This document shows, one piece after another, positions 1-64,000 of a stretch of DNA of 64,000 bases. Position numbers and translations under genes: made by a program. Each line of letters opens with the position of its first letter. The stretch's first letter is position 1. The notes beneath the pieces were generated by a model. That model was not told where the DNA came from, searched no databases, and was given only the letters and a program-made list of their open reading frames with translations. The DNA comes from Protula sp. h YS-2021 (lineage: Eukaryota; Annelida; Polychaeta; Sabellida; Serpulidae). Location of the stretch: assembly GCA_949752745.1 (NCBI GenBank), contig OX457027.1, forward strand, positions 90,727,720-90,791,719. The letters run 5' to 3'.

Positions 1-1
1 A

Positions 2-100
2 CGTAAAAGGCGAGGAGGTGTGAAAGAATTATTTGTCAAGTGGTTAGGTTGGCCAAACAAGTTTAACAGTTGGGTGAAAGAAACAGACATTCAACGATGA
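2..100 (+). CDS. Maverick integrase, C-terminal chromodomain end (partial)
   Basis: The frame beginning at base 2 is open from the window edge to TGA at 98-100. It contains FVKWLGWPNKFNSWV, the typical end of the chromodomain that closes retroviral-type integrases of Maverick/Polinton elements. The catalytic DDE core lies outside the window. The ATG of the next gene (97) overlaps this stop as ATGA. It could in principle be a Ty3-like retrotransposon integrase tail, but the following packaging ATPase and capsid genes fit only a Maverick. Confidence 0.85.
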   Translation, partial: RKRRGGVKELFVKWLGWPNKFNSWVKETDIQR

Positions 101-756
101 AGCATCCCTTTACATGCTTGGTCTCTGGACCTACAGGCAGTGGCAAGACGTCTCTGGTCAGGGAAATTCTCGAACAAAAGTTGATTCACCCCTCTCCGAA
201 AAACATTTTATGGCTCTATGCAGCCGATCAACCCTTGTACAAGGGAATGAAAGGTGTGACATTTTACCAAGGCATTCCAGATGACATTGAAGAGCGCTTT
301 AACCCGAAAAAGTCAAACGTACTCATCCTTGATGACTTGATGACCAAATGCCATAGCGATGAACGTATGACACGTCTCTTTAGTGTGGGTAGCAGTCATC
401 AAAATCTAAGTATCATCTTTATTGTGCATAATTTGTTCCATCATGGGAAAGAGATGCGCAATATTAGTTTGAATACCCATTATATCATTTTGTTTAAAAA
501 TCCGAGAGACAGTCAACAAATCAGTACATTGGCGCGGCAAATGTATCCTGGAAGATCACAATTTCTCATAGAAGCCTATCAAGATGCTACCAGCAAACCC
601 CATGGTTATTTGTTCATTGACTTGAAGCCGAAGACGAATGATCAACTGCGTATTCGTACAGGCATTTTACCAAAAGATACCCATTATATATATATTGATA
701 AAGCCGTGTACGACCAAGAACCAAGTCATTTAACCATTCACAGTCAAGATGTCTAA
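97..756 (+). CDS. FtsK/HerA (A32-like) genome-packaging ATPase
   Basis: The protein is 219 aa. Walker A (GPTGSGKT) is at residues 11-18 and Walker B (NVLILDDL) at about 74-81, with the paired Asp at 79-80. A later segment with HNLFHHGKEMRN matches the sensor/arginine region usual in this family. Family knowledge assigns it to ATP-driven DNA packaging into the capsid. The frame is also open upstream to 70, but only from a TTG; the ATG at 97 overlaps the integrase stop and places the P-loop near the N-terminus as is usual, so I chose it. The end overlaps the next gene by 8 bp. Confidence 0.92.
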   Translation: MKHPFTCLVSGPTGSGKTSLVREILEQKLIHPSPKNILWLYAADQPLYKGMKGVTFYQGIPDDIEERFNPKKSNVLILDDLMTKCHSDERMTRLFSVGSSHQNLSIIFIVHNLFHHGKEMRNISLNTHYIILFKNPRDSQQISTLARQMYPGRSQFLIEAYQDATSKPHGYLFIDLKPKTNDQLRIRTGILPKDTHYIYIDKAVYDQEPSHLTIHSQDV

Positions 757-1075
757 ACGCATTCGAACGAACCAGCCTTTCCTTCATTTGCTTGCACGGA
801 GTGGGCCTAGACGGCGTAAATCCTTGCTAAAGCAAGCTACGAAGGAGGAATTAACAAGCTTGTTTGAAATTTGTTTGAATATATTAAGGGGACATTTACC
901 CTTAAGCTCAAAACGGTATAAGGTATTCCAGCGTGAGCGTCATACCCTACGTACTCTGGCAGACAAGAAGATATCCCTTCGACGAAAAAAGAAGTTGGTG
1001 AATCAGAAAGGAGGATTCATTGGAGTGGTTGCTAGATTTGCATTGCCCTTGCTAGCCAAGCTGCTGTTGAAATGA
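749..1075 (+). CDS. Small basic Maverick protein with hydrophobic C-terminus
   Basis: This 108-aa protein is rich in Lys/Arg (a KKISLRRKKKL stretch) and ends in a hydrophobic, possibly membrane-active segment, GGFIGVVARFALPLLAKLLLK without its last residue being essential. I recognise similar short proteins beside capsid genes in invertebrate Mavericks, where they are usually left uncharacterised. A minor virion component resembling adenovirus pVI is a guess based on size, charge and the amphipathic tail. It overlaps the ATPase end by 8 bp, and its stop overlaps the next start as ATGA. Confidence 0.75.
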   Translation: MSKRIRTNQPFLHLLARSGPRRRKSLLKQATKEELTSLFEICLNILRGHLPLSSKRYKVFQRERHTLRTLADKKISLRRKKKLVNQKGGFIGVVARFALPLLAKLLLK

Positions 1076-1659
1076 AGCATGCTATGAAAATGGTTCTCAT
1101 TCCTGAACAGGAATACAAACTGTTGTTAGAAAAAGAAGGGGGAGGTGCCATCAAAACAAAAGTCAAGACACTTTTACGTGGGAAACGAACACGTGAAAAG
1201 GCCATGGAAATGTCTCAACTTCTTGGCCGTCATCTACGAACAAGTCAGTCCCAGCAACAGCGGCGCTCATCAACACCAGCACCACCACGACCACCACCAC
1301 CACTAGAAAAGCGAGTGTTAAGTCATTTTCAACCGATCTATCATGGAAAAGTAATACAACTTTTAGCAGAACTGAAGAAACATGGTACGACATGGACAGA
1401 GAAGGATGAACTTGTGTTGAAAACGGGCGAGATCATTACAAATTCTAACATGGTTGATTTGATGAAAGAAGCATTGGTGGCGACAAGAAGAAAAGACCGA
1501 AGACCCCCACCCCATGGCTGGCATCCGTTTATCCAGGAAATTGTTGATGCGAATATTCCAAAAACGACGTTTAGTAAAAAGACCACTCGTGAAGACATTG
1601 CCACAGAAATGAACCAGCGTCAGCAAAGACAGTTTCCTAAAGGATGGGAAAAGTTTTAA
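1072..1659 (+). CDS. Conserved Maverick protein of unknown function, 195 aa
   Basis: The start is ATG at 1072, overlapping the previous stop. An N-terminal segment (MVLIPEQEYKLLLEKEGGG) leads into a basic helix-rich region and a Ser/Pro-rich linker around residues 60-80. The C-terminal half (residues 105-195) contains W-T-E-K-D-E-L and a PPPHGWHPFIQEIV segment of a type commonly seen in this gene slot in Mavericks. No enzymatic motif is visible. Its place between ATPase and capsid genes suggests a virion or assembly role, which is inference only. Confidence 0.75.
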   Translation: MKHAMKMVLIPEQEYKLLLEKEGGGAIKTKVKTLLRGKRTREKAMEMSQLLGRHLRTSQSQQQRRSSTPAPPRPPPPLEKRVLSHFQPIYHGKVIQLLAELKKHGTTWTEKDELVLKTGEIITNSNMVDLMKEALVATRRKDRRPPPHGWHPFIQEIVDANIPKTTFSKKTTREDIATEMNQRQQRQFPKGWEKF

Positions 1660-1862
1660 CAAAAGAGCTATGGTGTTGTGGTGGCCAGGAAGAGACTATT
1701 CCCGCGACTATTCCCGTGAAGATTCGATGTACAAGTGCGTGTTGCGAAGGAGAAATAAAAGACCATGTGAATGAGGATGAGACTTGGTCGAATGGCGCGC
1801 GCTGTCCCGAGGTACCTGATGAGGTATATAGGCAACGACGACGACGCACCCATACCATTTGA
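1644..1862 (+). CDS. Putative small cysteine-rich protein, 72 aa
   Basis: This ORF fills the only gap between the 195-aa gene and the minor capsid gene. It overlaps the former by 16 bp and ends 8 bp before the latter's ATG. Seven Cys are present (WCCGG, RCTSACC, ARCP), which would suit a small zinc- or disulfide-stabilised protein, and the C-terminus is basic (RQRRRR). I do not recognise a family. The support is position and Cys spacing only, so it may be a spurious ORF. Confidence 0.4.
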   Translation: MGKVLTKELWCCGGQEETIPATIPVKIRCTSACCEGEIKDHVNEDETWSNGARCPEVPDEVYRQRRRRTHTI

Positions 1863-1870
1863 CCACCACC

Positions 1871-2638
1871 ATGGAGTCGACAAGCTTTTACATTACTTTG
1901 CCTAGCAATGCGAGTATGAATTATTATCCCAACAACAAGGCTTCGAATTATCAAATTCGTATGCCTCGAACCATCTATCTGAATGGACGATATGAAGTGG
2001 CTCTAGCTGAAATTCAATATCCACATACATGGTCAACCATGAGACATAGAATGGACTATTCTATTCAGTATCGACGCATAGATGCATTTGGCACTATCGA
2101 TATTCCTCATGGGTACTACAGAACCATACAAGAACTATGTCAGGCAGTGAATGAAGAAGTGGCTAACTCCGAGGACCTTAGACCAGCAGCAGGAGAAGAA
2201 GAAGCTATTATTCGGCTAAAGTATGATAGAATTAGACGACGCGTGTTTCTATTTCTCAATTATGGCTTTGAAGTGTCCTTCTCCACTGGATTAGCTGAGA
2301 TTTTAGGATTTATCCCAGATCACTGGTATACTGAAACATGTAGAGCTGACCATAAAGCTGATGTGAAACAGGGGTTTTATACACTGTATGTGTATTGTAG
2401 TATTTGTGAACCACAAGTGGTTGGGGATTATTATGTGCCCTTGCTACGTTCTGTTGGGATACAAGGCCATGATGGTGAGATTGTTATGAAAACGTACAAT
2501 GAACCGCACTATGTTCCTGTAAACACATCCAAATTTGACATGATAGAGATGAATATAAAGGACGACACAGGCCATACTGTTCCATTTCAAACTGGAAAGG
2601 TGATTTGTAAACTCCATTTTCGACCAAAAGCACTATGA
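1871..2638 (+). CDS. Minor capsid protein (penton-like, single jelly-roll)
   Basis: The protein is 255 aa. The N-terminal segment FYITLPSNASMNYYPNN followed by a stretch ending VALAEIQYPHTW is characteristic of the Maverick minor capsid protein predicted to form the penton vertices. The frame extends 12 bp further upstream only to a TTG; the ATG at 1871 lies in CACCATGG and gives the usual N-terminus. Its TGA overlaps the next ATG. Confidence 0.85.
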   Translation: MESTSFYITLPSNASMNYYPNNKASNYQIRMPRTIYLNGRYEVALAEIQYPHTWSTMRHRMDYSIQYRRIDAFGTIDIPHGYYRTIQELCQAVNEEVANSEDLRPAAGEEEAIIRLKYDRIRRRVFLFLNYGFEVSFSTGLAEILGFIPDHWYTETCRADHKADVKQGFYTLYVYCSICEPQVVGDYYVPLLRSVGIQGHDGEIVMKTYNEPHYVPVNTSKFDMIEMNIKDDTGHTVPFQTGKVICKLHFRPKAL

Positions 2639-2988
2639 AAGCCTACACACACGATCCGTCTGCATATCGCAACCACTTTCTTCGACAAGTGGGTGGAGAA
2701 TTACCAGGATTCAAAGGAGCGCGAATTCAATATGGGGATGGTATTGGTTCAATACTGGGATCATTGGCTCGTAGAGCTATTCCACTACTTAAGGCTGGGG
2801 CTAAGATCGTTGCGCCACATCTTAAGAAGGCTGCAAAGAATGTTGCGAAAGATGTTACGGGCCGAGTAGCACAACGTGTGTTTGGTGGTGGTGTACATAA
2901 AAAGAGAGTGCAACCGACGAGACGTGCCAGAAGACGAAAAACAGCTAGACGGATAACATCAAAAAAGCATAGAAGAGATATCTTTTAA
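2635..2988 (+). CDS. Basic virion protein, adenovirus pX/pVI-like
   Basis: This 117-aa protein has an N-terminal half containing GGELPGFKG and a Gly-rich stretch with YGDGIGSILGSLARRA, followed by an amphipathic Lys/Ala helix. The C-terminal 35 residues are almost entirely Arg/Lys/Thr (RRARRRKTARR). This layout is typical of the small core or cement proteins next to the major capsid gene in adintoviruses and adenoviruses. DNA binding or membrane interaction is inferred from composition. Confidence 0.75.
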   Translation: MKAYTHDPSAYRNHFLRQVGGELPGFKGARIQYGDGIGSILGSLARRAIPLLKAGAKIVAPHLKKAAKNVAKDVTGRVAQRVFGGGVHKKRVQPTRRARRRKTARRITSKKHRRDIF

Positions 2989-2992
2989 AATC

Positions 2993-4366
2993 ATGTCTCT
3001 CATTCACAATCATTCGTGCGAATGCACTCTTTCTCCATTGGAATGGTTTCACGTACCGCCGACGCAAACGGCTGTAGAGAAAAGTTATAATGTCGACTAT
3101 CAACCACTGACGACCATTAGAGAGGGTGCTCCTATAGAATTCTACATTCCTGCGAGTACAGAAGAATATCTGGATTTAAAGAACAGCAAACTTCATATTG
3201 TATGCCGCATTGTAAAGGCTGATGGAACAGTGTGTGGCCCAGAGGACCAGGTCTCCTGCATCAATGATGTGTTTAACGGGCTATGGTCTAATATTGAATT
3301 GTTTCTGAATGATCGGTTGGTATCTCATAGTAACAACACCCATGGGTATACCAGCATGATCTCGCATCTCATCCATGATTCGGAAGAAAGTCTCCATTCC
3401 GAGCGCTCTCTACGGCTCATGTACAAGGATACTGCTGGGTCGATGAATAGTCATGAGGTGAAAAGGCCTAATCATGAACGCTATGTATCCGGGTTTCATG
3501 TCAATGCCGACGGTAGTGATCTAGCTGAGCAAGGAAACAATGGCTTACACCATCGTTATTTGCATACACGTCTCAGCCGTGAGTTTATGCTGTCAGGTGG
3601 CTTAAGGATAGATTTGTTTGAGCAGGATCGCTATCTTCCGAATGGCATCAGTTTGAAGTTGCGTTTCCATAGACAGAAAGATGATTATGTGTTGATGGCT
3701 GCAGATACTACCTATAAGGTAGAAGTGAAAGAGGCATTTTTAACCATTCGCAAAGTGAGGGTGAGTCCAGGCATTCAGTTAGGGCATACAGACGCATTGC
3801 TGAAAAGTCCTGCCAAGATCATCATCACTAGAAAAGAATGTAAAGTCCTAGCCATTCCGGCAGGGTTTCGCTCTTTTGTGAAAGACAACATCTTTTTGGG
3901 TCAATTGCCACATCGCATTGTCATTGGTCTGGTTCATAACGAAGCCTTTGGTGGGTCAGTCGCGAGGAATCCATATGATTTCAAACATTTTGATCTGAAC
4001 TATATGCAACTGTACACGGATGGTGAACCAGTCCTGTCCAAACCGCTCAAGCTTGACATTCCACAGGACAAGTACCTAGACGCTTTTGAAACGCTTTACA
4101 AATCGTTTGACCGATTGAATGGTGAGAAAAGCTCCATTATAAAAAGGGAAGATTGGCCTAGAGGGTATTCTTTATTTTCGTTCGACTTAACACCGGACTA
4201 TGATGGAGCTGATCATTTTCCCCTGATCAAGCATGGGAATTTGCGGCTAGAAATGAACTTTGCTAGGGCTTTGCAACCTACCATCAATGTCATCGTCTAT
4301 GCTGAATTTGACAACATTATCGAGATCAGTGCCAATCGTAGCATCCAATTCGACTACCAGTCATGA
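2993..4366 (+). CDS. Major capsid protein (double jelly-roll, hexon-like)
   Basis: The protein is 457 aa, starting at ATG 2993, five bases after the previous stop. The N-terminal region has FHVPPTQTAVEKSYNVDY and then an IEFYIPASTEEYLDL segment, the recognisable opening of Maverick major capsid proteins. The length and the order relative to minor capsid protein and protease fit the family. Trimers of this protein would build the icosahedral shell. Its stop overlaps the protease start as ATGA. Confidence 0.9.
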   Translation: MSLIHNHSCECTLSPLEWFHVPPTQTAVEKSYNVDYQPLTTIREGAPIEFYIPASTEEYLDLKNSKLHIVCRIVKADGTVCGPEDQVSCINDVFNGLWSNIELFLNDRLVSHSNNTHGYTSMISHLIHDSEESLHSERSLRLMYKDTAGSMNSHEVKRPNHERYVSGFHVNADGSDLAEQGNNGLHHRYLHTRLSREFMLSGGLRIDLFEQDRYLPNGISLKLRFHRQKDDYVLMAADTTYKVEVKEAFLTIRKVRVSPGIQLGHTDALLKSPAKIIITRKECKVLAIPAGFRSFVKDNIFLGQLPHRIVIGLVHNEAFGGSVARNPYDFKHFDLNYMQLYTDGEPVLSKPLKLDIPQDKYLDAFETLYKSFDRLNGEKSSIIKREDWPRGYSLFSFDLTPDYDGADHFPLIKHGNLRLEMNFARALQPTINVIVYAEFDNIIEISANRSIQFDYQS

Positions 4367-4803
4367 ACACGAAGCAGATCGAAGCTATCCTGAGCCATGA
4401 TGCCGCGACCAAAGACTTGTTTCAAGGTGTGTTTGCCATGGACCAGTTACCACCGTCTTTACAACGTGGTGCCTATGTCATCAACACCGACGATCAAGAT
4501 GAACCAGGAGAGCATTGGGTGGCAGTGTATTATGACAAAGACCCTGTGGAATACTTTGACTCTTATGGACTGTTCCCTCTCGATGAGCGTTTAGAAACGT
4601 TTTTAAGAAAGGACTATATGTATAATTCCATCTCATTACAAACGCCGATATCATCGGCGTGTGGTTTTTATTGTGTCTATTATATATGGCATAGAGCTCG
4701 AGGTCAGAGTATGTTTGACATTGTGAATATATTAAAAAGAAAGGATGGGGATTTTATTGTAAAGGATTTTGTCTATAGACATTATAAACCTTTGTTTTAT
4801 TAA
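4363..4803 (+). CDS. Adenain-like maturation cysteine protease
   Basis: The protein is 146 aa. The catalytic His is in GEHWVAVYYD (His51), the acidic residue in VEYFDSYG (Asp66) and the nucleophile in SSACGFYC (Cys100, with Cys104 nearby). A Gln at about 93 precedes it, as expected for an oxyanion-hole residue of the Ulp1/adenain fold. Such proteases cleave capsid precursors during virion maturation. All the key residues are present. It is the last gene of the + strand block. Confidence 0.92.
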   Translation: MNTKQIEAILSHDAATKDLFQGVFAMDQLPPSLQRGAYVINTDDQDEPGEHWVAVYYDKDPVEYFDSYGLFPLDERLETFLRKDYMYNSISLQTPISSACGFYCVYYIWHRARGQSMFDIVNILKRKDGDFIVKDFVYRHYKPLFY

Positions 4804-4942
4804 ATGGGTGGGGGGGGGGGTGTAGTTAAGCTGTAGTTAAGTTGTTGAAGAAAATAAAAAGACTCAAGTTTCAAACTGATCTTGTTTTATTGTGTTTTCC
4901 AAACTCCCCCCCCCCCCCCCCACACTTCTTATCTACAAATTT
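4804..4942. terminator. Shared polyadenylation region between convergent gene blocks
   Basis: The + block ends at 4803 and the - block at 4943. An AATAAA lies on + at 4853-4858 and another on - at 4886-4891, so the two transcripts would overlap at their 3' ends. A run of G near 4808-4820 and a run of C near 4907-4920 flank the site. The homopolymer lengths may not be exact. Confidence 0.6.
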
Positions 4943-5326
4943 TTATTTACAAGTTTCTTCTTTCAATACATGGATCAATGCATGCCATTCATTACAATTT
5001 AAATTAATATAGGTATCATAGACATTACATCCACGTTTGTAAATGCTATGAAAGCTCACATAACACACATCACCAAACTTTATCACTTTAACAGTTTCAT
5101 GTTCAGACAGTTTCAGTTCATATCCTTCTTCTAAGTCCATCAGCGGCATCAGCCACATCAGCCGCATAGGCTGTGTCACCTCAATGGATTTGGTACCCCG
5201 CTTGAGTTGTATTCCATCCTCTTTGAATTCAAGCAGAAGATTCTTCCCAATCCAATGCGTGCAACAGCGCGTTCCATTCCACGGTGCTGAGGGTGATGAT
5301 GTCGCAGCCTTCTGTAAGCTCGTCAT
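4943..5326 (-). CDS. PC4-like small protein 1 (start uncertain)
   Basis: The frame is open from 5344 (TTG); the first ATG is at 5326, inside the upstream gene, giving 127 aa, and another ATG cluster around MRLMWLMPLMD would give about 75 aa. The C-terminal half has short beta-strand-like stretches (VKVIKFGDVCYVSF) and then a closing INLNCNEWHALIHVLKEE, matching the strand-strand-W-helix ending of PC4-type ssDNA-binding domains. It is the distal member of a tandem family of four such genes. The overlap of about 98 bp with the next gene is unusual for this element. Family membership is inferred from layout, not from an alignment. Confidence 0.6.
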   Translation of the reverse strand: MTSLQKAATSSPSAPWNGTRCCTHWIGKNLLLEFKEDGIQLKRGTKSIEVTQPMRLMWLMPLMDLEEGYELKLSEHETVKVIKFGDVCYVSFHSIYKRGCNVYDTYINLNCNEWHALIHVLKEETCK

Positions 5327-5573
5327 ATTGGCGAAATTGTACAAACACGTCTAGACCGTTCTCAGTCACACGCACTTCTAATTCATCCGAGACGGCTAGA
5401 AGAAAGCCGGGTATTCTCAACTTGTCTAGGTGATCCTTCAACACGGATTGGTCATCAAGCGATAGGACGAGATACTGTCCAAAATGTCGTAGCACAATGT
5501 CATCACATAAGTTTCTCAGATAGGAGAACCCATATGTCATGGGTTCATAATCCATCAAATAGTCGTCTTCCAT
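5229..5573 (-). CDS. PC4-like small protein 2
   Basis: This 114-aa protein starts at ATG 5573 and has its own TATA-like box 20-28 bp upstream. Its centre and end (LEVRVTENGLDVFVQF, then DIITLSTVEWNALLHAL) show the strand/W-helix pattern of PC4-like ssDNA-binding domains. A decayed relative of this very segment is recognisable in the 4-kb element at 60.7-60.9 kb, which supports it as a real gene. A role in replication or transcription of the element is inferred. Confidence 0.65.
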   Translation of the reverse strand: MEDDYLMDYEPMTYGFSYLRNLCDDIVLRHFGQYLVLSLDDQSVLKDHLDKLRIPGFLLAVSDELEVRVTENGLDVFVQFRQYDELTEGCDIITLSTVEWNALLHALDWEESSA

Positions 5574-5592
5574 CTCAGCTCGTGTGTGTGTG

Positions 5593-5601
5593 TATTTTAT
5601 A
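5593..5601 (-). promoter_or_regulatory. TATA-like box for the gene starting at 5573
   Basis: TATAAAATA on the minus strand, about 20 bp upstream of the ATG at 5573 and overlapping the stop of the upstream gene (ends 5597). Confidence 0.45.
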
Positions 5602-5971
5602 CTCGGAGGATGTCGAACAGTGGATGCTGTATAGCTTCTAGGAATCGTAAGATTGCGCGCCAGTTCTTGATATCAAAGAAGATCAACTGTGCATAGGGTG
5701 TGTCTGGCACAACTCCCTTATAATCCTTTGGATAATCCTGTAAAAGATTTCTACAGAATGTCACACGTATGTTAGAATCATATTCAGCCACCGTCACTTC
5801 CAGTTTATTTTCAAGTCTGCGTTTAAACCCAGCTTCAAGCGGTATGTTTTTAAAGTCTTTCCACACTTCAGGTTTAAACTGATAAGCAGAACATCTCCGA
5901 GAACCCATCATCACTTCATTCCTCTCATTGACTTTAAGGTAAACACCATCGTTTAACATGAGTGCATTCAT
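5597..5971 (-). CDS. PC4-like small protein 3
   Basis: The protein is 124 aa with ATG at 5971. It appears to hold one and a half copies of the motif: an N-terminal GVYLKVNERNEVMMGS with YQFKPEVWKDF, and a C-terminal LEVTVAEYDSNIRVTF with LIFFDIKNWRAILRFLEAI. Each is strand-strand then aromatic plus helix. A GATAAAAGG TATA-like sequence lies about 45 bp upstream (6015-6023, -). No enzymatic motif is seen. ssDNA binding is the likely role by family resemblance. Confidence 0.6.
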   Translation of the reverse strand: MNALMLNDGVYLKVNERNEVMMGSRRCSAYQFKPEVWKDFKNIPLEAGFKRRLENKLEVTVAEYDSNIRVTFCRNLLQDYPKDYKGVVPDTPYAQLIFFDIKNWRAILRFLEAIQHPLFDILRV

Positions 5972-5988
5972 GATGGGGGGTTACCTGG

Positions 5989-6360
5989 TTATGCGTTGTC
6001 GTCTTGTCTGCGAAGCCTTTTATCCACTTCTTTCACCTGCTTCTTCAACATTTTCCATTCAGGTATGGTCAGCAAGATACCCTTTTTCGTAGGACGGTTC
6101 CTTCCAGTCCCCTCATCTCTGAGGTACTTGCGAATGTTCACCACACCTTCATCGCTTTGTTTCATAATCTTGATATACTTTCCATTGCCTAGAGAAAGCA
6201 TTCCATCCCACGACTGTGGTGGTGGTGCCGCCGCCGTCGCCGTCTCCACTTTTAATTTCTTGATAGTGGTGGTGGTGGCGGTGGTGGGATTGTTCACGTT
6301 CAAGTCTTTCACCGTATCTGCTAGAGTATCCATATCCGTTGTTGTTGCAGATCTCTTCAT
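5989..6360 (-). CDS. PC4 (p15 transcriptional coactivator)-like ssDNA-binding protein
   Basis: The protein is 123 aa. Low-complexity Thr/Ala linkers fill residues 10-50. The C-terminal half carries the clear PC4 signature: GKYIKIMKQSDEGVVNIRKY, then PTKKGILLTIPEWKMLKKQV. PC4 domains bind single-stranded or melted DNA and act in transcription and replication. The frame is open to a GTG at 6366; I chose the first ATG at 6360. A TATA box (6424-6432) sits 64-72 bp upstream and overlaps the polymerase stop. A decayed homologue occurs at 60989-61345. Confidence 0.82.
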   Translation of the reverse strand: MKRSATTTDMDTLADTVKDLNVNNPTTATTTTIKKLKVETATAAAPPPQSWDGMLSLGNGKYIKIMKQSDEGVVNIRKYLRDEGTGRNRPTKKGILLTIPEWKMLKKQVKEVDKRLRRQDDNA

Positions 6361-6423
6361 GTTCACACCCTCAACTCACTCTCACTCTGAACTCACTCTG
6401 AAGTTGTGGTGAGAGTCCCCCCC

Positions 6424-6432
6424 CCTTTTATA
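6424..6432 (-). promoter_or_regulatory. TATA box of the PC4-like gene
   Basis: TATAAAAGG on the minus strand, about 65 bp upstream of the ATG at 6360. It overlaps the last codons and stop of the polymerase gene (stop at 6428), so promoter and coding sequence share bases. Confidence 0.6.
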
Positions 6433-9400
6433 CTGTTGCTGCTGCCGCCGCCGCCCTGGCCGCCCTGGCCGCTGCCGCCCTGGCCGCTGCCCCGGCCGCT
6501 GCCCCGGCCGCTGCCCTAGCCGCCGCCCTGGCCGCCCTGGCTGCCTTGTAATGCCCATGCGCCAAAGTGGAATAGCCATCATTCAACACGTATCGCTTAT
6601 CATCAAAGGGGGAGAGAGCTACTTTCCTCAACTTCTCCGAGAAAATCTGGTGGTCATAGCTTCGAATGGTGTGTCCTGTCACCATCATCTGCGTTTGGTT
6701 GAACAAACTGTCTTTATACTGTTCATGTTTCATCCGTCTTTGACACGCGTAAGTGATACCTTTAGCCGTATGTTTTTCTTTCCCACCATACATCATGCTG
6801 TACATTTTCGGCCGAAGTCCAACAAACTCTTCAATGGGAATGCCTGCCGTCTCATCTTTCATTTTCCCAAGCACTTTCTTGTTCACGTTGGAATGCAGGA
6901 AATGATTGGGGGGATAGTCACTTGTGTCGAACAAGTTGGCATCTTCCTGCATATCCTTGTAGATATCATCCGTTTCTATGTCGTAACATAGACTGTCGGT
7001 GTCGCTGAACAACAACTTGGCGTCGGGATACTTGGTCATGATGTAGTTGTAATGAAAGTCAAACATGAGCACTTTGCTGAGGTCGAGAATGGCAAAGCCG
7101 ACTTGAATGGGCTTATCCAGAAGCAAATCCACTTTGTGTAAATGTACCGCGGTCAAATCTTCGTTGAAAATTCTAAATTGGTGGAATGACGGTTTGGCTA
7201 CAACTTTCTTGAACCGCTTTTCCTGGTGAACGAGTTCCACATGGATGCGTTTTCTCACATTTTCCATGGTTTTGCCAAACACAGAGTTGTTCATCAATTT
7301 GAAAAAATCTTTCTCAAACGGGTTCTTGGCCAACTTTCTCTTTTCCGTGTTCAACGAGATGTATTTCGCTAACCATTTGCTCTGTGCAAACATGATGGCA
7401 CGATGCACCTTCGTGACTTCCAATCCCAGTGACACATATTGCTGTAAATTTCTATAATGAAGTACATATTTCTTCTTGTCACACAAGTTGGGAATAAGCT
7501 TTTCACTAAGTTTGCCTTTCATGTTGAGATCTTTCCGTAGCTTCTCACTATGTTCTGACAATTCTCCCACCTTCACACATTTCCGCTCTGGAGCCACTGG
7601 GTAGTGATTATGACAATCATGAATGGTCTGTGGGTATTCCAAATCCACTTCTAAAATGTATCCAATCTCGTCATCTTCATCCACTTCCATGAAGTCAATG
7701 GATTCTGGCTCGTTCACCCACATGAATCCACTTTCCGGCATGCTTTGTGACATGGCCCAGCCGTACAGGTTGTTCGCATCGAGGTACATCAGGTAATGGG
7801 TCGGTTTCGTGGGATCATACTCTGCTACGTAGGGGTTATTTGCTTTCGCATACTTGTGTGTGATGACAGATATTCCTCCACGTAAGCCTTGTTCAACCAT
7901 TTGGTACATGTCAATGTCATTGATCAATTCCAACTTCACCTTTGTCGCTTTTAACATCGCATCCCACGACAAGCCTGGCGCTGTATAGTAGTGGGCAGGA
8001 TCCAATTCATAGGTGTTGAGACATACGTGACGAAAGTTTTCAAACACGTCAGCCAGAAGTAACACATCCGATTTCAGGTACAAGTCATGGTAGTCGCCAA
8101 ATGTAGTACAGTGGAATGTCTCCCACACTTTCTGTGCATGTGCATAATCCTCATCACTAATGCCTTCTCCACTAAGCTGACTGTAAAACTTGTCCTTGGA
8201 CGGCAGTTGTGTTTCAGCAAACTTGGATGGCTCATCCACGTAATCGTAGGGGTACACTCCCTTTCTCAACAGTAACTCTTGCTGGTCGCTATCGTGAATG
8301 TGAGAGGTCATGTGATAAAAGTTCTCTTTCCCTTCTGCCGCCAGGTTGGAGACCAACTTCTGTAGAGACGTACTCATGAACTGAAAGCTGTCCGTAAATT
8401 TCAGATTGCTCATGGTGAATGCAATATATTTCTCAACGGTGTTGGGAATGACCGTCAGCGTTTCATTTTTGAACTTTCCAATTTCCTCCATGATCAAATG
8501 ACTGTCATAGCCTCGCAAATTGTGGAAAAAGACAGGGATGATAAACGAATCTTTATCCCCCTGCTGATCCTTTCGAAATCGAAATTGTAAATTGCATTCA
8601 CTATGTGCAGCTCCACGGTATTTGCCATTGATATGATCATGATCTCTCACACGATCTGCTCCTAGAGGCTCATGACAAATGTAGCAGTCGACCGCAGTCC
8701 TGAAATCCTCTTTGTCTGCGCGAGTCATCACCATCTCCTTTGGCTGTTGTAAACCGTGCACAATACGATCACGCTCAGTCACCATATGGTCTAAAAAGAC
8801 TTTCACAGCATTGTCTCCTCGATACAGGACTGGGGCGCGTGTCTCATACTGGCTCACAACCACATAGGCAAAGCTGTTTGGACGGTGATGCTGGTACCTC
8901 ACTTCTTCATGCTTTTTCGTGAAACATTCAAAGTCGGCATAAATCACAAAAGGGACTCGCTGTTGTTTGGCTACATTCTTGAACTTGATAAAGGGTTCCT
9001 TGGGGAATGATAAACGTTGCGCTCCATGCTTGCCACACACTTCGCGATGCTTGTCTAACAGATCTTGTCGCTTAAACCCGTGAAGGCAGTTGAAACAATA
9101 AAACATTGCTCCATTATACTTGGTACGATAAGCCATCAGTCTGCTGAAATTCTTGATGAGACAATAATGCCTTGTCTTGTCATTGCTAATCAAAAGTAAG
9201 TTGATTTCTCTCGCGCTGTTGGCGCTGTTGGCGCTGGTGTTTCGACTCAGTTGTATCGGAACAACAACCTCCTGTTCATATCCAAACACGTTGATGGACA
9301 CATCATTCGCCTTTTCAAACTTTGGAATGTCCTTAGTCGGTGTCGGAAATGTCATGCCTTCCACCTTCAATTCATTCTCAAATACCTTGTATAGATGCAC

Positions 9401-10219
9401 ACGCTGTGGGTTTCTATCTGTTGAAGGGTGAAGGTGAGCCAGTACTGACCATAAGAAACACTTGTTGTCTTTATTCTGAATGTTTAACACAGCCTTTGTA
9501 TCCTTCACTCTCTTCGGCAGTTTGATATAACTGCTCGCTTCCAGAGGTGCTGATGTAGCTGTATGCACTTCAATATACAGGATGTTATCCAACACCCAGC
9601 CAGACCCTTGTCGCTCATGTTCATCAAACTTGGTAAACAATTCTTTATAGGCTTCTGGCAAGTCCTGTTCAATATCCTCTGGGTTGTAAGCTATATAGGT
9701 TCGACTGCTGATAAAAGCATTATCCACTTGTTCTACCATCACACCTTCAGCATTCGCCGTCAGTTTCTTGAAGCGTGCATGCACGACAATGTACCATTTC
9801 ATGCCATGGTTTAAGGTCTCCAACAAATGTCTCTTAATCCGATTCTCTTGTTGCCGCATTTCAAGTAATAAATCCGATCCATCTTCAGGCTCAAACCGTC
9901 TTTCCTGTGCATTTTCACCAAGACTCACTCTTCTCCCTCTCCCTACTTGTACTGTCTTTGGAAGCATCCTGCATACATGTGTGTCAAACGCTTCCATAGA
10001 TGCAAATATCTTTACACATTCACCGCAGAGGAACGGATCAGGTCTGATAATGCTATCTTCCATCGTCTTTTGTCTCTTCACTTCTATCTGCTGAACAAGC
10101 TCTTCTATAGCACGTTTCAACCTTGCTGGTTTACATGTATGTGCCACATACAAGTCCAGAAATGGAAATGTTCGTTTGCACTCATGACAAAACACTGATG
10201 TCTCTGAATTCATAGCCAT
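6428..10219 (-). CDS. Protein-primed family B DNA polymerase with zinc fingers and an endonuclease VII-like insert
   Basis: The protein is 1,263 aa from ATG 10219; the frame extends to 10273 only from a TTG. In order: two C2H2-like fingers (residues 10-29 and 63-83); a segment with DNKCFLWSVLAHLHP and later HYCLIKNFSRLM, possibly a Cys/His protease-like fold (uncertain); a third finger (373-395); Exo I with DFE at 429-431; a C-x2-C...DHDH...CN insert at 512-544 resembling recombination endonuclease VII; Exo II HNLRGYD (566-572); Exo III YLKSDVLLLADVF (about 714-726); motif A LDANNLYGWAM (813-823); motif B NNSVFGK (about 977-983); motif C SDTDS (1072-1076). All catalytic Asp are present. The last 39 residues are an Ala/Arg/Gly low-complexity tail. 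It replicates the element's DNA, presumably from a terminal protein. Confidence 0.95.
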   Translation of the reverse strand: MAMNSETSVFCHECKRTFPFLDLYVAHTCKPARLKRAIEELVQQIEVKRQKTMEDSIIRPDPFLCGECVKIFASMEAFDTHVCRMLPKTVQVGRGRRVSLGENAQERRFEPEDGSDLLLEMRQQENRIKRHLLETLNHGMKWYIVVHARFKKLTANAEGVMVEQVDNAFISSRTYIAYNPEDIEQDLPEAYKELFTKFDEHERQGSGWVLDNILYIEVHTATSAPLEASSYIKLPKRVKDTKAVLNIQNKDNKCFLWSVLAHLHPSTDRNPQRVHLYKVFENELKVEGMTFPTPTKDIPKFEKANDVSINVFGYEQEVVVPIQLSRNTSANSANSAREINLLLISNDKTRHYCLIKNFSRLMAYRTKYNGAMFYCFNCLHGFKRQDLLDKHREVCGKHGAQRLSFPKEPFIKFKNVAKQQRVPFVIYADFECFTKKHEEVRYQHHRPNSFAYVVVSQYETRAPVLYRGDNAVKVFLDHMVTERDRIVHGLQQPKEMVMTRADKEDFRTAVDCYICHEPLGADRVRDHDHINGKYRGAAHSECNLQFRFRKDQQGDKDSFIIPVFFHNLRGYDSHLIMEEIGKFKNETLTVIPNTVEKYIAFTMSNLKFTDSFQFMSTSLQKLVSNLAAEGKENFYHMTSHIHDSDQQELLLRKGVYPYDYVDEPSKFAETQLPSKDKFYSQLSGEGISDEDYAHAQKVWETFHCTTFGDYHDLYLKSDVLLLADVFENFRHVCLNTYELDPAHYYTAPGLSWDAMLKATKVKLELINDIDMYQMVEQGLRGGISVITHKYAKANNPYVAEYDPTKPTHYLMYLDANNLYGWAMSQSMPESGFMWVNEPESIDFMEVDEDDEIGYILEVDLEYPQTIHDCHNHYPVAPERKCVKVGELSEHSEKLRKDLNMKGKLSEKLIPNLCDKKKYVLHYRNLQQYVSLGLEVTKVHRAIMFAQSKWLAKYISLNTEKRKLAKNPFEKDFFKLMNNSVFGKTMENVRKRIHVELVHQEKRFKKVVAKPSFHQFRIFNEDLTAVHLHKVDLLLDKPIQVGFAILDLSKVLMFDFHYNYIMTKYPDAKLLFSDTDSLCYDIETDDIYKDMQEDANLFDTSDYPPNHFLHSNVNKKVLGKMKDETAGIPIEEFVGLRPKMYSMMYGGKEKHTAKGITYACQRRMKHEQYKDSLFNQTQMMVTGHTIRSYDHQIFSEKLRKVALSPFDDKRYVLNDGYSTLAHGHYKAARAARAAARAAAGAAAGAAARAAAARAARAAAAAATV
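6437..6545. repeat. GCC/CCGG-rich short tandem repeat at the 3' end of the polymerase gene
   Basis: Units such as CTGGCCGCC and CCGGCCGCTGCC repeat imperfectly and encode the Ala/Arg tail of the polymerase. The abrupt composition change suggests repeat expansion into or across the original 3' end. Confidence 0.7.
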
Positions 10220-10310
10220 CCTTGCTTGCTGCTGCTGCTGCTTGCTGTGCTGTGCTGCTGCTACCGCCGTCAACTACGAAAGACTGATGTGATGTTTCCC
10301 CCCCTCCCCT

Positions 10311-10318
10311 TTTTATAT
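10311..10318 (-). promoter_or_regulatory. TATA box of the polymerase gene
   Basis: TATATAAAA on the minus strand about 95 bp upstream of the ATG at 10219, followed by a C/G-rich tract. The spacing leaves room for a 5' leader of about 60 nt. Confidence 0.5.
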
Positions 10319-10330
10319 ACACGCACACAC

Positions 10331-10725
10331 AAAGAGACTGTTTGAAACTAAAAAAACAAATTTTATTCTTGCTTCTCAACATCAATACTTTTCCACTTAA
10401 CTATAACCACAAATATTTTCATGCAATAAAATATAACAAGTTAGCGTTTAAATGTAAAAAAAAAAAAATTAAAATTAAAAACAATTTAACGTTAAATACA
10501 AATGCTAAAAGATAAAACCAAAAAAACGTTAAACATAAGAGGTACACAAGATGAACTCGCAACACTATAAACACATAGAGTCTGTGCTAATATATTTAAA
10601 AACAATTTAACGTTAAAAATGTAAAATGTCATTCATAAACTGAAATGTCTAAAGTTCACTAAAAAACTCGCACTATACACAGCGCTGATGTATCCCCCCC
10701 CCCCCCAGTCCATGATGTTCAACTC
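10331..10725. other. AT-rich intergenic segment
   Basis: No gene is seen. The sequence AACAATTTAACGTTAAA recurs near 10481 and 10600, with AACGTTAAA half-copies between. A tract of C lies at about 10694-10706. It may hold the polyadenylation region of the - strand gene at 11275-11655 and part of the polymerase promoter region. Confidence 0.5.
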
Positions 10726-10970
10726 CAGTGTGTCCCGTAAGCAGCTTCTTTCACTCGAGACGGCCAACGAAACGAGACGGTAAAGCAAGTGGCACTGGTA
10801 GCGATTCCCAGTGGCCCAGTGTGTCCCGTAAGCAGCTTCTTTCACTCGAGACGGCCAACGAAACGAGACGGTAAAGCAAGTGGCACTGGTAGCGATTCCC
10901 AGTGGCCCAGTGTGTCCCGTAAGCAGCTTCTTTCACTCGAGACGGCCAACGAAACGAGACGGTGAAGCAA
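10726..10970. repeat. 91-bp tandem repeat, about 2.7 copies
   Basis: CAGTGTGTCCCGTAAGCAGC begins copies at 10726, 10817 and 10908 with a constant 91-bp period. Each contains TTTCACTCGAGACG, a motif that reappears in the regulatory modules to the right. The third copy runs into the truncated gene copy at 10975. Confidence 0.85.
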
Positions 10971-10974
10971 GTGA

Positions 10975-11128
10975 TATGTAACTGTCCTTCATATTCTAGC
11001 AAGCAAAAGTACCTGAAGCACTCGGTCGTTAGCGTGACCATGCCGCGGCCTTTCTTCCACACCCTGAATATGTGCGTCGGCTCCTCCACTGGTGGCAGCG
11101 GCTCTGCGCCTCTCCTTTTTACCAGCAC
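10975..11128 (-). pseudogene. Truncated copy of the 11275-11655 gene
   Basis: The region encodes FRVWKKGRGMVTLTTECFR followed by FCLLEYEGQLH, nearly identical to the middle of the 126-aa protein downstream. It has no ATG in frame (open only to a GTG), lacks the N-terminus and loses homology after about 50 residues, where it joins the 91-bp repeat. It reads as a partial tandem duplication. Confidence 0.65.
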
Positions 11129-11274
11129 GTCGGCTCACCACAATCGCATTGGTAGCGATAAAATTGGTTCATGCTGAATGGCCTCTTCGAACATTTAAAT
11201 GGATGAAAGTTATAATAGTTGAAGTTTTTTAACGCTGCCCCGCACCACCAGCAGCTTGTGCATTCCTCTTGTCC

Positions 11275-11655
11275 CTACAATCTCGCTGTGAACTTGTATG
11301 GTAGTAGCCCGCCGCAGGTCTTACAACAATAATGTCGCGGAGCATCATGCTTGACAGGGCAATTATGTAACTGTCCTTCATATTCTAGCAAGCAAAAGCA
11401 TCTGAAGCACTCGGTCGTTAGCGTGACCATGCCGCGGCCTTTCTTCCACACCCTGAATCTGCGCGTCTTCTCCCCCTCCTCCACTGGTGGCGGTACTGGT
11501 GCTACACTCGAAGGAAAATTTAAACTTTCTTCTAATGCATAGTTCATTTCAACTTTTGCTTCAGCTTTCCCCTTCTTATCCATCAACGGCATCACAATCC
11601 TAACTACTTCATCGGCTTTGAAACGGCTCAGGTCATCTATAGCTGGCGAGTTCAT
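11275..11655 (-). CDS. Zinc-ribbon-like accessory protein, 126 aa
   Basis: ATG is at 11655 with a TATA box at 11711-11718. The N-terminal half is plain and acidic/basic mixed with a Pro-rich linker (VAPVPPPVEE, residues 51-60). The C-terminal half has FRVWKKGRGMVTL and then CFRC (83-86), further Cys/His (99, 103, 108, 110) and CKTC (111-114), a spacing that could bind one or two zinc ions. I do not recognise the family. Its place among TATA-driven genes next to the polymerase suggests an early accessory function. It has been partly duplicated (10975-11128). Confidence 0.65.
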   Translation of the reverse strand: MNSPAIDDLSRFKADEVVRIVMPLMDKKGKAEAKVEMNYALEESLNFPSSVAPVPPPVEEGEKTRRFRVWKKGRGMVTLTTECFRCFCLLEYEGQLHNCPVKHDAPRHYCCKTCGGLLPYKFTARL

Positions 11656-11710
11656 CTTGTGTACCTCTTTGTGTGTGTACCTCTGGTGGCTACACTGACA
11701 ACAGCCTCAC

Positions 11711-11718
11711 TTATATAT
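11711..11718 (-). promoter_or_regulatory. TATA box of the 126-aa gene
   Basis: TATATAAG on the minus strand, 56-63 bp upstream of the ATG at 11655. Confidence 0.55.
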
Positions 11719-11719
11719 G

Positions 11720-11830
11720 AGTTCTGGGGGTGGGGGGGTGGGGGGGGTGGTCGACAACACAAATTCTAGGGGAGGGGTGGGGGGGGTGGTCGACAAGGAT
11801 TCTTGGGGAGGGGTGGGGGGGTGGTCTGAC
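11720..11830. repeat. G-rich tandem repeat with GTCGACAA
   Basis: About three units of a roughly 45-bp sequence containing GGGGTGGGGGGGTGGTC and GTCGACAA occur on +. Similar G-rich pieces recur at 12160-12225 and 13830-13850, before each copy of the promoter module. The G-runs could form quadruplexes on the + strand. Run lengths may be inexact. Confidence 0.6.
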
Positions 11831-12278
11831 GTGCTTTGCAATGCAACAATGCGGCACCCGTCTCGGCACACACATACCCTTTCACTCGAGACGTCTCGGC
11901 ACGCCATACCTTTTTTTCCCTAAAAACTCCCATTTACCATACACATATCATCCCCCCCCCCCCATCCCCCACATACACAACGTTTTCACCGGTAAAACCG
12001 GAAACATACTTTCTTTCACTCGCAATCATTGCAACTGCATCAAATGACGTTTCGCGACGTTTCGTTTATGCTAACATCCATTTCGTCAAGAAAAAATGTG
12101 TGTGCAACCTAACATAAGTTTCAAAAAAATGATCTTTTAACTGTTTCTTTGGTTGTATGGGGGAGGGGTGGGTGGGGTGGTCGTCTGTGTGTATTGACAA
12201 GGAGGGGTGGGGGGGTGGTCATCAACATATAACTAACATAAAATTCCCGCGTACATTCCCCTTTATATGAACCAGCTA

Positions 12279-12348
12279 GGGGAGCGAAAGTTTACCAATA
12301 GGAACGCTCCGTTAACGCTGCATTCTCATTGGTAAACTTTCGCTCCCC
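12279..12348. promoter_or_regulatory. Perfect 21-bp inverted repeat flanking a 28-bp spacer, promoter A
   Basis: The left arm (12279-12299) starts GGGGAGCGAAAG and ends ACCAAT; the right arm (12328-12348) is its exact complement. Each arm ends in a CCAAT box facing the spacer, and the spacer carries AGGAACGCTCC. The structure ends 10 bp before the TATA box, so it is a likely enhancer, repressor or replication-protein site. The arm sequence is kept exactly in promoter B. Confidence 0.8.
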
Positions 12349-12357
12349 TCTCCGCAC

Positions 12358-12364
12358 TATATAA
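12358..12364 (+). promoter_or_regulatory. TATA box, promoter A
   Basis: TATATAA within CACTATATAAGCTGC, 51-57 bp upstream of ATG 12415. An upstream ATG at 12381 (CCATGCCTCTCCAGC context) opens a 44-codon overlapping frame; the same upstream ATG is kept in promoter B. Confidence 0.75.
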
Positions 12365-12414
12365 GCTGCGGCTCGGCCCCATGCCTCTCCAGCTTTTTTG
12401 TGTGTTCACCCAAG

Positions 12415-13284
12415 ATGCAATACAAACAGGAATTTTTTACCGAGGAACGCCTGGTGGCTTACCATTTCTCAAGGAAAGACGCTGACTTGTGGGAAGAGGT
12501 CTACATCGACTACCAGGCGTTTCTCTATGATACATGGAGGGATTTTCAGTCTCAACACCAAGCAGAGTTCCATCGCTTTGGCAAGGCGGCTGAAAAAAGC
12601 CATCGGCGGCTGAAGAAAAGAAAAAGGAAACACCACACGTCCTCGTCGCCGTCGCAGCCGCCGCAGCCGCCGCAGCCGCCTTGCCAAGAAGAGGAAGAGG
12701 AAGAGGTGGATCCTCCTCCCACCCAAGTGACTTCGCTGCCGCCGCCGCCGCCAGCGTCGCTGCCGCCGCCGCCACCATCTCATCCGCAGCAAGCAGTTGA
12801 TGTTCAGAGCGTGCCGGTGGCACCTCCTACACAGCAGTGTATACAGGTTCAAGAATATAATACCCTTACATCAACTGCTGCTGAAGATGAGATAGTGACC
12901 GCTGTTGCTAGCATCTCCGACGATACGCAGACAACAACTTCCACAATCGACTGCACTTTCAGCCTTAGTAATGATTCAAAACTGGAGGAAGAAATAGAGA
13001 ACAACGCAGAACTCCAGCGTCTTATGTGTATGGTAGACGATTTACAAGGCATTGTATTTTGTGACTTCTGTCACCATCCTGTTCCTGGGGGCATGACCAC
13101 ACGCCAACACGAACAGAAATGTGCAGAAGCTATGAAATACGCACAACATTACTGCTGTCTACAGCGCAAAGATATTCATTCTACTAAGGCTGGAATTGCA
13201 GCACATAAAAGGAAGTGTGCCTGCACACAAATGACTAGCAACAGCGCCAACAGCGAAGCCTCTGGTAGTGGGAGCGGCACGTAG
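12415..13284 (+). CDS. Accessory protein with two C-terminal CCHC-type zinc fingers, 289 aa
   Basis: ATG is at 12415 (the frame reaches 12400 only through GTG). Residues 1-50 are conserved-looking and aromatic-rich (ADLWEEVYIDYQAFLYDTW). A basic nuclear-localisation-like run follows (RRLKKRKRKHH, about 64-74), then a long Pro/Gln/acidic low-complexity region encoded by CCG/CAG repeats. The C-terminus has a CDFC...H...C finger (Cys216, Cys219, His232, Cys236) and a second one with Cys247/248, His264 and Cys268. I do not recognise a family. Nuclear DNA or RNA binding is inferred from charge and fingers. It is driven by promoter module A. Confidence 0.75.
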   Translation: MQYKQEFFTEERLVAYHFSRKDADLWEEVYIDYQAFLYDTWRDFQSQHQAEFHRFGKAAEKSHRRLKKRKRKHHTSSSPSQPPQPPQPPCQEEEEEEVDPPPTQVTSLPPPPPASLPPPPPSHPQQAVDVQSVPVAPPTQQCIQVQEYNTLTSTAAEDEIVTAVASISDDTQTTTSTIDCTFSLSNDSKLEEEIENNAELQRLMCMVDDLQGIVFCDFCHHPVPGGMTTRQHEQKCAEAMKYAQHYCCLQRKDIHSTKAGIAAHKRKCACTQMTSNSANSEASGSGSGT

Positions 13285-13588
13285 AAACTAAAAGTGGGAG
13301 GAGGAGATCAACGACGCGGCGACACTGAAAATCCCTCCACGGCTGCCACCGGCAGCCACCCATTCTTACAAAATAAGCTAAACAAAAAAACCGTGTTTTG
13401 GTGTGTATGCATGAGAATGTGTGTGGGAAATGCTTTTTTAAAAAATAATCTCTCTGTCTCTCTGTCTCTCTCTCAACACCCCCTCGTTCACTCGAGACAC
13501 TCACGCCTTCTTTCAAAAAAACTCTCTCTGTCTCTCTCTGTCTCTCTCTCCACACCCCACCCCCGTCTCGGCGTACACACCCCCGTTC
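13285..13588. other. Intergenic, CT-rich
   Basis: No gene is seen. CTCTCTGTCTCTCT tracts occur at 13450-13475 and 13525-13555, with a similar tract again at 14815-14865. An ATAAGCTAAACAAAAAAACCG stretch, here noted as AATAAGC at about 13372, recurs as AATAAGC near 14744 after the next gene. Thus the 3' flank is duplicated as well. Confidence 0.5.
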
Positions 13589-13910
13589 ACTCGAGACGTC
13601 TCGGCACGCCATACCTTTTTTTTTCCCTAAAAACTCCCATTTACCATACACATATCATCCCCCCCCCCCCCATCCCCCACATACACAACGTTTTCACCGG
13701 TAAAACCGGAAACATACTTTCTTTCACTCGCAATCATTGCAACTGCATCAAATGACGTTTCGCGACGTTTCGTTTATGCTAACATCCATTTCGTCAAGAA
13801 AAATGATCTTTTAACTCTTCTTTGGTTGTAGGGGGAGGGGGGGGGGGTGGTCATCAACATATAACTAACATAAAATTCTCGGGTACACTCCCTTTTATAT
13901 GAACCAGCTA

Positions 13911-14040
13911 GGGGAGCGAAAGTTTACCAATAGGAACGCTCCTTTGACCACACACTTTTCGTCCAAGCATTTCGCACTTTCTCTCGCCAATAGGGACGCT
14001 CCTTTAACGTAGCATTCTCATTGGTAAACTTTCGCTCCCC
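13911..14040. promoter_or_regulatory. Same 21-bp inverted repeat with enlarged spacer, promoter B
   Basis: The arms at 13911-13931 and 14020-14040 are identical to those of promoter A. The spacer is 88 bp instead of 28 bp and contains a second CCAATAG-GACGCTCC unit (13987-14002). Confidence 0.78.
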
Positions 14041-14049
14041 TCTCCGCAC

Positions 14050-14056
14050 TATATAA
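14050..14056 (+). promoter_or_regulatory. TATA box, promoter B
   Basis: TATATAA in CACTATATAAGCTGC, 55-61 bp upstream of ATG 14111. An upstream ATG (CCATGCCTCTCCAGC) at about 14069 opens an overlapping frame, as in promoter A. Confidence 0.72.
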
Positions 14057-14110
14057 GCTGCTGCTCAACCATGCCTCTCCAGCCTTTGCAAGCCTTCATC
14101 GCCAGCAGCA

Positions 14111-14668
14111 ATGGAATTCGAACAGCATTTTGATTGTCAACTTGAAGTGAACTGTGTGCGGACATACAACGATTTTCCTTTAAAGGTCCTTCACGATGAG
14201 CCGTACAGGGAATTCTTCTGGGAAATCTTTCCCAACCCGACGAAGTATAATGTTGTATGTGTGCCAATCACATACAACAGGATGATTACAGTTGGGGAGA
14301 AAATTCGGGACATACATGAAGGGGACTATAGCAATGCATTCCTCAGACTCAACATCTTGGGTGAAGCCATGCCGTCAATGCAGGAAGATGAAGAGTACCC
14401 TGGGTGGATGAGGTACTATTACCTCACAGATCTCGCCATCTGCCCAGGGTGCAATCAACCAATGCAGTTCAGCAAAAGCATATCTTCACCCTGCGGACAC
14501 CTCGCCTGCCTCCATTGCACAGTCAGCGCGGCATTGGCTGGGGCGCTAAACGACAATTACTTCATGCGTTGCTTAAATTGCAACCAAAAATGCAGCTGCT
14601 ATGTCTTTGCGCCCCAGCAAATGTCCGAATGCGGCAGACAAGTTAGAGATACCATCCACTTTAACTAA
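14111..14668 (+). CDS. RING-type zinc-finger protein, 185 aa
   Basis: The protein has an N-terminal domain of about 100 residues with no recognised motif, then a RING-like set: Cys111, Cys114, Cys128, His130, Cys133, Cys136, Cys154 and Cys157 (CPGC, CGHLACLHC, CLNC). The pattern C-x2-C-x13-C-x-H-x2-C-x2-C-x17-C-x2-C fits RING E3 ubiquitin ligases, so a role in redirecting host ubiquitination is likely but inferred. Overlapping frames are shadows. It follows promoter module B and is the last gene of the element. Confidence 0.8.
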   Translation: MEFEQHFDCQLEVNCVRTYNDFPLKVLHDEPYREFFWEIFPNPTKYNVVCVPITYNRMITVGEKIRDIHEGDYSNAFLRLNILGEAMPSMQEDEEYPGWMRYYYLTDLAICPGCNQPMQFSKSISSPCGHLACLHCTVSAALAGALNDNYFMRCLNCNQKCSCYVFAPQQMSECGRQVRDTIHFN

Positions 14669-14814
14669 AAAAAAAATAAACCTTCAGTGAGGAGCTTGTC
14701 TCCTGGCCGCGGGCGGCGCCGCTCGCGGCCGCCAACTTTTAAAAAATAAGCAAACAAACCGTGTCTTTCCAAAGTATGCATGAGAGAATGGGAAATGCTT
14801 TTTAAAAAAAAAAA

Positions 14815-15075
14815 CTCTCTCTCTGTCTCTCTCTGTCTCTCTCTGTCTCTCTCTGTCTCTCTCTCCACACCCCCGTCTCGGCACGGCACATACCCTTTCA
14901 CTCGAGACGTCTCGGCTTTTTTTTTTTTTTTCACAAGCACCCCCCCCCATACCATTATACCATTCTACACACAACCTTTCACAATCCTTCCACCGGAAAC
15001 ATACTTTTCGCTCGCAATCGCTCGCTATCGCAATCCTTGCATCATCCCTGCATCATATGACGTTTTCTTTCGTCA
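14815..15075. repeat. CT tract and degenerate third copy of the regulatory module
   Basis: CTCTCTGTCTCT repeats are followed by CACTCGAGACGTCTCGGC, a C-run, CCACCGGAAACATAC, CTCGCAATCG and ATATGACGTTTTC. These are the same blocks in the same order as modules A and B but shortened, and with no inverted repeat or TATA box after them. Confidence 0.6.
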
Positions 15076-15082
15076 CACTCTA

Positions 15083-15186
15083 TCGTAAGAGTTCTGCCAC
15101 ACGGCACAATGTGTGGTAGAACTCTTACCCAAAAAGTGTGGTAGAACTCTTAAGACTTATATAATAAAAAATGTGGTAGAACTCTT
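15083..15186. repeat. Short inverted and direct repeats, possible right terminus of the Maverick
   Basis: GTAAGAGTTCTGCCACAC is followed by its near-complement GTGTGGTAGAACTCTTAC, and TGTGGTAGAACTCTTA then repeats twice more. Read inward on the minus strand the unit begins AGAGTTCTACC; Maverick ends typically begin with AG. The left terminus needed to prove this is outside the window. Confidence 0.35.
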
Positions 15187-15189
15187 ATT

Positions 15190-15750
15190 TATACCCTACT
15201 ATTTATACACAACATATATATCCCCTAAAAGATCAGCTGTTTTATAACAGCGAGTGCAGCCTCTGTACAAATAGTCTTTAAAGCCACAATGCCTGACTAA
15301 TTAGTACTGAATATAATGTCCTTGGATAACTAATTGAATTTTGAAACAGTGGTAAAAACAAAAAAATGTGACAAAGCTATAGACTACACCCCTTAGCGCA
15401 AAGATCCTATATGTTGAGCTAAGTTGTAGGCATCCAAAAAATATAGCCACAGGACAATCTCTAGGAGTAGCCCACCACCATGGTTCCCATATGTACTAAA
15501 ATGAAACAGTAATTAGAATGATCTATCGAAACAGGAAGTAAGTTGATGTGTCTTACGAAAAAACAAAACTTAAAAAATAAGCCAGTTCGCACTTTGACTT
15601 TTTGCTGAAAAGGTTTTGCCTTTCGGCTGAATTCAGTTGGGATAAGGATATAAAGAAATGACAGAAAAAACGGCAAAAATCAACAAAATTCCGTTTTGCC
15701 AGAAACATATTCACATGTCTGCCATGTCAGTAACAAAAGGGACCGAATAA
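15190..15750. other. No gene seen
   Basis: Unique-looking AT-rich sequence without convincing ORFs or repeats. Confidence 0.5.
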
Positions 15751-15925
15751 TTAGTCCCAGCGGACCCTTTCTATCAACCAAGGACAGAAAGGGTCACAGT
15801 TCCTGCAATAGAATTGGCCATTGATCTCAATTTTCGAGGCTCTTGATCTTTCGGCGCACGTTCAACCACACCGAGGCTCGAACTGGCAGGCTTTTTCTTT
15901 AAAAGCACACTGAGAAGTATGAGTA
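15751..15925. mobile_element. Partial copy of TA-flanked MITE (family 1)
   Basis: It starts TTAGTCCCAGCGGACCC and continues with the AAAGGGTCACAGTTCCT half-hairpin and TTTCGGCGCACGTTCAA, as in the full copy at 17758. It is truncated after the CACACTGAGAAGTA segment. Confidence 0.7.
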
Positions 15926-15974
15926 CCCTGAGCTCCAAGTCAGCTCTTCATTATTTCAGTGTTGCCACACTATA

Positions 15975-16760
15975 CTTTTTTTTTTGAAAAATGGCCTTAA
16001 ATACTTTTTTTTATACTTTTATACTTTTTTTATACTTTTTTTTGCCTTCATACTTTTTTATACTTTTTTTTTTGGAATCACGAAAAAAAAAACTTTTTTT
16101 TATTTCTTAATTCCTTTCAGGAAAAATGTTTCTCTCTCCGAAAATAAATACGTTTTACTATTTTCCTTGTTTAATTTTTTTTTTTTTTTTTGCTTATAAA
16201 AGTATTTGCTGTTTGCTTATGTATTTTTATACTTTTTTGCCTTTATTCTTTTTTTATACTTTACTGTACTTTTTTCAATTTCTGCATTCCTTTCAGGAAA
16301 ATATTTCCCTCTCCGACACTAACGACGTTTTACCATTTTCCTTGTTTCCATTTTTGTTTCCTTATAAAAGTATATACTTTTTTACTTATGTATTGGTATT
16401 GGTTATTAAAAGTAATATCAAAAGGTGACCTTTAGATCACGAGCAGATGCTCACTTGTTAACAATAATAGAGAGAAATACCAGAGAAATACCTCTAAAAA
16501 TTGCCCTTTGAACATCGCTTTCCAATTTTTTAAGCTCCTTTTATTAAGTATTATATTTTTTTTAGGGTTGACCATGTAGGTATTGTTTGTGACATACCAA
16601 CAATCACCACTACATAAGTAATGATGGTATAAATAAATGCGAGCGCCGAAGGCGCGAGCCGAAAAATTTTGCCCTAAAAAATACTTTTTTTATACTTTTT
16701 TTTTTTTAAATACTTTTAAAAATACTTTTTTAATACTTTTTTTCATTGCAAAGTGAGTGG
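15975..16760. repeat. T-rich low-complexity region with TATACTTTTTT repeats
   Basis: ATACTTTTTT units recur many times. Two copies of a block of about 180 bp containing ATTCCTTTCAGGAAAA and TCTCTCCGA (16110 and 16287) lie in it. ORFs here are artefacts of poly-T. Confidence 0.7.
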
Positions 16761-17565
16761 CAACACTGTTATTTTTATACTTGGTATATTTATTTATCAG
16801 AGCTACAACGCGTTACATTGTATTGCTCATAGGGGTCAACTTTAGTTGCTCTGAGGCACTTTGTCGGCACAGTAATCCATATTATGTTGGAATATAGATA
16901 TAGTTCATGCAGTATGTACCTTTTGTGCACCCAAGGCCACATTTTTTATGTCATGTGTTTCTCAAAATTATACATTAAAGGTGAAAAAAAAACAGGCATC
17001 GGCCAGCTGTCAAATGTTTTGTTTATCTTCCGGGTTTGTTCTACCCAGCATGCCATTCGACCTTAGTTATAAAATATCTGACCTCTGTAGGGACCTGTCG
17101 ATTCTGTATATACCCGTTTACACTGCAGGCCCATTGGAGATTCCGCGAAAATAATACTCAGTAAGAGGGAGCTACTTTTTGTAATGTATATGTGCTCTGT
17201 ATTTATACATAACACGCAGATCTCCTCAGAGGTCATCTGTTTTATAACAACTCCTTGTTGTTTCCGCATAAATTTACGCATGCGCATGAGAGGAAAACAA
17301 AAGATGTCTGCCTGTGGGAATTTGTGGTTATTGCTAGAACTTGTTCTTTTATGAAAATATCAAGATATGTACAGTCTTCAACAACACATTTTCTTTGAGG
17401 GCACTCCATAACACTTCATAAATCTGGGTATGTATCTTAATATACTGCAATGTCGCCACAGAGGTGCCTCAAAGCGAGCGTAGTTTACTTGCATATAGTT
17501 ATATAGCGAGGATTTGAAGCCCTCCGCGAACCTCAGTAGCGGATGGCTTCTTGGAGCTAGAGTAT
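16761..17565. other. No gene seen
   Basis: AT-rich sequence with no convincing coding signal. Confidence 0.5.
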
Positions 17566-17745
17566 CCTAGTCCCAGTGGACCCTTTCTGTCTTCCTAGGT
17601 CAGAAAGGGTCACAGTTCCTATAATAGAAATGAATATTGATCTCAATTTTCGCGGTTCTAGATCTTTCGGCGCGCGTTCCAGGACACCGAGGTTCGGAGT
17701 AACATGCCTTTTCTTTAAAAGCACACTGAGAAGTATCCTGGCGCA
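17566..17745. mobile_element. Partial copy of MITE family 1
   Basis: It begins CTAGTCCCAGTGGACCC with the AGAAAGGGTC hairpin arm, and is truncated where the next, complete copy begins. Confidence 0.7.
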
Positions 17746-17757
17746 CTATTTTCGACC

Positions 17758-18263
17758 TAGTCCCAGCGGACCCTTTCTATCTTCCTAGGACAGAATGGGT
17801 CACAGTTCCTTCAATAGAAATGGCCATTGATCTCAATTTTCGAGCCTGTGGATCTTTCGGCGCACGTTCAATGACACCGAGGCTCGAACTGGCAGGCTTT
17901 TTCTTTAAAAGCACACTGAGAAGTACCCTGGCGGATTATTTTCGACCTCAGCGAAACTCCCAAACTCGAGATAAGCGTGGTTTTGCAACGGTGGATTCAC
18001 TGTTGTTGTGGGCGATAATAAGGGATTCGATATCCTGATCTCAAGAAAACACATATTTTTCTCAGTAAAATATTCTTATCTGAGCATAAAACTTGTGCGC
18101 CATAATTTATAATTGGGCCATTTATGTGATGCACCCTTTCTAAAATAACGCCGTTGGCCCCAGTCGTGCGCCGAGATTTGAAAATTGACTTCAATGGCAT
18201 TTCCTATTATAGGAACTATGACTCTTGCTGTCATAGGAAGACCGCAAGAGTCATCTGGGACTA
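17758..18263. mobile_element. Complete 506-bp MITE (family 1), TA-flanked with terminal hairpins
   Basis: The ends are TAGTCCCAG (17758-17766) and CTGGGACTA (18255-18263), an exact inverted repeat including TA on both sides, as expected for Tc1/mariner-type target duplications. Each end also forms its own hairpin: GACCCTTTCT with AGAATGGGTC on the left, and GACTCTTGC with GCAAGAGTC on the right. There is no ORF, so it would be mobilised in trans. Confidence 0.75.
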
Positions 18264-18940
18264 TTTTCGACCTCGTCCAAACTTCCAAAGTGGAGTAAAT
18301 AGTGGTTTTGCAACTGCAGATTCATTGTTGTTGTGGGCGATAATGGGAGATTCTATATTCTGATCTGAAGAAAACATCTGTTTTTCTCATTACAAAATTG
18401 TTATTTGACCATAAAAATTGTGCGCCATAATTTATAATTGGGTGAGTTATGTGATGCACCCTTTCTAAAATAACGCCATTAGCCGCAGTCGTGCGCCGAG
18501 ATTGCAAAATTGAGATCAATGACAAGTTATATTATAGGAACTATGACTCTTGCTGGGAAGCAGGAGTCATCTAGGACTACGAGTACCCTGGAGCATTATT
18601 TTCGACCTCAGCGAAACTCCGAAACTAGAGTAAAGTGTGGTTTTGCAACGGTTGATTCACTGTTGTTTTTGGCGATAATGAGGGATTCGATATCCTGATC
18701 TAAAAAAAAAAACCATATTTTTCTCAGTAAAAAATTGTTATCTGACCATAAAACTTGTGCGCCATTATTTATAATTTGGCCATTTATGTGATGCACCCTT
18801 TCTAAAATAACGCCGTTGGCCCCAGTCGTGCGCCGAGATTTGAAAATTGACATCAATGACATTTCCTGTTATACGTAGGAACTATGAGTCTTGCTGTCAT
18901 AGGAAGACCGCAAGAGTCATCTAGGACTACTGAATAATAA
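18264..18940. mobile_element. Two further partial MITE family 1 copies
   Basis: Pieces at about 18262-18580 and 18590-18935 repeat the TGTGGGCGATAATG, TTTATGTGATGCACCC and GTCGTGCGCCGAGATT blocks and end ATCTAGGACTAC. They read as nested or tandem truncated copies. Confidence 0.65.
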
Positions 18941-19855
18941 GCGGATTCGCACTTAGACTTTTGCCGAAAAATTTGCCGAATTTTGAATTTCGACTGCGAG
19001 GGAACCGGGTAAAAAAAATGATAGAAATGATAGAAAAATATAGAAGAAATATCGCAAAAATAGCTCATACTTCGAACATAAAAGAAATTGAAATATGAAA
19101 CTATTTGTTAAAACTTTCAGTAATTTTTTAAAATAGCATACGGGTTGTTCAATACCCGATTACTCTTTGATGCGAGAAAAAATTTATTTGACATTTAGGC
19201 GAAATCTCTCTCTCATCTCTTTCATTTTTTACCCGGTTATTTTTATTCGAAACGCAGAATTTTTGCACATTTTTATTGGGAACGCCCAAAGTGTGATTTG
19301 GCTGATGCAGCATGTCTTAGAATAAATCAGGATCGAGGCTCTTGGGGATGGTTGCTCAGCTGCAGTTTTATATTCCCACCCGTACGAGGGTGATGAGAAC
19401 GAATGGTTATAGTAGATCCTGTTTGCAGAAAGATAAAAATGTGCTCCTGTTTCGTAAAAAATAGGTTAGTGAAGTCGGTAGCGCGTTAAGCTTCGATGCA
19501 GCAGGACATGAATTCCAAACCCGCTCAAGGCAAATTTTGTGACTTGTTTCCCTTTATTGTTTTTTTTCTCAGTAATTATTTATAGTTCTGCCTCCTATAG
19601 AAGCCATGGTTTGCGTTGTAACCTGCGATGCAAGAGATTGCGAGTTGAAGTCCCCTGTACGCGTACTTTTTCATTTCCTCCCTTTGTGGCATGTACAGGC
19701 CATATTTTTAGTTCTGCCTCTCACAGAAGCATATAAAGCCCACACTACATTTATTTCTTTTTTCACGGGCATTCTTGTAATGGTTTTGGATAGTGAAAAA
19801 TACTCCAATTACTAATTTTGCCCCTGTTCCGAGTTGGAATTTGACGTATTCCAAG
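18941..19855. other. No gene seen
   Basis: AT-rich. Two short tRNA-like stretches (near 19478-19520 and 19628-19660) might be SINE relics, but neither gives a convincing cloverleaf. Confidence 0.4.
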
Positions 19856-21466
19856 AGGACCCTTCCGATCTTTCCAGCAGAGAAGGGATAACAGAGCAAC
19901 CAACTGATATCACCAGAGATGTCAGCTTTTTAGACCTGGCTATGAATCTTTTGGTGCACGTTCCAGGGCACCGAGACTTTTTCTTTGAAAACACAGTGAA
20001 AAAAGTGGTGCGTTATTTTCGGCCTCGACGACACTCCTAAACTTGAGCAAATGTGGCTTTGCGATTCTATATTCAGTGTTTTTGTGGGCGATAATGAGGG
20101 TTTCGACATCCCAACAAGAAGAGAAAACCGGTGTTTCTCAGTACAAAGTTGTTAATTAACCGTAAACATTGTGTGATAAGTGATAATTTATAGTGAAGTC
20201 ATTTATGTGACACACCCTTTCTAGCAAAACGCCGTTGTCTCATGGGTTCCTGGACGTTCCGTACCTTTTCCTTTCCGTACCCTGCCTTTCCGCACCTTTT
20301 TTATTGGACGTTCCGCACCCTGCCAAAAGACGTTCCGGACCCTATTTGGCCGAACCGCACCCTTTCTTATTTTCAGTCTTTTCTTCAAGTTTTATTTTTT
20401 TATATTTCATTTTCAACCTTGTTTTTCGGGAAAACAGATTTGCAGCATGATCAGTTGTAAATTATCCGATAAATTTTCAAATTGAGTAGTGAAGAGACCA
20501 GCAAAGTTTGCGTTTTGATGACCAATATTGATTAGCTCATTTTTCAGCACTGACTGCAATTTTAATCTTCTGAAGGACTTGATATTACGAGTTGAGTAAG
20601 TCAGTAATGGGTAAATGCTGCCAGCAGTACAATGAACTGAATAAAACTTAAGTATACGCCATTTACTCTGATGAGGGAGACGATTAACGGAGATCATAAC
20701 AGCCATCATTTGTACCCTGAGACAATAACTTAACGTCCAAAGACAGGGCTTACTCCCCCAAAACGGATTTACTCGCCAGAGGCAGGCATTACATTACTAA
20801 GACAGGCTATACACCAGAGGTGATATGCCGCGGTGTAGTGATCTCCGTTAAGATTAGCCCGAGGGATCACAGTGATCACAGTAAATTGCAATTTTTCAGT
20901 TTTATTCAGTGCGATGTACTGCTGGCAGCATTAGCTCGGTCCGGGCTGATTTACTCAAGTCGGAATATGAAATCCTTCAGTATACTGAAATTACATTCAA
21001 TTCGGGAGAAATTGAAGTGGTCACACGTTAGCCTCAATATTGTTGATTGCAATCAACTTGTTAAGTCATCGAAACGCAAACTTTGCTCTATTCTTCAGAA
21101 CTCAATTTGAAAATTTATCAGATAATTTACAACTGATCGCGGTGCAAAATCCTTTTTTTACCGAAAAATAATAATGAAAATGAAATAAACAATATTTAAG
21201 TCGAAGAAAACGCCGAAAATAAAAAAGGGTGCGGTTCGGTTAAATAGGGTGCGGAACGTCTTTTGGCAGGGTGCCGAACGTCCAAAAAAAGGGTACGGAA
21301 CGGTTCAAAAAGGGTGCGGAAAGGAAAAGGTACGTAACGTCCAGTCCCCGTCTCATGTAATGAGCCGAGATTAGCAAAACGGACACCCCCCCTCCTTCCA
21401 GTGGGAAGTTCTGTTCTAGAACTGTGACCCTTGCTGTCACAGGGAGACCGCAAGTCATCTGGGATT
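19856..21466. mobile_element. Old MITE family 1 copy split by a foldback insertion
   Basis: The left part (19856-20244) has the GAGGACCCTTCCGATCTTTCC end and the TGGGCGATAATGAGGG block; the right part (21358-21466) has GAACTGTGACCCTTGC and AAGTCATCTGGGATTA. They join across the insertion at 20245-21349. Confidence 0.65.
20245..21349. mobile_element. 1,105-bp foldback element with 8-bp target duplication
   Basis: It is flanked by GTCTCATG on both sides (20237-20244 and 21350-21357). Its ends are long inverted repeats: CTGGACGTTCCGTACC at the left, with the complement of CTGGACGTTACGTACC at the right, continuing through CGCACC-rich motifs for over 200 bp on each side. An 8-bp duplication fits hAT-type transposition. 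No transposase is present, so it is non-autonomous. Confidence 0.78.
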
Positions 21467-22098
21467 AAACTCTGACAATGGTTAATTATGTGTTGGGAAG
21501 AATGGCGTATATAAAGGGCAACCCACTTTGCTCATTTTTGTCTTGCACTATATACTAAAGAAAGTGCATCTCATAATGTTGTAACATAATTGCGGGTTCC
21601 AGGATATAAAAATGTTCAGTTGAACAGTACATCAAAATATGCACTTCGAAAAACGGTGATAAACATTTGCTGTCACTATGAGTGAATAAAAATAATTACC
21701 GCAAAAAAGATTATTCGCAACAATTTTTTTGATATCACTTTAGTTACGGGCGTCACATTTTCATATCGGGCCAGTCATTGTCGTCGTGATCTTTGCCTTA
21801 TTTTATTTCCTATATTGGTACTACGTTTTCAAAGAGTTTCGCTTTAAAGATGCATTTTTCGGAAAATCATGCAGTGGGAATTACAAATGTAAGTTTTTGA
21901 ACTTCATGATATCTAAAAAGTAAAATGCTGTTCCCGAAGAAACACTAAAACAATGCGAGTCAGCTGGGGTCTGTTTGTTGTCTAATGACTGTTATATATC
22001 ATTTCTTTCAGAATTGCAACTCGATAACCGGAAAACAAAACAAGGGGACATGTAGTGTGCAAGAAAGAAGTTATTGTGCAAAAAACTAAATTTCCGAG
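21467..22098. other. Upstream region of SYS1, possible 5' UTR exon from 22012
   Basis: A good acceptor (ATTTCTTTCAG, ending 22011) lies 87 bp before the SYS1 ATG, so the ATG exon may start at 22012 with a non-coding exon further upstream. No clear core promoter was identified. Confidence 0.4.
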
Positions 22099-23066
22099 AT
22101 GACAGGATTCCGGAGTTCCGTTTGGGATCCGGTGCTCATCATTGCCCAGATGATCTGCATGCAGTGCTGTTATTATATTTGTCTGGGAGGCTGGATCATC
22201 ATTGTAGACTTTATCCAGGGTACATACAGGTCCCTGGATCAGCTATTTGATTATGACGTAAGTGCCGCCCCCCGTTCCCCTTCTCCCCCCTCCCCTCCAA
22301 GGGGATGATTGGGACGTGTTGGATTAAGTCTGAGTTCAGGAAATTCTCGTGATTGAGTTTTGTCTTGTGCAAAAATCAACAAATAAAATTTTTAAAAGAG
22401 TTGATAAAAAAAAATTTGATTAAATGAAAAGAAAACGGAGTTTAAAGTTTGATATTATATTTGCAGATTTTGCAGTTTCATCAAACAGGTGGCAAACTAG
22501 TCATGTGTGCGTTCGTGCTGAATGCGTTGACGGGGTAAGATGGCTTCCGGTTCTCTACAAGCAGTTCTTCCTCATCAACAAGACAGCCTTCGCGTGTCGC
22601 CATTTAAATATGAGATTCTTGTATTCATCAGTGTATTTGTAAGAAAAAAGGTTGTAAATTCTCTGTATAATGTTCTTTCTATCGATGACGTGTAAACAAT
22701 CACTTGGTAAATAAACAATGAGTGTTTGCAGCGTTTGACAGTTGTTGACACAAGAAGAGTTAGAAAGGTTACCCTTGTGGGTCGTTCCACGTTCACTTCG
22801 AGTGTTGTGTGTTATTTTGTTTCAGATCGCTGGCGCTTTGGTACATTGTACAGAGAACAAAACTGTGTTTGGACTTTACGTGTACGCTGCACATGTTCCA
22901 CTTGGTCACGTGCTGGCTGTATAACAGTGCGTTTCCCTGCACCGCCACCTGGTGGCTGACCACGGTACTGTGTACTGTGTTAATGACAGTATTAGGAGAG
23001 TATTTGTGTATGCGGACTGAGTTACAAGCCATACCTCTCAATATGGGCCAGAAGGTAGACTTATAG
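22099..23066 (+). CDS. SYS1: SYS1 Golgi-localised integral membrane protein, 3 coding exons
   Basis: Coding exons are 22099-22257, 22467-22534 and 22826-23066. They join in phase (0, then 2) to 155 aa, close to the human protein (156 aa by memory). Donors are GTAAGT and GTAAGA; acceptors are TTTGCAG and TTTCAG. Exon 1 has FRSSVWDPVLIIAQMICMQ and RSLDQLFDYD; exon 3 has CLDFTCTLHMFHLVTCW and GEYLCMRTELQAIPLN, both strongly typical of SYS1. Four hydrophobic segments give the expected tetraspanning topology. SYS1 recruits the ARFRP1/ARL-type GTPase system to the trans-Golgi and supports endosome-to-Golgi traffic. It converges on VPS35. Confidence 0.95.
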
Positions 23067-25928
23067 CGCACGATGGGAATGTAGGTCATGTGTGAGTTGT
23101 GTGATATATTGAACAATTTCATGAAACTAGAGTAGAAACCGCTCTTCATATGCATAATGTTGCCACGTCGGACGGTGAGGTGAAGAGCGGGTGGGAGGGG
23201 GAGGGGAGGGGGTAGTGCCTAAGTTCTCTGTTGTTAACGATGGCCGGGACAGTTTTGGTCCGGATCGGATGAGTGGGGTTGATTCCTCATTGTTTCTTTC
23301 ACGCTCCCCCTCCCCTCCAACCCCTGTTCAAAGGGCAAAGGGCCTGCGTGTGTAAAATGAGTTAAACGAAAAGATTTTGCCCACTTCAGAATGTAGTACT
23401 GACGGGATCAGTGCGAGGACGATTTTTTGTGAACTATATATGTAGAAAGGTAGAAACGGAATACGGTCTCGTCATGTCAACTTGGGTGCTCGCGCGGTGC
23501 GCATTACAAGTATTATATGTAGTGATTTTGCCTAATCAATCTAAATAAGATCGGTCCTGATTCCCGGATATACTGAGGACTGTTCCAGAAAATCTTAGGA
23601 CTGTTCCAGAAAAACCTAGAACTGTGCCAGGAATACTTGGGTGTGTTCCAGAGAAAACTTAGGGCTATTACATTAATAGTTAGGACTGTTCCAGAAATAA
23701 TTGTTGGCGTAATGTGTGGCTCAGTCGACTGTACACGCACCAAAACCATGCGTACACAGCCTTTAGAAAAGCAGTGTTTTCTCTTTCTCATTATTCAATG
23801 CAGATGTTAAACTTATTTATATATTCCCTGAAATATTTAGCGTAACTACCCATGGACTGAGTGAGGTAGAAAATGTACATGTACCCTGAAATTATACTCC
23901 CTGATCATGGTTTCCCTGTAACGTCACGTGACAAGTAGTTTTACAAGCGACGGTGTCGTACTGATAACAGAGAAGCCGCTTCAAGCTGATGTGCAATTGT
24001 GGTGGTTGAATAGAAAGTCTAGCTCTTGTATTGAAGTCGAAGTGGCCTCTCAACCAGAGACTTTCAGCTGGTGTATTCTCAAAAGTGAACTGTACTCCTA
24101 CTCCGGTATTCACGAAAGTTAACTGCGCAGTTAACTGTACTCACAGAAGTGAAACTCGGCTGACCCAGCCGTATCACGCAAACAATTATAGATGGATTTT
24201 TGTCTGTTAAATAAGGTTAAATTTATTCGTTTACTTTCAGATGTTCTGGTTGTTAACAGAGTAGTTAATAGAATCAGTTAACTGTACAGTTAACTATTGT
24301 GAATACAGCCACTGAATTTTTGTGAATACGATCCCTGATGATGAAGGCTTTGGGAAAGCTTTCGTATCAATGTTTACGACTTGTTTTATTGACATCAGTT
24401 GGGCCCGGAAAAGCTGCAGTGACATAGTGTCGCGTGCGGACCTCTTGGCATTCAAAAGGCCACAATAAATCATGCTCACTTTTTATGCATAAAAATGAGG
24501 AAAACATTCCTAAATAGAATCTGGTCGTGATATTAGTTGGAGTGTTTTGTAATGATAATGAATTCTTTCGGGTTTTTTTTATTTTATTTTGCCAGTCAGG
24601 AAAGATTAGTGAATTTATTTATGAAGATGTGAACTGACAAAGTACGTACGCAAAAATTGTGACATTTGACCTCACCCCAACTTTCCTCTTGCCCTGTACG
24701 CAGAACGTGACGTCACCCGTCGTTTGCAACAGAAGTCACCCGCCCCCACCCTCCATGCGTAAGTATGCGTTCATTTGTCGTAAGACGTTCAAACGTTAGA
24801 TCATTTTCAATAGAAGGAATTTTCAATTCTTTGGTAAATTCTTTTTTATTCCAGTAACTTCGTCAAAATTGCCTTTTAACCGGTTTCCTCTTTTTATAAT
24901 CTAGTGAAATGAAGAAGGTGGTGGGGTGGGGTATGTTACCGAAATGTTACCCATTGTGTATCGTTTCGCATGAACTACATCATGTACATAAACAAAGAAT
25001 ATTTATATTGCAGCAATAAAACACAAGAAGAAAATTTTGAACTTTTTATTCTTTCCTTTTTTTGTTTAGGGTAACAGATCCTGAAGAGTCTTTTCTCTTA
25101 TTTGGAAAGGAAATTTTCCGATTAAAGTTCTGGTGTAAATTTACAGACAATACTTGTAAATGTTCTGAGAAGTAACACGCTACCGACAGGCGTTCCGCAA
25201 TGACAAATCGCTACTACATGAACAAAAGCTGTCTGGAAACTTGTAAGAACTGCGTCTGAAAATAGCACAATTTCAAATGGTCCTAAACAAATCGCTGAAA
25301 TGACTGCCGAGTGAAAACAGGACAAACCCCTAATAATTGCCACATAATAAACGGGCCCACAACATACCAAGCCAAAGAAAAATCAGGCCAGCTATTTAGC
25401 GGCAGTTCATTGCAATACCCAGGGCAACAACATCGTAACGTGCACTGTCACTGTCAATATTTCACATATTTTATAGATCTAAATGTTCAACAACAAATGC
25501 ATTATTTAAGTGGAAAAACAATCCGTGCTGTGAGTCGGTTTGCCATCAAGACCTCTCCCGCTTCAAGATAAACTACAATTTCAAATACATGATTGACTTA
25601 GATGAACACATTAAGTAAAATATTCTAATCCCCCCCCTTCCCCTCTCACCCCTCCAGCATCAAATACACTCTTCAATGCATTAGATTCTACCGCTGAAAT
25701 TCGATTTAATCCAGCATATCGCGACACGTTCCAATTTCAAAAATACATTATTACCAAAACACGTAAACATCACCGCGTTTTGACGTCACAATGCACCTCC
25801 CGTCAGCATTACGACGTCACATCGAAACACTACAAAATCATTCATTGTTCTCTCCTATCAAATAAAAAAATCCCTCTCTGCTCTGGCATTATGACGTCAC
25901 AATCACGATTGGCATTATGACGTCACAG
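23067..25928. other. Intergenic region between the 3' ends of SYS1 and VPS35
   Basis: No further gene is seen. AATAAA on + near 25014 and AATAAA on - near 25035-25040 are candidate polyadenylation signals. Three TGACGTCA palindromes lie at 25781, 25892 and 25918, the last touching the VPS35 stop. Confidence 0.5.
24106..24306. mobile_element. 201-bp MITE-like element with GTATTCAC ends
   Basis: GTATTCACGAAAGTTAACTG at the left matches the complement of the right end at 17 of 20 positions. It has no ORF. The target duplication is not clear. Confidence 0.55.
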
Positions 25929-28900
25929 TCAGACCGGCGGCAGGTCGAGGCCGCTGTAGAGCGAGGACGTATCGGGCTGCTCTTTGCGCATGCGCAGGTG
26001 TTCTATCGTGTTCTGGAAGTGTTTGTTGATCTGTTCAGTCTCCTCGTTCGCTTCGAGATTTGGCAAATCCTCCCGTATCTTCGTTATCACTTGGTTTAAC
26101 ACTTGTACAGTGACCTGCAATAGCACAGGGAAAAGGGTGTTAAATGAGGGTGTAGGGGGAGATCGGGTCATTCTTTTTGAGCAAAGGTATAAATACCGTT
26201 TGTGTGACCTCGCAGGACTGAAACCTCTTTCTCTCGACATTTATTTAGTTGCAGGAATAAATAAAAGTTGAGATAAAAAAATAGGATGATATTTGGTGAA
26301 CATTTTTGTTACAATTTGTAATCGCTAACGAAAAATTAGAGCTCGGATAAAACTACAAAATTAAATTCCCTTAATACGTCAAGTTTCGTGGCTGAAACTT
26401 CTTATTCTGAAATATGCACGCACGATACAAACCTGATCATTTCCTTTCTCATAGAAGTAGATGTAATTGTTGAGTATTTCCACAAAGAGTTGTACTTGTA
26501 CGGCGCTGTCCATGCACTGATTGGCTGTACGTAGTCCCTTCTTCAAGCACTCCAGAACACGCTTACCGTCCCGCATCTGTACAAAAAACACGGCTGCCTA
26601 GCAACGCCCGACATCACTTAGCAACACACACTCACATTCTACCAAGCACCCCAGAACACCTTACCGTCCCGCATATATACCATAGTACACAAAACTGCTT
26701 AGCAACGTCCCGACATCACATAGCAACAGACACTCACATCATCCCATGCAGTATCTTCTTCCAAGAACTCAAGACCACGCTTATCGTTCCGCATCTGTAC
26801 CAAAATACACACAGACGCCCTAGCAAGGTTCAACCATCACTTAGCAACACATATACATGCGTCATCGAGCATGCATAAACAATACACACAAACAATACAC
26901 ACAAACAATACACACAAACACATTCAAGTGTCTTCACCACACATCTGTCTGGGCAGAGGCCCAGTCTGTGTGGAGCTTTCGTCTCCTTGTAAATGTACCC
27001 GTTTTAAAACATCTTGTTTAACCAGAGCAGTGTGCAAGCCCACATATTCCCCACAGGCCCCCATCAGTTAAACACAGCCATCAATAGTCAATCAACAGCT
27101 GGTCCATTTTCCTGGGACGAACCTGGCCCATTTACAATACCGATCTGTGTTTGTTCCCATAGAAGCTACATACCAAGTTTCATTCAAATCCTTGCAGGAG
27201 TTTTTCAGTTATCGTGTAAACAAGCTCTTGATGACCGACCGACAGACACGCGGTCGATCGCATATATTTCCTGTGGGGAATAAACAAGTGGGTAGAATAT
27301 GGACAAGGGATTGATCCTTTACCAGCTAAATCCGCACCATTCTCACAGAGTGCTATTCCCTTCACCATGGGGATTGGGAGAGGGGGTCGGCGTTACCTCT
27401 TTGCCGTCCAGAACAGATTAGAACACAAAGCGAAGCCGCGGCAGTGATGGAGTGGGAGGTGGAGCGGGGGGGGGGGGGGTGTTACCTCTTTGCCGTCATT
27501 CTCCGCCGGTTTGCCCGACCAGAACAGATTAGAACACACAGCGACCCCGCGGCACTGGTCGGGTTTCTTCAGGAGGCGAGAGGCGGCCAGCGCGCACTGG
27601 GTCCGCAGCGGCTCGTGGTTTTCGTCACCAAAACACGTCATCTTCTCAAAGGTGGCGATAATCAGAGTAATGGCGGCCAACTGCGCCTTTGAGTCGCTAA
27701 TTTCGTCTTCGTAAATGGAAAACGCCTGTCCATGAGAAAAATGGATTTTCAATATATTGTTGGTTAAATGTAATTTGGCTGACTCGAAAGCACTGAAGGT
27801 GGTAGGAATGGAGGGGGAGGGGGGTAGGGGTTCAGAGGTAATTTCTAGTCTACGTCTATTTCCACTGAATGATGAGAGATTCAATATTCAACATACTTCT
27901 CGGCGTTTGCATATCGTTTGCATATCGTCACCAGATTGTTTTCCCTTTATATTTATATTGCATTTGCGGTCATGATCCTGTTCAAAAACGCACCTGTGAC
28001 ATGAACTCATATGCGACCGTTTCGTGTTTCTCAAACTCAATTTGATCCGCTGTGAGGGCGCCCTGCAGAAACAGCCGCAGCGGCAGCTCGGCCAGCTCTG
28101 CTTTTATTAGCGCGCCTATTGTCTGGTGGCAGAATGTGAACAGTTTACTGCATTTCTTCTCCCATTTCTCATCCTGTAATGCCAAAACGAAATCACTTTT
28201 TCTTGGGCTTCTTTGAGTTTTACTGGTAGCCTGTGAGTACCTGCAGAGCCACTAAATAAATAATAAGTTACAACCCTGAATATCAAGTTATCATAGAAAT
28301 CACAAAATACGCTATGATTTCTCAATTTTCTAAATGACACTCTTGCTTAGCTTAGAGCTGTCAAGGACCCAGTTTATCCTGACACCTGTCAACATTTTTG
28401 CCAGACATTCGTGGAGACATCTTGTTTTGGTTTTACTGACTACAATACCTAGCTTAATGTAGAATCGTCATTTTCTTTACAATTGGCGGAGAAGACGATA
28501 GTTGACCAAGTGACTGACTGAAATGAATGACTGACCGACTAAGTGATTCACTGGGTGAGGAAGAAGACGATGGTTGACTGGCTGATTGATTGAGTGAATG
28601 ATTGACCGACTAAGTTATTCACTGGGTGTGATAGTAACGCACGTCTTCGCGCTGCCGGCTGTAGCGACCCTCGAGGCCGTAGACTGAGAAGATGGTTGAG
28701 TGGCTGAGTGAGTGAACGACTGGCAGACTAAGTGATTCACTGGGCTAGGAAGAAGACGATGCTTGATTGAGTGATTGATTGAGTGAATGATTGACCGACT
28801 AAGCGATTCACTGGGTGAGAGTTACGCACGCCCTCGCGCTGCTGGTTGTAGCAACCCGCGAGGCGGTAGACGGAGAAGACGAGGGTTGTTTGAGTGATTG

Positions 28901-31900
28901 ACTGAATGATTGACCAAGTGAATCACTGGGTGAGAGAGTTATGAACGTCTTCGCGCTGCTGTTTGTACCGACCCGCGAGGCGGCGGCGAAGACGACGGTT
29001 GATTGAGTGATTGACTGACTGATTGACCAAGTGATTCACTGGGTGACAGAGTTATGCACGTCCTCGCGCTGCTGGCTGTAGCGACCCGCGGGGCGGTAGG
29101 CGGAAAAGACGATGGTTGACTGAGTGACTAACTGAGTGAATGATTGACCGACTACGTTATTCATTGGGAGAGATAGTTACGCACGTCCTCGCGCTGCTGG
29201 CTGTAGCGACCCGCGAGGCGGTAGGCGGAGAAGACGATGGTTGATTGAGTGAGTGACTGAATGATTGACCAAGTGATTCACTGGGTGAGAGAATTACGCA
29301 CGTCAATCAGTCAGTAGGCGAAGACGACGGTTGATTGAGTGATTGACTGACTGAATGATTGACCAAGTGATTCATTGGATGAGATAGTTACGCACGTCCT
29401 CGCGCTGCCGGCTGTAGCGACCCGCGAGGCGGTAGGCTGAGAAGACGATGGTTGACTGAGTGAGTGACTGAGCGAATGATTGACCGACTACGTGATTTAT
29501 TGGATGAGATAGTTACGCACGTCCTCGCGCTGCCGGCTGTAGCGACCCGCGAGGCGGTAGGCGGAGAAGACGATGGTTGATTGAGTGAGTGACTGAGTTA
29601 ATGATTGACCAAGTGAATCATTGGATGAGATAGTTACGCACGTCCTCGCGCTGCTGGCTGTAGCGACCCGCGAGGCGGTAGGCGGAGAAGACGATGGTTG
29701 ATTGAGTGAGTGACTGAGTTAATGATTGACCAAGTGAATCATTGGATGAGATAGTTACGCACGTCCTCGCGCTGCCGGCTGTAGCGACCCGCGAGGCGGT
29801 AGGCGGAGAAGACGATGGTTGACTGAGTGAGTGACTGAGTGAATGATTGACCGACTACGTGATTTATTGGATGAGATTGTTACGCACGTCCTCGCGCTGC
29901 TGGCTGTAGCGACCCGCGAGGCGGTAGGCGGAGAAGACGATGGTTGACTGAGTGAGTGACTGAGTGAATGATTGACCGACTACGTGATTTATTGGATGAG
30001 ATAGTTACGCACGTCCTCGCGCTGCCGGCTGTAGCGACCCGCGAGGCGGTAGGCGGAGAAGACGATGGTTGATTGAGTGAGTGACTGAGTTAATGATTGA
30101 CCAAGTGAATCATTGGATGAGATAGTTACGCACGTCCTCGCGCTGCTGGCTGTAGCGACCCGCGAGGCGGTAGGCGGAGAAGACGATGGTTGACTGAGTG
30201 AGTGACTGAGTGAATGATTGACCAAGTGATTCATTGGGAGAGATAGTTACGCACGTCCTCGCGCTGCTGGCTGTAGCGCCCCGCGAGGCGGTAGGCGGAG
30301 AAGACGATGGTTGACTGAGTGAGAGACTGAGTGATTGACCAAGTGATTCATTGCGTGAGATAGTTACGCACATCCTCGCGCTGCTGGCTGTAGCGACCCG
30401 CGAGGCGGTAGGCGGAGAAGACGATGGTTGATTGAGTGAGTGACTGAGTGAATGATTGACCGACTACGTGATTTATTGGATGAGATAGTTACGCACGTCC
30501 TCGCGCTGCTGGCTGTAGCGACCCGCGAGGCGGTAGGCGGAGAAGACGATGGTTGACTGAGTGAGTGACTGAGTGAATGATTGACCAAGTGATTCATTGG
30601 GAGAGATAGTTACGCACGTCCTCGCGCTGCTGGCTTTACCGACCCGCGAGGCGGTAGGCGGAGAAGACGATGGTTGATTGAGTGATTGACTGACTGAATG
30701 ATTGACCAAGTGATTCATTGGGCGAGATTGTTACGCACGTCCTCGCGCTGCCGGCTGTAGCGACCCGCGAGGCGGTAGGCGGAGAAGACGATGGTTGACT
30801 GAGTGAGTGACTGAGTGAATGATTGACCGACTACGTGATTTATTGGATGAGATAGTTACGCACATCCTCGCGCTGCTGGCTGTAGCGACCCGCGAGGCGG
30901 TAGGCGGAGAAGACGACGGTTGATTGAGTGATTGACTGACTGAATGATTGACCAAGTGATTCATTGGGAGAGATAGTTACGCACGTCCTCGCGCTGCCGG
31001 CTGTAGCGACCCGCGAGGCGGTAGGCGGAGAAGACGATGGTTGACTGAGTGAGTGACTGAGTGAATGATTGACCGACTACGTGATTTATTGGCTGAGATA
31101 GTTACGCACGTCCTCGCGCTGCTGGCTGTAGCGACCCGCGAGGCGGTAGGCGGAGACGACGATGGTTGACTGAGTGAGTGACTGAGTGAATGATTGACCA
31201 AGTGAATCATTGGATGAGATAGTTACGCACGTCCTCGCGCTGCTGGCTGTAGCGACCCGCGAGGCGGTAGGCGGAGAAGACGATGGTTGACTGAGTGAGT
31301 GACTGAGTTAATGATTGACCGACTACGTGATTTATTGGATGAGATAGTTACGCACGTCCTCGCGCTGCTGGCTGTACCGACCCGCGAGGCGGTAGGCGGA
31401 GAAGACGATGGTTGACTGAGTGAGTGACTGAGTGAATGATTGACCGACTACGTGATTTATTGGATGAGATAGTTACGCACGTCCTCGCGCTGCCGGCTGT
31501 AGCGACCCGCGAGGCGGTAGGCGGAGAAGACGATGGTTGACTGAGTGAGTGACTGAGTGAATGATTGACCGACTACGTGATTTATTGGATGAGATAGTTA
31601 CGCACGTCCTCGCGCTGCTGGCTGTAGCGACCCGCGAGGCGGTAGGCGGAGAAGACGATGGTTGACTGAGTGAGTGACTGAGTGAATGATTGACCGACTA
31701 CGTGATTTATTGGATGAGATAGTTACGCACGTCCTCGCGCTGCCGGCTGTAGCGACCCGCGAGGCGGTAGGCGGAGAAGACGATGGTTGACTGAGTGAGT
31801 GACTGAGTGAATGATTGACCGACTACGTGATTTATTGGATGAGATAGTTACGCACGTCCTCGCGCTGCTGGCTGTAGCGACCCGCGAGGCGGTAGGCGGA

Positions 31901-34900
31901 GAAGACGATGGTTGACTGAGTGAGTGACTGAGTGAATGATTGACCGACTACGTGATTTATTGGATGAGATAGTTACGCACGTCCTCGCGCTGCCGGCTGT
32001 AGCGACCCGCGAGGCGGTAGGCGGAGAAGACGATGGTTGACTGAGTGAGTGACTGAGTGAATGATTGACCGACTACGTGATTTATTGGATGAGATAGTTA
32101 CGCACGTCCTCGCGCTGCTGGCTGTAGCGACCCGCGAGGCGGTAGGCGGAGAAGACGATGGTTGACTGAGTGAGTGACTGAGTGAATGATTGACCGACTA
32201 CGTGATTTATTGGATGAGATTGTTACGCACGTCCTCGCGCTGCTGGCTGTAGCGCCCCGCGAGGCGGTAGGCGGAGAAGACGATGGGCGGCAGTGTGTAC
32301 TTGATCCGCTTCACTCCTCCGTTCCCGAAATGCTTCCGCGCTGCGTTTAAGATCTGCAAAGCGCGCGTCACACTTTTTTTGTATACAACAAAAAAAAATA
32401 TTTTTGAAAAATATCTTTGAAAGTAAAAGATAAATCATTCAGATTACAAAATTATACGAATATCTTTCGAAAATCAGACACATTTCTTACTTCGCACACA
32501 AACAACCCTGTATTTTAACGGATGGGATAACATTATATGAAAATGGTAAGGCAACACGAACGAGATACTGGGCGTCGTTATCGTCTGAGGTGAGCTGGTG
32601 AATGAACCTTCCCACAATGCCCTGCTCCTCGGCGAAGTCTTCCGGGTCCTCCCCGCCCTCTGGCTCGTCATTCTGGTCCTGGACCAGCGGCGACACCAAG
32701 CTCAAAATGGCGTCCGTCTGCCCAATAGTTTCAAAGAAATTTGTTTTAATTATTGTAACCCCAAACCCAGTCCACACCCCTCCCCGCAAAAAAATGATAA
32801 TACTAATAAATAACTATGTAGTATGTAATTAGTTCAACATTATATATATATATCTTATCTTATACATATATATTATATATATTGTATCGCAAAACAACCA
32901 ATGGCAATATGAACCTTTTTAATTCCAAGCCGAGTCATTAACCCAAATTTTTTACGCAGCGCTCACTTATTATTTTCATTTATTTACTTATGTCTTTTTA
33001 TTTGTCTTTCTTTCCTTTTATTTTCCTGATGACATAAAATCTGTTTGCTGCTTGACAGATATCTTGTCCTGTTTGATTACGTCATATTTCTACAAGACAA
33101 CACATGGATTGGCTCTCACCTGTTCCTGTGTAGGGATCTCTGTCTGGTTGTCAAGGGCGTTGCTAAGGATATACACACTGAGGTTCTTTCGCGCCGTGTA
33201 ATCAAAGTACTCAAACAGCGGCCCGTAGTGCTCCAGCTTCAGTACCGTCAGTACATCATTGTAGACATCGACGGGTATCTTCATGAGCTTGGCCAGCTCA
33301 CGTGACACGGCGCTGCCACTCTCCAGGCTGTGAGAAATAAACAAAGCAAACACACATTGCGTGGAGAATAGAGAATTTCGCTTTACTGTCAGGCATCCAT
33401 GGTCTAAGCACTAGTCACTGGTCTAATTAAGAGCAACAATCCCTGGTCTTAGTTATTTCACTGGTCTAATGAATAACCCTATTTCCTGGTTTAAGTGAGA
33501 ACTTGAATAAGGTCAGAACAGTACTTCCTGGCCAAAGACAAGAGCACTTTGAATCAGAACACAACTCTCTGGTCTAAATCAAGGGCCACAACTCCAGGGT
33601 CGAAGTCAAGAGCACTACTCATTAGTATAAGTCAAGAGCACTACTCACTGGTTTAAGTCAAAAGCACTACCCAATGGTCTAAGCCAAGAGCATTACTCAT
33701 TGGTATAAGTCAACAGCACTACCCAATGGTCTAAGTCAAGAGCATTACTCATTGGTATAAGTCAAGAGCATTACTCACTGGTCTAAGTCAAGAGCACTAC
33801 TCACTGGTCTAAGTCAAGAGCACTACCCAATGGTCTAAGTCAAGAGCACTACCCAATGGTCTAAGTCAACATCATTACTCATTGGTATAAGTCAAGAGCA
33901 TTACTCACTGGTCTAAGTCAAGAGCACTACCCAATGGTCTAAGTCAAGAGCATTACTCATTGGTATAAGTCAAGAGCACTACTCATTGGTCTAAGTCAAG
34001 AGCACAACCCAATGGTCTAAGTCAAGAGCACTACTCATTGGTATAAGTCAAGAGCACTACTCACTGGTCTAAGTCAAGAGCACTACCCAATGGTCTAAGT
34101 CAAGAGCACTACTCATTGGTATAATTCAAGAGCACAACTCAATGGTCTAAGTCAAAAGCACTACCCAATGGTCTAAGTCAAGAGCATTACTCATTGGTAT
34201 AAGTCAACAGCACTACTCACTGGTCTAAGTCAAGAGCACTACCCAATGGTCTAAGTCAAGAGCACTACTCATTGGTCTAAGTCAAGAGCACTACTCCCTG
34301 GTCTAAGTCAAGAGCACTACCCAATGGTCTAAGTCAAGAGCATTACTCATTGGTATAAGTCAAGAGCACTACTCATTGGTCTAAGTCAAGAGCACTACCC
34401 AATGGTCTAAGTCAAGAGCACTATTCATTGGTATAAGTCAAGAGCACTACTCACTGGTCTAAGTCCAGAGCACTATTCATTGGTATAAGTCAAGAGCGCT
34501 ACTCACTGGTCTAAGTCAAGAGCACTACCCAATGGTCTAAGTCAAGAGCACTACGCATTGGTATAAGTCAAGAGCACTACTCATTGGTCTAAGTCAAGAG
34601 CACTACCCAATGGTCTAAGTCAAGAGCATTACTCATTGGTATAAGTCAAAAGCACTACTCACTGGTCTAAGTCAAGAGCACTACCCAATGGTCTAAGTCA
34701 AGAGCACTACTCATTGGTATAAGTCAAGAGCATTACTCATTGGTATAAGTCAAAAGCACTACTCACTGGTCTAAGTCAAGAGCACTACCCAATGGTCTAA
34801 GTCAAGAGCACTACTCATTGGTATAAGTCAAGAGCACTACTCACTGGTCTAGGTTAAGCCTGTTGAAGATCTCTTCGGTGGTCTCGAGCACTTTGTCCAC

Positions 34901-37900
34901 GTAGTCGATCTTCTCCGGGTAGCAGTGCAGCGCCAGGTTGACAAGGGCTACTTGCAGCGCCACGATGTCTTCTGGCGGCATGTTGGGACGATTCTGGACG
35001 AAAAGAAAGACAAGTTTGTCCAAGGACAAAGTCCCAGCTTACGAAAAGCAATAAGACCCATTCCAGCGTGCATGAGCGAAGGAATTTCCCTGAAATATCA
35101 AGCTTCAAAAGATGAGACGGCAAAGAGCTAGCTCAATAATTAATTTAGCACCGGACCAGAACATAGACCGATAAATGCATACAAAGATTTCTTTCCAAGA
35201 AAAATTGGGAACAGATTTTTTGTATATCTGGTAGACTGGATAGATTGCCATAGATACCTTCAAACAACGCTCGCATTTCGGACCAGTGCGCATATTTATG
35301 TAACTTGCCTCGATGCGCGGTTCTAATTCAGACAAGTGCGCATGTTTATTTAATTTGCGTTGATGCGCGGCTCTCATTTTGGAACAGTGCACATGTTTAT
35401 TTAACTTAATAAAGATTAATGCGCGGTTCTTATTCCAGACCAATGCGCATGTTTATTTTACTTTCGTACTTATTTTGGACAAGTGCACAAGTTTCCTTAG
35501 GTTGTCTTGATGCGCGGGTCACAACATTCGTACATTATCGCCCAATGTTCCCTATTATCGCCCTCCCGAAAAATATTATATTTATCATATTTTCGGGTCC
35601 TAGAATTGTTTCCTGCACTTTTAAAGCGAAAATTACAACTTTCTTGCATTATCGCCCAATATTCCCTATTATCGCCCACCCGAAAAATATCACATTTATC
35701 ATATTTTCGGGTCATAGAATTGATTCCTGCACTTTTAAAGCGAAAATTACAACTTTCTTGCATTATCGCCCAATGTTCCCTATTATCGCCGACACGAAAA
35801 ATATCATATTTATCATATTTTCGGGTCATAGAATTGATTATTGCACTTTTAAAGCGAAAATCACAACTTTCTTACATTATCGCCCAATGTTCCCTATTAT
35901 CGCCCACACGAAAAATATCACATTTATCATATCTTCGGGTCATAGAATTGTTTCCTGCACTTTTAAAGCGAAAATTACAACTTTCTTGCACTATCGCCCA
36001 ATGTTCCCTATTATCGACCATCCGAAAAATATCATATTTATCATATTTTCGGGTCACAGAATTGATTCCTGCACTTTTAAAGCGAAAATTACAATTTTCT
36101 TACATTATCGCAAAATATTCCCTATTATCGCCCATCCAAAAAATATCATATTTTTCATATTTTCGGGACATATAATTGATCCCTGCACTTTTAAAGCGAA
36201 AATTACAACTCTCTTGCATTATCGCCCAATATTCCCTATTATCGCCCATCCGAAAAATATCATATTTATCATAATTTCGGGTTATAGAATTGATTCCTGC
36301 TCTTTTAAAGCGAAAATTACAACTTTCTTACATTATCGCCCAATGTTCCCTATTATCGCCCACACGAAAAATATTATATTTATGATATTTTCGGGTCCTA
36401 GAATTGTTTCCTGCACTTTTAAAGCGAAAATTACAACTTTCTTGCTTTATCGCCCAATATTCCCTGTCATCGCCCACCCGTAAAATATCACATTGATCAT
36501 ATTTTCGGGTCACAGAATTGATTCCTGCACTTTAAAAGCGAAAATTACAACTTTCTTGCATTATCGCCCAATGCTCCCTATTATCGCCCACACGAAAAAT
36601 ATCACATTTATCATATTTTCGGGTCATAGAATTGATTCCTGCACTTTTAAAGCGAAAATTACAACTTTCTTGCATTATCGCCCAATGTTCCCTATTATCG
36701 CCCATCCAAAAAATATCATATTTTTCATATTTTCGGGACATATAATTGATTCCTGCACTTTTAAAGCGAAAAATTACAATTTTCTTACATTATCGCCCAA
36801 TATTCCCTATTATCGCCCATCCGAAAAATATCATATTTATCATATTTTCGGGTTATAGAATTGATTCCTGCTCTTTTAAAGCGAAAATTACAACTTTCTT
36901 ACATCATCGCCCAATGTTCCCTATTATCGCCCACACGAAAAATATTATATTTATGATATTTTCGGGTCCTAGAATTGTTTCCTGCACTTTTAAAGCGAAA
37001 ATTACAACTTTCTTGCTTTATCGCCCAATATTCCCTGTTATCGCCCACCCGTAAAATATCACATTGATCATATTTTCGGGTCACAGAATTGATTCCTGCA
37101 CTTTAAAAGCGAAAATTACAACTTTCTTGCATTATCGCCCAATGCTCCCTATTATCACCCACACGAAAAATATCACATTTATCATATTTTCGGGTCATAG
37201 AATTGATTCCTGCACTTTTAAAGCGAAAATTACAACTTTCTTGCATTATCGCCCAATGTTCCCTATTATCGCCCATCCAAAAAATATCATATTTTTCATA
37301 TTTTCGGGACATATAATTGATTCCTGCACTTTTAAAGCGAAAAATTACAATTTTCTTACATTATCGCCCAATATTCCCTATTATCGCCCACCCGAAAAAT
37401 ATCACATTTATCATATTTTCGGGTCATAGAATTGATTCCTGCACTTTTAAAGCGAAAATTACAACTTTCTTGCATTATCGCCCAATATTCCCTATTATCG
37501 CCCATCCGAAAAATATCATATTTATCATATTTTCGGGTTATAGAATTGATTCCTGCTCTTTTAAAGCGAAAATTACAACTTTCTTACATTATCGCCCAAT
37601 GTTCCCTATTATCGCCCACACGAAAAATATTATATTTATGATATTTTCGGGTCCTAGAATTGTTTCCTGCACTTTTAAAGCGAAAATTACAACTTTCTTG
37701 CTTTATCGCCCAATATTCCCTGTTATCGCCCACCCGTAAAATATCACATTGATCATATTTTCGGGTCACAGAATTGATTCCTGCACTTTAAAAGCGAAAA
37801 TTACAACTTTCTTGCATTATCGCCCAATGCTCCCTATTATCGCCCACACGAAAAATATCACATTTATCATATCTTCGGGTCATAGAATTGATTCCTGCAC

Positions 37901-40900
37901 TTTTAAAGCGAAAATTACAACTTTCTTGCATTATCGCCCAATATTCCCTGTTATCGCCCACCCGTAAAATATCACATTGATCATATTTTCGGGTCATAGA
38001 ATTGATTCCTGCACTTTTAAAGCGAAAATTACAACTTTCTTGCATTATCGCCCAATGTTCCCTATTATCGCCCATCCAAAAAATATCATATTTTTCATAT
38101 TTTCGGGACATATAATTGATTCCTGCACTTTTAAAGCGAAAAATTACAATTTTCTTACATTATCGCCCAATATTCCCTATTATCGCCCACCCGAAAAATA
38201 TCACATTTATCATATTTTCGGGTCATAGAATTGATCCCTGCACTTTTAAAGCGAAAATTACAACTTTCTTGCATTATCGCCCAATGTTCCCTATTATCGC
38301 CCATCCGAAAAATATCATATTTTCGGGTTATAGAATTGATTCCTGCTTTTAAAGCGAAAATTACAACTTTCTTACATTATCGCCCAATGTTCCCTATTAT
38401 CGCCCACACGAAAAATATTATATTTATGATATTTTCGGGTCCTAGAATTGTTTCCTGCACTTTTAAAGCGAAAATTACAACTTTCTTGCTTTATCGCCCA
38501 ATATTCCCTGTTATCGCCCACCCGTAAAATATCACATTGATCATATTTTCGGGTCACAGAATTGATTCCTGCACTTTAAAAGCGAAAATTACAACTTTCT
38601 TGCATTATCGCCCAATGCTCCCTATTATCGCCCACACGAAAAATATCATATTTATCATATTTTCGGGTCATAGAATTGATTCCTGCACTTTTAAAGCGAA
38701 AATTACAACTTTCTTGCATTATCGCCCAATGTTCCCTATTATCGCCCATCCAAAAAATATCATATTTTTCATATTTTCGGGACATATAATTGATTCCTGC
38801 ACTTTTAAAGCGAAAAATTACAATTTTCTTACATTATCGCCCAATGTTCCCTATTATCGCCCACCCGAAAAATATCACATTTATCATATTTTCGGGTCAT
38901 AGAATTGATTCCTGCACTTTTAAAGCGAAAATTACAACTTTCTTGCATTATCGCCCAATGTTCCCTATTATCGCCCACCCGAAAAATATCACATTTATCA
39001 TATTTTCGGGTTATAGAATTGATTCCTGCTCTTTTAAAGCGAAAATTACAACTTTCTTACATTATCGCCCAATGTTACCTATTATCGCCCACACGAAAAA
39101 TATTATATTTATCATATTTTCGGGTCCTAGAATTGTTTCCTGCACTTTTAAAGCGAAAATTACAACTTTCTTGCTTTATCGCCCAATATTCCCTGTTATC
39201 GCCCACCCGTAAAATATCACATTGATCATATTTCCGGGTCACAGAATTGATTCCTGCACTTTAAAAGCGAAAATTACAACTTTCTTGCATTATCGCCCAA
39301 TGCTCTCTATTATCGCCCACACGAAAAATATCACATTTATCATATTTTCGGGTCATAGAATTGATTCCTGCACTTTTAAAGCGAAAATTACAACTTTCTT
39401 GCATTATCGCCCAATGTTCCCTATTATCGCCCATCCAAAAAATATCATATTTTTCATATTTTCGGGACATATAATTGATCCCTGCACTTTTAAAGCGAAA
39501 ATTACAACTTTCTTGCATTATCGCCCAATATTCCCTATTATCGCCCATCCGAAAAATATCATATTTATCATATTTTCGGGTTATAGAATTGATTCCTGCT
39601 CTTTTAAAGCGAAAATTACAACTTTCTTACATTATCGCCCAATGTTCCCTATTATCGCCCACACGAAAAATATTATATTTATGATATTTTCGGGTCCTAG
39701 AATTGTTTCCTGCACTTTTAAAGCGAAAATTACAACTTTCTTGCTTTATCGCCCAATATTCCCTGTTATCGCCCACCCGTAAAATATCACATTGATCATA
39801 TTTTCGGGTCACAGAATTGATTCCTGCACTTTAAAAGCGAAAATTACAACTTTCTTGCATTATCGCCCAATGCTCCCTATTATCGCCCACACGAAAAATA
39901 TCACATTTATCATATTTTCGGGTCATAGAATTGATTCCTGCACTTTTAAAGCGAAAAATTACAATTTTCTTACATTATCGCCCAATATTCCCTATTATCG
40001 CCCACCCGAAAAATATCACATTTATCATATTTTCGGGTCATAGAATTGATTCCTGCACTTTTAAAGCGAAAATTACAACTTTCTTGCATTATCGCCCAAT
40101 ATTCCCTATTATCGCCCATCCGAAAAATATCATATTTATCATATTTTCGGGTTATAGAATTGATTCCTGCTCTTTTAAAGCGAAAATTACAACTTTCTTA
40201 CATTATCGCCCAACGTTACCTATTATCGCCCACACGAAAAATATTATATTTATCATATTTTCGGGTCCTAGAATTGTTTCCTGCACTTTTAAAGCGAAAA
40301 TTACAACTTTCTTGCTTTATCGCCCAATATTCCCTGTTATCGCCCACCCGTAAAATATCACATTGATCATATTTTCGGGTCACAGAATTGATTCCTGCAC
40401 TTTAAAAGCGAAAATTACAACTTTCTTGCATTATCGCCCAATGCTCCCTATTATCGCCCACACGAAAAATATCACATTTATCATATTTTCGGGTCATAGA
40501 ATTGATTCCTGCACTTTTAAAGCGAAAATTACAACTTTCTTGCATTATCGCCCAATGTTCCCTATTATCGCCCATCCAAAAAAATATCATATTTTTCATA
40601 TTTTCGGGACATATAATTGATCCCTGCACTTTTAAAGCGAAAATTACAACTTTCTTGCATTATCGCCCAATATTCCCTATTATCGCCCATCCGAAAAATA
40701 TCATATTTATCATATTTTCGGGTTATAGAATTGATTCCTGCTCTTTTAAAGCGAAAATTACAACTTTCTTACATTATCGCCCAATGTTCCCTATTATCGC
40801 CCACACGAAAAATATTATATTTATGATATTTTCGGGTCCTAGAATTGTTTCCTGCACTTTTAAAGCGAAAATTACAACTTTCTTGCTTTATCGCCCAATA

Positions 40901-43900
40901 TTCCCTGTTATCGCCCACCCGTAAAATATCACATTGATCATATTTTCGGGTCACAGAATTGATTCCTGCACTTTAAAAGCGAAAATTACAACTTTCTTGC
41001 ATTATCGCCCAATGCTCCCTATTATCGCCCACACGAAAAATATCACATTTATCATATTTTCGGGTCATAGAATTTATTCCTGCACTTTTAAAGCGAAAAT
41101 TACAACTTTCTTGCATTATCGCCCAATATTCCCTGTTATCGCCCACCCGTAAAATATCACATTGATCATATTTTCGGGTCATAGAATTGATTCCTGCACT
41201 TTTAAAGCGAAAATTACAACTTTCTTGCATTATCGCCCAATGTTCCCTATTATCGCCCATCCAAAAAATATCATATTTTTCATATTTTCGGGACATATAA
41301 TTGATTCCTGCACTTTTAAAGCGAAAAATTACAATTTTCTTACATTATCGCCCAATATTCCCTATTATCGCCCACCCGAAAAATATCACATTTATCATAT
41401 TTTCGGGTCATAGAATTGATCCCTGCACTTTTAAAGCGAAAATTACAACTTTCTTGCATTATCGCCCAATATTCCCTATTATCGCCCATCCGAAAAATAT
41501 CATATTTATCATATTTTCGGGTTATAGAATTGATTCCTGCTCTTTTAAAGCGAAAATTACAACTTTCTTACATTATCGCCCAATGTTCCCTATTATCGCC
41601 CACACGAAAAATATTATATTTATGATATTTTCGGGTCCTAGAATTGTTTCCTGCACTTTTAAAGCGAAAATTACAACTTTCTTGCTTTATCGCCCAATAT
41701 TCCCTGTTATCGCCCACCCGTAAAATATCACATTGATCATATTTTCGGGTCACAGAATTGATTCCTGCACTTTAAAAGCGAAAATTACAACTTTCTTGCA
41801 TTATCGCCCAATGGTCCTATTATCGCCCACACGAAAAATATCACATTTATCATATTTTCGGGTCATAGAATTGATTCCTGCACTTTTAAAGCGAAAATTA
41901 CAACTTTCTTGCATTATCGCCCAATGTTCCCTATTATCGCCCATCCAAAAAATATCATATTTTTCATATTTTCGGGACATATAATTGATTCCTGCACTTT
42001 TAAAGCAAAAAATTACAATTTTCTTACATTATCGCCCAATATTCCCTATTATCGCCCACCCGAAAAATATCACATTTATCATATTTTCGGGTCATAGAAT
42101 TGATTCCTGCACTTTTAAAGCGAAAATTACAACTTTCTTGCATTATCGCCCAATGTTCCCTATTATCGCCCACCCGAAAAATATCACATTTATCATATTT
42201 TCGGGTTATAGAATTGATTCCTGCTCTTTTAAAGCGAAAATTACAACTTTCTTACATTATCGCCCAATGTTACCTATTATCGCCCACACGAAAAATATTA
42301 TATTTATCATATTTTCGGGTCCTAGAATTGTTTCCTGCACTTTTAAAGCGAAAATTACAACTTTCTTGCTTTATCGCCCAATATTCCCTGTTATCGCCCA
42401 CCCGTAAAATATCACATTGATCATATTTTCGGGTCACAGAATTGATTCCTGCACTTTAAAAGCGAAAATTACAACTTTCTTGCATTATCGCCCAATGCTC
42501 CCTATTATCGCCCACACGAAAAATATCACATTTATCATATTTTCGGGTCATAGAATTGATTCCTGCACTTTTAAAGCGAAAATAACAACTTTCTTGCATT
42601 ATCGCCCAATGTTCCCTATTATCGCCCATCCAAAAAATATCATATTTTTCATATTTTCGGGACATATAATTGATCCCTGCACTTTTAAAGCGAAAATTAC
42701 AACTTTCTTGCATTATCGCCCAATATTCCCTATTATCGCCCATCCGAAAAATATCATATTTATCATATTTTCGGGTTATAGAATTGATTCCTGCTCTTTT
42801 AAAGCGAAAATTACAACTTTCTTACATTATCGCCCAATGTTCCCTATTATCGCCCACACGAAAAATATTATATTTATGATATTTTCGGGTCCTAGAATTG
42901 TTTCCTGCACTTTTAAAGCGAAAATTACAACTTTCTTGCTTTATCGCCCAATATTCCCTGTTATCGCCCACCCGTAAAATATCACATTGATCATATTTTC
43001 GGGTCACAGAATTGATTCCTGCACTTTAAAAGCGAAAATTACAACTTTCTTGCATTATCGCCCAATGCTCCCTATTATCACCCACACGAAAAATATCACA
43101 TTTATCATATTTTCGGGTCATAGAATTGATTCCTGCACTTTTAAAGCGAAAATTACAACTTTCTTGCATTATCGCCCAATGCTCCCTATTATCGCCCACA
43201 CGAAAAATATCACTTTTATCATATTTTCGGGTCATAGAATTGATTCCTGCTCTTTTAAAGCGAAAATTACAACTTTCTTGCATTATCGCAAAATGTTCCC
43301 TATTATCGCCCACCCGAAAAATATTATATTTATCATATTTTCGGGTCCTAGAATTGCTTCCTGCACATTAAAAGCGAAAATTACAACTTTCTTGCAGTAT
43401 CGACCAATATTCCCTATTATCGCCCATCCGAAAAATATCATATTTATCATAATTTCGGGACATAGAATTGATCCCTGCACTTTTAAAGCGAAAATTACAA
43501 CTTTCTTGCTTTATCGCCCAATGTTCCCTATTATCGCCCACTTGAAAATATCATAGAAATGACCTACTGACAACAAAATTACTGAAAAGTCCAACCAAAA
43601 GTACTTGCATGTAACATATTGTGCCCCTCTGCAAATTGAAACTTTGCTTTTTTAAGAAGAAAAATGGAAATTTCCAATTTTTTAAAAGCTGCAAACTTCG
43701 AAGCTCAGTCGATTCAAAAATAAGGCGAAATTCAAAAATCGAAAAATGTACTTTTTTCACCCCTTAGTTCTAGTTTCTTCATAACAAATTTCGGAATCTT
43801 CCGATGAAAAATGAGGGACTAGATAGATTTTTTCGTATTTTGCCCAAATCGGCAATAAAATCGCCAAAAATGGTTTAAACCAAAAAATAAAAAAAAATTC

Positions 43901-45075
43901 CTAATGCAGTAGAAGGTTAAAAACTCGCGTTTAAAATTTGGTACGAATCGGATGAAAAATAAAAAAGATATTCCACTTTAACTACTTTGTTAAGAAAAAA
44001 AAATGGAAATTTGCCAATTTTTAGAAGTTGCAAACTTTGAAGCTCAGTAGATTCAAAAATAAGTCGAAATTCAAAAATCGAAAAAAGAACTTTTTTCACC
44101 CCTTAGTTCTAGTTTCTTCATGAAAAATTTCGGAATCTTCCGATGAAAAATGAGGGACTAGATAGGTTTTTTCGTATTTTGCCCAAATTGGCAATAAAAT
44201 CACCAAAAATGGTTTAAACCGCAAAAATAAAAATATTTCCTAATGCAGTAAAGGGTTAGGAACTCGTGTTTAAAATTTGGTAAGAATCGGATAAAAAATA
44301 AAAAAGTTATTCCACTTTTAACGGTCGCGGGACGGACAGACGGACGGACGGACGGACAGACGGACGATACTTGCCCCCATCTGTATAGCCCTGTTGGCTA
44401 AAAAGCAAACTGGGCTAAAAAAAAAGACATCGGATAAAAAATGTAGGACGAGATACATTTTAAATTTTTTTCTTCAAAAATTCCCCAAAAATTAAAAAAT
44501 CACCCGATCGACTAGAAAAGCACAAGCCGTATGCACGACACTTTAGGGATGCCTCATACCAAAAATAAATCACATCGGGTCAAAAATGTAGGAGGAGACA
44601 CATTTTAAATTTTTTTCTTTAAAAATTCCCCTAAAATTCAAAAATCACCCGATCGACTAAAAAAGCACAAGCCGTATGCACGACTCCTTAGGGATGCCTC
44701 ACACCAAAAATAAATGACATCGAATCAAAATTGTAGGAGTAGATGCATTTTGAATTATTTTCGAAAATTTTGCTTTAAAAATTCCCCAAAAATACAAAAA
44801 TTGCGCGATCGACTAAAAAAGCACAAGCCGTATGCACGACCCTTTAGGGGTGCCTCATACCAAAAATAAATGACATGGGGTCAAAAATGTAGGAGGAGAT
44901 ACATTTTAAAATTTTTTCTTTAAAAATTCGCCAAAAATTCAAAAATCACCCGATCGACTAGAAAAGCACAAGCCGTATGCACGACCCCTTAGGGATACCT
45001 CACACCAAAAATAAATGACATCGGATCAAAATTGTAGGAGGAGATGCATTTTGAACCAAAGTTTACTAAATAAAC

Positions 45076-45118
<43 letters not shown>

Positions 45119-46839
45119 GGACACCGCCCGCAAACCGATAGGAATACCCCAGCTTACGTGTAACGTAAGCTGGGCTAAAAAAAGCGCATTTTTTCTTCCG
45201 TGCCCAAGTTTGAAGATTACACTTTTTTAAATTAAAAAAATTAAATGATTTTAAAGTTCCCTTTACAATTAACCTCATTAAAATAGTAAATGTACACACA
45301 ACAGTCAGTTGTATAACCACACGCGGTGAAATCACTTTACTGACTGGCAAACTTGTTACTCAGTAACGGAAAGGCAGCCTGGGGATGAAATAAGGTTACG
45401 CCCAGGGAACTGCACTAATGGCATGACTGTAAGTGACGTGGCCGTGACGTACTTGTATAATGAGCGCTATCTGTTGAGAGAAGATGTCAAACAGAGCGAT
45501 GTCCTCTGGAATTCCCGTACTGTTCTCCTTACTCGCATAAGCGGCCAACCTGTGACATGAAAATCACGCGTGATACCACGTGATACGTGCGCCTACCACG
45601 TGATACGCACGTACGATACCATGTGATACGCTAGTGTGACACCACGTGATACGCACATCAGACACCACGTGATCCACTAGTGTACTAGCATGTGATACGT
45701 AGATACGATATGATGTGATACGCACGTGTGACTTCACGTGACACACACGAGTACTACTACGTGATACGCACCTATGATACCACGTGATACGCACGCATGA
45801 TGCCACCCGATACGCACGTGTCGCACCACGTGATACACACGCGCCTCACTACGTGATACGTGTGACACCATGTGATACGCACATGTGACACCACGTGATA
45901 CGCACTATGACACCACGCGCTACGTACGTGTGACACCACGTGATACTGATATACGACACGTGATACGCACACGTGACACCACGTGATACGCACATGAGAC
46001 ACCACGTTATTCACAAGTGTGATACGAACGCGTTACATCACGTGATACACACGAGTACTACCACGTGATACGCACATGTGATATGACGTGATACGCACGT
46101 ATGAGCCACGTGATACGCACGTGTCGCGCCACGTGATACACACGCGCCTTACCACGTGATACGTATATATGACACCACGTGATGACGTCATCCAACAAAG
46201 GCACATTTTCAACAATATTTTTATTTAGTTACATACGTCCTCTTTCACTCTTACTTTTTTATACTTCTATTATTTTTTAAGTTAAATCAATCGTATAACT
46301 GCAAATGAAGTGCAAAAAACCATCAAACCATGCCAAACCATGTCAGTCCACCACCGGATGTTCGTCAGTTCTTTAAATTGGCTGGACCACATCAACGGTG
46401 ATTGAAATGACATGATATTTGCACAACACAACGCTAAACCCGCTCCACATTTGACAACATTCTCTTGTCATACAGCCGCTATATGCCGGCAGGTTTGGTC
46501 TAAGTTATGGAACGAGTCGTACACATTATATGAGCTCCAACAGAGAATAAAACCCCAATCACTTTACCGGTCAATGAGCGATATTATGATGTTTTTGACG
46601 TTCACATCCGGGTGTAAATCCGCGCATGCCTTCAGAAAGTTATTCAGCGTTTGGAGCTGAAAGTCGTCTGGGAAAACCTGAAAGCAAATAATTGATATTT
46701 GAACAAACTCATCCATGAATGGCCACAGCTGACAACGAAGAACGACTACAGCAGCTTTTGCAAAATCTCTTTTTTAATTACTGTTAACCACCTACTAACA
46801 CTTTTACTTTTTTATTATTACTACTTTTATTATTACTAC

Positions 46840-46876
<37 letters not shown>

Positions 46877-49800
46877 AAATCCAGTTTTTTCACCACACAG
46901 AGAATGAAGAAAGTGCATTAGGTGGGGGGGGGGGGGGAGGGGGAGGACAGGGGTAACTGTCTGGATGATGGACTCCATCAGGTAATCCTGTGCGAAGGCA
47001 TCCTTAAAGAAAGTGGGTAGGAGAAAGAGGGGTGGAGGACAGGGGTGACTACCTGAATGATGCACTCCATAAGATACTCTTGTGCGATGGCGTCCTTACA
47101 GCTGACACATTGCTCCAGCACTCCAGGCAACACCAGCTGTAACAGATGTAAACTTAGAGGTATTCATACGTAGCCCTGGCAACACCATATGTAACATGCA
47201 AAAACTTAGAAGCGGTCATAAGTACACCAGGCAACACTAGACGTAACAGTCAAAACCTTAGATGTGTTCATAAGTGACCCTAGCAACACCAGATGTAAAA
47301 TTAGACGTGTTGATAAGTTATCACGCAACACGAGCTATAACGCAGACTCCGAGTTCATTGTAATCCAAACAACACCAAAAGTGATAAAGTAAAACACACA
47401 TGCTTAGAGATTCTAAACACACAGTTATAACGCATCCCAGTGTCAATGCAATCCCTGTAAAGAAATGCTAAATAACTTATGCGGCATATAATCGCGAGCG
47501 ACACCTCGCCAGTTACATTCTACCCGGGCATAAGCCAATGGAACGCTGACAAAGGCTTTGTGACGAAACCGGTTTTGCTTTGCGTAACGAATGTTGCTAA
47601 GTAACACACAGGGGAGTATCTGAGCGATAAAAGGAATTTCTCCTCTGTTTACCTATCAAAGGCATTAATATGTGCGTTTGTGTTATAATAGCGATAGGCC
47701 ATGGGGCTGGTGTGCTTTATTGGGTTCGGCCACTTGTGGAAGACCAGTGAATTCACCGCTGTGCGGTTCGTTCACAAGCCTTCCATACATGTGTGAATCG
47801 AAACCAAACCACACAGCACCATGATCTACCCCTGTATCAGAAACCATCTATCGTGTCTTCGTGCGTCTGTTTGTATTCTCGCACTTCTTTCGCTGGAAAT
47901 TCTCGGTGTTTCTGGCACGAACCAAACAAGAGTAATCGACGGCAAGCTACTAACGTGTTGACATCCCCGTATCCAAGCAACAACTATTGTTTGTACTACA
48001 AATGCACCATGACGTTATTTTCCACCCTGCCCTTTCCAGCAAACCTTTCAGCTAATTTACGAAACCACGCTTCGTGTTAAACAATTATCAATGGACGGCG
48101 ACGCGCATCTGGCACGGGGCTTACCTTTTTGTACGTGTCTAAGTCGACGCTCTCTAGCTGACTGAGTCTCACCAGGTTCGTGCCGACCAGGATCCGCAAC
48201 TCCCTACAACAAGGGCAGAGCGCCATGTTAGTGCTACGGCGTCTTCTGAAGACGTCTGTGAAGACTGATTAATGTCAGCACTGATTATTATCCCCACTGA
48301 TTATAAGAACTCTCTATTGCCAGAACTGATTCTCAGCACTGACTATCAGGACTGCTTATTATTGGCACTAATTATTGCAAAAACTGATTATTTTCCGGAC
48401 TGATTATCAGAACTGATTATCAGAACTGATCACTGTCAACACTTATAACTGCAAGAAGTGACCTTATTAGGCCTGTAAATCTTTGAGGGAACACGAAATT
48501 GTGAAGTATCAAACCTGCCTAAAGCGTCTACCTTGTGCATATTTTCAGACAGACAATTTGATTCTGTTCTATCAATATTCATCAATTTAAAATAACCAAG
48601 AATTTCTCAATCGCTTTCTCGTTCCTTCTTCTCTCTATCCCCATGTGTCTCCCATATGACCTCCTTTCTTACTTCTTCTCTCTACGCCCGAACGACTCAC
48701 CTCCTTTCTTGCTCTCTCATCTCTCTATCCCTGCACGACTCACCTCCTTTCTTGATCCACCTTCTCTCTATCCCCGCACAACTCATCTCCATTCTCGAGT
48801 TACTCCTCTTTTCTTGTGCCTTCTTCTCTCTATCCCCGCACGACTCACCTCCTTTCTTGTTCCTCCTCCTCTCTATCCCAGCACGACTCACCTCCTTTCT
48901 TGACCCCCCCCCCTCCTCCTCTCTATCCCCGCACGACTCATCTCGTTTCTTGCTCTCTCTTCTCTCTATCCCCCCTTCCCTCTATCCCCGCACGACTCAC
49001 CTCCTTTCTTTCTTCTCTCTATCCCCGAGTGACACCTTCTTTCTTGCGCCCCCCTCCTCTCTATCCGTGCAAGACACCTCCTTTTTACTCTCTCTTGTCT
49101 CCATCCCGGCATGGCTCACCTCCTTTCTTGCTCCACCTTCTCTCTATCCCCGCACGACTCACCTCCTTTCTTGCTCTCTTCTCTCAATCCCGGCACGACT
49201 TACCTCATCTCTTGCTCTCTCTTCTCTCCATCCCGGCACGGCTCACCTCCTTTCTTGCTCCACCTTCTCTCTATCCCCGCACGACTCACCTCCTCTCTTG
49301 CTCTCTTCTCTCAATCCCGGCACGACTCACCTCATCTCTTGCTCTCTCTTCTCTCCATCCCGGCACGGCTCACCTCCTTTCTTGCCCCCCCCCCCCCCTC
49401 CTCTCTATCCCAGCACGACTCACCTCCTTTCTTGCTCCCCCTTCTCTCCATCCCGGCACGGCTCACCTCCTTTCTTGCTCCCCCTTCTCTCTATTCCCGC
49501 ACGACTCATCTCCTTTCTTGCTCTCTCTCTTCTCTCTATCCCCGCACGGCTCACCTCCTTTCTTGCTCTCTCTTCTCTCTATCCCTGATTGACTCACCAC
49601 TTTTCTTTCGCCCCTTCCCTCCATCCAAGCACGACTCACCTCCTTTCTTGCTCTCTCTCTTCTCTCTATCAAAGCACGACTTACCTCCTTTTTTGCTCTC
49701 TCTTCTCTCTATCCCCGCACGTCTCACCTTTCTTGCTCTCCCTTCTCTCCATCCCCGCACGACTCACCTCCTTTCTTGCTCTCTCTTCTGTCCATCCCCG

Positions 49801-52800
49801 AGCGACTCACCTCCTTTCTTGCTCTCTCTTCTCTCTATCCCTGATTGACTCACCACTTTTCTTTCGCCCCTTCCCTCCATCCAAGCACGACTCACCTCCT
49901 TTCTTGCTCTCTCTCTTCTCTCTATCAAAGCACGACTTACCTCCTTTTTTGCTCTCTCTTCTCTCTATCCCCGCACGTCTCACCTTTCTTGCTCTCCCTT
50001 CTCTCCATCCCCGCACGACTCACCTCCTTTCTTGCTCTCTCTTCCCTCCATCCCCGCACGACTCACCTCCTTTCTTGCTCTCTCTTCTCTCTATCACGCG
50101 AATGGCCCTGGTGCTGCATGCGCACCCACAGCTTGTTCATCTCGGAGAAGTTGAGGTGGATGAAGTCAATCGTGTCCTGTACAGTGCCCGACTCGGAACC
50201 GGTGCTAAACACACACAAACTCCTCCTCATTAATCCGGATCATCGGGATCACACCAACACAGAGGCGTCGACACCCACGATATACCACCAATTCACACTG
50301 TAATCCGATCGCTTTTAGCACCCATTCATTCGGATACAAGGCCCCTTTTTGGTCACTGTTATCACAGCAAAACTTACCGAGACAGCCAATTTTTATTACA
50401 ATAAGAATTCATCTTATTGTAACTCTGTGAAACGTTGCAGTCTCTCTTGTACATACTAGGTATACACGTTGTATACACACTGCAATCTACTTTATGACTG
50501 TTAATGTGTTTTATTCAAAATCCAACAGTAAGGTAAAGAATTTATTCTCAGCCCAAGGTACCCAGTGGCCAGAGTTCAAATTATATGAATTTCACGTTTA
50601 AAAATACAGAATAAAACAAGATTACAGCAAAATATAAGCATTTGACACCATATGGGAAACCTAGTTCCCTAACTACAAACATAACTTGCCAAAGTATTAC
50701 AAACTGAGTGAAATGCCCCAGCCTCTGAATTTTACCCGCACTGAATCCACCTTGCTGATTTTATAGTTTTTCACCCTGTATTTCACTTTATCTTTCTTTC
50801 ATTTTATTATTCTTTTATTATTATTATTCCTTTTATGTAGACAAGAAACAAAGCGCCACCTGGCGGCTTCCTCCAGCACATCGGGCAAGACGTTCTTGGC
50901 ACACTGCAACAAGTAGTTCCGTAAAAAAAGTCCCCTCAGCGGATGCTGCACGCCGCGGCACATCTCCACCAGGTCCTTCAGGATATCCTTGCGCGACAAT
51001 TCGTTGGACTTTATATAGACCACCCCCACAGTAATCAGCAAGTACCTGGCCAAAAAAAAAAATTAGCCACATTGAAACTGCTGACAATTCTTACAAAACA
51101 AACTACACTTACAAAAATATCGAACAGTTGTTGTTATGGCATTCTCATTTCAATATCTCAGATTTTCACAATATCCCTAAACCGTCCTATTTACAAATTA
51201 TCTCTAAGTTATGACGTATTGATTTGATTATTTTTACACACCACATTCTAATTATGCGACTGACTGAGTACATGGCCTATATTTTACACACCACATTCTG
51301 ATTATGCGACTGATTGAGTACATGGCCTATATTTTACACACCACATTCTGATTATGCGACCGATTGAGTACATGGCCTATATTTTACACACCACATTCTG
51401 ATTATGCGACCGATTGAGTACATGGCCTATATTTTACACACCACATTCTAATTATGCGTCTGATTGAGTACATGGCCTATATTTTACACACCACATTCTA
51501 ATTATGCGTCGGATTGAGTACATGGCCTATATTTTACACACCACATTCTGATTATGCGACCGATTGAGTACATGGCCTATATTTTACACACCACATTCTA
51601 ATTATGCGTCTGATTGAGTACATGGCCTATATTTTAAACACCACATTCTAATTATGCGTCTGATTGAGTACATGGCCTATATTTTACACACCACATTCTA
51701 ATTATGCGACTGATTGAGTACATGGCCTATATTTTACACACCACATTCTAATTATGCGACTGATTGAGTACATGGCCTATATTTTACACACCACATTCTG
51801 ATTATGCGACTGATTGAGTACATGGCCTATATTTTACACACCACATTCTGATTATGCGACTGATTGAGTACATGGCCCATATTTTACACACCACATTCTG
51901 ATTATGCGACTGATTGAGTACATGGCCTATATTTTACACACCACATTCTGATTATGCGACCGATTGAGTACATGGCCTATATTTTACACACCACATTCTA
52001 ATGCGTCTGATTGAGTACATGGCCTATATTTTACACACCACATTCTGATTAAGCGACTGAGTACATGGCCTTAACTTATATTTATTCTGTTCATGAGACT
52101 GGTAGAATATATCGCATTTATTTATATTTATTCTACAGTTTTCAATTAGTAGTACTATGCCGTTGTTGTTTTTTTTTTTCATTCAAATTAAAACACAGCC
52201 ATATTTAAATTTAACTTAATTTTATTTAAATAATTGTGCAATGCAAAAGGTGAAACATGCAATAACACATTTCTGGTCTTCCTGCACTTCAGGCTGCAAG
52301 TCATTCCACTGACTGCAGCATTCGAATCACAGCATCACATACACACATACTCACAGTCTGGGGACAATGTTGCCAGCATACTGCACGAGCTCATACAGAT
52401 CCTGAACGCGGCGACCTTTCTGGAACTCATCCACGAGGTAGAGCTCGAGGTGACGTAACTCGTCCGATATCGCTATGTCTGAGTGTCACGTCAAGGGATT
52501 CGTATAGCTTCATTCAGGGTTCGCGTTGGCGGGGTTTTTGTCCACTTTTTGGGCTTTTTTTTTTTTTACGAAATGACTCACTTTTTCGGAACCCACTGAG
52601 TCTTTCTGGACCCAACTGAGTCACACTTTCCTTTTTTGACTCACTTTCCTGAGAACCCTGAACTTCACATTTTTGTTTCTCATCAATAGCCCTTCTGCCG
52701 TCACTAAATTGTCTGGTGCGGAAAAAAGATGAATTCCGCCTGTGGTAGGGGAGGGGGCGGTGCTGTGTAGGGGATTGTGGGACAAAAAAAAAACCTGACC

Positions 52801-54602
52801 ATATTACATGGTAGTCTATTGTCAAGATAACATGATGGCTGCAAAGGATGGGATAAAGGTCAATATGGAGGACGAATAATTACGCGAAGATATAAAAAAT
52901 CGGCTGTCAGAATCGCAAAGGAAAGGAATAACGAAGACGTTTGCTGTTCTCACACTTGCTTTTGCATTGCTACTCTAACTCCGATACCAGTTTCCTGTAC
53001 ACGTTTTTAGCAAAGGATACAGAGCTCGTAGTAGCCTTTGGGTGACAGCATAGACGTCCGCAGCTCATTCAGCATATTAGAGGCATGCTTCAGACCGTCC
53101 ATCAACTTCCCTTTATCCTACGAATTCATTCGGGAGAAGAAAATAAACTCAGTACTTATTGTAATGTACATTGCATGACTGTTCCAAGGGGCGTGCTCTC
53201 ATTGAAGCTATTGCTCCCAGCATGTACTTGTGAAATATATTGATTGTGCTGTCGAATGCTAATATTATCACGTTAGCGCACTGTATTCTGCTGCTTAAAA
53301 ATAGAATAAACTTGAACCTTAAAATGTTTTGCCGCTGTGGTCGCTTTTTATCGAACATGCCAGAGCAAGATCTACCCGCATCTATCCCCCGATAGTTGAT
53401 TTGACAATCTCCAAGTCGAACGAAGAAAATCGTCGCAAACTACCCCGCCACAATATCACCATGAAATATCCCACTCCCCACCCCCCACCCCCCGTCGCAC
53501 TTAGCTCAAAGGATGACGCCCCTTCTGAAAGACGGTAAGAGGCAGCGTCACCCTCTACCGTAAGGGCACAATGACGACTAAAAGGCCACCCATACACGCA
53601 AGCCACCCCCATTCCGCCCCTACCATAAAATAATAAAAAGAACATTATACATAATAATAATAATAATAACTACACTGGCCAGTGTTTTTGTTTAAAAATA
53701 AACGGATATGTCTCCCCCGCCCCCCCCCCCCCCCAATCAGTCACGTGGAAAAATTCCTTGCTTAAAAGTACATTGGAGAGCCCAAAAAATTGAAAAAAAA
53801 ACGCCAAAAATACACTTTTACATAAAATGAAGAAAAAAAAATTAAAAATTTGCACTATATGTGGGTTCTTCTTGAAACGTTTCAGCCTAACCGAACAAAC
53901 TGCTTCGGAGATATCGGAACAATATGGCCAAAAAACTTAAAAATCAAAAATTTAAAAAATCGCCAAAAATACATTTTCAGCGGAAATGAAGAAAAACTTC
54001 GCAGTAAACATTTGCACTATATGTGGGTTCTTCTTGCCACGTTTCAGCGTAATCCAACAAACTGTTTCGGAGATATCGCAACAATATGACCCAAAAAAGG
54101 TAAAAATCAAAAATTAAAAATTCGCCAAAAATACATTTTCAACGTAGAAAAAAACTCTTCGTGTGTTCTTCTTGTGACGTATCAGCCTTATCCAACGAAC
54201 CGTTTTGGAGATATAGCCTGCCAAAGTGAAAAAAAATGCACGAAACCACTCCCCTCCCCCATGTTCAAAAATTTGCAAAAAATACAATTTTTGAAGGAAC
54301 GAAAAAAAAATAATAACACGGGCATCATCTAGACATGTACCCCAATATGTATGTATGTTTTGAGAAAAATCGAGTCATTAATTTCATAAGAATTCACTGC
54401 GAACAGACGGACGGACGCACCAAATGCTACATATGTCTCCCTTAGGGGAAGACATATAATAATAACAACAAGTAGAGTGATGATTGAAAGCGTCTGATAC
54501 CAGGCAGCGCTTCATCTGGAAGGCCTGGGTCTTGACCACGCTGAGGGCTTCTTCCAGCAGCTTCTCCTGCTCCTCCTGCGGCGACATGTGCGGTGTGGAA
54601 GG
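25929..54602 (-). CDS. VPS35: VPS35 retromer core subunit, 17 coding exons
   Basis: Exons in transcript order: 54501-54602 (ATG at 54587), 53021-53117, 52355-52478, 50860-51045, 50067-50204, 48125-48203, 47053-47136, 46568-46677, 45453-45549, 34845-34993, 33120-33327, 32562-32717, 32231-32353, 27994-28173, 27486-27725, 26433-26576, 25929-26114. All have AG/GT boundaries and join in phase to 795 aa; human VPS35 is 796. VPS35 is the alpha-solenoid scaffold of retromer, recycling endosomal cargo to Golgi and plasma membrane. The VPS26-binding PRLYL motif is at residues 101-105; [28 protein letters not shown] and [14 protein letters not shown] are hallmark segments. The first exon begins at an acceptor, so a non-coding 5' exon lies further right and was not found. 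Most introns carry large tandem repeats, several grown from the exon edges. Confidence 0.97.
26577..26830 (-). repeat. Two degenerate copies of the exon-16 5' edge in intron 15
   Basis: Copies near 26640-26675 and 26755-26800 resemble the acceptor and first codons of exon 16 (CAG then ATGCGGGACGGTAAGCG). The first has lost its acceptor AG; the second keeps ACAG followed by ATGCGGAACGATAAGCG. The flanking CTAGCAACG / CACTTAGCAACA sequence is repeated with them, so the unit is about 100-120 bp. Confidence 0.7.
26878..26925. repeat. ACAATACACACAA microsatellite
   Basis: Three to four copies of a 13-bp unit (AACAATACACACA). Confidence 0.8.
27038..27292. mobile_element. MITE-like element in VPS35 intron 15
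   Basis: The ends CCCACATATTCCCCACAGG and CCTGTGGGGAATA...GTGGG are inverted repeats. The interior has CCAAGTTTCATTCAAATCC and GACCGACCGACAGACACGCG, a layout common among invertebrate short repeats. Confidence 0.55.
27392..27485 (-). repeat. Single copy of the exon-15 3' edge, donor retained, in intron 15
   Basis: The sequence downstream of exon 15 repeats its last codons (CSNLFW-type reading) and GGCAAAGAG with a GTAACGCC donor at 27392-27396, with about 21 bp deleted inside the copy. A run of G separates it from the true exon. Confidence 0.8.
28487..32230 (-). repeat. 123-bp minisatellite made from the exon-13 3' end plus its donor, about 29 copies
   Basis: On the minus strand each unit holds ATCGTCTTCTCCGCCTACCG and onward through AGCCAGCAGCGCGAGGAC, the last 18 codons of exon 13, then the same GTGCGT donor and a short TCACTCAGTCACTCACTCAG spacer. 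Donor-like anchors recur every 122-123 bp from 28631 to the true donor at 32225-32230. Copies next to the exon are nearly identical, with alternating GCTGGC/GCCGGC variants forming 246-bp dimers around 31.5-32.1 kb. Distal copies (28.5-29.3 kb) are diverged and one (29288) lacks the exon part. Confidence 0.95.
32820..32890. repeat. TA-rich simple repeat in intron 11
   Basis: TATATATATATCTTATC and TATATATTATATATATT stretches. Confidence 0.7.
33380..34844 (-). repeat. 26-bp minisatellite grown from the exon-10 donor, about 50 copies
   Basis: On the minus strand exon 10 ends CTAGACCA with donor GTGAGTAGTGCTCTTGAC. The array repeats TTAGACCAGTGAGTAGTGC plus TCTTGAC with a 26-bp period, with variants ACCATTGGGTAG and ACCAATGAGTAG, often in a three-unit order. 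Many units therefore keep a perfect donor context. The end far from the exon (33380-33600) is the most degenerate. Confidence 0.92.
35510..43550. repeat. 114-bp satellite, about 70 copies with higher-order units, in VPS35 intron 9
   Basis: The monomer includes TTATCGCCCAATGTTCCC, TATTATCGCCCACACG, TCATATTTTCGGGTCATAG and CACTTTTAAAGCGAAAATTA. Variant monomers recur together at about 571 and 685 bp, so the array has a five- to six-monomer higher-order period. Because 114 is a multiple of 3 and some frames lack stops, long spurious ORFs (up to 354 codons) cross it. The block TCCCTATTATCGCCCACA resembles TCCCTCATTATCGCCCACA-type sequence in MITE family 1. Confidence 0.95.
43625..44345. repeat. 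Two tandem copies of a unit of about 340 bp
   Basis: TTTTTTCACCCCTTAGTTCT and GGAATCTTCCGATGAAAAAT recur once each per unit. It ends in a GGAC/GGACA run (44331-44366). Confidence 0.8.
44395..45060. repeat. Four tandem copies of a unit of about 155 bp
   Basis: GAAAAGCACAAGCCGTATGC (or a one-base variant) recurs at about 44515, 44664, 44818 and 44961 with ATCACCCGATCGACTA before it. Confidence 0.85.
45076..45118. repeat. (AACT)n microsatellite
   Basis: About ten AACT units. It is followed by an inverted pair, CCCAGCTTACGT and ACGTAAGCTGGG. Confidence 0.9.
45560..46190. repeat. CACGTG-rich degenerate tandem repeat in intron 8, abutting exon 9
   Basis: Units of 20-25 bp of the form ACCACGTGATACGCACGTGTG repeat with much variation; written as ACCACGTGATACGC plus a variable tail. 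Most carry the E-box palindrome CACGTG. The array starts about 15 bp upstream of the exon-9 acceptor. Confidence 0.85.
46808..46876. repeat. (TTA)n microsatellite
   Basis: TTATTATTACTACTTT followed by about twelve TTA units in intron 7. Confidence 0.9.
46945..47052 (-). repeat. Single copy of the exon-7 3' edge in intron 7, donor lost
   Basis: The segment 46966-47012 reads [15 protein letters not shown], against [15 protein letters not shown] at the end of exon 7. The flanking CACCCCTGTCCTCC sequence is duplicated too, but the donor GTAGTC has become ACAGTT, so this copy cannot splice at that point. Confidence 0.85.
47137..48124. other. VPS35 intron 6, no other gene seen
   Basis: A loose repeat of GCAACACCAGATGTAAC-like pieces lies at about 47125-47300, the first overlapping the exon-7 acceptor (CAACACCAGCTGTAACAG). 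This hints at another degenerate exon-edge duplication. Confidence 0.4.
48270..48450. repeat. Degenerate AGAACTGATTATC repeat in intron 5
   Basis: Units of about 16-22 bp containing ACTGATTATC recur about eight times. Confidence 0.6.
48650..50066 (-). repeat. 43-50-bp minisatellite made from the exon-5 3' end plus its donor, about 30 copies
   Basis: Exon 5 ends AGAGAGCAAGAAAGGAG on the minus strand with donor GTGAGTCGTG. The array repeats this end with its donor every 41-52 bp (GATAGAGAGAAGAGAGAGC, AAGAAAGGAG, GTGAGTCGTGCGGG). A block of 256 bp (about 49566-49810 and 49822-50066) is itself duplicated. Long Ser/Leu-rich + strand ORFs across it are artefacts. Confidence 0.93.
51236..52070. repeat. 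60-bp minisatellite, about 14 nearly identical copies, in intron 3
   Basis: ATTTTACACACCACATTCTG and TTGAGTACATGGCCTAT recur with an exact 60-bp period; differences are mostly single bases. I see no exon sequence in this unit, unlike the other VPS35 arrays. Confidence 0.95.
53840..54250. repeat. Tandem repeat of about 155 bp, 2.5 copies, in intron 1
   Basis: TTTGCACTATATGTGGGTTC, CGTTTCAGCCTAA-like and GGAGATATCG blocks recur. Confidence 0.8.
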
Positions 54603-55140
54603 CTGAAAGTACAACAGGGTTACCGTGGTTATACAAGGCACTCCCCCCCCCCCACACATCCGGTGACATGTGCAGTGTGGAAGGCTGAAAGTACAACAGG
54701 GTTACCGTGGTTATACAAGGCACTTTCCACCCCCAACCCACACACCCGGAAGACATGTGCGGTATCGAAGGCTGAAAGTACAGGGCAGTTACCGTGGTTA
54801 TATAAGGCACTTCCCAACCCCCCCCCCCCCCCCCCCCACGCACACACACCCGGTGACATGTGCAGTGTAGAAGGCTGAAAGCACAACATGATTACCTTGG
54901 TTATACAAGGCACTTCCCAACCATCCCCCCTCCCCCCATGTGCGGTGTGCGAGGCTGAAAGTACAACACGGTGACCGTGGTTGTACAGGGCACCTCATGC
55001 CCTCCCCCCCCCCCCCCCCACGGGCCTCGCTTTACGGTGGCTGTGCAAGGAGACCCCCACTTTATACTCCCCCCGCCAACCCCCCCCCCCCCGCCCCCCC
55101 CCCAAATTTCCCGCTACATGCGCACTGAGGTGGGCTGAAA
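54603..55140 (-). repeat. Five copies of the exon-1 5' edge (acceptor plus start-codon region)
   Basis: On the minus strand the true edge is TTGTACTTTCAG followed by CCTTCCACACCGCACATGTC. Copies with CTTTCAG and CACATGT-like sequence lie near 54667-54690, 54753-54780, 54857-54880, 54938-54960 and 55117-55140, in units of about 85-180 bp that include ACCACGGTAACCCTGTTG and long G-runs. They thus repeat an acceptor and the initiator ATG context. Confidence 0.85.
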
Positions 55141-55193
55141 GCACAACAGGGATCTCGTGTTATCGCGGTTATACTACGTTATGTTATCCCAGC

Positions 55194-55574
55194 GCCCGTA
55201 TTCAATAACTTGGCTCAAACTCATACTCAAATTCAGTCTGAAATCTGAGTTTCAATTTCACTCAAGCATTTCCTCAAAATATGAGTTTAAGATTTTCAAC
55301 GTCGAAGCTCCGCTGAACACTGGACTCTTTCCGTGGGCAGCGGGCGAAATGTTTGCATGCATAATTTCAAATGACTGAAATAAATCATTTAAACATGTTA
55401 TGGTGAGAAAAAAGTTCACTAGCTACTTTATTTGACTTTGAGTTTAAGCCACTTTCTAGTCTAGCCTCATTTTGAGCTGAAGTTTTACTTATTGAAGGAC
55501 TGAAGCTCATGCTTAACTCACATTTTGAGTTTGAGCGTAAGTTTTGAGTTTGAGCCACGTTACCGAATACGGGC
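55194..55574. mobile_element. 381-bp MITE-like element with GCCCGTATTC ends
   Basis: GCCCGTATTCAATAACTTGG at the left and the complement of GAATACGGGC at the right (55565-55574), with GGCTCAAACTCA kept on both sides. The interior repeats GAGTTTGAG motifs. No ORF. Confidence 0.6.
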
Positions 55575-56515
55575 ACAGACATCCACATGAACAGAAACAA
55601 AGAGACTCTCTTTGTGCTTGTACAGTGAAATTTGCATTATGTACAAGCGAAAGGACACTAAAACTTCGGTTTGTTAGAACGATCTTCTTAAGAAATTGCA
55701 TAAGTTTTTACGCTTGGGTTCGTCTTCTTTAATTTCTTAAATAAAGAACTGTTTAAATGAATGTTTTAAAAATGGGATTTCCTTCTGTTGTCAAAATGTG
55801 CATCACTTGAAACATTTTTAAAAATTCAGATTTCGGAAATATTTCAAAAATTTTATATTTAGCAATTTTATGCAACGATGATTTGGTGTTGCCAATTACA
55901 TTTTTGAGACAACGAACAATGGAGACGCGGTAGACTGAGGCTAGTCACGTCACATTTAAATCCCGCAATATAAACAACCAACTGACAGCTCAAAAGCGCC
56001 TCAAAAGACAAATAATTCGCGCTTATAATTCTTACTTTGGAACAGCTGATTCGAGTCATAAAAAGGGATCAGCTGTCTACAGCTACTGGGCACAGTGGAG
56101 CATCTGCGCACCCAGGGCTCACCAGTAAAGGTCCGATAACAGGTATATTGGTCCAGGATTTTATTCTTTATCATTTCTAAATTTATTTCTAAGAATTTAA
56201 AGGTGTTTTTAATACATCTGCATTGTAATTTGGTGTTCATATAGGTCCTTTCTGATAAGTAAATACTGTGGATAAATTAAATGGTTTAATTGATAAAGTG
56301 GGCCGACTGATTTAGACTGATTTCCAGAGTGATAGAAAATGACGTATGAACAGATGGAGCTAGGAACAGCTAGGGATTCAGTCCAAAAAAACATAAGCGG
56401 CCTTTAATTTCCTCTTCATCTGAGATACGACCTGAAGTGTCTGAAATTCTTTCAACATGCAAAGCAACATGATGCTGGGGATTAGAACTTCAAGTTATGG
56501 TAAAAAAGTCATATT
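55575..56515. other. No gene seen
   Basis: AT-rich sequence without a convincing exon. The missing 5' non-coding exon of VPS35 could lie here or beyond. Confidence 0.4.
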
Positions 56516-56516
56516 C

Positions 56517-57000
56517 TGGCGTGTATATAACTCTCAAATGCTTCTTATATACACGCCACCGTTATTATCTACATTGAAAAACTTTCCTTTACACATTCTA
56601 ATAGTAGCGACAGTAACTTACAAAAATCCATTTCTTTTCAAAATCTGGCGTGTAGACAAGAGATATTTATCTTATATACACGCCACCACAACTATTTTGT
56701 ATATGTGGTGTAGTTTAATATTGTCAATATGAAAACTCTTCAATTATTGTTTTCCTATACTTTATTGTGGTGTGTATATAAGGCAGTGTGACATCTTATT
56801 TAAACACCACATATTCTGGCGTGTATATAACATCTAAATGCTTCTTATATACACGCCACCGTTTACTCGAATTTGATGGATTTTGTTTGGTCTCTGTTCA
56901 AAGTAAAGGCGTGTGTATAAGACTGAATAACATGATAAATTACCTGCCAAAGATTCTGGCGTGTATATAACACTTAATATGGTTCTTATATACACGCCAG
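56517..57000. repeat. Cluster of short hairpins with GGCGTGTATATAA arms
   Basis: TGGCGTGTATATAA paired with TTATATACACGCCA across 13-16 bp occurs at 56517-56558, 56817-56858 and 56957-57000. Degenerate versions lie at 56645-56688 and 56766-56811. A further one is at 58589-58632. Confidence 0.8.
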
Positions 57001-57302
57001 GGTTATTATGTACCTTGCAAAAAATTTTCTTTAAGCTTCGTAATGGATATGATTTAAACTTGCTGTAATTTATTTTTTCATGAAAATGTCGGTTATTATG
57101 ACCACACGGAATCTTATGCTCTTTCAAATACACCACTGAACAAGATAGAAAGCTGTATGACTGCCGCCATTTTTAGAACAAATTAAATTGTACTCTAAAA
57201 GGGCTAACTTTTAATAGATTACGGTGATATAATGAGTAATTAAGATGAATTAATAAGAAAGTTATTTATCGTTCATAACAGTGTTTAGATTACCGTTATT
57301 GA

Positions 57303-58501
57303 TAGTCCTAGATCGACTCTTGCGGTCTTCCTATGACAGCAAGAGTCATAGTTCCTATAATAGGAAATGCCATTGATGTCAATTTTCGAATCCGGGACAG
57401 AAGGGCCCTGGACAAAAGGGCGTTGGACATAACGGCCTTTCCCAAAACGGCCTTTTCCAAAAGGGCCTTTCCCAAAACGGCCCTAAATGAAAAGTTGGAC
57501 AAAAGGGCCTTGAGAAATTTTTTCTTGGATATGATTCTCAAAATTATTTATATTTTTTGTGTAATAAAATAACAACTTCAAAAATAAAGTTTATTGATTT
57601 AACAAAAATGGTCACAGTTCAAGTAAAGACCTCAAATTCAGAACTCCTTATATATCGGCAAGACACTGACACGCCAACATTATTCGGCTTAGCGCGTGTT
57701 TGAACAGCACAGTGCAGAGGAACAAAACAAGGGACAGAGATTATCTTTTGTGGCTAAATGACTCCGAAATCTGGCATTTAAAGACAGTGATGGGAAGTAA
57801 CTCAAAGAGGCTTTGCAATGAGTAAAACATCAAGGCAGTGATTGGTACAAACAGGGATTATCCTGTGGCACAGAGCTTCGGAAATCTCAAGAGAATTATG
57901 GGGAGTAATCGACACAAAACATCAAGGAAGTTATCTGTAATAACACAATGAAGTGTGTTTTTTACTTATTTTATCACATATTTTATTAAACAATTAAAAC
58001 TCAAAATCCTTGAAAAAATTCTCAAGGCCCTTCTGTCCAACTTTTCATTTAGGGCCGTTTTGGGAAAGACCCATATGTCCAAGGCCCTTCTGTCTGGATA
58101 CCCAATTTTCAAATCTCGGCGCACGACTGGGGCCAACGGCGTTATTTTAGAAAGGGTGCATCACATAAATGGCCCAATTATAAATTATGGCGCACAAGTT
58201 TTATGGTCAAATAACAATTTTTTACTGAGAAAAATGTGTGTTTTCTTGAGATCAGGATATCGAATCCCTCATTATCGCCCACATCATCAGTAAATCCGCA
58301 GTTGCAAAACCACGCTTCACTCTAGTTTGGGAGTTTCGCTGAGGTCGAAAATAACGCGCCAGGGTACTTCTCAGTTTGTTTTCCAAGAAAAAGCCTGCCA
58401 GAAAGATCCAGAGCCTCGAAAATTGAGATCAATGGCCATTTCTATTTCAGGAACTGTGACCCTTTCTGTCCTAGGAAGATAGAAAGGGTCCGCTGGGACT
58501 A
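57303..58501. mobile_element. MITE family 1 copy (inverted) carrying a nested foldback
   Basis: It starts TAGTCCTAG with the GACTCTTGCGG hairpin end and finishes GTCCGCTGGGACTA. The interior blocks (GTCGTGCGCCGAGATT and others, complemented) match 17758-18263. The inner insertion at 57393-58102 splits it. Confidence 0.75.
57393..58102. mobile_element. Nested foldback element of about 710 bp with GACAGAAGGGC ends
   Basis: GACAGAAGGGCCCTGGAC and repeated AAAACGGCC/AAAAGGGCC units at the left are mirrored at the right (AAGGCCCTTCTGTC). It is flanked by AATTTTCGAATC and AATTTTCAAATC, nearly identical 12-bp sequences that may include the target duplication. No transposase. Confidence 0.6.
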
Positions 58502-59110
58502 CGTTATTGAAAACAAAATCTTGAAATTATTTGAAAGTCCGTGTGTTGTTGTTCCAGACACAAATGTAACATGTAATTGGTTAAAACCCGGCGTGTATAT
58601 AAGGCAGTATTCTGGTTTATATACGCGCCGGCGTGTATATAGACGTTCCCATAAAACTAAGGAAGAGCTGGCTTGGAGCTGATGTCAAGGCGGAGTACGT
58701 TTTTTAACATAGCAATTCTATAAGACGCATACCATAGTTAAACTCTTCTGATTTATCTATAAACACTGTAAACGAGAATTTAAAAAACCGCGTTATTCGA
58801 CTTTTTTCTTTTAAGCAGATCTTGAGCAATCCACCATTTTTCAATCATGTGACTTCATTAACCTAGGCTTCTAGATAGCCATCGATGGCGCAGTAATTGT
58901 CAATGCTTGATGCTGCTTGCACGCTTATTTATAATTTGTAACATTATAACATTATAACATTTAACTATGTTTTTAGTAACAGCTAAAACATATAATATTT
59001 TATGCATCCGAAAAAACTGGAGTGCATTTTTTTACTTGTTTGTATGGCTGATAGCTTGCCTTGGCGTCCGTGTACACGATTCCGGGCTATCTTGAAAATA
59101 ACTTTTGATG
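58502..59110. other. No gene seen
   Basis: AT-rich, with one GGCGTGTATATA hairpin (58589-58632). Confidence 0.45.
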
Positions 59111-59116
59111 AAACTC

Positions 59117-60183
59117 AGTAGGGGGAAATAAGGATTCCACTGCAGTCAATCATCGTGACGTCATCAATCACGTGATCAATTAAGTCAATTAAGCCAATTA
59201 AGCCCGCTGTCACCTGTCAATCATTCTGACGTCATAATGACGTCATAGGCGGCATAACCATAGCAACAGAACAGACCCCCCAAAAAAGTGATGACCTCCC
59301 CCCCCCCCCCTAGGCGGCAGTCGAGAATTTTTTTTTTTTGGGTGGCAGGTGGCAGTCTGGACAGACCAGCATTGCGTCGTAATTCTCATTTGATTTGACT
59401 GTGCAGTTGGTTTTGAAAATAAAAAAAATATATATAGGAAGTTGTTGCAAGACTGCCGCTTTATATCTACTTTAAAGTTAAAAAAAAATGCTCTCGTTGA
59501 CTAGTTTTTTTAACCATTTACTCCCGTACTGGTTTATGAATTGTGTATTTTGACTGGTCAGTCTGTTTTGCAACATTTTACAGCATTGTAGATTTTTTTT
59601 TACTAAAAAATGTCCAAACACAAAACAACAGAAAAAAACTCACCTAAATATATTATCTCTTACTAATCTAAATTAATATTTTACAAACCATTTACTATGC
59701 TATCCTAAAAGAGTTAGCATCTGTATTAAAAGTTAAAAGAAAAAGGTTAGCACATATTTTTTTAGAATGCTCTTTCAATATGTAAAAGTTCTCGCCTGTT
59801 CCCTAAGAGTAATTCTTTTCTCAAATAGCTTAAAAGTACAAAGTCTACTGTTGTACACTAAAACACACAGCTCTTGTTATGCAGTGTTTGTAAACAGACA
59901 GGCGGCAAAGCCAGCGTTGCTATGGATACTGTAACAGGTGGTAAAAATCAACATTGCTAGCAGTAGTATGGTAATGGGGATTCCAGCAGTCGGGACAGAT
60001 CCCCCTCTCCCCCCTCCTAGCCGGCAGTCGGGACAGACCCCCCTCCCCCCGAGCCGACAGTCGGGACAGACCCCCCTCTTACTTAAAGTTGCGATAACTT
60101 TCGTTATAGTTGACCGATTTGTATGAAAATTTCACTGTTTGATTCAGTTTTATGTAAACTTTTGTTATAAATCATGGGCTAGT
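59117..60183. repeat. Left terminal inverted repeat of the mini-Maverick
   Basis: It pairs with 62060-63139. It contains three TGACGTCA palindromes (59156, 59226, 59238), a CACGTG and repeated CGGGACAGACCCCC units. Confidence 0.88.
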
Positions 60184-60280
60184 CATCCTTTAATTACTTT
60201 GTTGATGAAAAACATTATAAGTATTCAAAGGCACTAAAGGCGGCTATAAGGAAAAACAATGCATTCTTTGAAGAGCTGCT

Positions 60281-60372
60281 AGATATGGAGAGGAGGAGGA
60301 TGGTAGCAGTGACGAAGAAAGTGGCATGGACAGTGAGGTGCAACAGAGTGAAACAGATGCAGAAGAATTATA
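60281..60372 (+). pseudogene. Acidic C-terminal remnant of an unidentified gene
   Basis: A + frame ends in an acidic stretch (DGSSDEESGMDSEVQQ) and a stop at about 60372, directly before AT-rich repeats. It is convergent with the PC4-like remnants, as the structural block is in the large element. Its identity is unknown. Confidence 0.3.
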
Positions 60373-60374
60373 AT

Positions 60375-60535
60375 TAATTTTGTATTATTATGTATTATAT
60401 TCAAGTATTGCATCATTATGTATTATATTCAAGTATTTTATTATTATGTATTATATCCAAGTATTGTATCATTATGTATTATATTCAAGTATTTTATTAT
60501 TATGTATTATATCCAAGTATTGCATGAGAAAAATA
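60375..60535. repeat. ATTATGTATTATATTCAAGT tandem repeat
   Basis: About five copies of a unit of roughly 33 bp between the convergent gene remnants. Confidence 0.8.
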
Positions 60536-60708
60536 AATAAGTTGAAAAGCATCATATGTGTTTTTATTGAATATTACAAATATGTACAATTATGATACAA
60601 ACAAAACTATTTCAAACACATATTATGTTAATACATGTGCAGATTCACAAGAACTTAACTTAAAATTTTATAACAACTAACTTCACATGAACATAGATCA
60701 TGTTAATT

Positions 60709-60894
60709 TCATAGTCTACATATGAAGACAATTTTATTTGAACTACATATCAAATGTACATGCCCATATGAGTCAAAGCTAAGTTTAAAGTTCTTGTCAA
60801 GCTTCAAAACCTTCGCTCCAATCTTCTGCACTGAGGGTGATGAAATCATAGCATCCACTAAGCTCGTCATGCAGTTAAAAGTGTATACAGTCAT
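60709..60894 (-). pseudogene. Decayed PC4-like small protein (relative of 5229-5573)
   Basis: One frame reads DELSGCYDFITLSAEDW, recognisably like DELTEGCDIITLSTVEW at the end of the gene at 5229-5573, but it is surrounded by stops and continues in other frames. It lies downstream of the PC4-like remnant on the same strand, matching the gene order of the large element. Confidence 0.55.
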
Positions 60895-60939
60895 CTCGCT
60901 GTCTACTCATCCATCTTCTGACAGTCATTACATTTATAC

Positions 60940-61445
60940 ACATCCATTTTCTGAAGCATGAGATCCACTGACGTCATTTGCTTCTTCATCATTTGCAGTC
61001 TTTCAATGACAACAAAATTCCCTTCTTGGTAGGATATAACCTCCCAGATGCATGATTCGTAATATATTTACGAATGTTAATCATCACTTTCTGTTGATAT
61101 TTCACCAATTTAATATATGTTTCTCCATTAATGGGTATCATAACCAGTGAATCGTCTACACGCATCTTCTTCATGGTGCTATCAGCTTTACGCTCCGGTT
61201 CTCGCTTCAGATTAGACTCTGTCTCAATTTTTCGCATTTTACATGACGCCGTCTTAGCTGGTACCTCATCTCGTTTTATCTTTCTAAAATGTGGCCGCTT
61301 TTGAAGCTGCTGACGTGACTTCACCTTGGACTTTACCATGGGCACTGCCTTAGACTTTGCTGTAGGTATTGTCTCAGGCTTTGCTATAAAATTTTTCTTC
61401 AGGCATTGTCATAGATGGTAGTTGTTGTTCACTCACTGCAGACAT
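60940..61445 (-). pseudogene. Decayed PC4-like gene with frameshifts
   Basis: The region from 61345 to 60989 encodes a basic, PC4-type C-terminus: GETYIKLVKYQQKVMINIRK followed by PTKKGILLSL, clearly related to the PC4-like protein at 5989-6360. The frame ends at two adjacent TGA codons just after the conserved KDCK, and the remaining helix continues in another frame. A likely original ATG at 61445 is separated from the main frame by a further break. A TATA-like box lies upstream. It is non-functional as written. Confidence 0.72.
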
Positions 61446-61498
61446 GTTCACTCTTCAGTATCTTGATACAGAATGTGCGTTATGTCTGAGGGCAGGTG

Positions 61499-61507
61499 CC
61501 TTTTATG
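61499..61507 (-). promoter_or_regulatory. TATA-like box of the decayed PC4-like gene
   Basis: CATAAAAGG on the minus strand, 54-62 bp upstream of the ATG at 61445, the same spacing class as the TATA box of the gene at 5989-6360. Confidence 0.45.
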
Positions 61508-61530
61508 CTCTATAGTGAGTTGTCTTAATA

Positions 61531-61592
61531 CGTTGAACATGTTGAACAACATGTTGAACAACAACATGTTGAACATGTTAAACATGTAATCA
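61531..61592. repeat. GTTGAACATGTTGAACAACA repeat
   Basis: Five or so overlapping AACATGTT palindromes upstream of the decayed gene. Confidence 0.75.
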
Positions 61593-61639
61593 AAATATGA
61601 TGTGTAACTTGTTCAAACTTGTTAAAATTGCTGACTCAG

Positions 61640-62160
61640 CAGAATTTAAACTAAACTGAATCAAACAGTGAAATTTTCATACAAATTGGTTAAGTATGAC
61701 GAAATTCAGGTCAATTTTAAGTTAAAATAGAGGCATGCGACAAAAAATGTATACAGCCGTCGGTGCAACTAGCCCACGACTATGATAAAACTAGATATAA
61801 AACTGAATCAAACAGTGAAATTTTCATACAAATCGGTCAACTATAACGAAAGTTATCGCAATTTTAAGTTAAAATGGCGACTTGTTGCAAAAATGCATAC
61901 AGCCGTCGGTGCAAGTAGCCCATGATAATGTTAAAACTTTACATAAAACTGAATCAAATGGTAAAATTTCCAGGTAAATCGGTCAAGCATATTGAAAGTT
62001 ATCTCAATTTTATGTTAAAATGGAGACATGTTACAAAGATACATACAGTCATCTGCGCAACTAGCTCATGATTTATAACAAAAGTTTACATAAAACTGAA
62101 TCAAACAGTGAAATTTTCATACAAATCGGTCAACTATAACGAAAGTTATCGCAACTTTAA
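61640..62160. repeat. Subterminal repeat of about 150 bp, 3-4 copies
   Basis: AACTGAATCAAACAGTGAAA with TTTTCATACAAATCGGT and AACGAAAGTTATCGCAA recurs at about 61655, 61800, 61945 and 62092; the last is inside the right TIR. Confidence 0.85.
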
Positions 62161-63139
62161 GTAAGAGGGGGTCTGTCCCGACGGTCGGCTAGGGGGGGAG
62201 GGGGAGCGGGGTCTGTCCCGACTGCCGGCTGGGGGGGGGGGGAGAGGGGGATCTGTCCCGACTGCTGGAATCCCCATTACCATACTACTGCTAGCAATGT
62301 TGATTTTTACCACCTGTTACAGTATCCATAGCAACGCTGGCTTTGCCGCCTGTCTGTTTACAAACACTGCATAACAAGAGCTGTGTTTTAGTGTACCACA
62401 GTAGACTTTGTACTTTTAAGCTATTTGAAAAAAGAATTACTCATAGAGAACAGGCGAGAACAGGCGAGAACTTTTACATATTGAAAGAGCATTCTAAAAA
62501 ATATGTGCTAACCTTTTTCTTTTAACTTTTAATACGGATGCTAACTCTTTTAGGATAGCATAGTAAATGGTTTGTAAAATATTAATTTAGATTAGTAAGA
62601 GATAATATCTTTAGGTGAGTTTTTTTCTGTTGTTTTGTGTTTGGACATTTTTTAGTAAAAAAAAATCTACAATGCTGTAAAATGTTGCAAAACAGACTGA
62701 CCAGTCAAAATACACAATTCATAAACCAGTACGGGAGTAAATGGTTAAAAAAACTAGTCAACGAGAGCATTTTTTTTTAACTTTAAAGTAGATATAAAGC
62801 GGCAGTCTTGCAACAACTTCCTATATATATTTTTTTTATTTTCAAAACCAACTGCACAGTCAAATCAAATGAGAATTACGACGCAATGCTGGTCTGTCCA
62901 GACTGCCACCTGCCACCCAAAAAAAATTTCTCGACTGCCGCCTGGGGGGGGGGGGGGGAGGTCATCACTTTTTTGGGGGGTCTGTTCTGTTGCTATGGTT
63001 ACGCCGCCTATGACGTCATTATGACGTCAGAATGATTGACAGGTGACAGCGGGCTTAATTGGCTTAATTGACTTAATTGATCACGTGATTGATGACGTCA
63101 CGATGATTGACTGCAGTGGAATCCTTATTTCCCCCCACT
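62060..63139. repeat. Right terminal inverted repeat of the mini-Maverick
   Basis: It is the complement of 59117-60183 with scattered substitutions and small homopolymer differences. Confidence 0.88.
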
Positions 63140-63145
63140 AAACTC

Positions 63146-64000
63146 GGCGTGAGCACTCATATATATACTATGCAATTGGTTTATATTTTGCAATACATAC
63201 CTATTACATTACAGCAGATATAGATAAAGCAAATTAAAGCCTCGTCCCTATGGTTTCCACACCGTCACATATCTAACAGTTTTTCTCTAGGAAATCATTC
63301 CTGCTCTTAAAGGCTTCATTCGCATTAGGTAGGAAGATTAAGTCCTTCACAATTTCATGCAAATCCTCAAACGAAGCCATTTTTGGAAATTTTATCATGT
63401 CATTGTGTCCATTTTGCTTATCTATTTCTCCCCACAATCGATTTGATTGGTTCATAAGAATGATTGAAACTGTTTACACGTACAACATTATCTTCATAGC
63501 TCGCGCTCAGAAAAATCTTTAAACAAGTCATTGAGCAAACATTAAACAATATAGTACTATAGCCTTTCATAAAACAATTTAAAGCTGTGACTTGTTCACT
63601 TATTTATAATGTAAAATTCCGTAAAATATTTTATAAAGAACTAAATTAGTTGCCCAATAAAAACTTTATATCTTAGTCTCAGGAATGTATTTCAATTACT
63701 CATATTTTTTGTACAAACGGATAACGACTGTTGATAAATAATTTCTAAAACTCCCAATACAAGTTGTGGAAAATGAGATACTAAACAACATCACAAATTT
63801 CAGATTTACCTCTGAATTTATTAAGGGTGGCTCTAAAGTTATTTTGAAGCTAACGAAAGTCTTTTTTCGACAGTTATTACCATCTCCATATAATTTGACT
63901 TAAATTTGAACTTGTCTAAGAGTTCTTAATCAAGTTAAGTTATAAATAACAGATATATTTTTGCAAAACAATATTCGAGAGAAAAAGTTAATAGCTTAAA
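63146..64000. other. No gene seen
   Basis: AT-rich. A 60-codon minus ORF (63273-63455) has an ATG in good context (AAAATGGCTTCG, internal) and might be an exon, but no splice or homology evidence supports it. Confidence 0.4.

What the first reader, a model, noticed from the sequence alone, without database searches (positions are those of the whole stretch)
25929..55140. VPS35 exon edges repeatedly duplicated into adjacent introns, several expanded into minisatellites that keep the splice site
Seen directly at seven of 17 coding exons. Exons 1 and 16 duplicate the acceptor side; exons 5, 7, 10, 13 and 15 duplicate the donor side. Copy numbers run from one (exons 7, 15) to about 30-50 (exons 5, 10, 13), giving what looks like a growth series from a single duplication to a kilobase array. 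Repeats starting exactly at exon edges in one gene argue for a mechanism tied to splice junctions or transcription, not random slippage. I recall exon-boundary minisatellites being described in an amphioxus gene; if that is right, this is an extreme multi-exon case and points to a lancelet host.
Basis: partly seen in the sequence, partly recalled or inferred. Interest (0 to 1): 0.9.

Follow-up and report, generated by a model that had tools for sequence, protein, structure and literature searches.

The report
Duplicated exon edges in spiralian VPS35
In one ordinary housekeeping gene of a spiralian animal (a relative of worms and molluscs, not a lancelet), eight exon ends have been copied into the neighbouring introns, some of them dozens of times with a usable-looking splice site in many copies, which gives a natural test of how cells choose the right splice site.

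Summary
The minus-strand gene is VPS35, with 17 clean GT-AG coding exons. Exon-to-intron matches at E<0.01 occur in 6 of 34 adjacent and 0 of 272 non-adjacent pairs. The repeats reach 14-79 nt into exons rather than starting at the edge. Splice sites are mostly kept at reader exons 1, 5 and 13 but lost in 37 of 48 copies at exon 10.

The lancelet inference fails: VPS35 places the host in Spiralia (99/99) and rejects pairing with Branchiostoma (p-AU 7.7e-7). The structures match lancelet 'mirages' but in another phylum.

A tolerance model expects 3.2-3.8 of 16 crossing against 8 seen (p 0.004-0.016; 0.048-0.089 without the e2 and e8-acceptor arrays), so targeting is suggested, not shown. New here: the four exon-crossing arrays with 7 or more units decay away from the exon, while 0 of 6 intron-only arrays tested (of 8) do. 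49 of 54 decoy donors score at or above their native site, and none would give an intact protein.

The parts
54579..55159 (-). e2 acceptor-side array (reader exon 1), ~80-100 bp units: acceptor plus 24 nt of exon; exon e2 itself is 54501-54602
   Evidence: 5 of 5 scorable copies keep AG
48614..50096 (-). e6 donor-side array (reader exon 5), 43-bp unit = about 29 nt exon + 14 nt intron; exon e6 50067-50204
   Evidence: 30 copies, 26 of 28 scorable keep GT
   Evidence: E 1e-20; only E 0.54 by exon BLAST; AG kept in 1 of 4 scorable copies
46939..47101 (-). e8 donor-side single duplication (reader exon 7), 49 nt of exon in the copy
   Evidence: (E 2e-7); GT lost
33407..34858 (-). e11 donor-side array (reader exon 10), 26-bp unit with 14 nt of exon end; exon e11 34845-34993
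   Evidence: no exon BLAST hit at E<=1; 48 copies, GT kept in 11
28490..32297 (-). e14 donor-side array (reader exon 13), ~125-bp unit = ~56 nt exon + ~69 nt intron; exon e14 32231-32353
   Evidence: 29 of 29 scorable copies keep GT
27404..27564 (-). e16 donor-side single duplication (reader exon 15); the copy lacks 22 nt within the exon end but keeps the GT; exon e16 27486-27725
   Evidence: (E 2.5e-10 and a second piece E 0.45)
26533..26851 (-). e17 acceptor-side triplicate (reader exon 16), two extra copies with 33-44 nt of exon; exon e17 26433-26576
   Evidence: AG kept in 1 of 2 copies
25929..54602 (-). VPS35 coding exons e2-e18, 800 aa
35519..43555 (.). intron-only 114-bp array, 70 units, control array that crosses no exon edge
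51232..52123 (.). intron-only 50-bp array, control

Best explanation
These are exon-boundary minisatellites, structurally like amphioxus mirages, in a spiralian VPS35 gene. Local tandem duplication happens at a high rate across this gene (shown: 16 local arrays, none with a detected relative elsewhere in the window). A duplication whose unit straddles an exon edge is tolerated, because the copy next to the exon body still gives the correct junction and the surplus copies become intron. Such duplications then grow by slippage or unequal exchange in blocks of several units, while purifying selection pins the native copy (inferred). Splicing must keep choosing the exon-proximal site although most decoy donors score as well or better (scores shown, choice inferred). 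Placement is mainly tolerance, perhaps with a mild bias towards exon edges. The host lineage differs from lancelets, so the phenomenon arose independently or is more widespread than reported.
For: 16 arrays with 8 crossing, 5 donor and 3 acceptor. The tolerance model expects 3.2-3.8. 0 of 16 arrays has a match elsewhere in the window at E 1e-5, and the exon ends under arrays are not accelerated in amino-acid change (excess -0.034, rotation p 0.92). Multi-unit block periods: TRF gives 43 and 256 bp among others at e6, 125 and 246 bp at e14, and self-matches at e11 have a smallest offset of 78 for a 26-bp unit. 0 of 54 decoy donors give an in-frame stop-free extension, and 49 of 54 score at or above the native site. 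Spiralian placement. Amphioxus precedent with regular splicing suggested by RT-PCR (PMC3087553, passages).
Against: Crossings are about twice the tolerance expectation (p 0.004-0.016). The gradient away from the exon in the 4 exon-crossing arrays with 7 or more units is not directly predicted by random tolerance. No RNA or independent assembly was available, so normal splicing and array lengths are unverified.
Confidence: 0.65

Rival explanations
1. Duplication is targeted to exon edges: some property of exon-intron boundaries (chromatin, RNA-DNA hybrids, replication pausing) seeds tandem duplication there, and the array grows from the exon-anchored end.
For: 8 of 16 arrays cross an edge against 3.2-3.8 expected. 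Similarity decays with distance from the exon in 4 of 4 crossing arrays with 7 or more units (e6 rho -0.71, e11 -0.50, e14 -0.59, e2 -0.89), and no trend at p<0.05 is seen in any of the 6 intron-only arrays tested (of 8), 4 of them with 7 or more units. The gradient follows the exon, not the direction of transcription (three donor arrays, one acceptor array).
Against: The enrichment weakens to p 0.048-0.089 without the e2 and e8-acceptor arrays. 4 of 4 is only p 0.06 as a one-sided sign test, and units within an array are not independent. The native e14 unit differs at two shared sites from the copies nearest to it, so it is not their recent donor (first 12 copies printed). It is one gene.
Confidence: 0.22
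2. The decoy arrays are selected because they regulate VPS35 splicing or expression.
For: High retention of GT in e6 and e14 copies (26 of 28, 29 of 29).
Against: 37 of 48 e11 copies have lost the GT. 0 of 54 decoy donors give an intact reading frame. Retention is also explained by young age and homogenisation (inference).
Confidence: 0.06
3. Assembly artefact: the repeats were multiplied or misplaced by the assembler.
For: Tandem arrays are error-prone, and no reads or second assembly could be checked.
Against: Single, well-diverged duplications (82-84%) at e8 and e16 cannot be assembler copies of one read. Units differ from one another, and the 17-exon reading frame is intact.
Confidence: 0.04

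Closest known systems
Amphioxus 'mirages' (Adh3; globins BflGb6 and BflGb9; PGBD5; troponin C)
   Same: Minisatellite-like tandem repeats that span exon-intron boundaries, at either end of exons; many but not all copies keep AG/GT; units of 10-72 bp in Adh3 and about 150-160 bp in the globins (PMC3087553 and PMC3902484, passages read)
   Different: Host is a spiralian, not a cephalochordate; 8 of 33 edges of one gene; about 30-48 copies in three arrays against 6 and 3 units in two BflGb6 haplotypes (Adh3 copy numbers were not seen); decay away from the exon measured here. Length polymorphism and normal splicing not tested here.
Internal tandem repeats at exon-intron boundaries in human segmental-duplication genes
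   Same: Minisatellites at exon-intron boundaries that can alter splicing (PMC2812944, passages)
   Different: Those were found as variable repeats in exons of recent paralogs, kept in the transcript or forming new introns; here the copies lie in introns of a conserved gene.
Intron gain by tandem duplication (Rogers model, as cited in PMC3087553)
   Same: Duplication of a segment carrying a splice signal
   Different: No new intron is shown here; the copies lie inside introns of the present gene.
Repeat-rich first intron of earthworm metallothionein genes
   Same: Minisatellite clusters in an intron of a spiralian gene (PMC12783039, passages)
   Different: The passages read do not describe repeats that contain exon edges.

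Membership tests
Mirage (exon-boundary minisatellite) | Tandem repeats whose unit spans an exon-intron boundary | tested here: met
   8 of 33 edges
Mirage (exon-boundary minisatellite) | Occurs at both 5' and 3' exon boundaries | tested here: met
   3 acceptor and 5 donor edges
Mirage (exon-boundary minisatellite) | Many but not all copies keep AG/GT | tested here: met
   29 of 29 at e14, 26 of 28 at e6, 5 of 5 at e2, 11 of 48 at e11, 1 of 4 at e8 acceptor, 1 of 2 at e17, 0 of 1 at e8 donor
Mirage (exon-boundary minisatellite) | Normal splicing of the mRNA despite the repeats | not testable with these tools
   no RNA; only indirect, 0 of 54 decoy donors give an intact protein
Mirage (exon-boundary minisatellite) | Germline and somatic length instability | not testable with these tools
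   one sequence only
Mirage (exon-boundary minisatellite) | Cephalochordate host (reported distribution, not part of the structural definition) | tested here: not met
   in Spiralia 99/99; window+Branchiostoma p-AU 7.7e-7
Introner elements | Near-identical copies dispersed at many loci | tested here: not met
   0 of 16 arrays has a relative elsewhere in the 64-kb window; the rest of the genome could not be searched. The definition is recalled.
Intron gain by tandem duplication | New intron position created by the duplicated splice signals | not tested
   intron positions of relatives were not available

The most novel reading that the evidence does not exclude
Exon edges in this lineage are true seeding sites for tandem duplication. 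Arrays start across an exon boundary and grow from the exon-anchored end outward, leaving decayed old copies at the far end. It is a directional, exon-tethered minisatellite process found in at least two unrelated animal groups.
Probability: 0.22. Interest if true: 0.78.

Novelty: new member of a known kind. Interest (0 to 1): 0.5.

Why it matters
Exon-boundary minisatellites are discussed in the papers whose passages I read mainly as a feature of cephalochordates. Finding eight in one conserved gene of a spiralian means they are not a lancelet peculiarity. The e14 and e6 arrays are ready-made tests of splice-site choice: downstream copies carry much of the same exon end and donor, yet only the exon-proximal donor can give a working protein, so position rather than local sequence must decide (inference). 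If edges prove to be preferred sites genome-wide, it would also bear on how introns lengthen and how new introns arise.

Tried and rejected
Lancelet host: rejected by tree and AU tests. Nemertean sister: borderline (p-AU 0.0475). Annelid sister: not rejected (p 0.5), so the phylum is unresolved. RNA genes and tRNAs as the source of units: none found in the window. Dispersed element as the source of units: no match of any of the 16 arrays elsewhere in the window at E 1e-5. Faster protein change under arrays: not seen against 11 relatives; the overlapped residues are less conserved among those relatives too (0.740 against 0.816 pairwise). First polarity measure used, for e14 and e2, a reference unit taken from the exon-near part and so was biased; it was replaced by best-match-to-any-other-unit. 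One search left out two of the 8 intron-only arrays (53795-54217 and 43647-44318) and the two single duplications (e8 donor, e16). The donor scoring matrix is recalled and approximate; it ranks copies against the native site only, and its strict motifs miss some copies (20 at e6, 9 at e11 and 24 at e14, against 26, 11 and 29 by alignment). The automatic alignment cut the e16 copy short; its GT was read from the sequence and found by motif. Script 44 stopped with an index error in its last loop after its results were printed; only e18, which carries no array, was missing. Own-genome search did not complete, so no genome-wide test was done.

Full report
Observation. The finding lies in a VPS35 gene on the minus strand. 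A 17-exon coding model with GT-AG introns throughout gives 800 residues without a stop, and residues 3-795 align to a solved VPS35 chain (7bln_A, 1318.9 bits; human by recall). The start of e2, PSTPH, aligns after the M of MPSTPH in Lineus, so an ATG-bearing exon probably sits upstream; it was not located.

Self-comparison of the pre-mRNA region gave 16 separate tandem arrays, together about 19.9 kb. Eight cross one exon edge each: acceptors of e2, e8 and e17, and donors of e6, e8, e11, e14 and e16. There are 33 edges in the model. The exon part in the arrays is 14-79 nt. Exon-against-intron BLAST found strong matches only in introns next to the exon: 6 of 34 adjacent pairs against 0 of 272 others at E<0.01 (Fisher 1.2e-6). 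The e8-acceptor overlap scored only E 0.54 there and e11 gave no hit at E<=1; these two rest on the self-comparison.

Splice-site retention is uneven: 5 of 5 at e2, 26 of 28 at e6 and 29 of 29 at e14, but 11 of 48 at e11, 1 of 4 at e8 acceptor, 1 of 2 at e17 and 0 of 1 at e8 donor; the e16 copy keeps its GT. By strict motif, 54 downstream donors were found at e6, e11, e14 and e16 (20, 9, 24, 1). 49 of them score at or above the native site with an approximate, recalled matrix, and 0 of 54 would give an extension both in frame and free of stops. So a working mRNA requires the exon-proximal donor. That this is what happens is inference; no RNA was available.

Is it more than chance placement? 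I collapsed every array to one unit and dropped units at random on the gene (10,869 nt after collapsing, 2,403 exonic), discarding placements that would disrupt an exon. The model expects 3.81, 3.54, 3.36 or 3.17 crossings of 16 for a minimum overlap of 5, 8, 10 or 12 nt; observing 8 or more has p 0.016, 0.009, 0.006 and 0.004. Without the e2 array (its intron is cut short in the test) p is 0.016-0.036, and without the e8 acceptor as well 0.048-0.089. Tolerance therefore explains about half of the crossings, and the excess is suggestive. Limits: the present minimal period stands in for the founding unit, and this is one gene.

Polarity. For each unit I took its best match to any other part of the same array, for 6 of the 8 crossing and 6 of the 8 intron-only arrays. 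In the four crossing arrays with at least seven units, similarity falls with distance from the exon: e6 rho -0.71 (p 3e-6, 34 units), e11 -0.50 (p 1e-4, 55), e14 -0.59 (p 5e-4, 30), e2 -0.89 (p 0.007, 7). None of the six intron-only arrays tested shows a trend at p<0.05 (rho from -0.40 to +0.67; units 70, 17, 27, 4, 5, 7; the 17-unit array has p 0.08). Two smaller crossing arrays (e17, e8 acceptor) have three units and cannot be judged. The p-values overstate the case because neighbouring units share ancestry; as a one-sided sign test 4 of 4 is 0.06. The gradient is tied to the exon and not to transcription, since it runs downstream from the donors and upstream from the acceptor (one case). 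In e14 the copies next to the exon share two differences from the native copy, so homogenisation goes on among units and largely leaves out the native one, as PMC3087553 describes for the cluster boundaries of a globin mirage.

Coding effect. The 109 residues encoded under arrays are no more changed in this species than their conservation among 11 relatives predicts (excess -0.034, rotation p 0.92). Purifying selection evidently holds the native copy.

Host. VPS35 is 81.0% identical to Lineus, 80.3% to Capitella and 74.4% to Branchiostoma floridae. A 23-row tree puts it with nemerteans, a brachiopod, annelids and molluscs at 99/99. Holding it with Branchiostoma costs 80 log-likelihood units (p-AU 7.7e-7), and with all chordates 70 (1.3e-11); an annelid affinity is compatible (p 0.5), a nemertean one is borderline (0.0475). 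22 named relatives were used, out of 120 listed and 4938 matched; phylum labels are recalled from the species names.

Literature. 'Mirages' in amphioxus Adh3, globins, TnC and PGBD5 are described in passages of PMC3087553 and PMC3902484; the original 2002 paper is not held. In ten text searches, judged by titles and abstract starts of the papers listed (two lists were capped: 20 of 115, 12 of 35), I saw no exon-boundary minisatellite outside cephalochordates except repeats at exon-intron boundaries of human segmental-duplication genes (PMC2812944, passages). The library lacks most subscription papers, so this is not proof of absence.

Verdict. What is new, as far as these searches go, is the phylum, the number of edges in one gene, the decoy-donor analysis and the exon-tethered decay. 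Targeting of edges remains open and can be tested with the whole genome.

Noticed in passing
59117-63139: Long near-perfect inverted repeats (arms of 431 nt 100%, 194 nt 99%, 156 nt 99%, 112 nt 99%) flank a centre holding a PC4-like ORF (60992-61408, minus, PF02229 E 1.5e-7): looks like a young terminal-inverted-repeat or fold-back element.
   Followed up: partly
1-15000: ORF-rich stretch with an Adeno_IVa2/Pox A32-like ATPase ORF (67-753) and an adenovirus-type C5 protease ORF (4342-4800, 21.5 bits against a cut-off of 21.3), plus a 1281-codon ORF without a Pfam match: resembles a Polinton/Maverick-type virus-like element next to the gene (the name is recalled; 7 of the 9 ORFs scanned there had no Pfam match).
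   Followed up: partly
35519-43555: An 8-kb array of 70 copies of a 114-bp unit makes up most of the 10.5-kb intron before e11; it crosses no exon edge and shows no significant end-to-end trend.
   Followed up: partly
protein P0001: Pseudoscorpion VPS35 of 1385 aa aligns in two overlapping parts (query 1-613 and 266-787), so the gene or its model carries a partly doubled VPS35.
   Followed up: no
VPS35 residues under arrays: Exon ends that carry arrays encode residues less conserved among 11 relatives (0.740 against 0.816 mean pairwise identity); arrays may persist more easily at less constrained ends.
   Followed up: no
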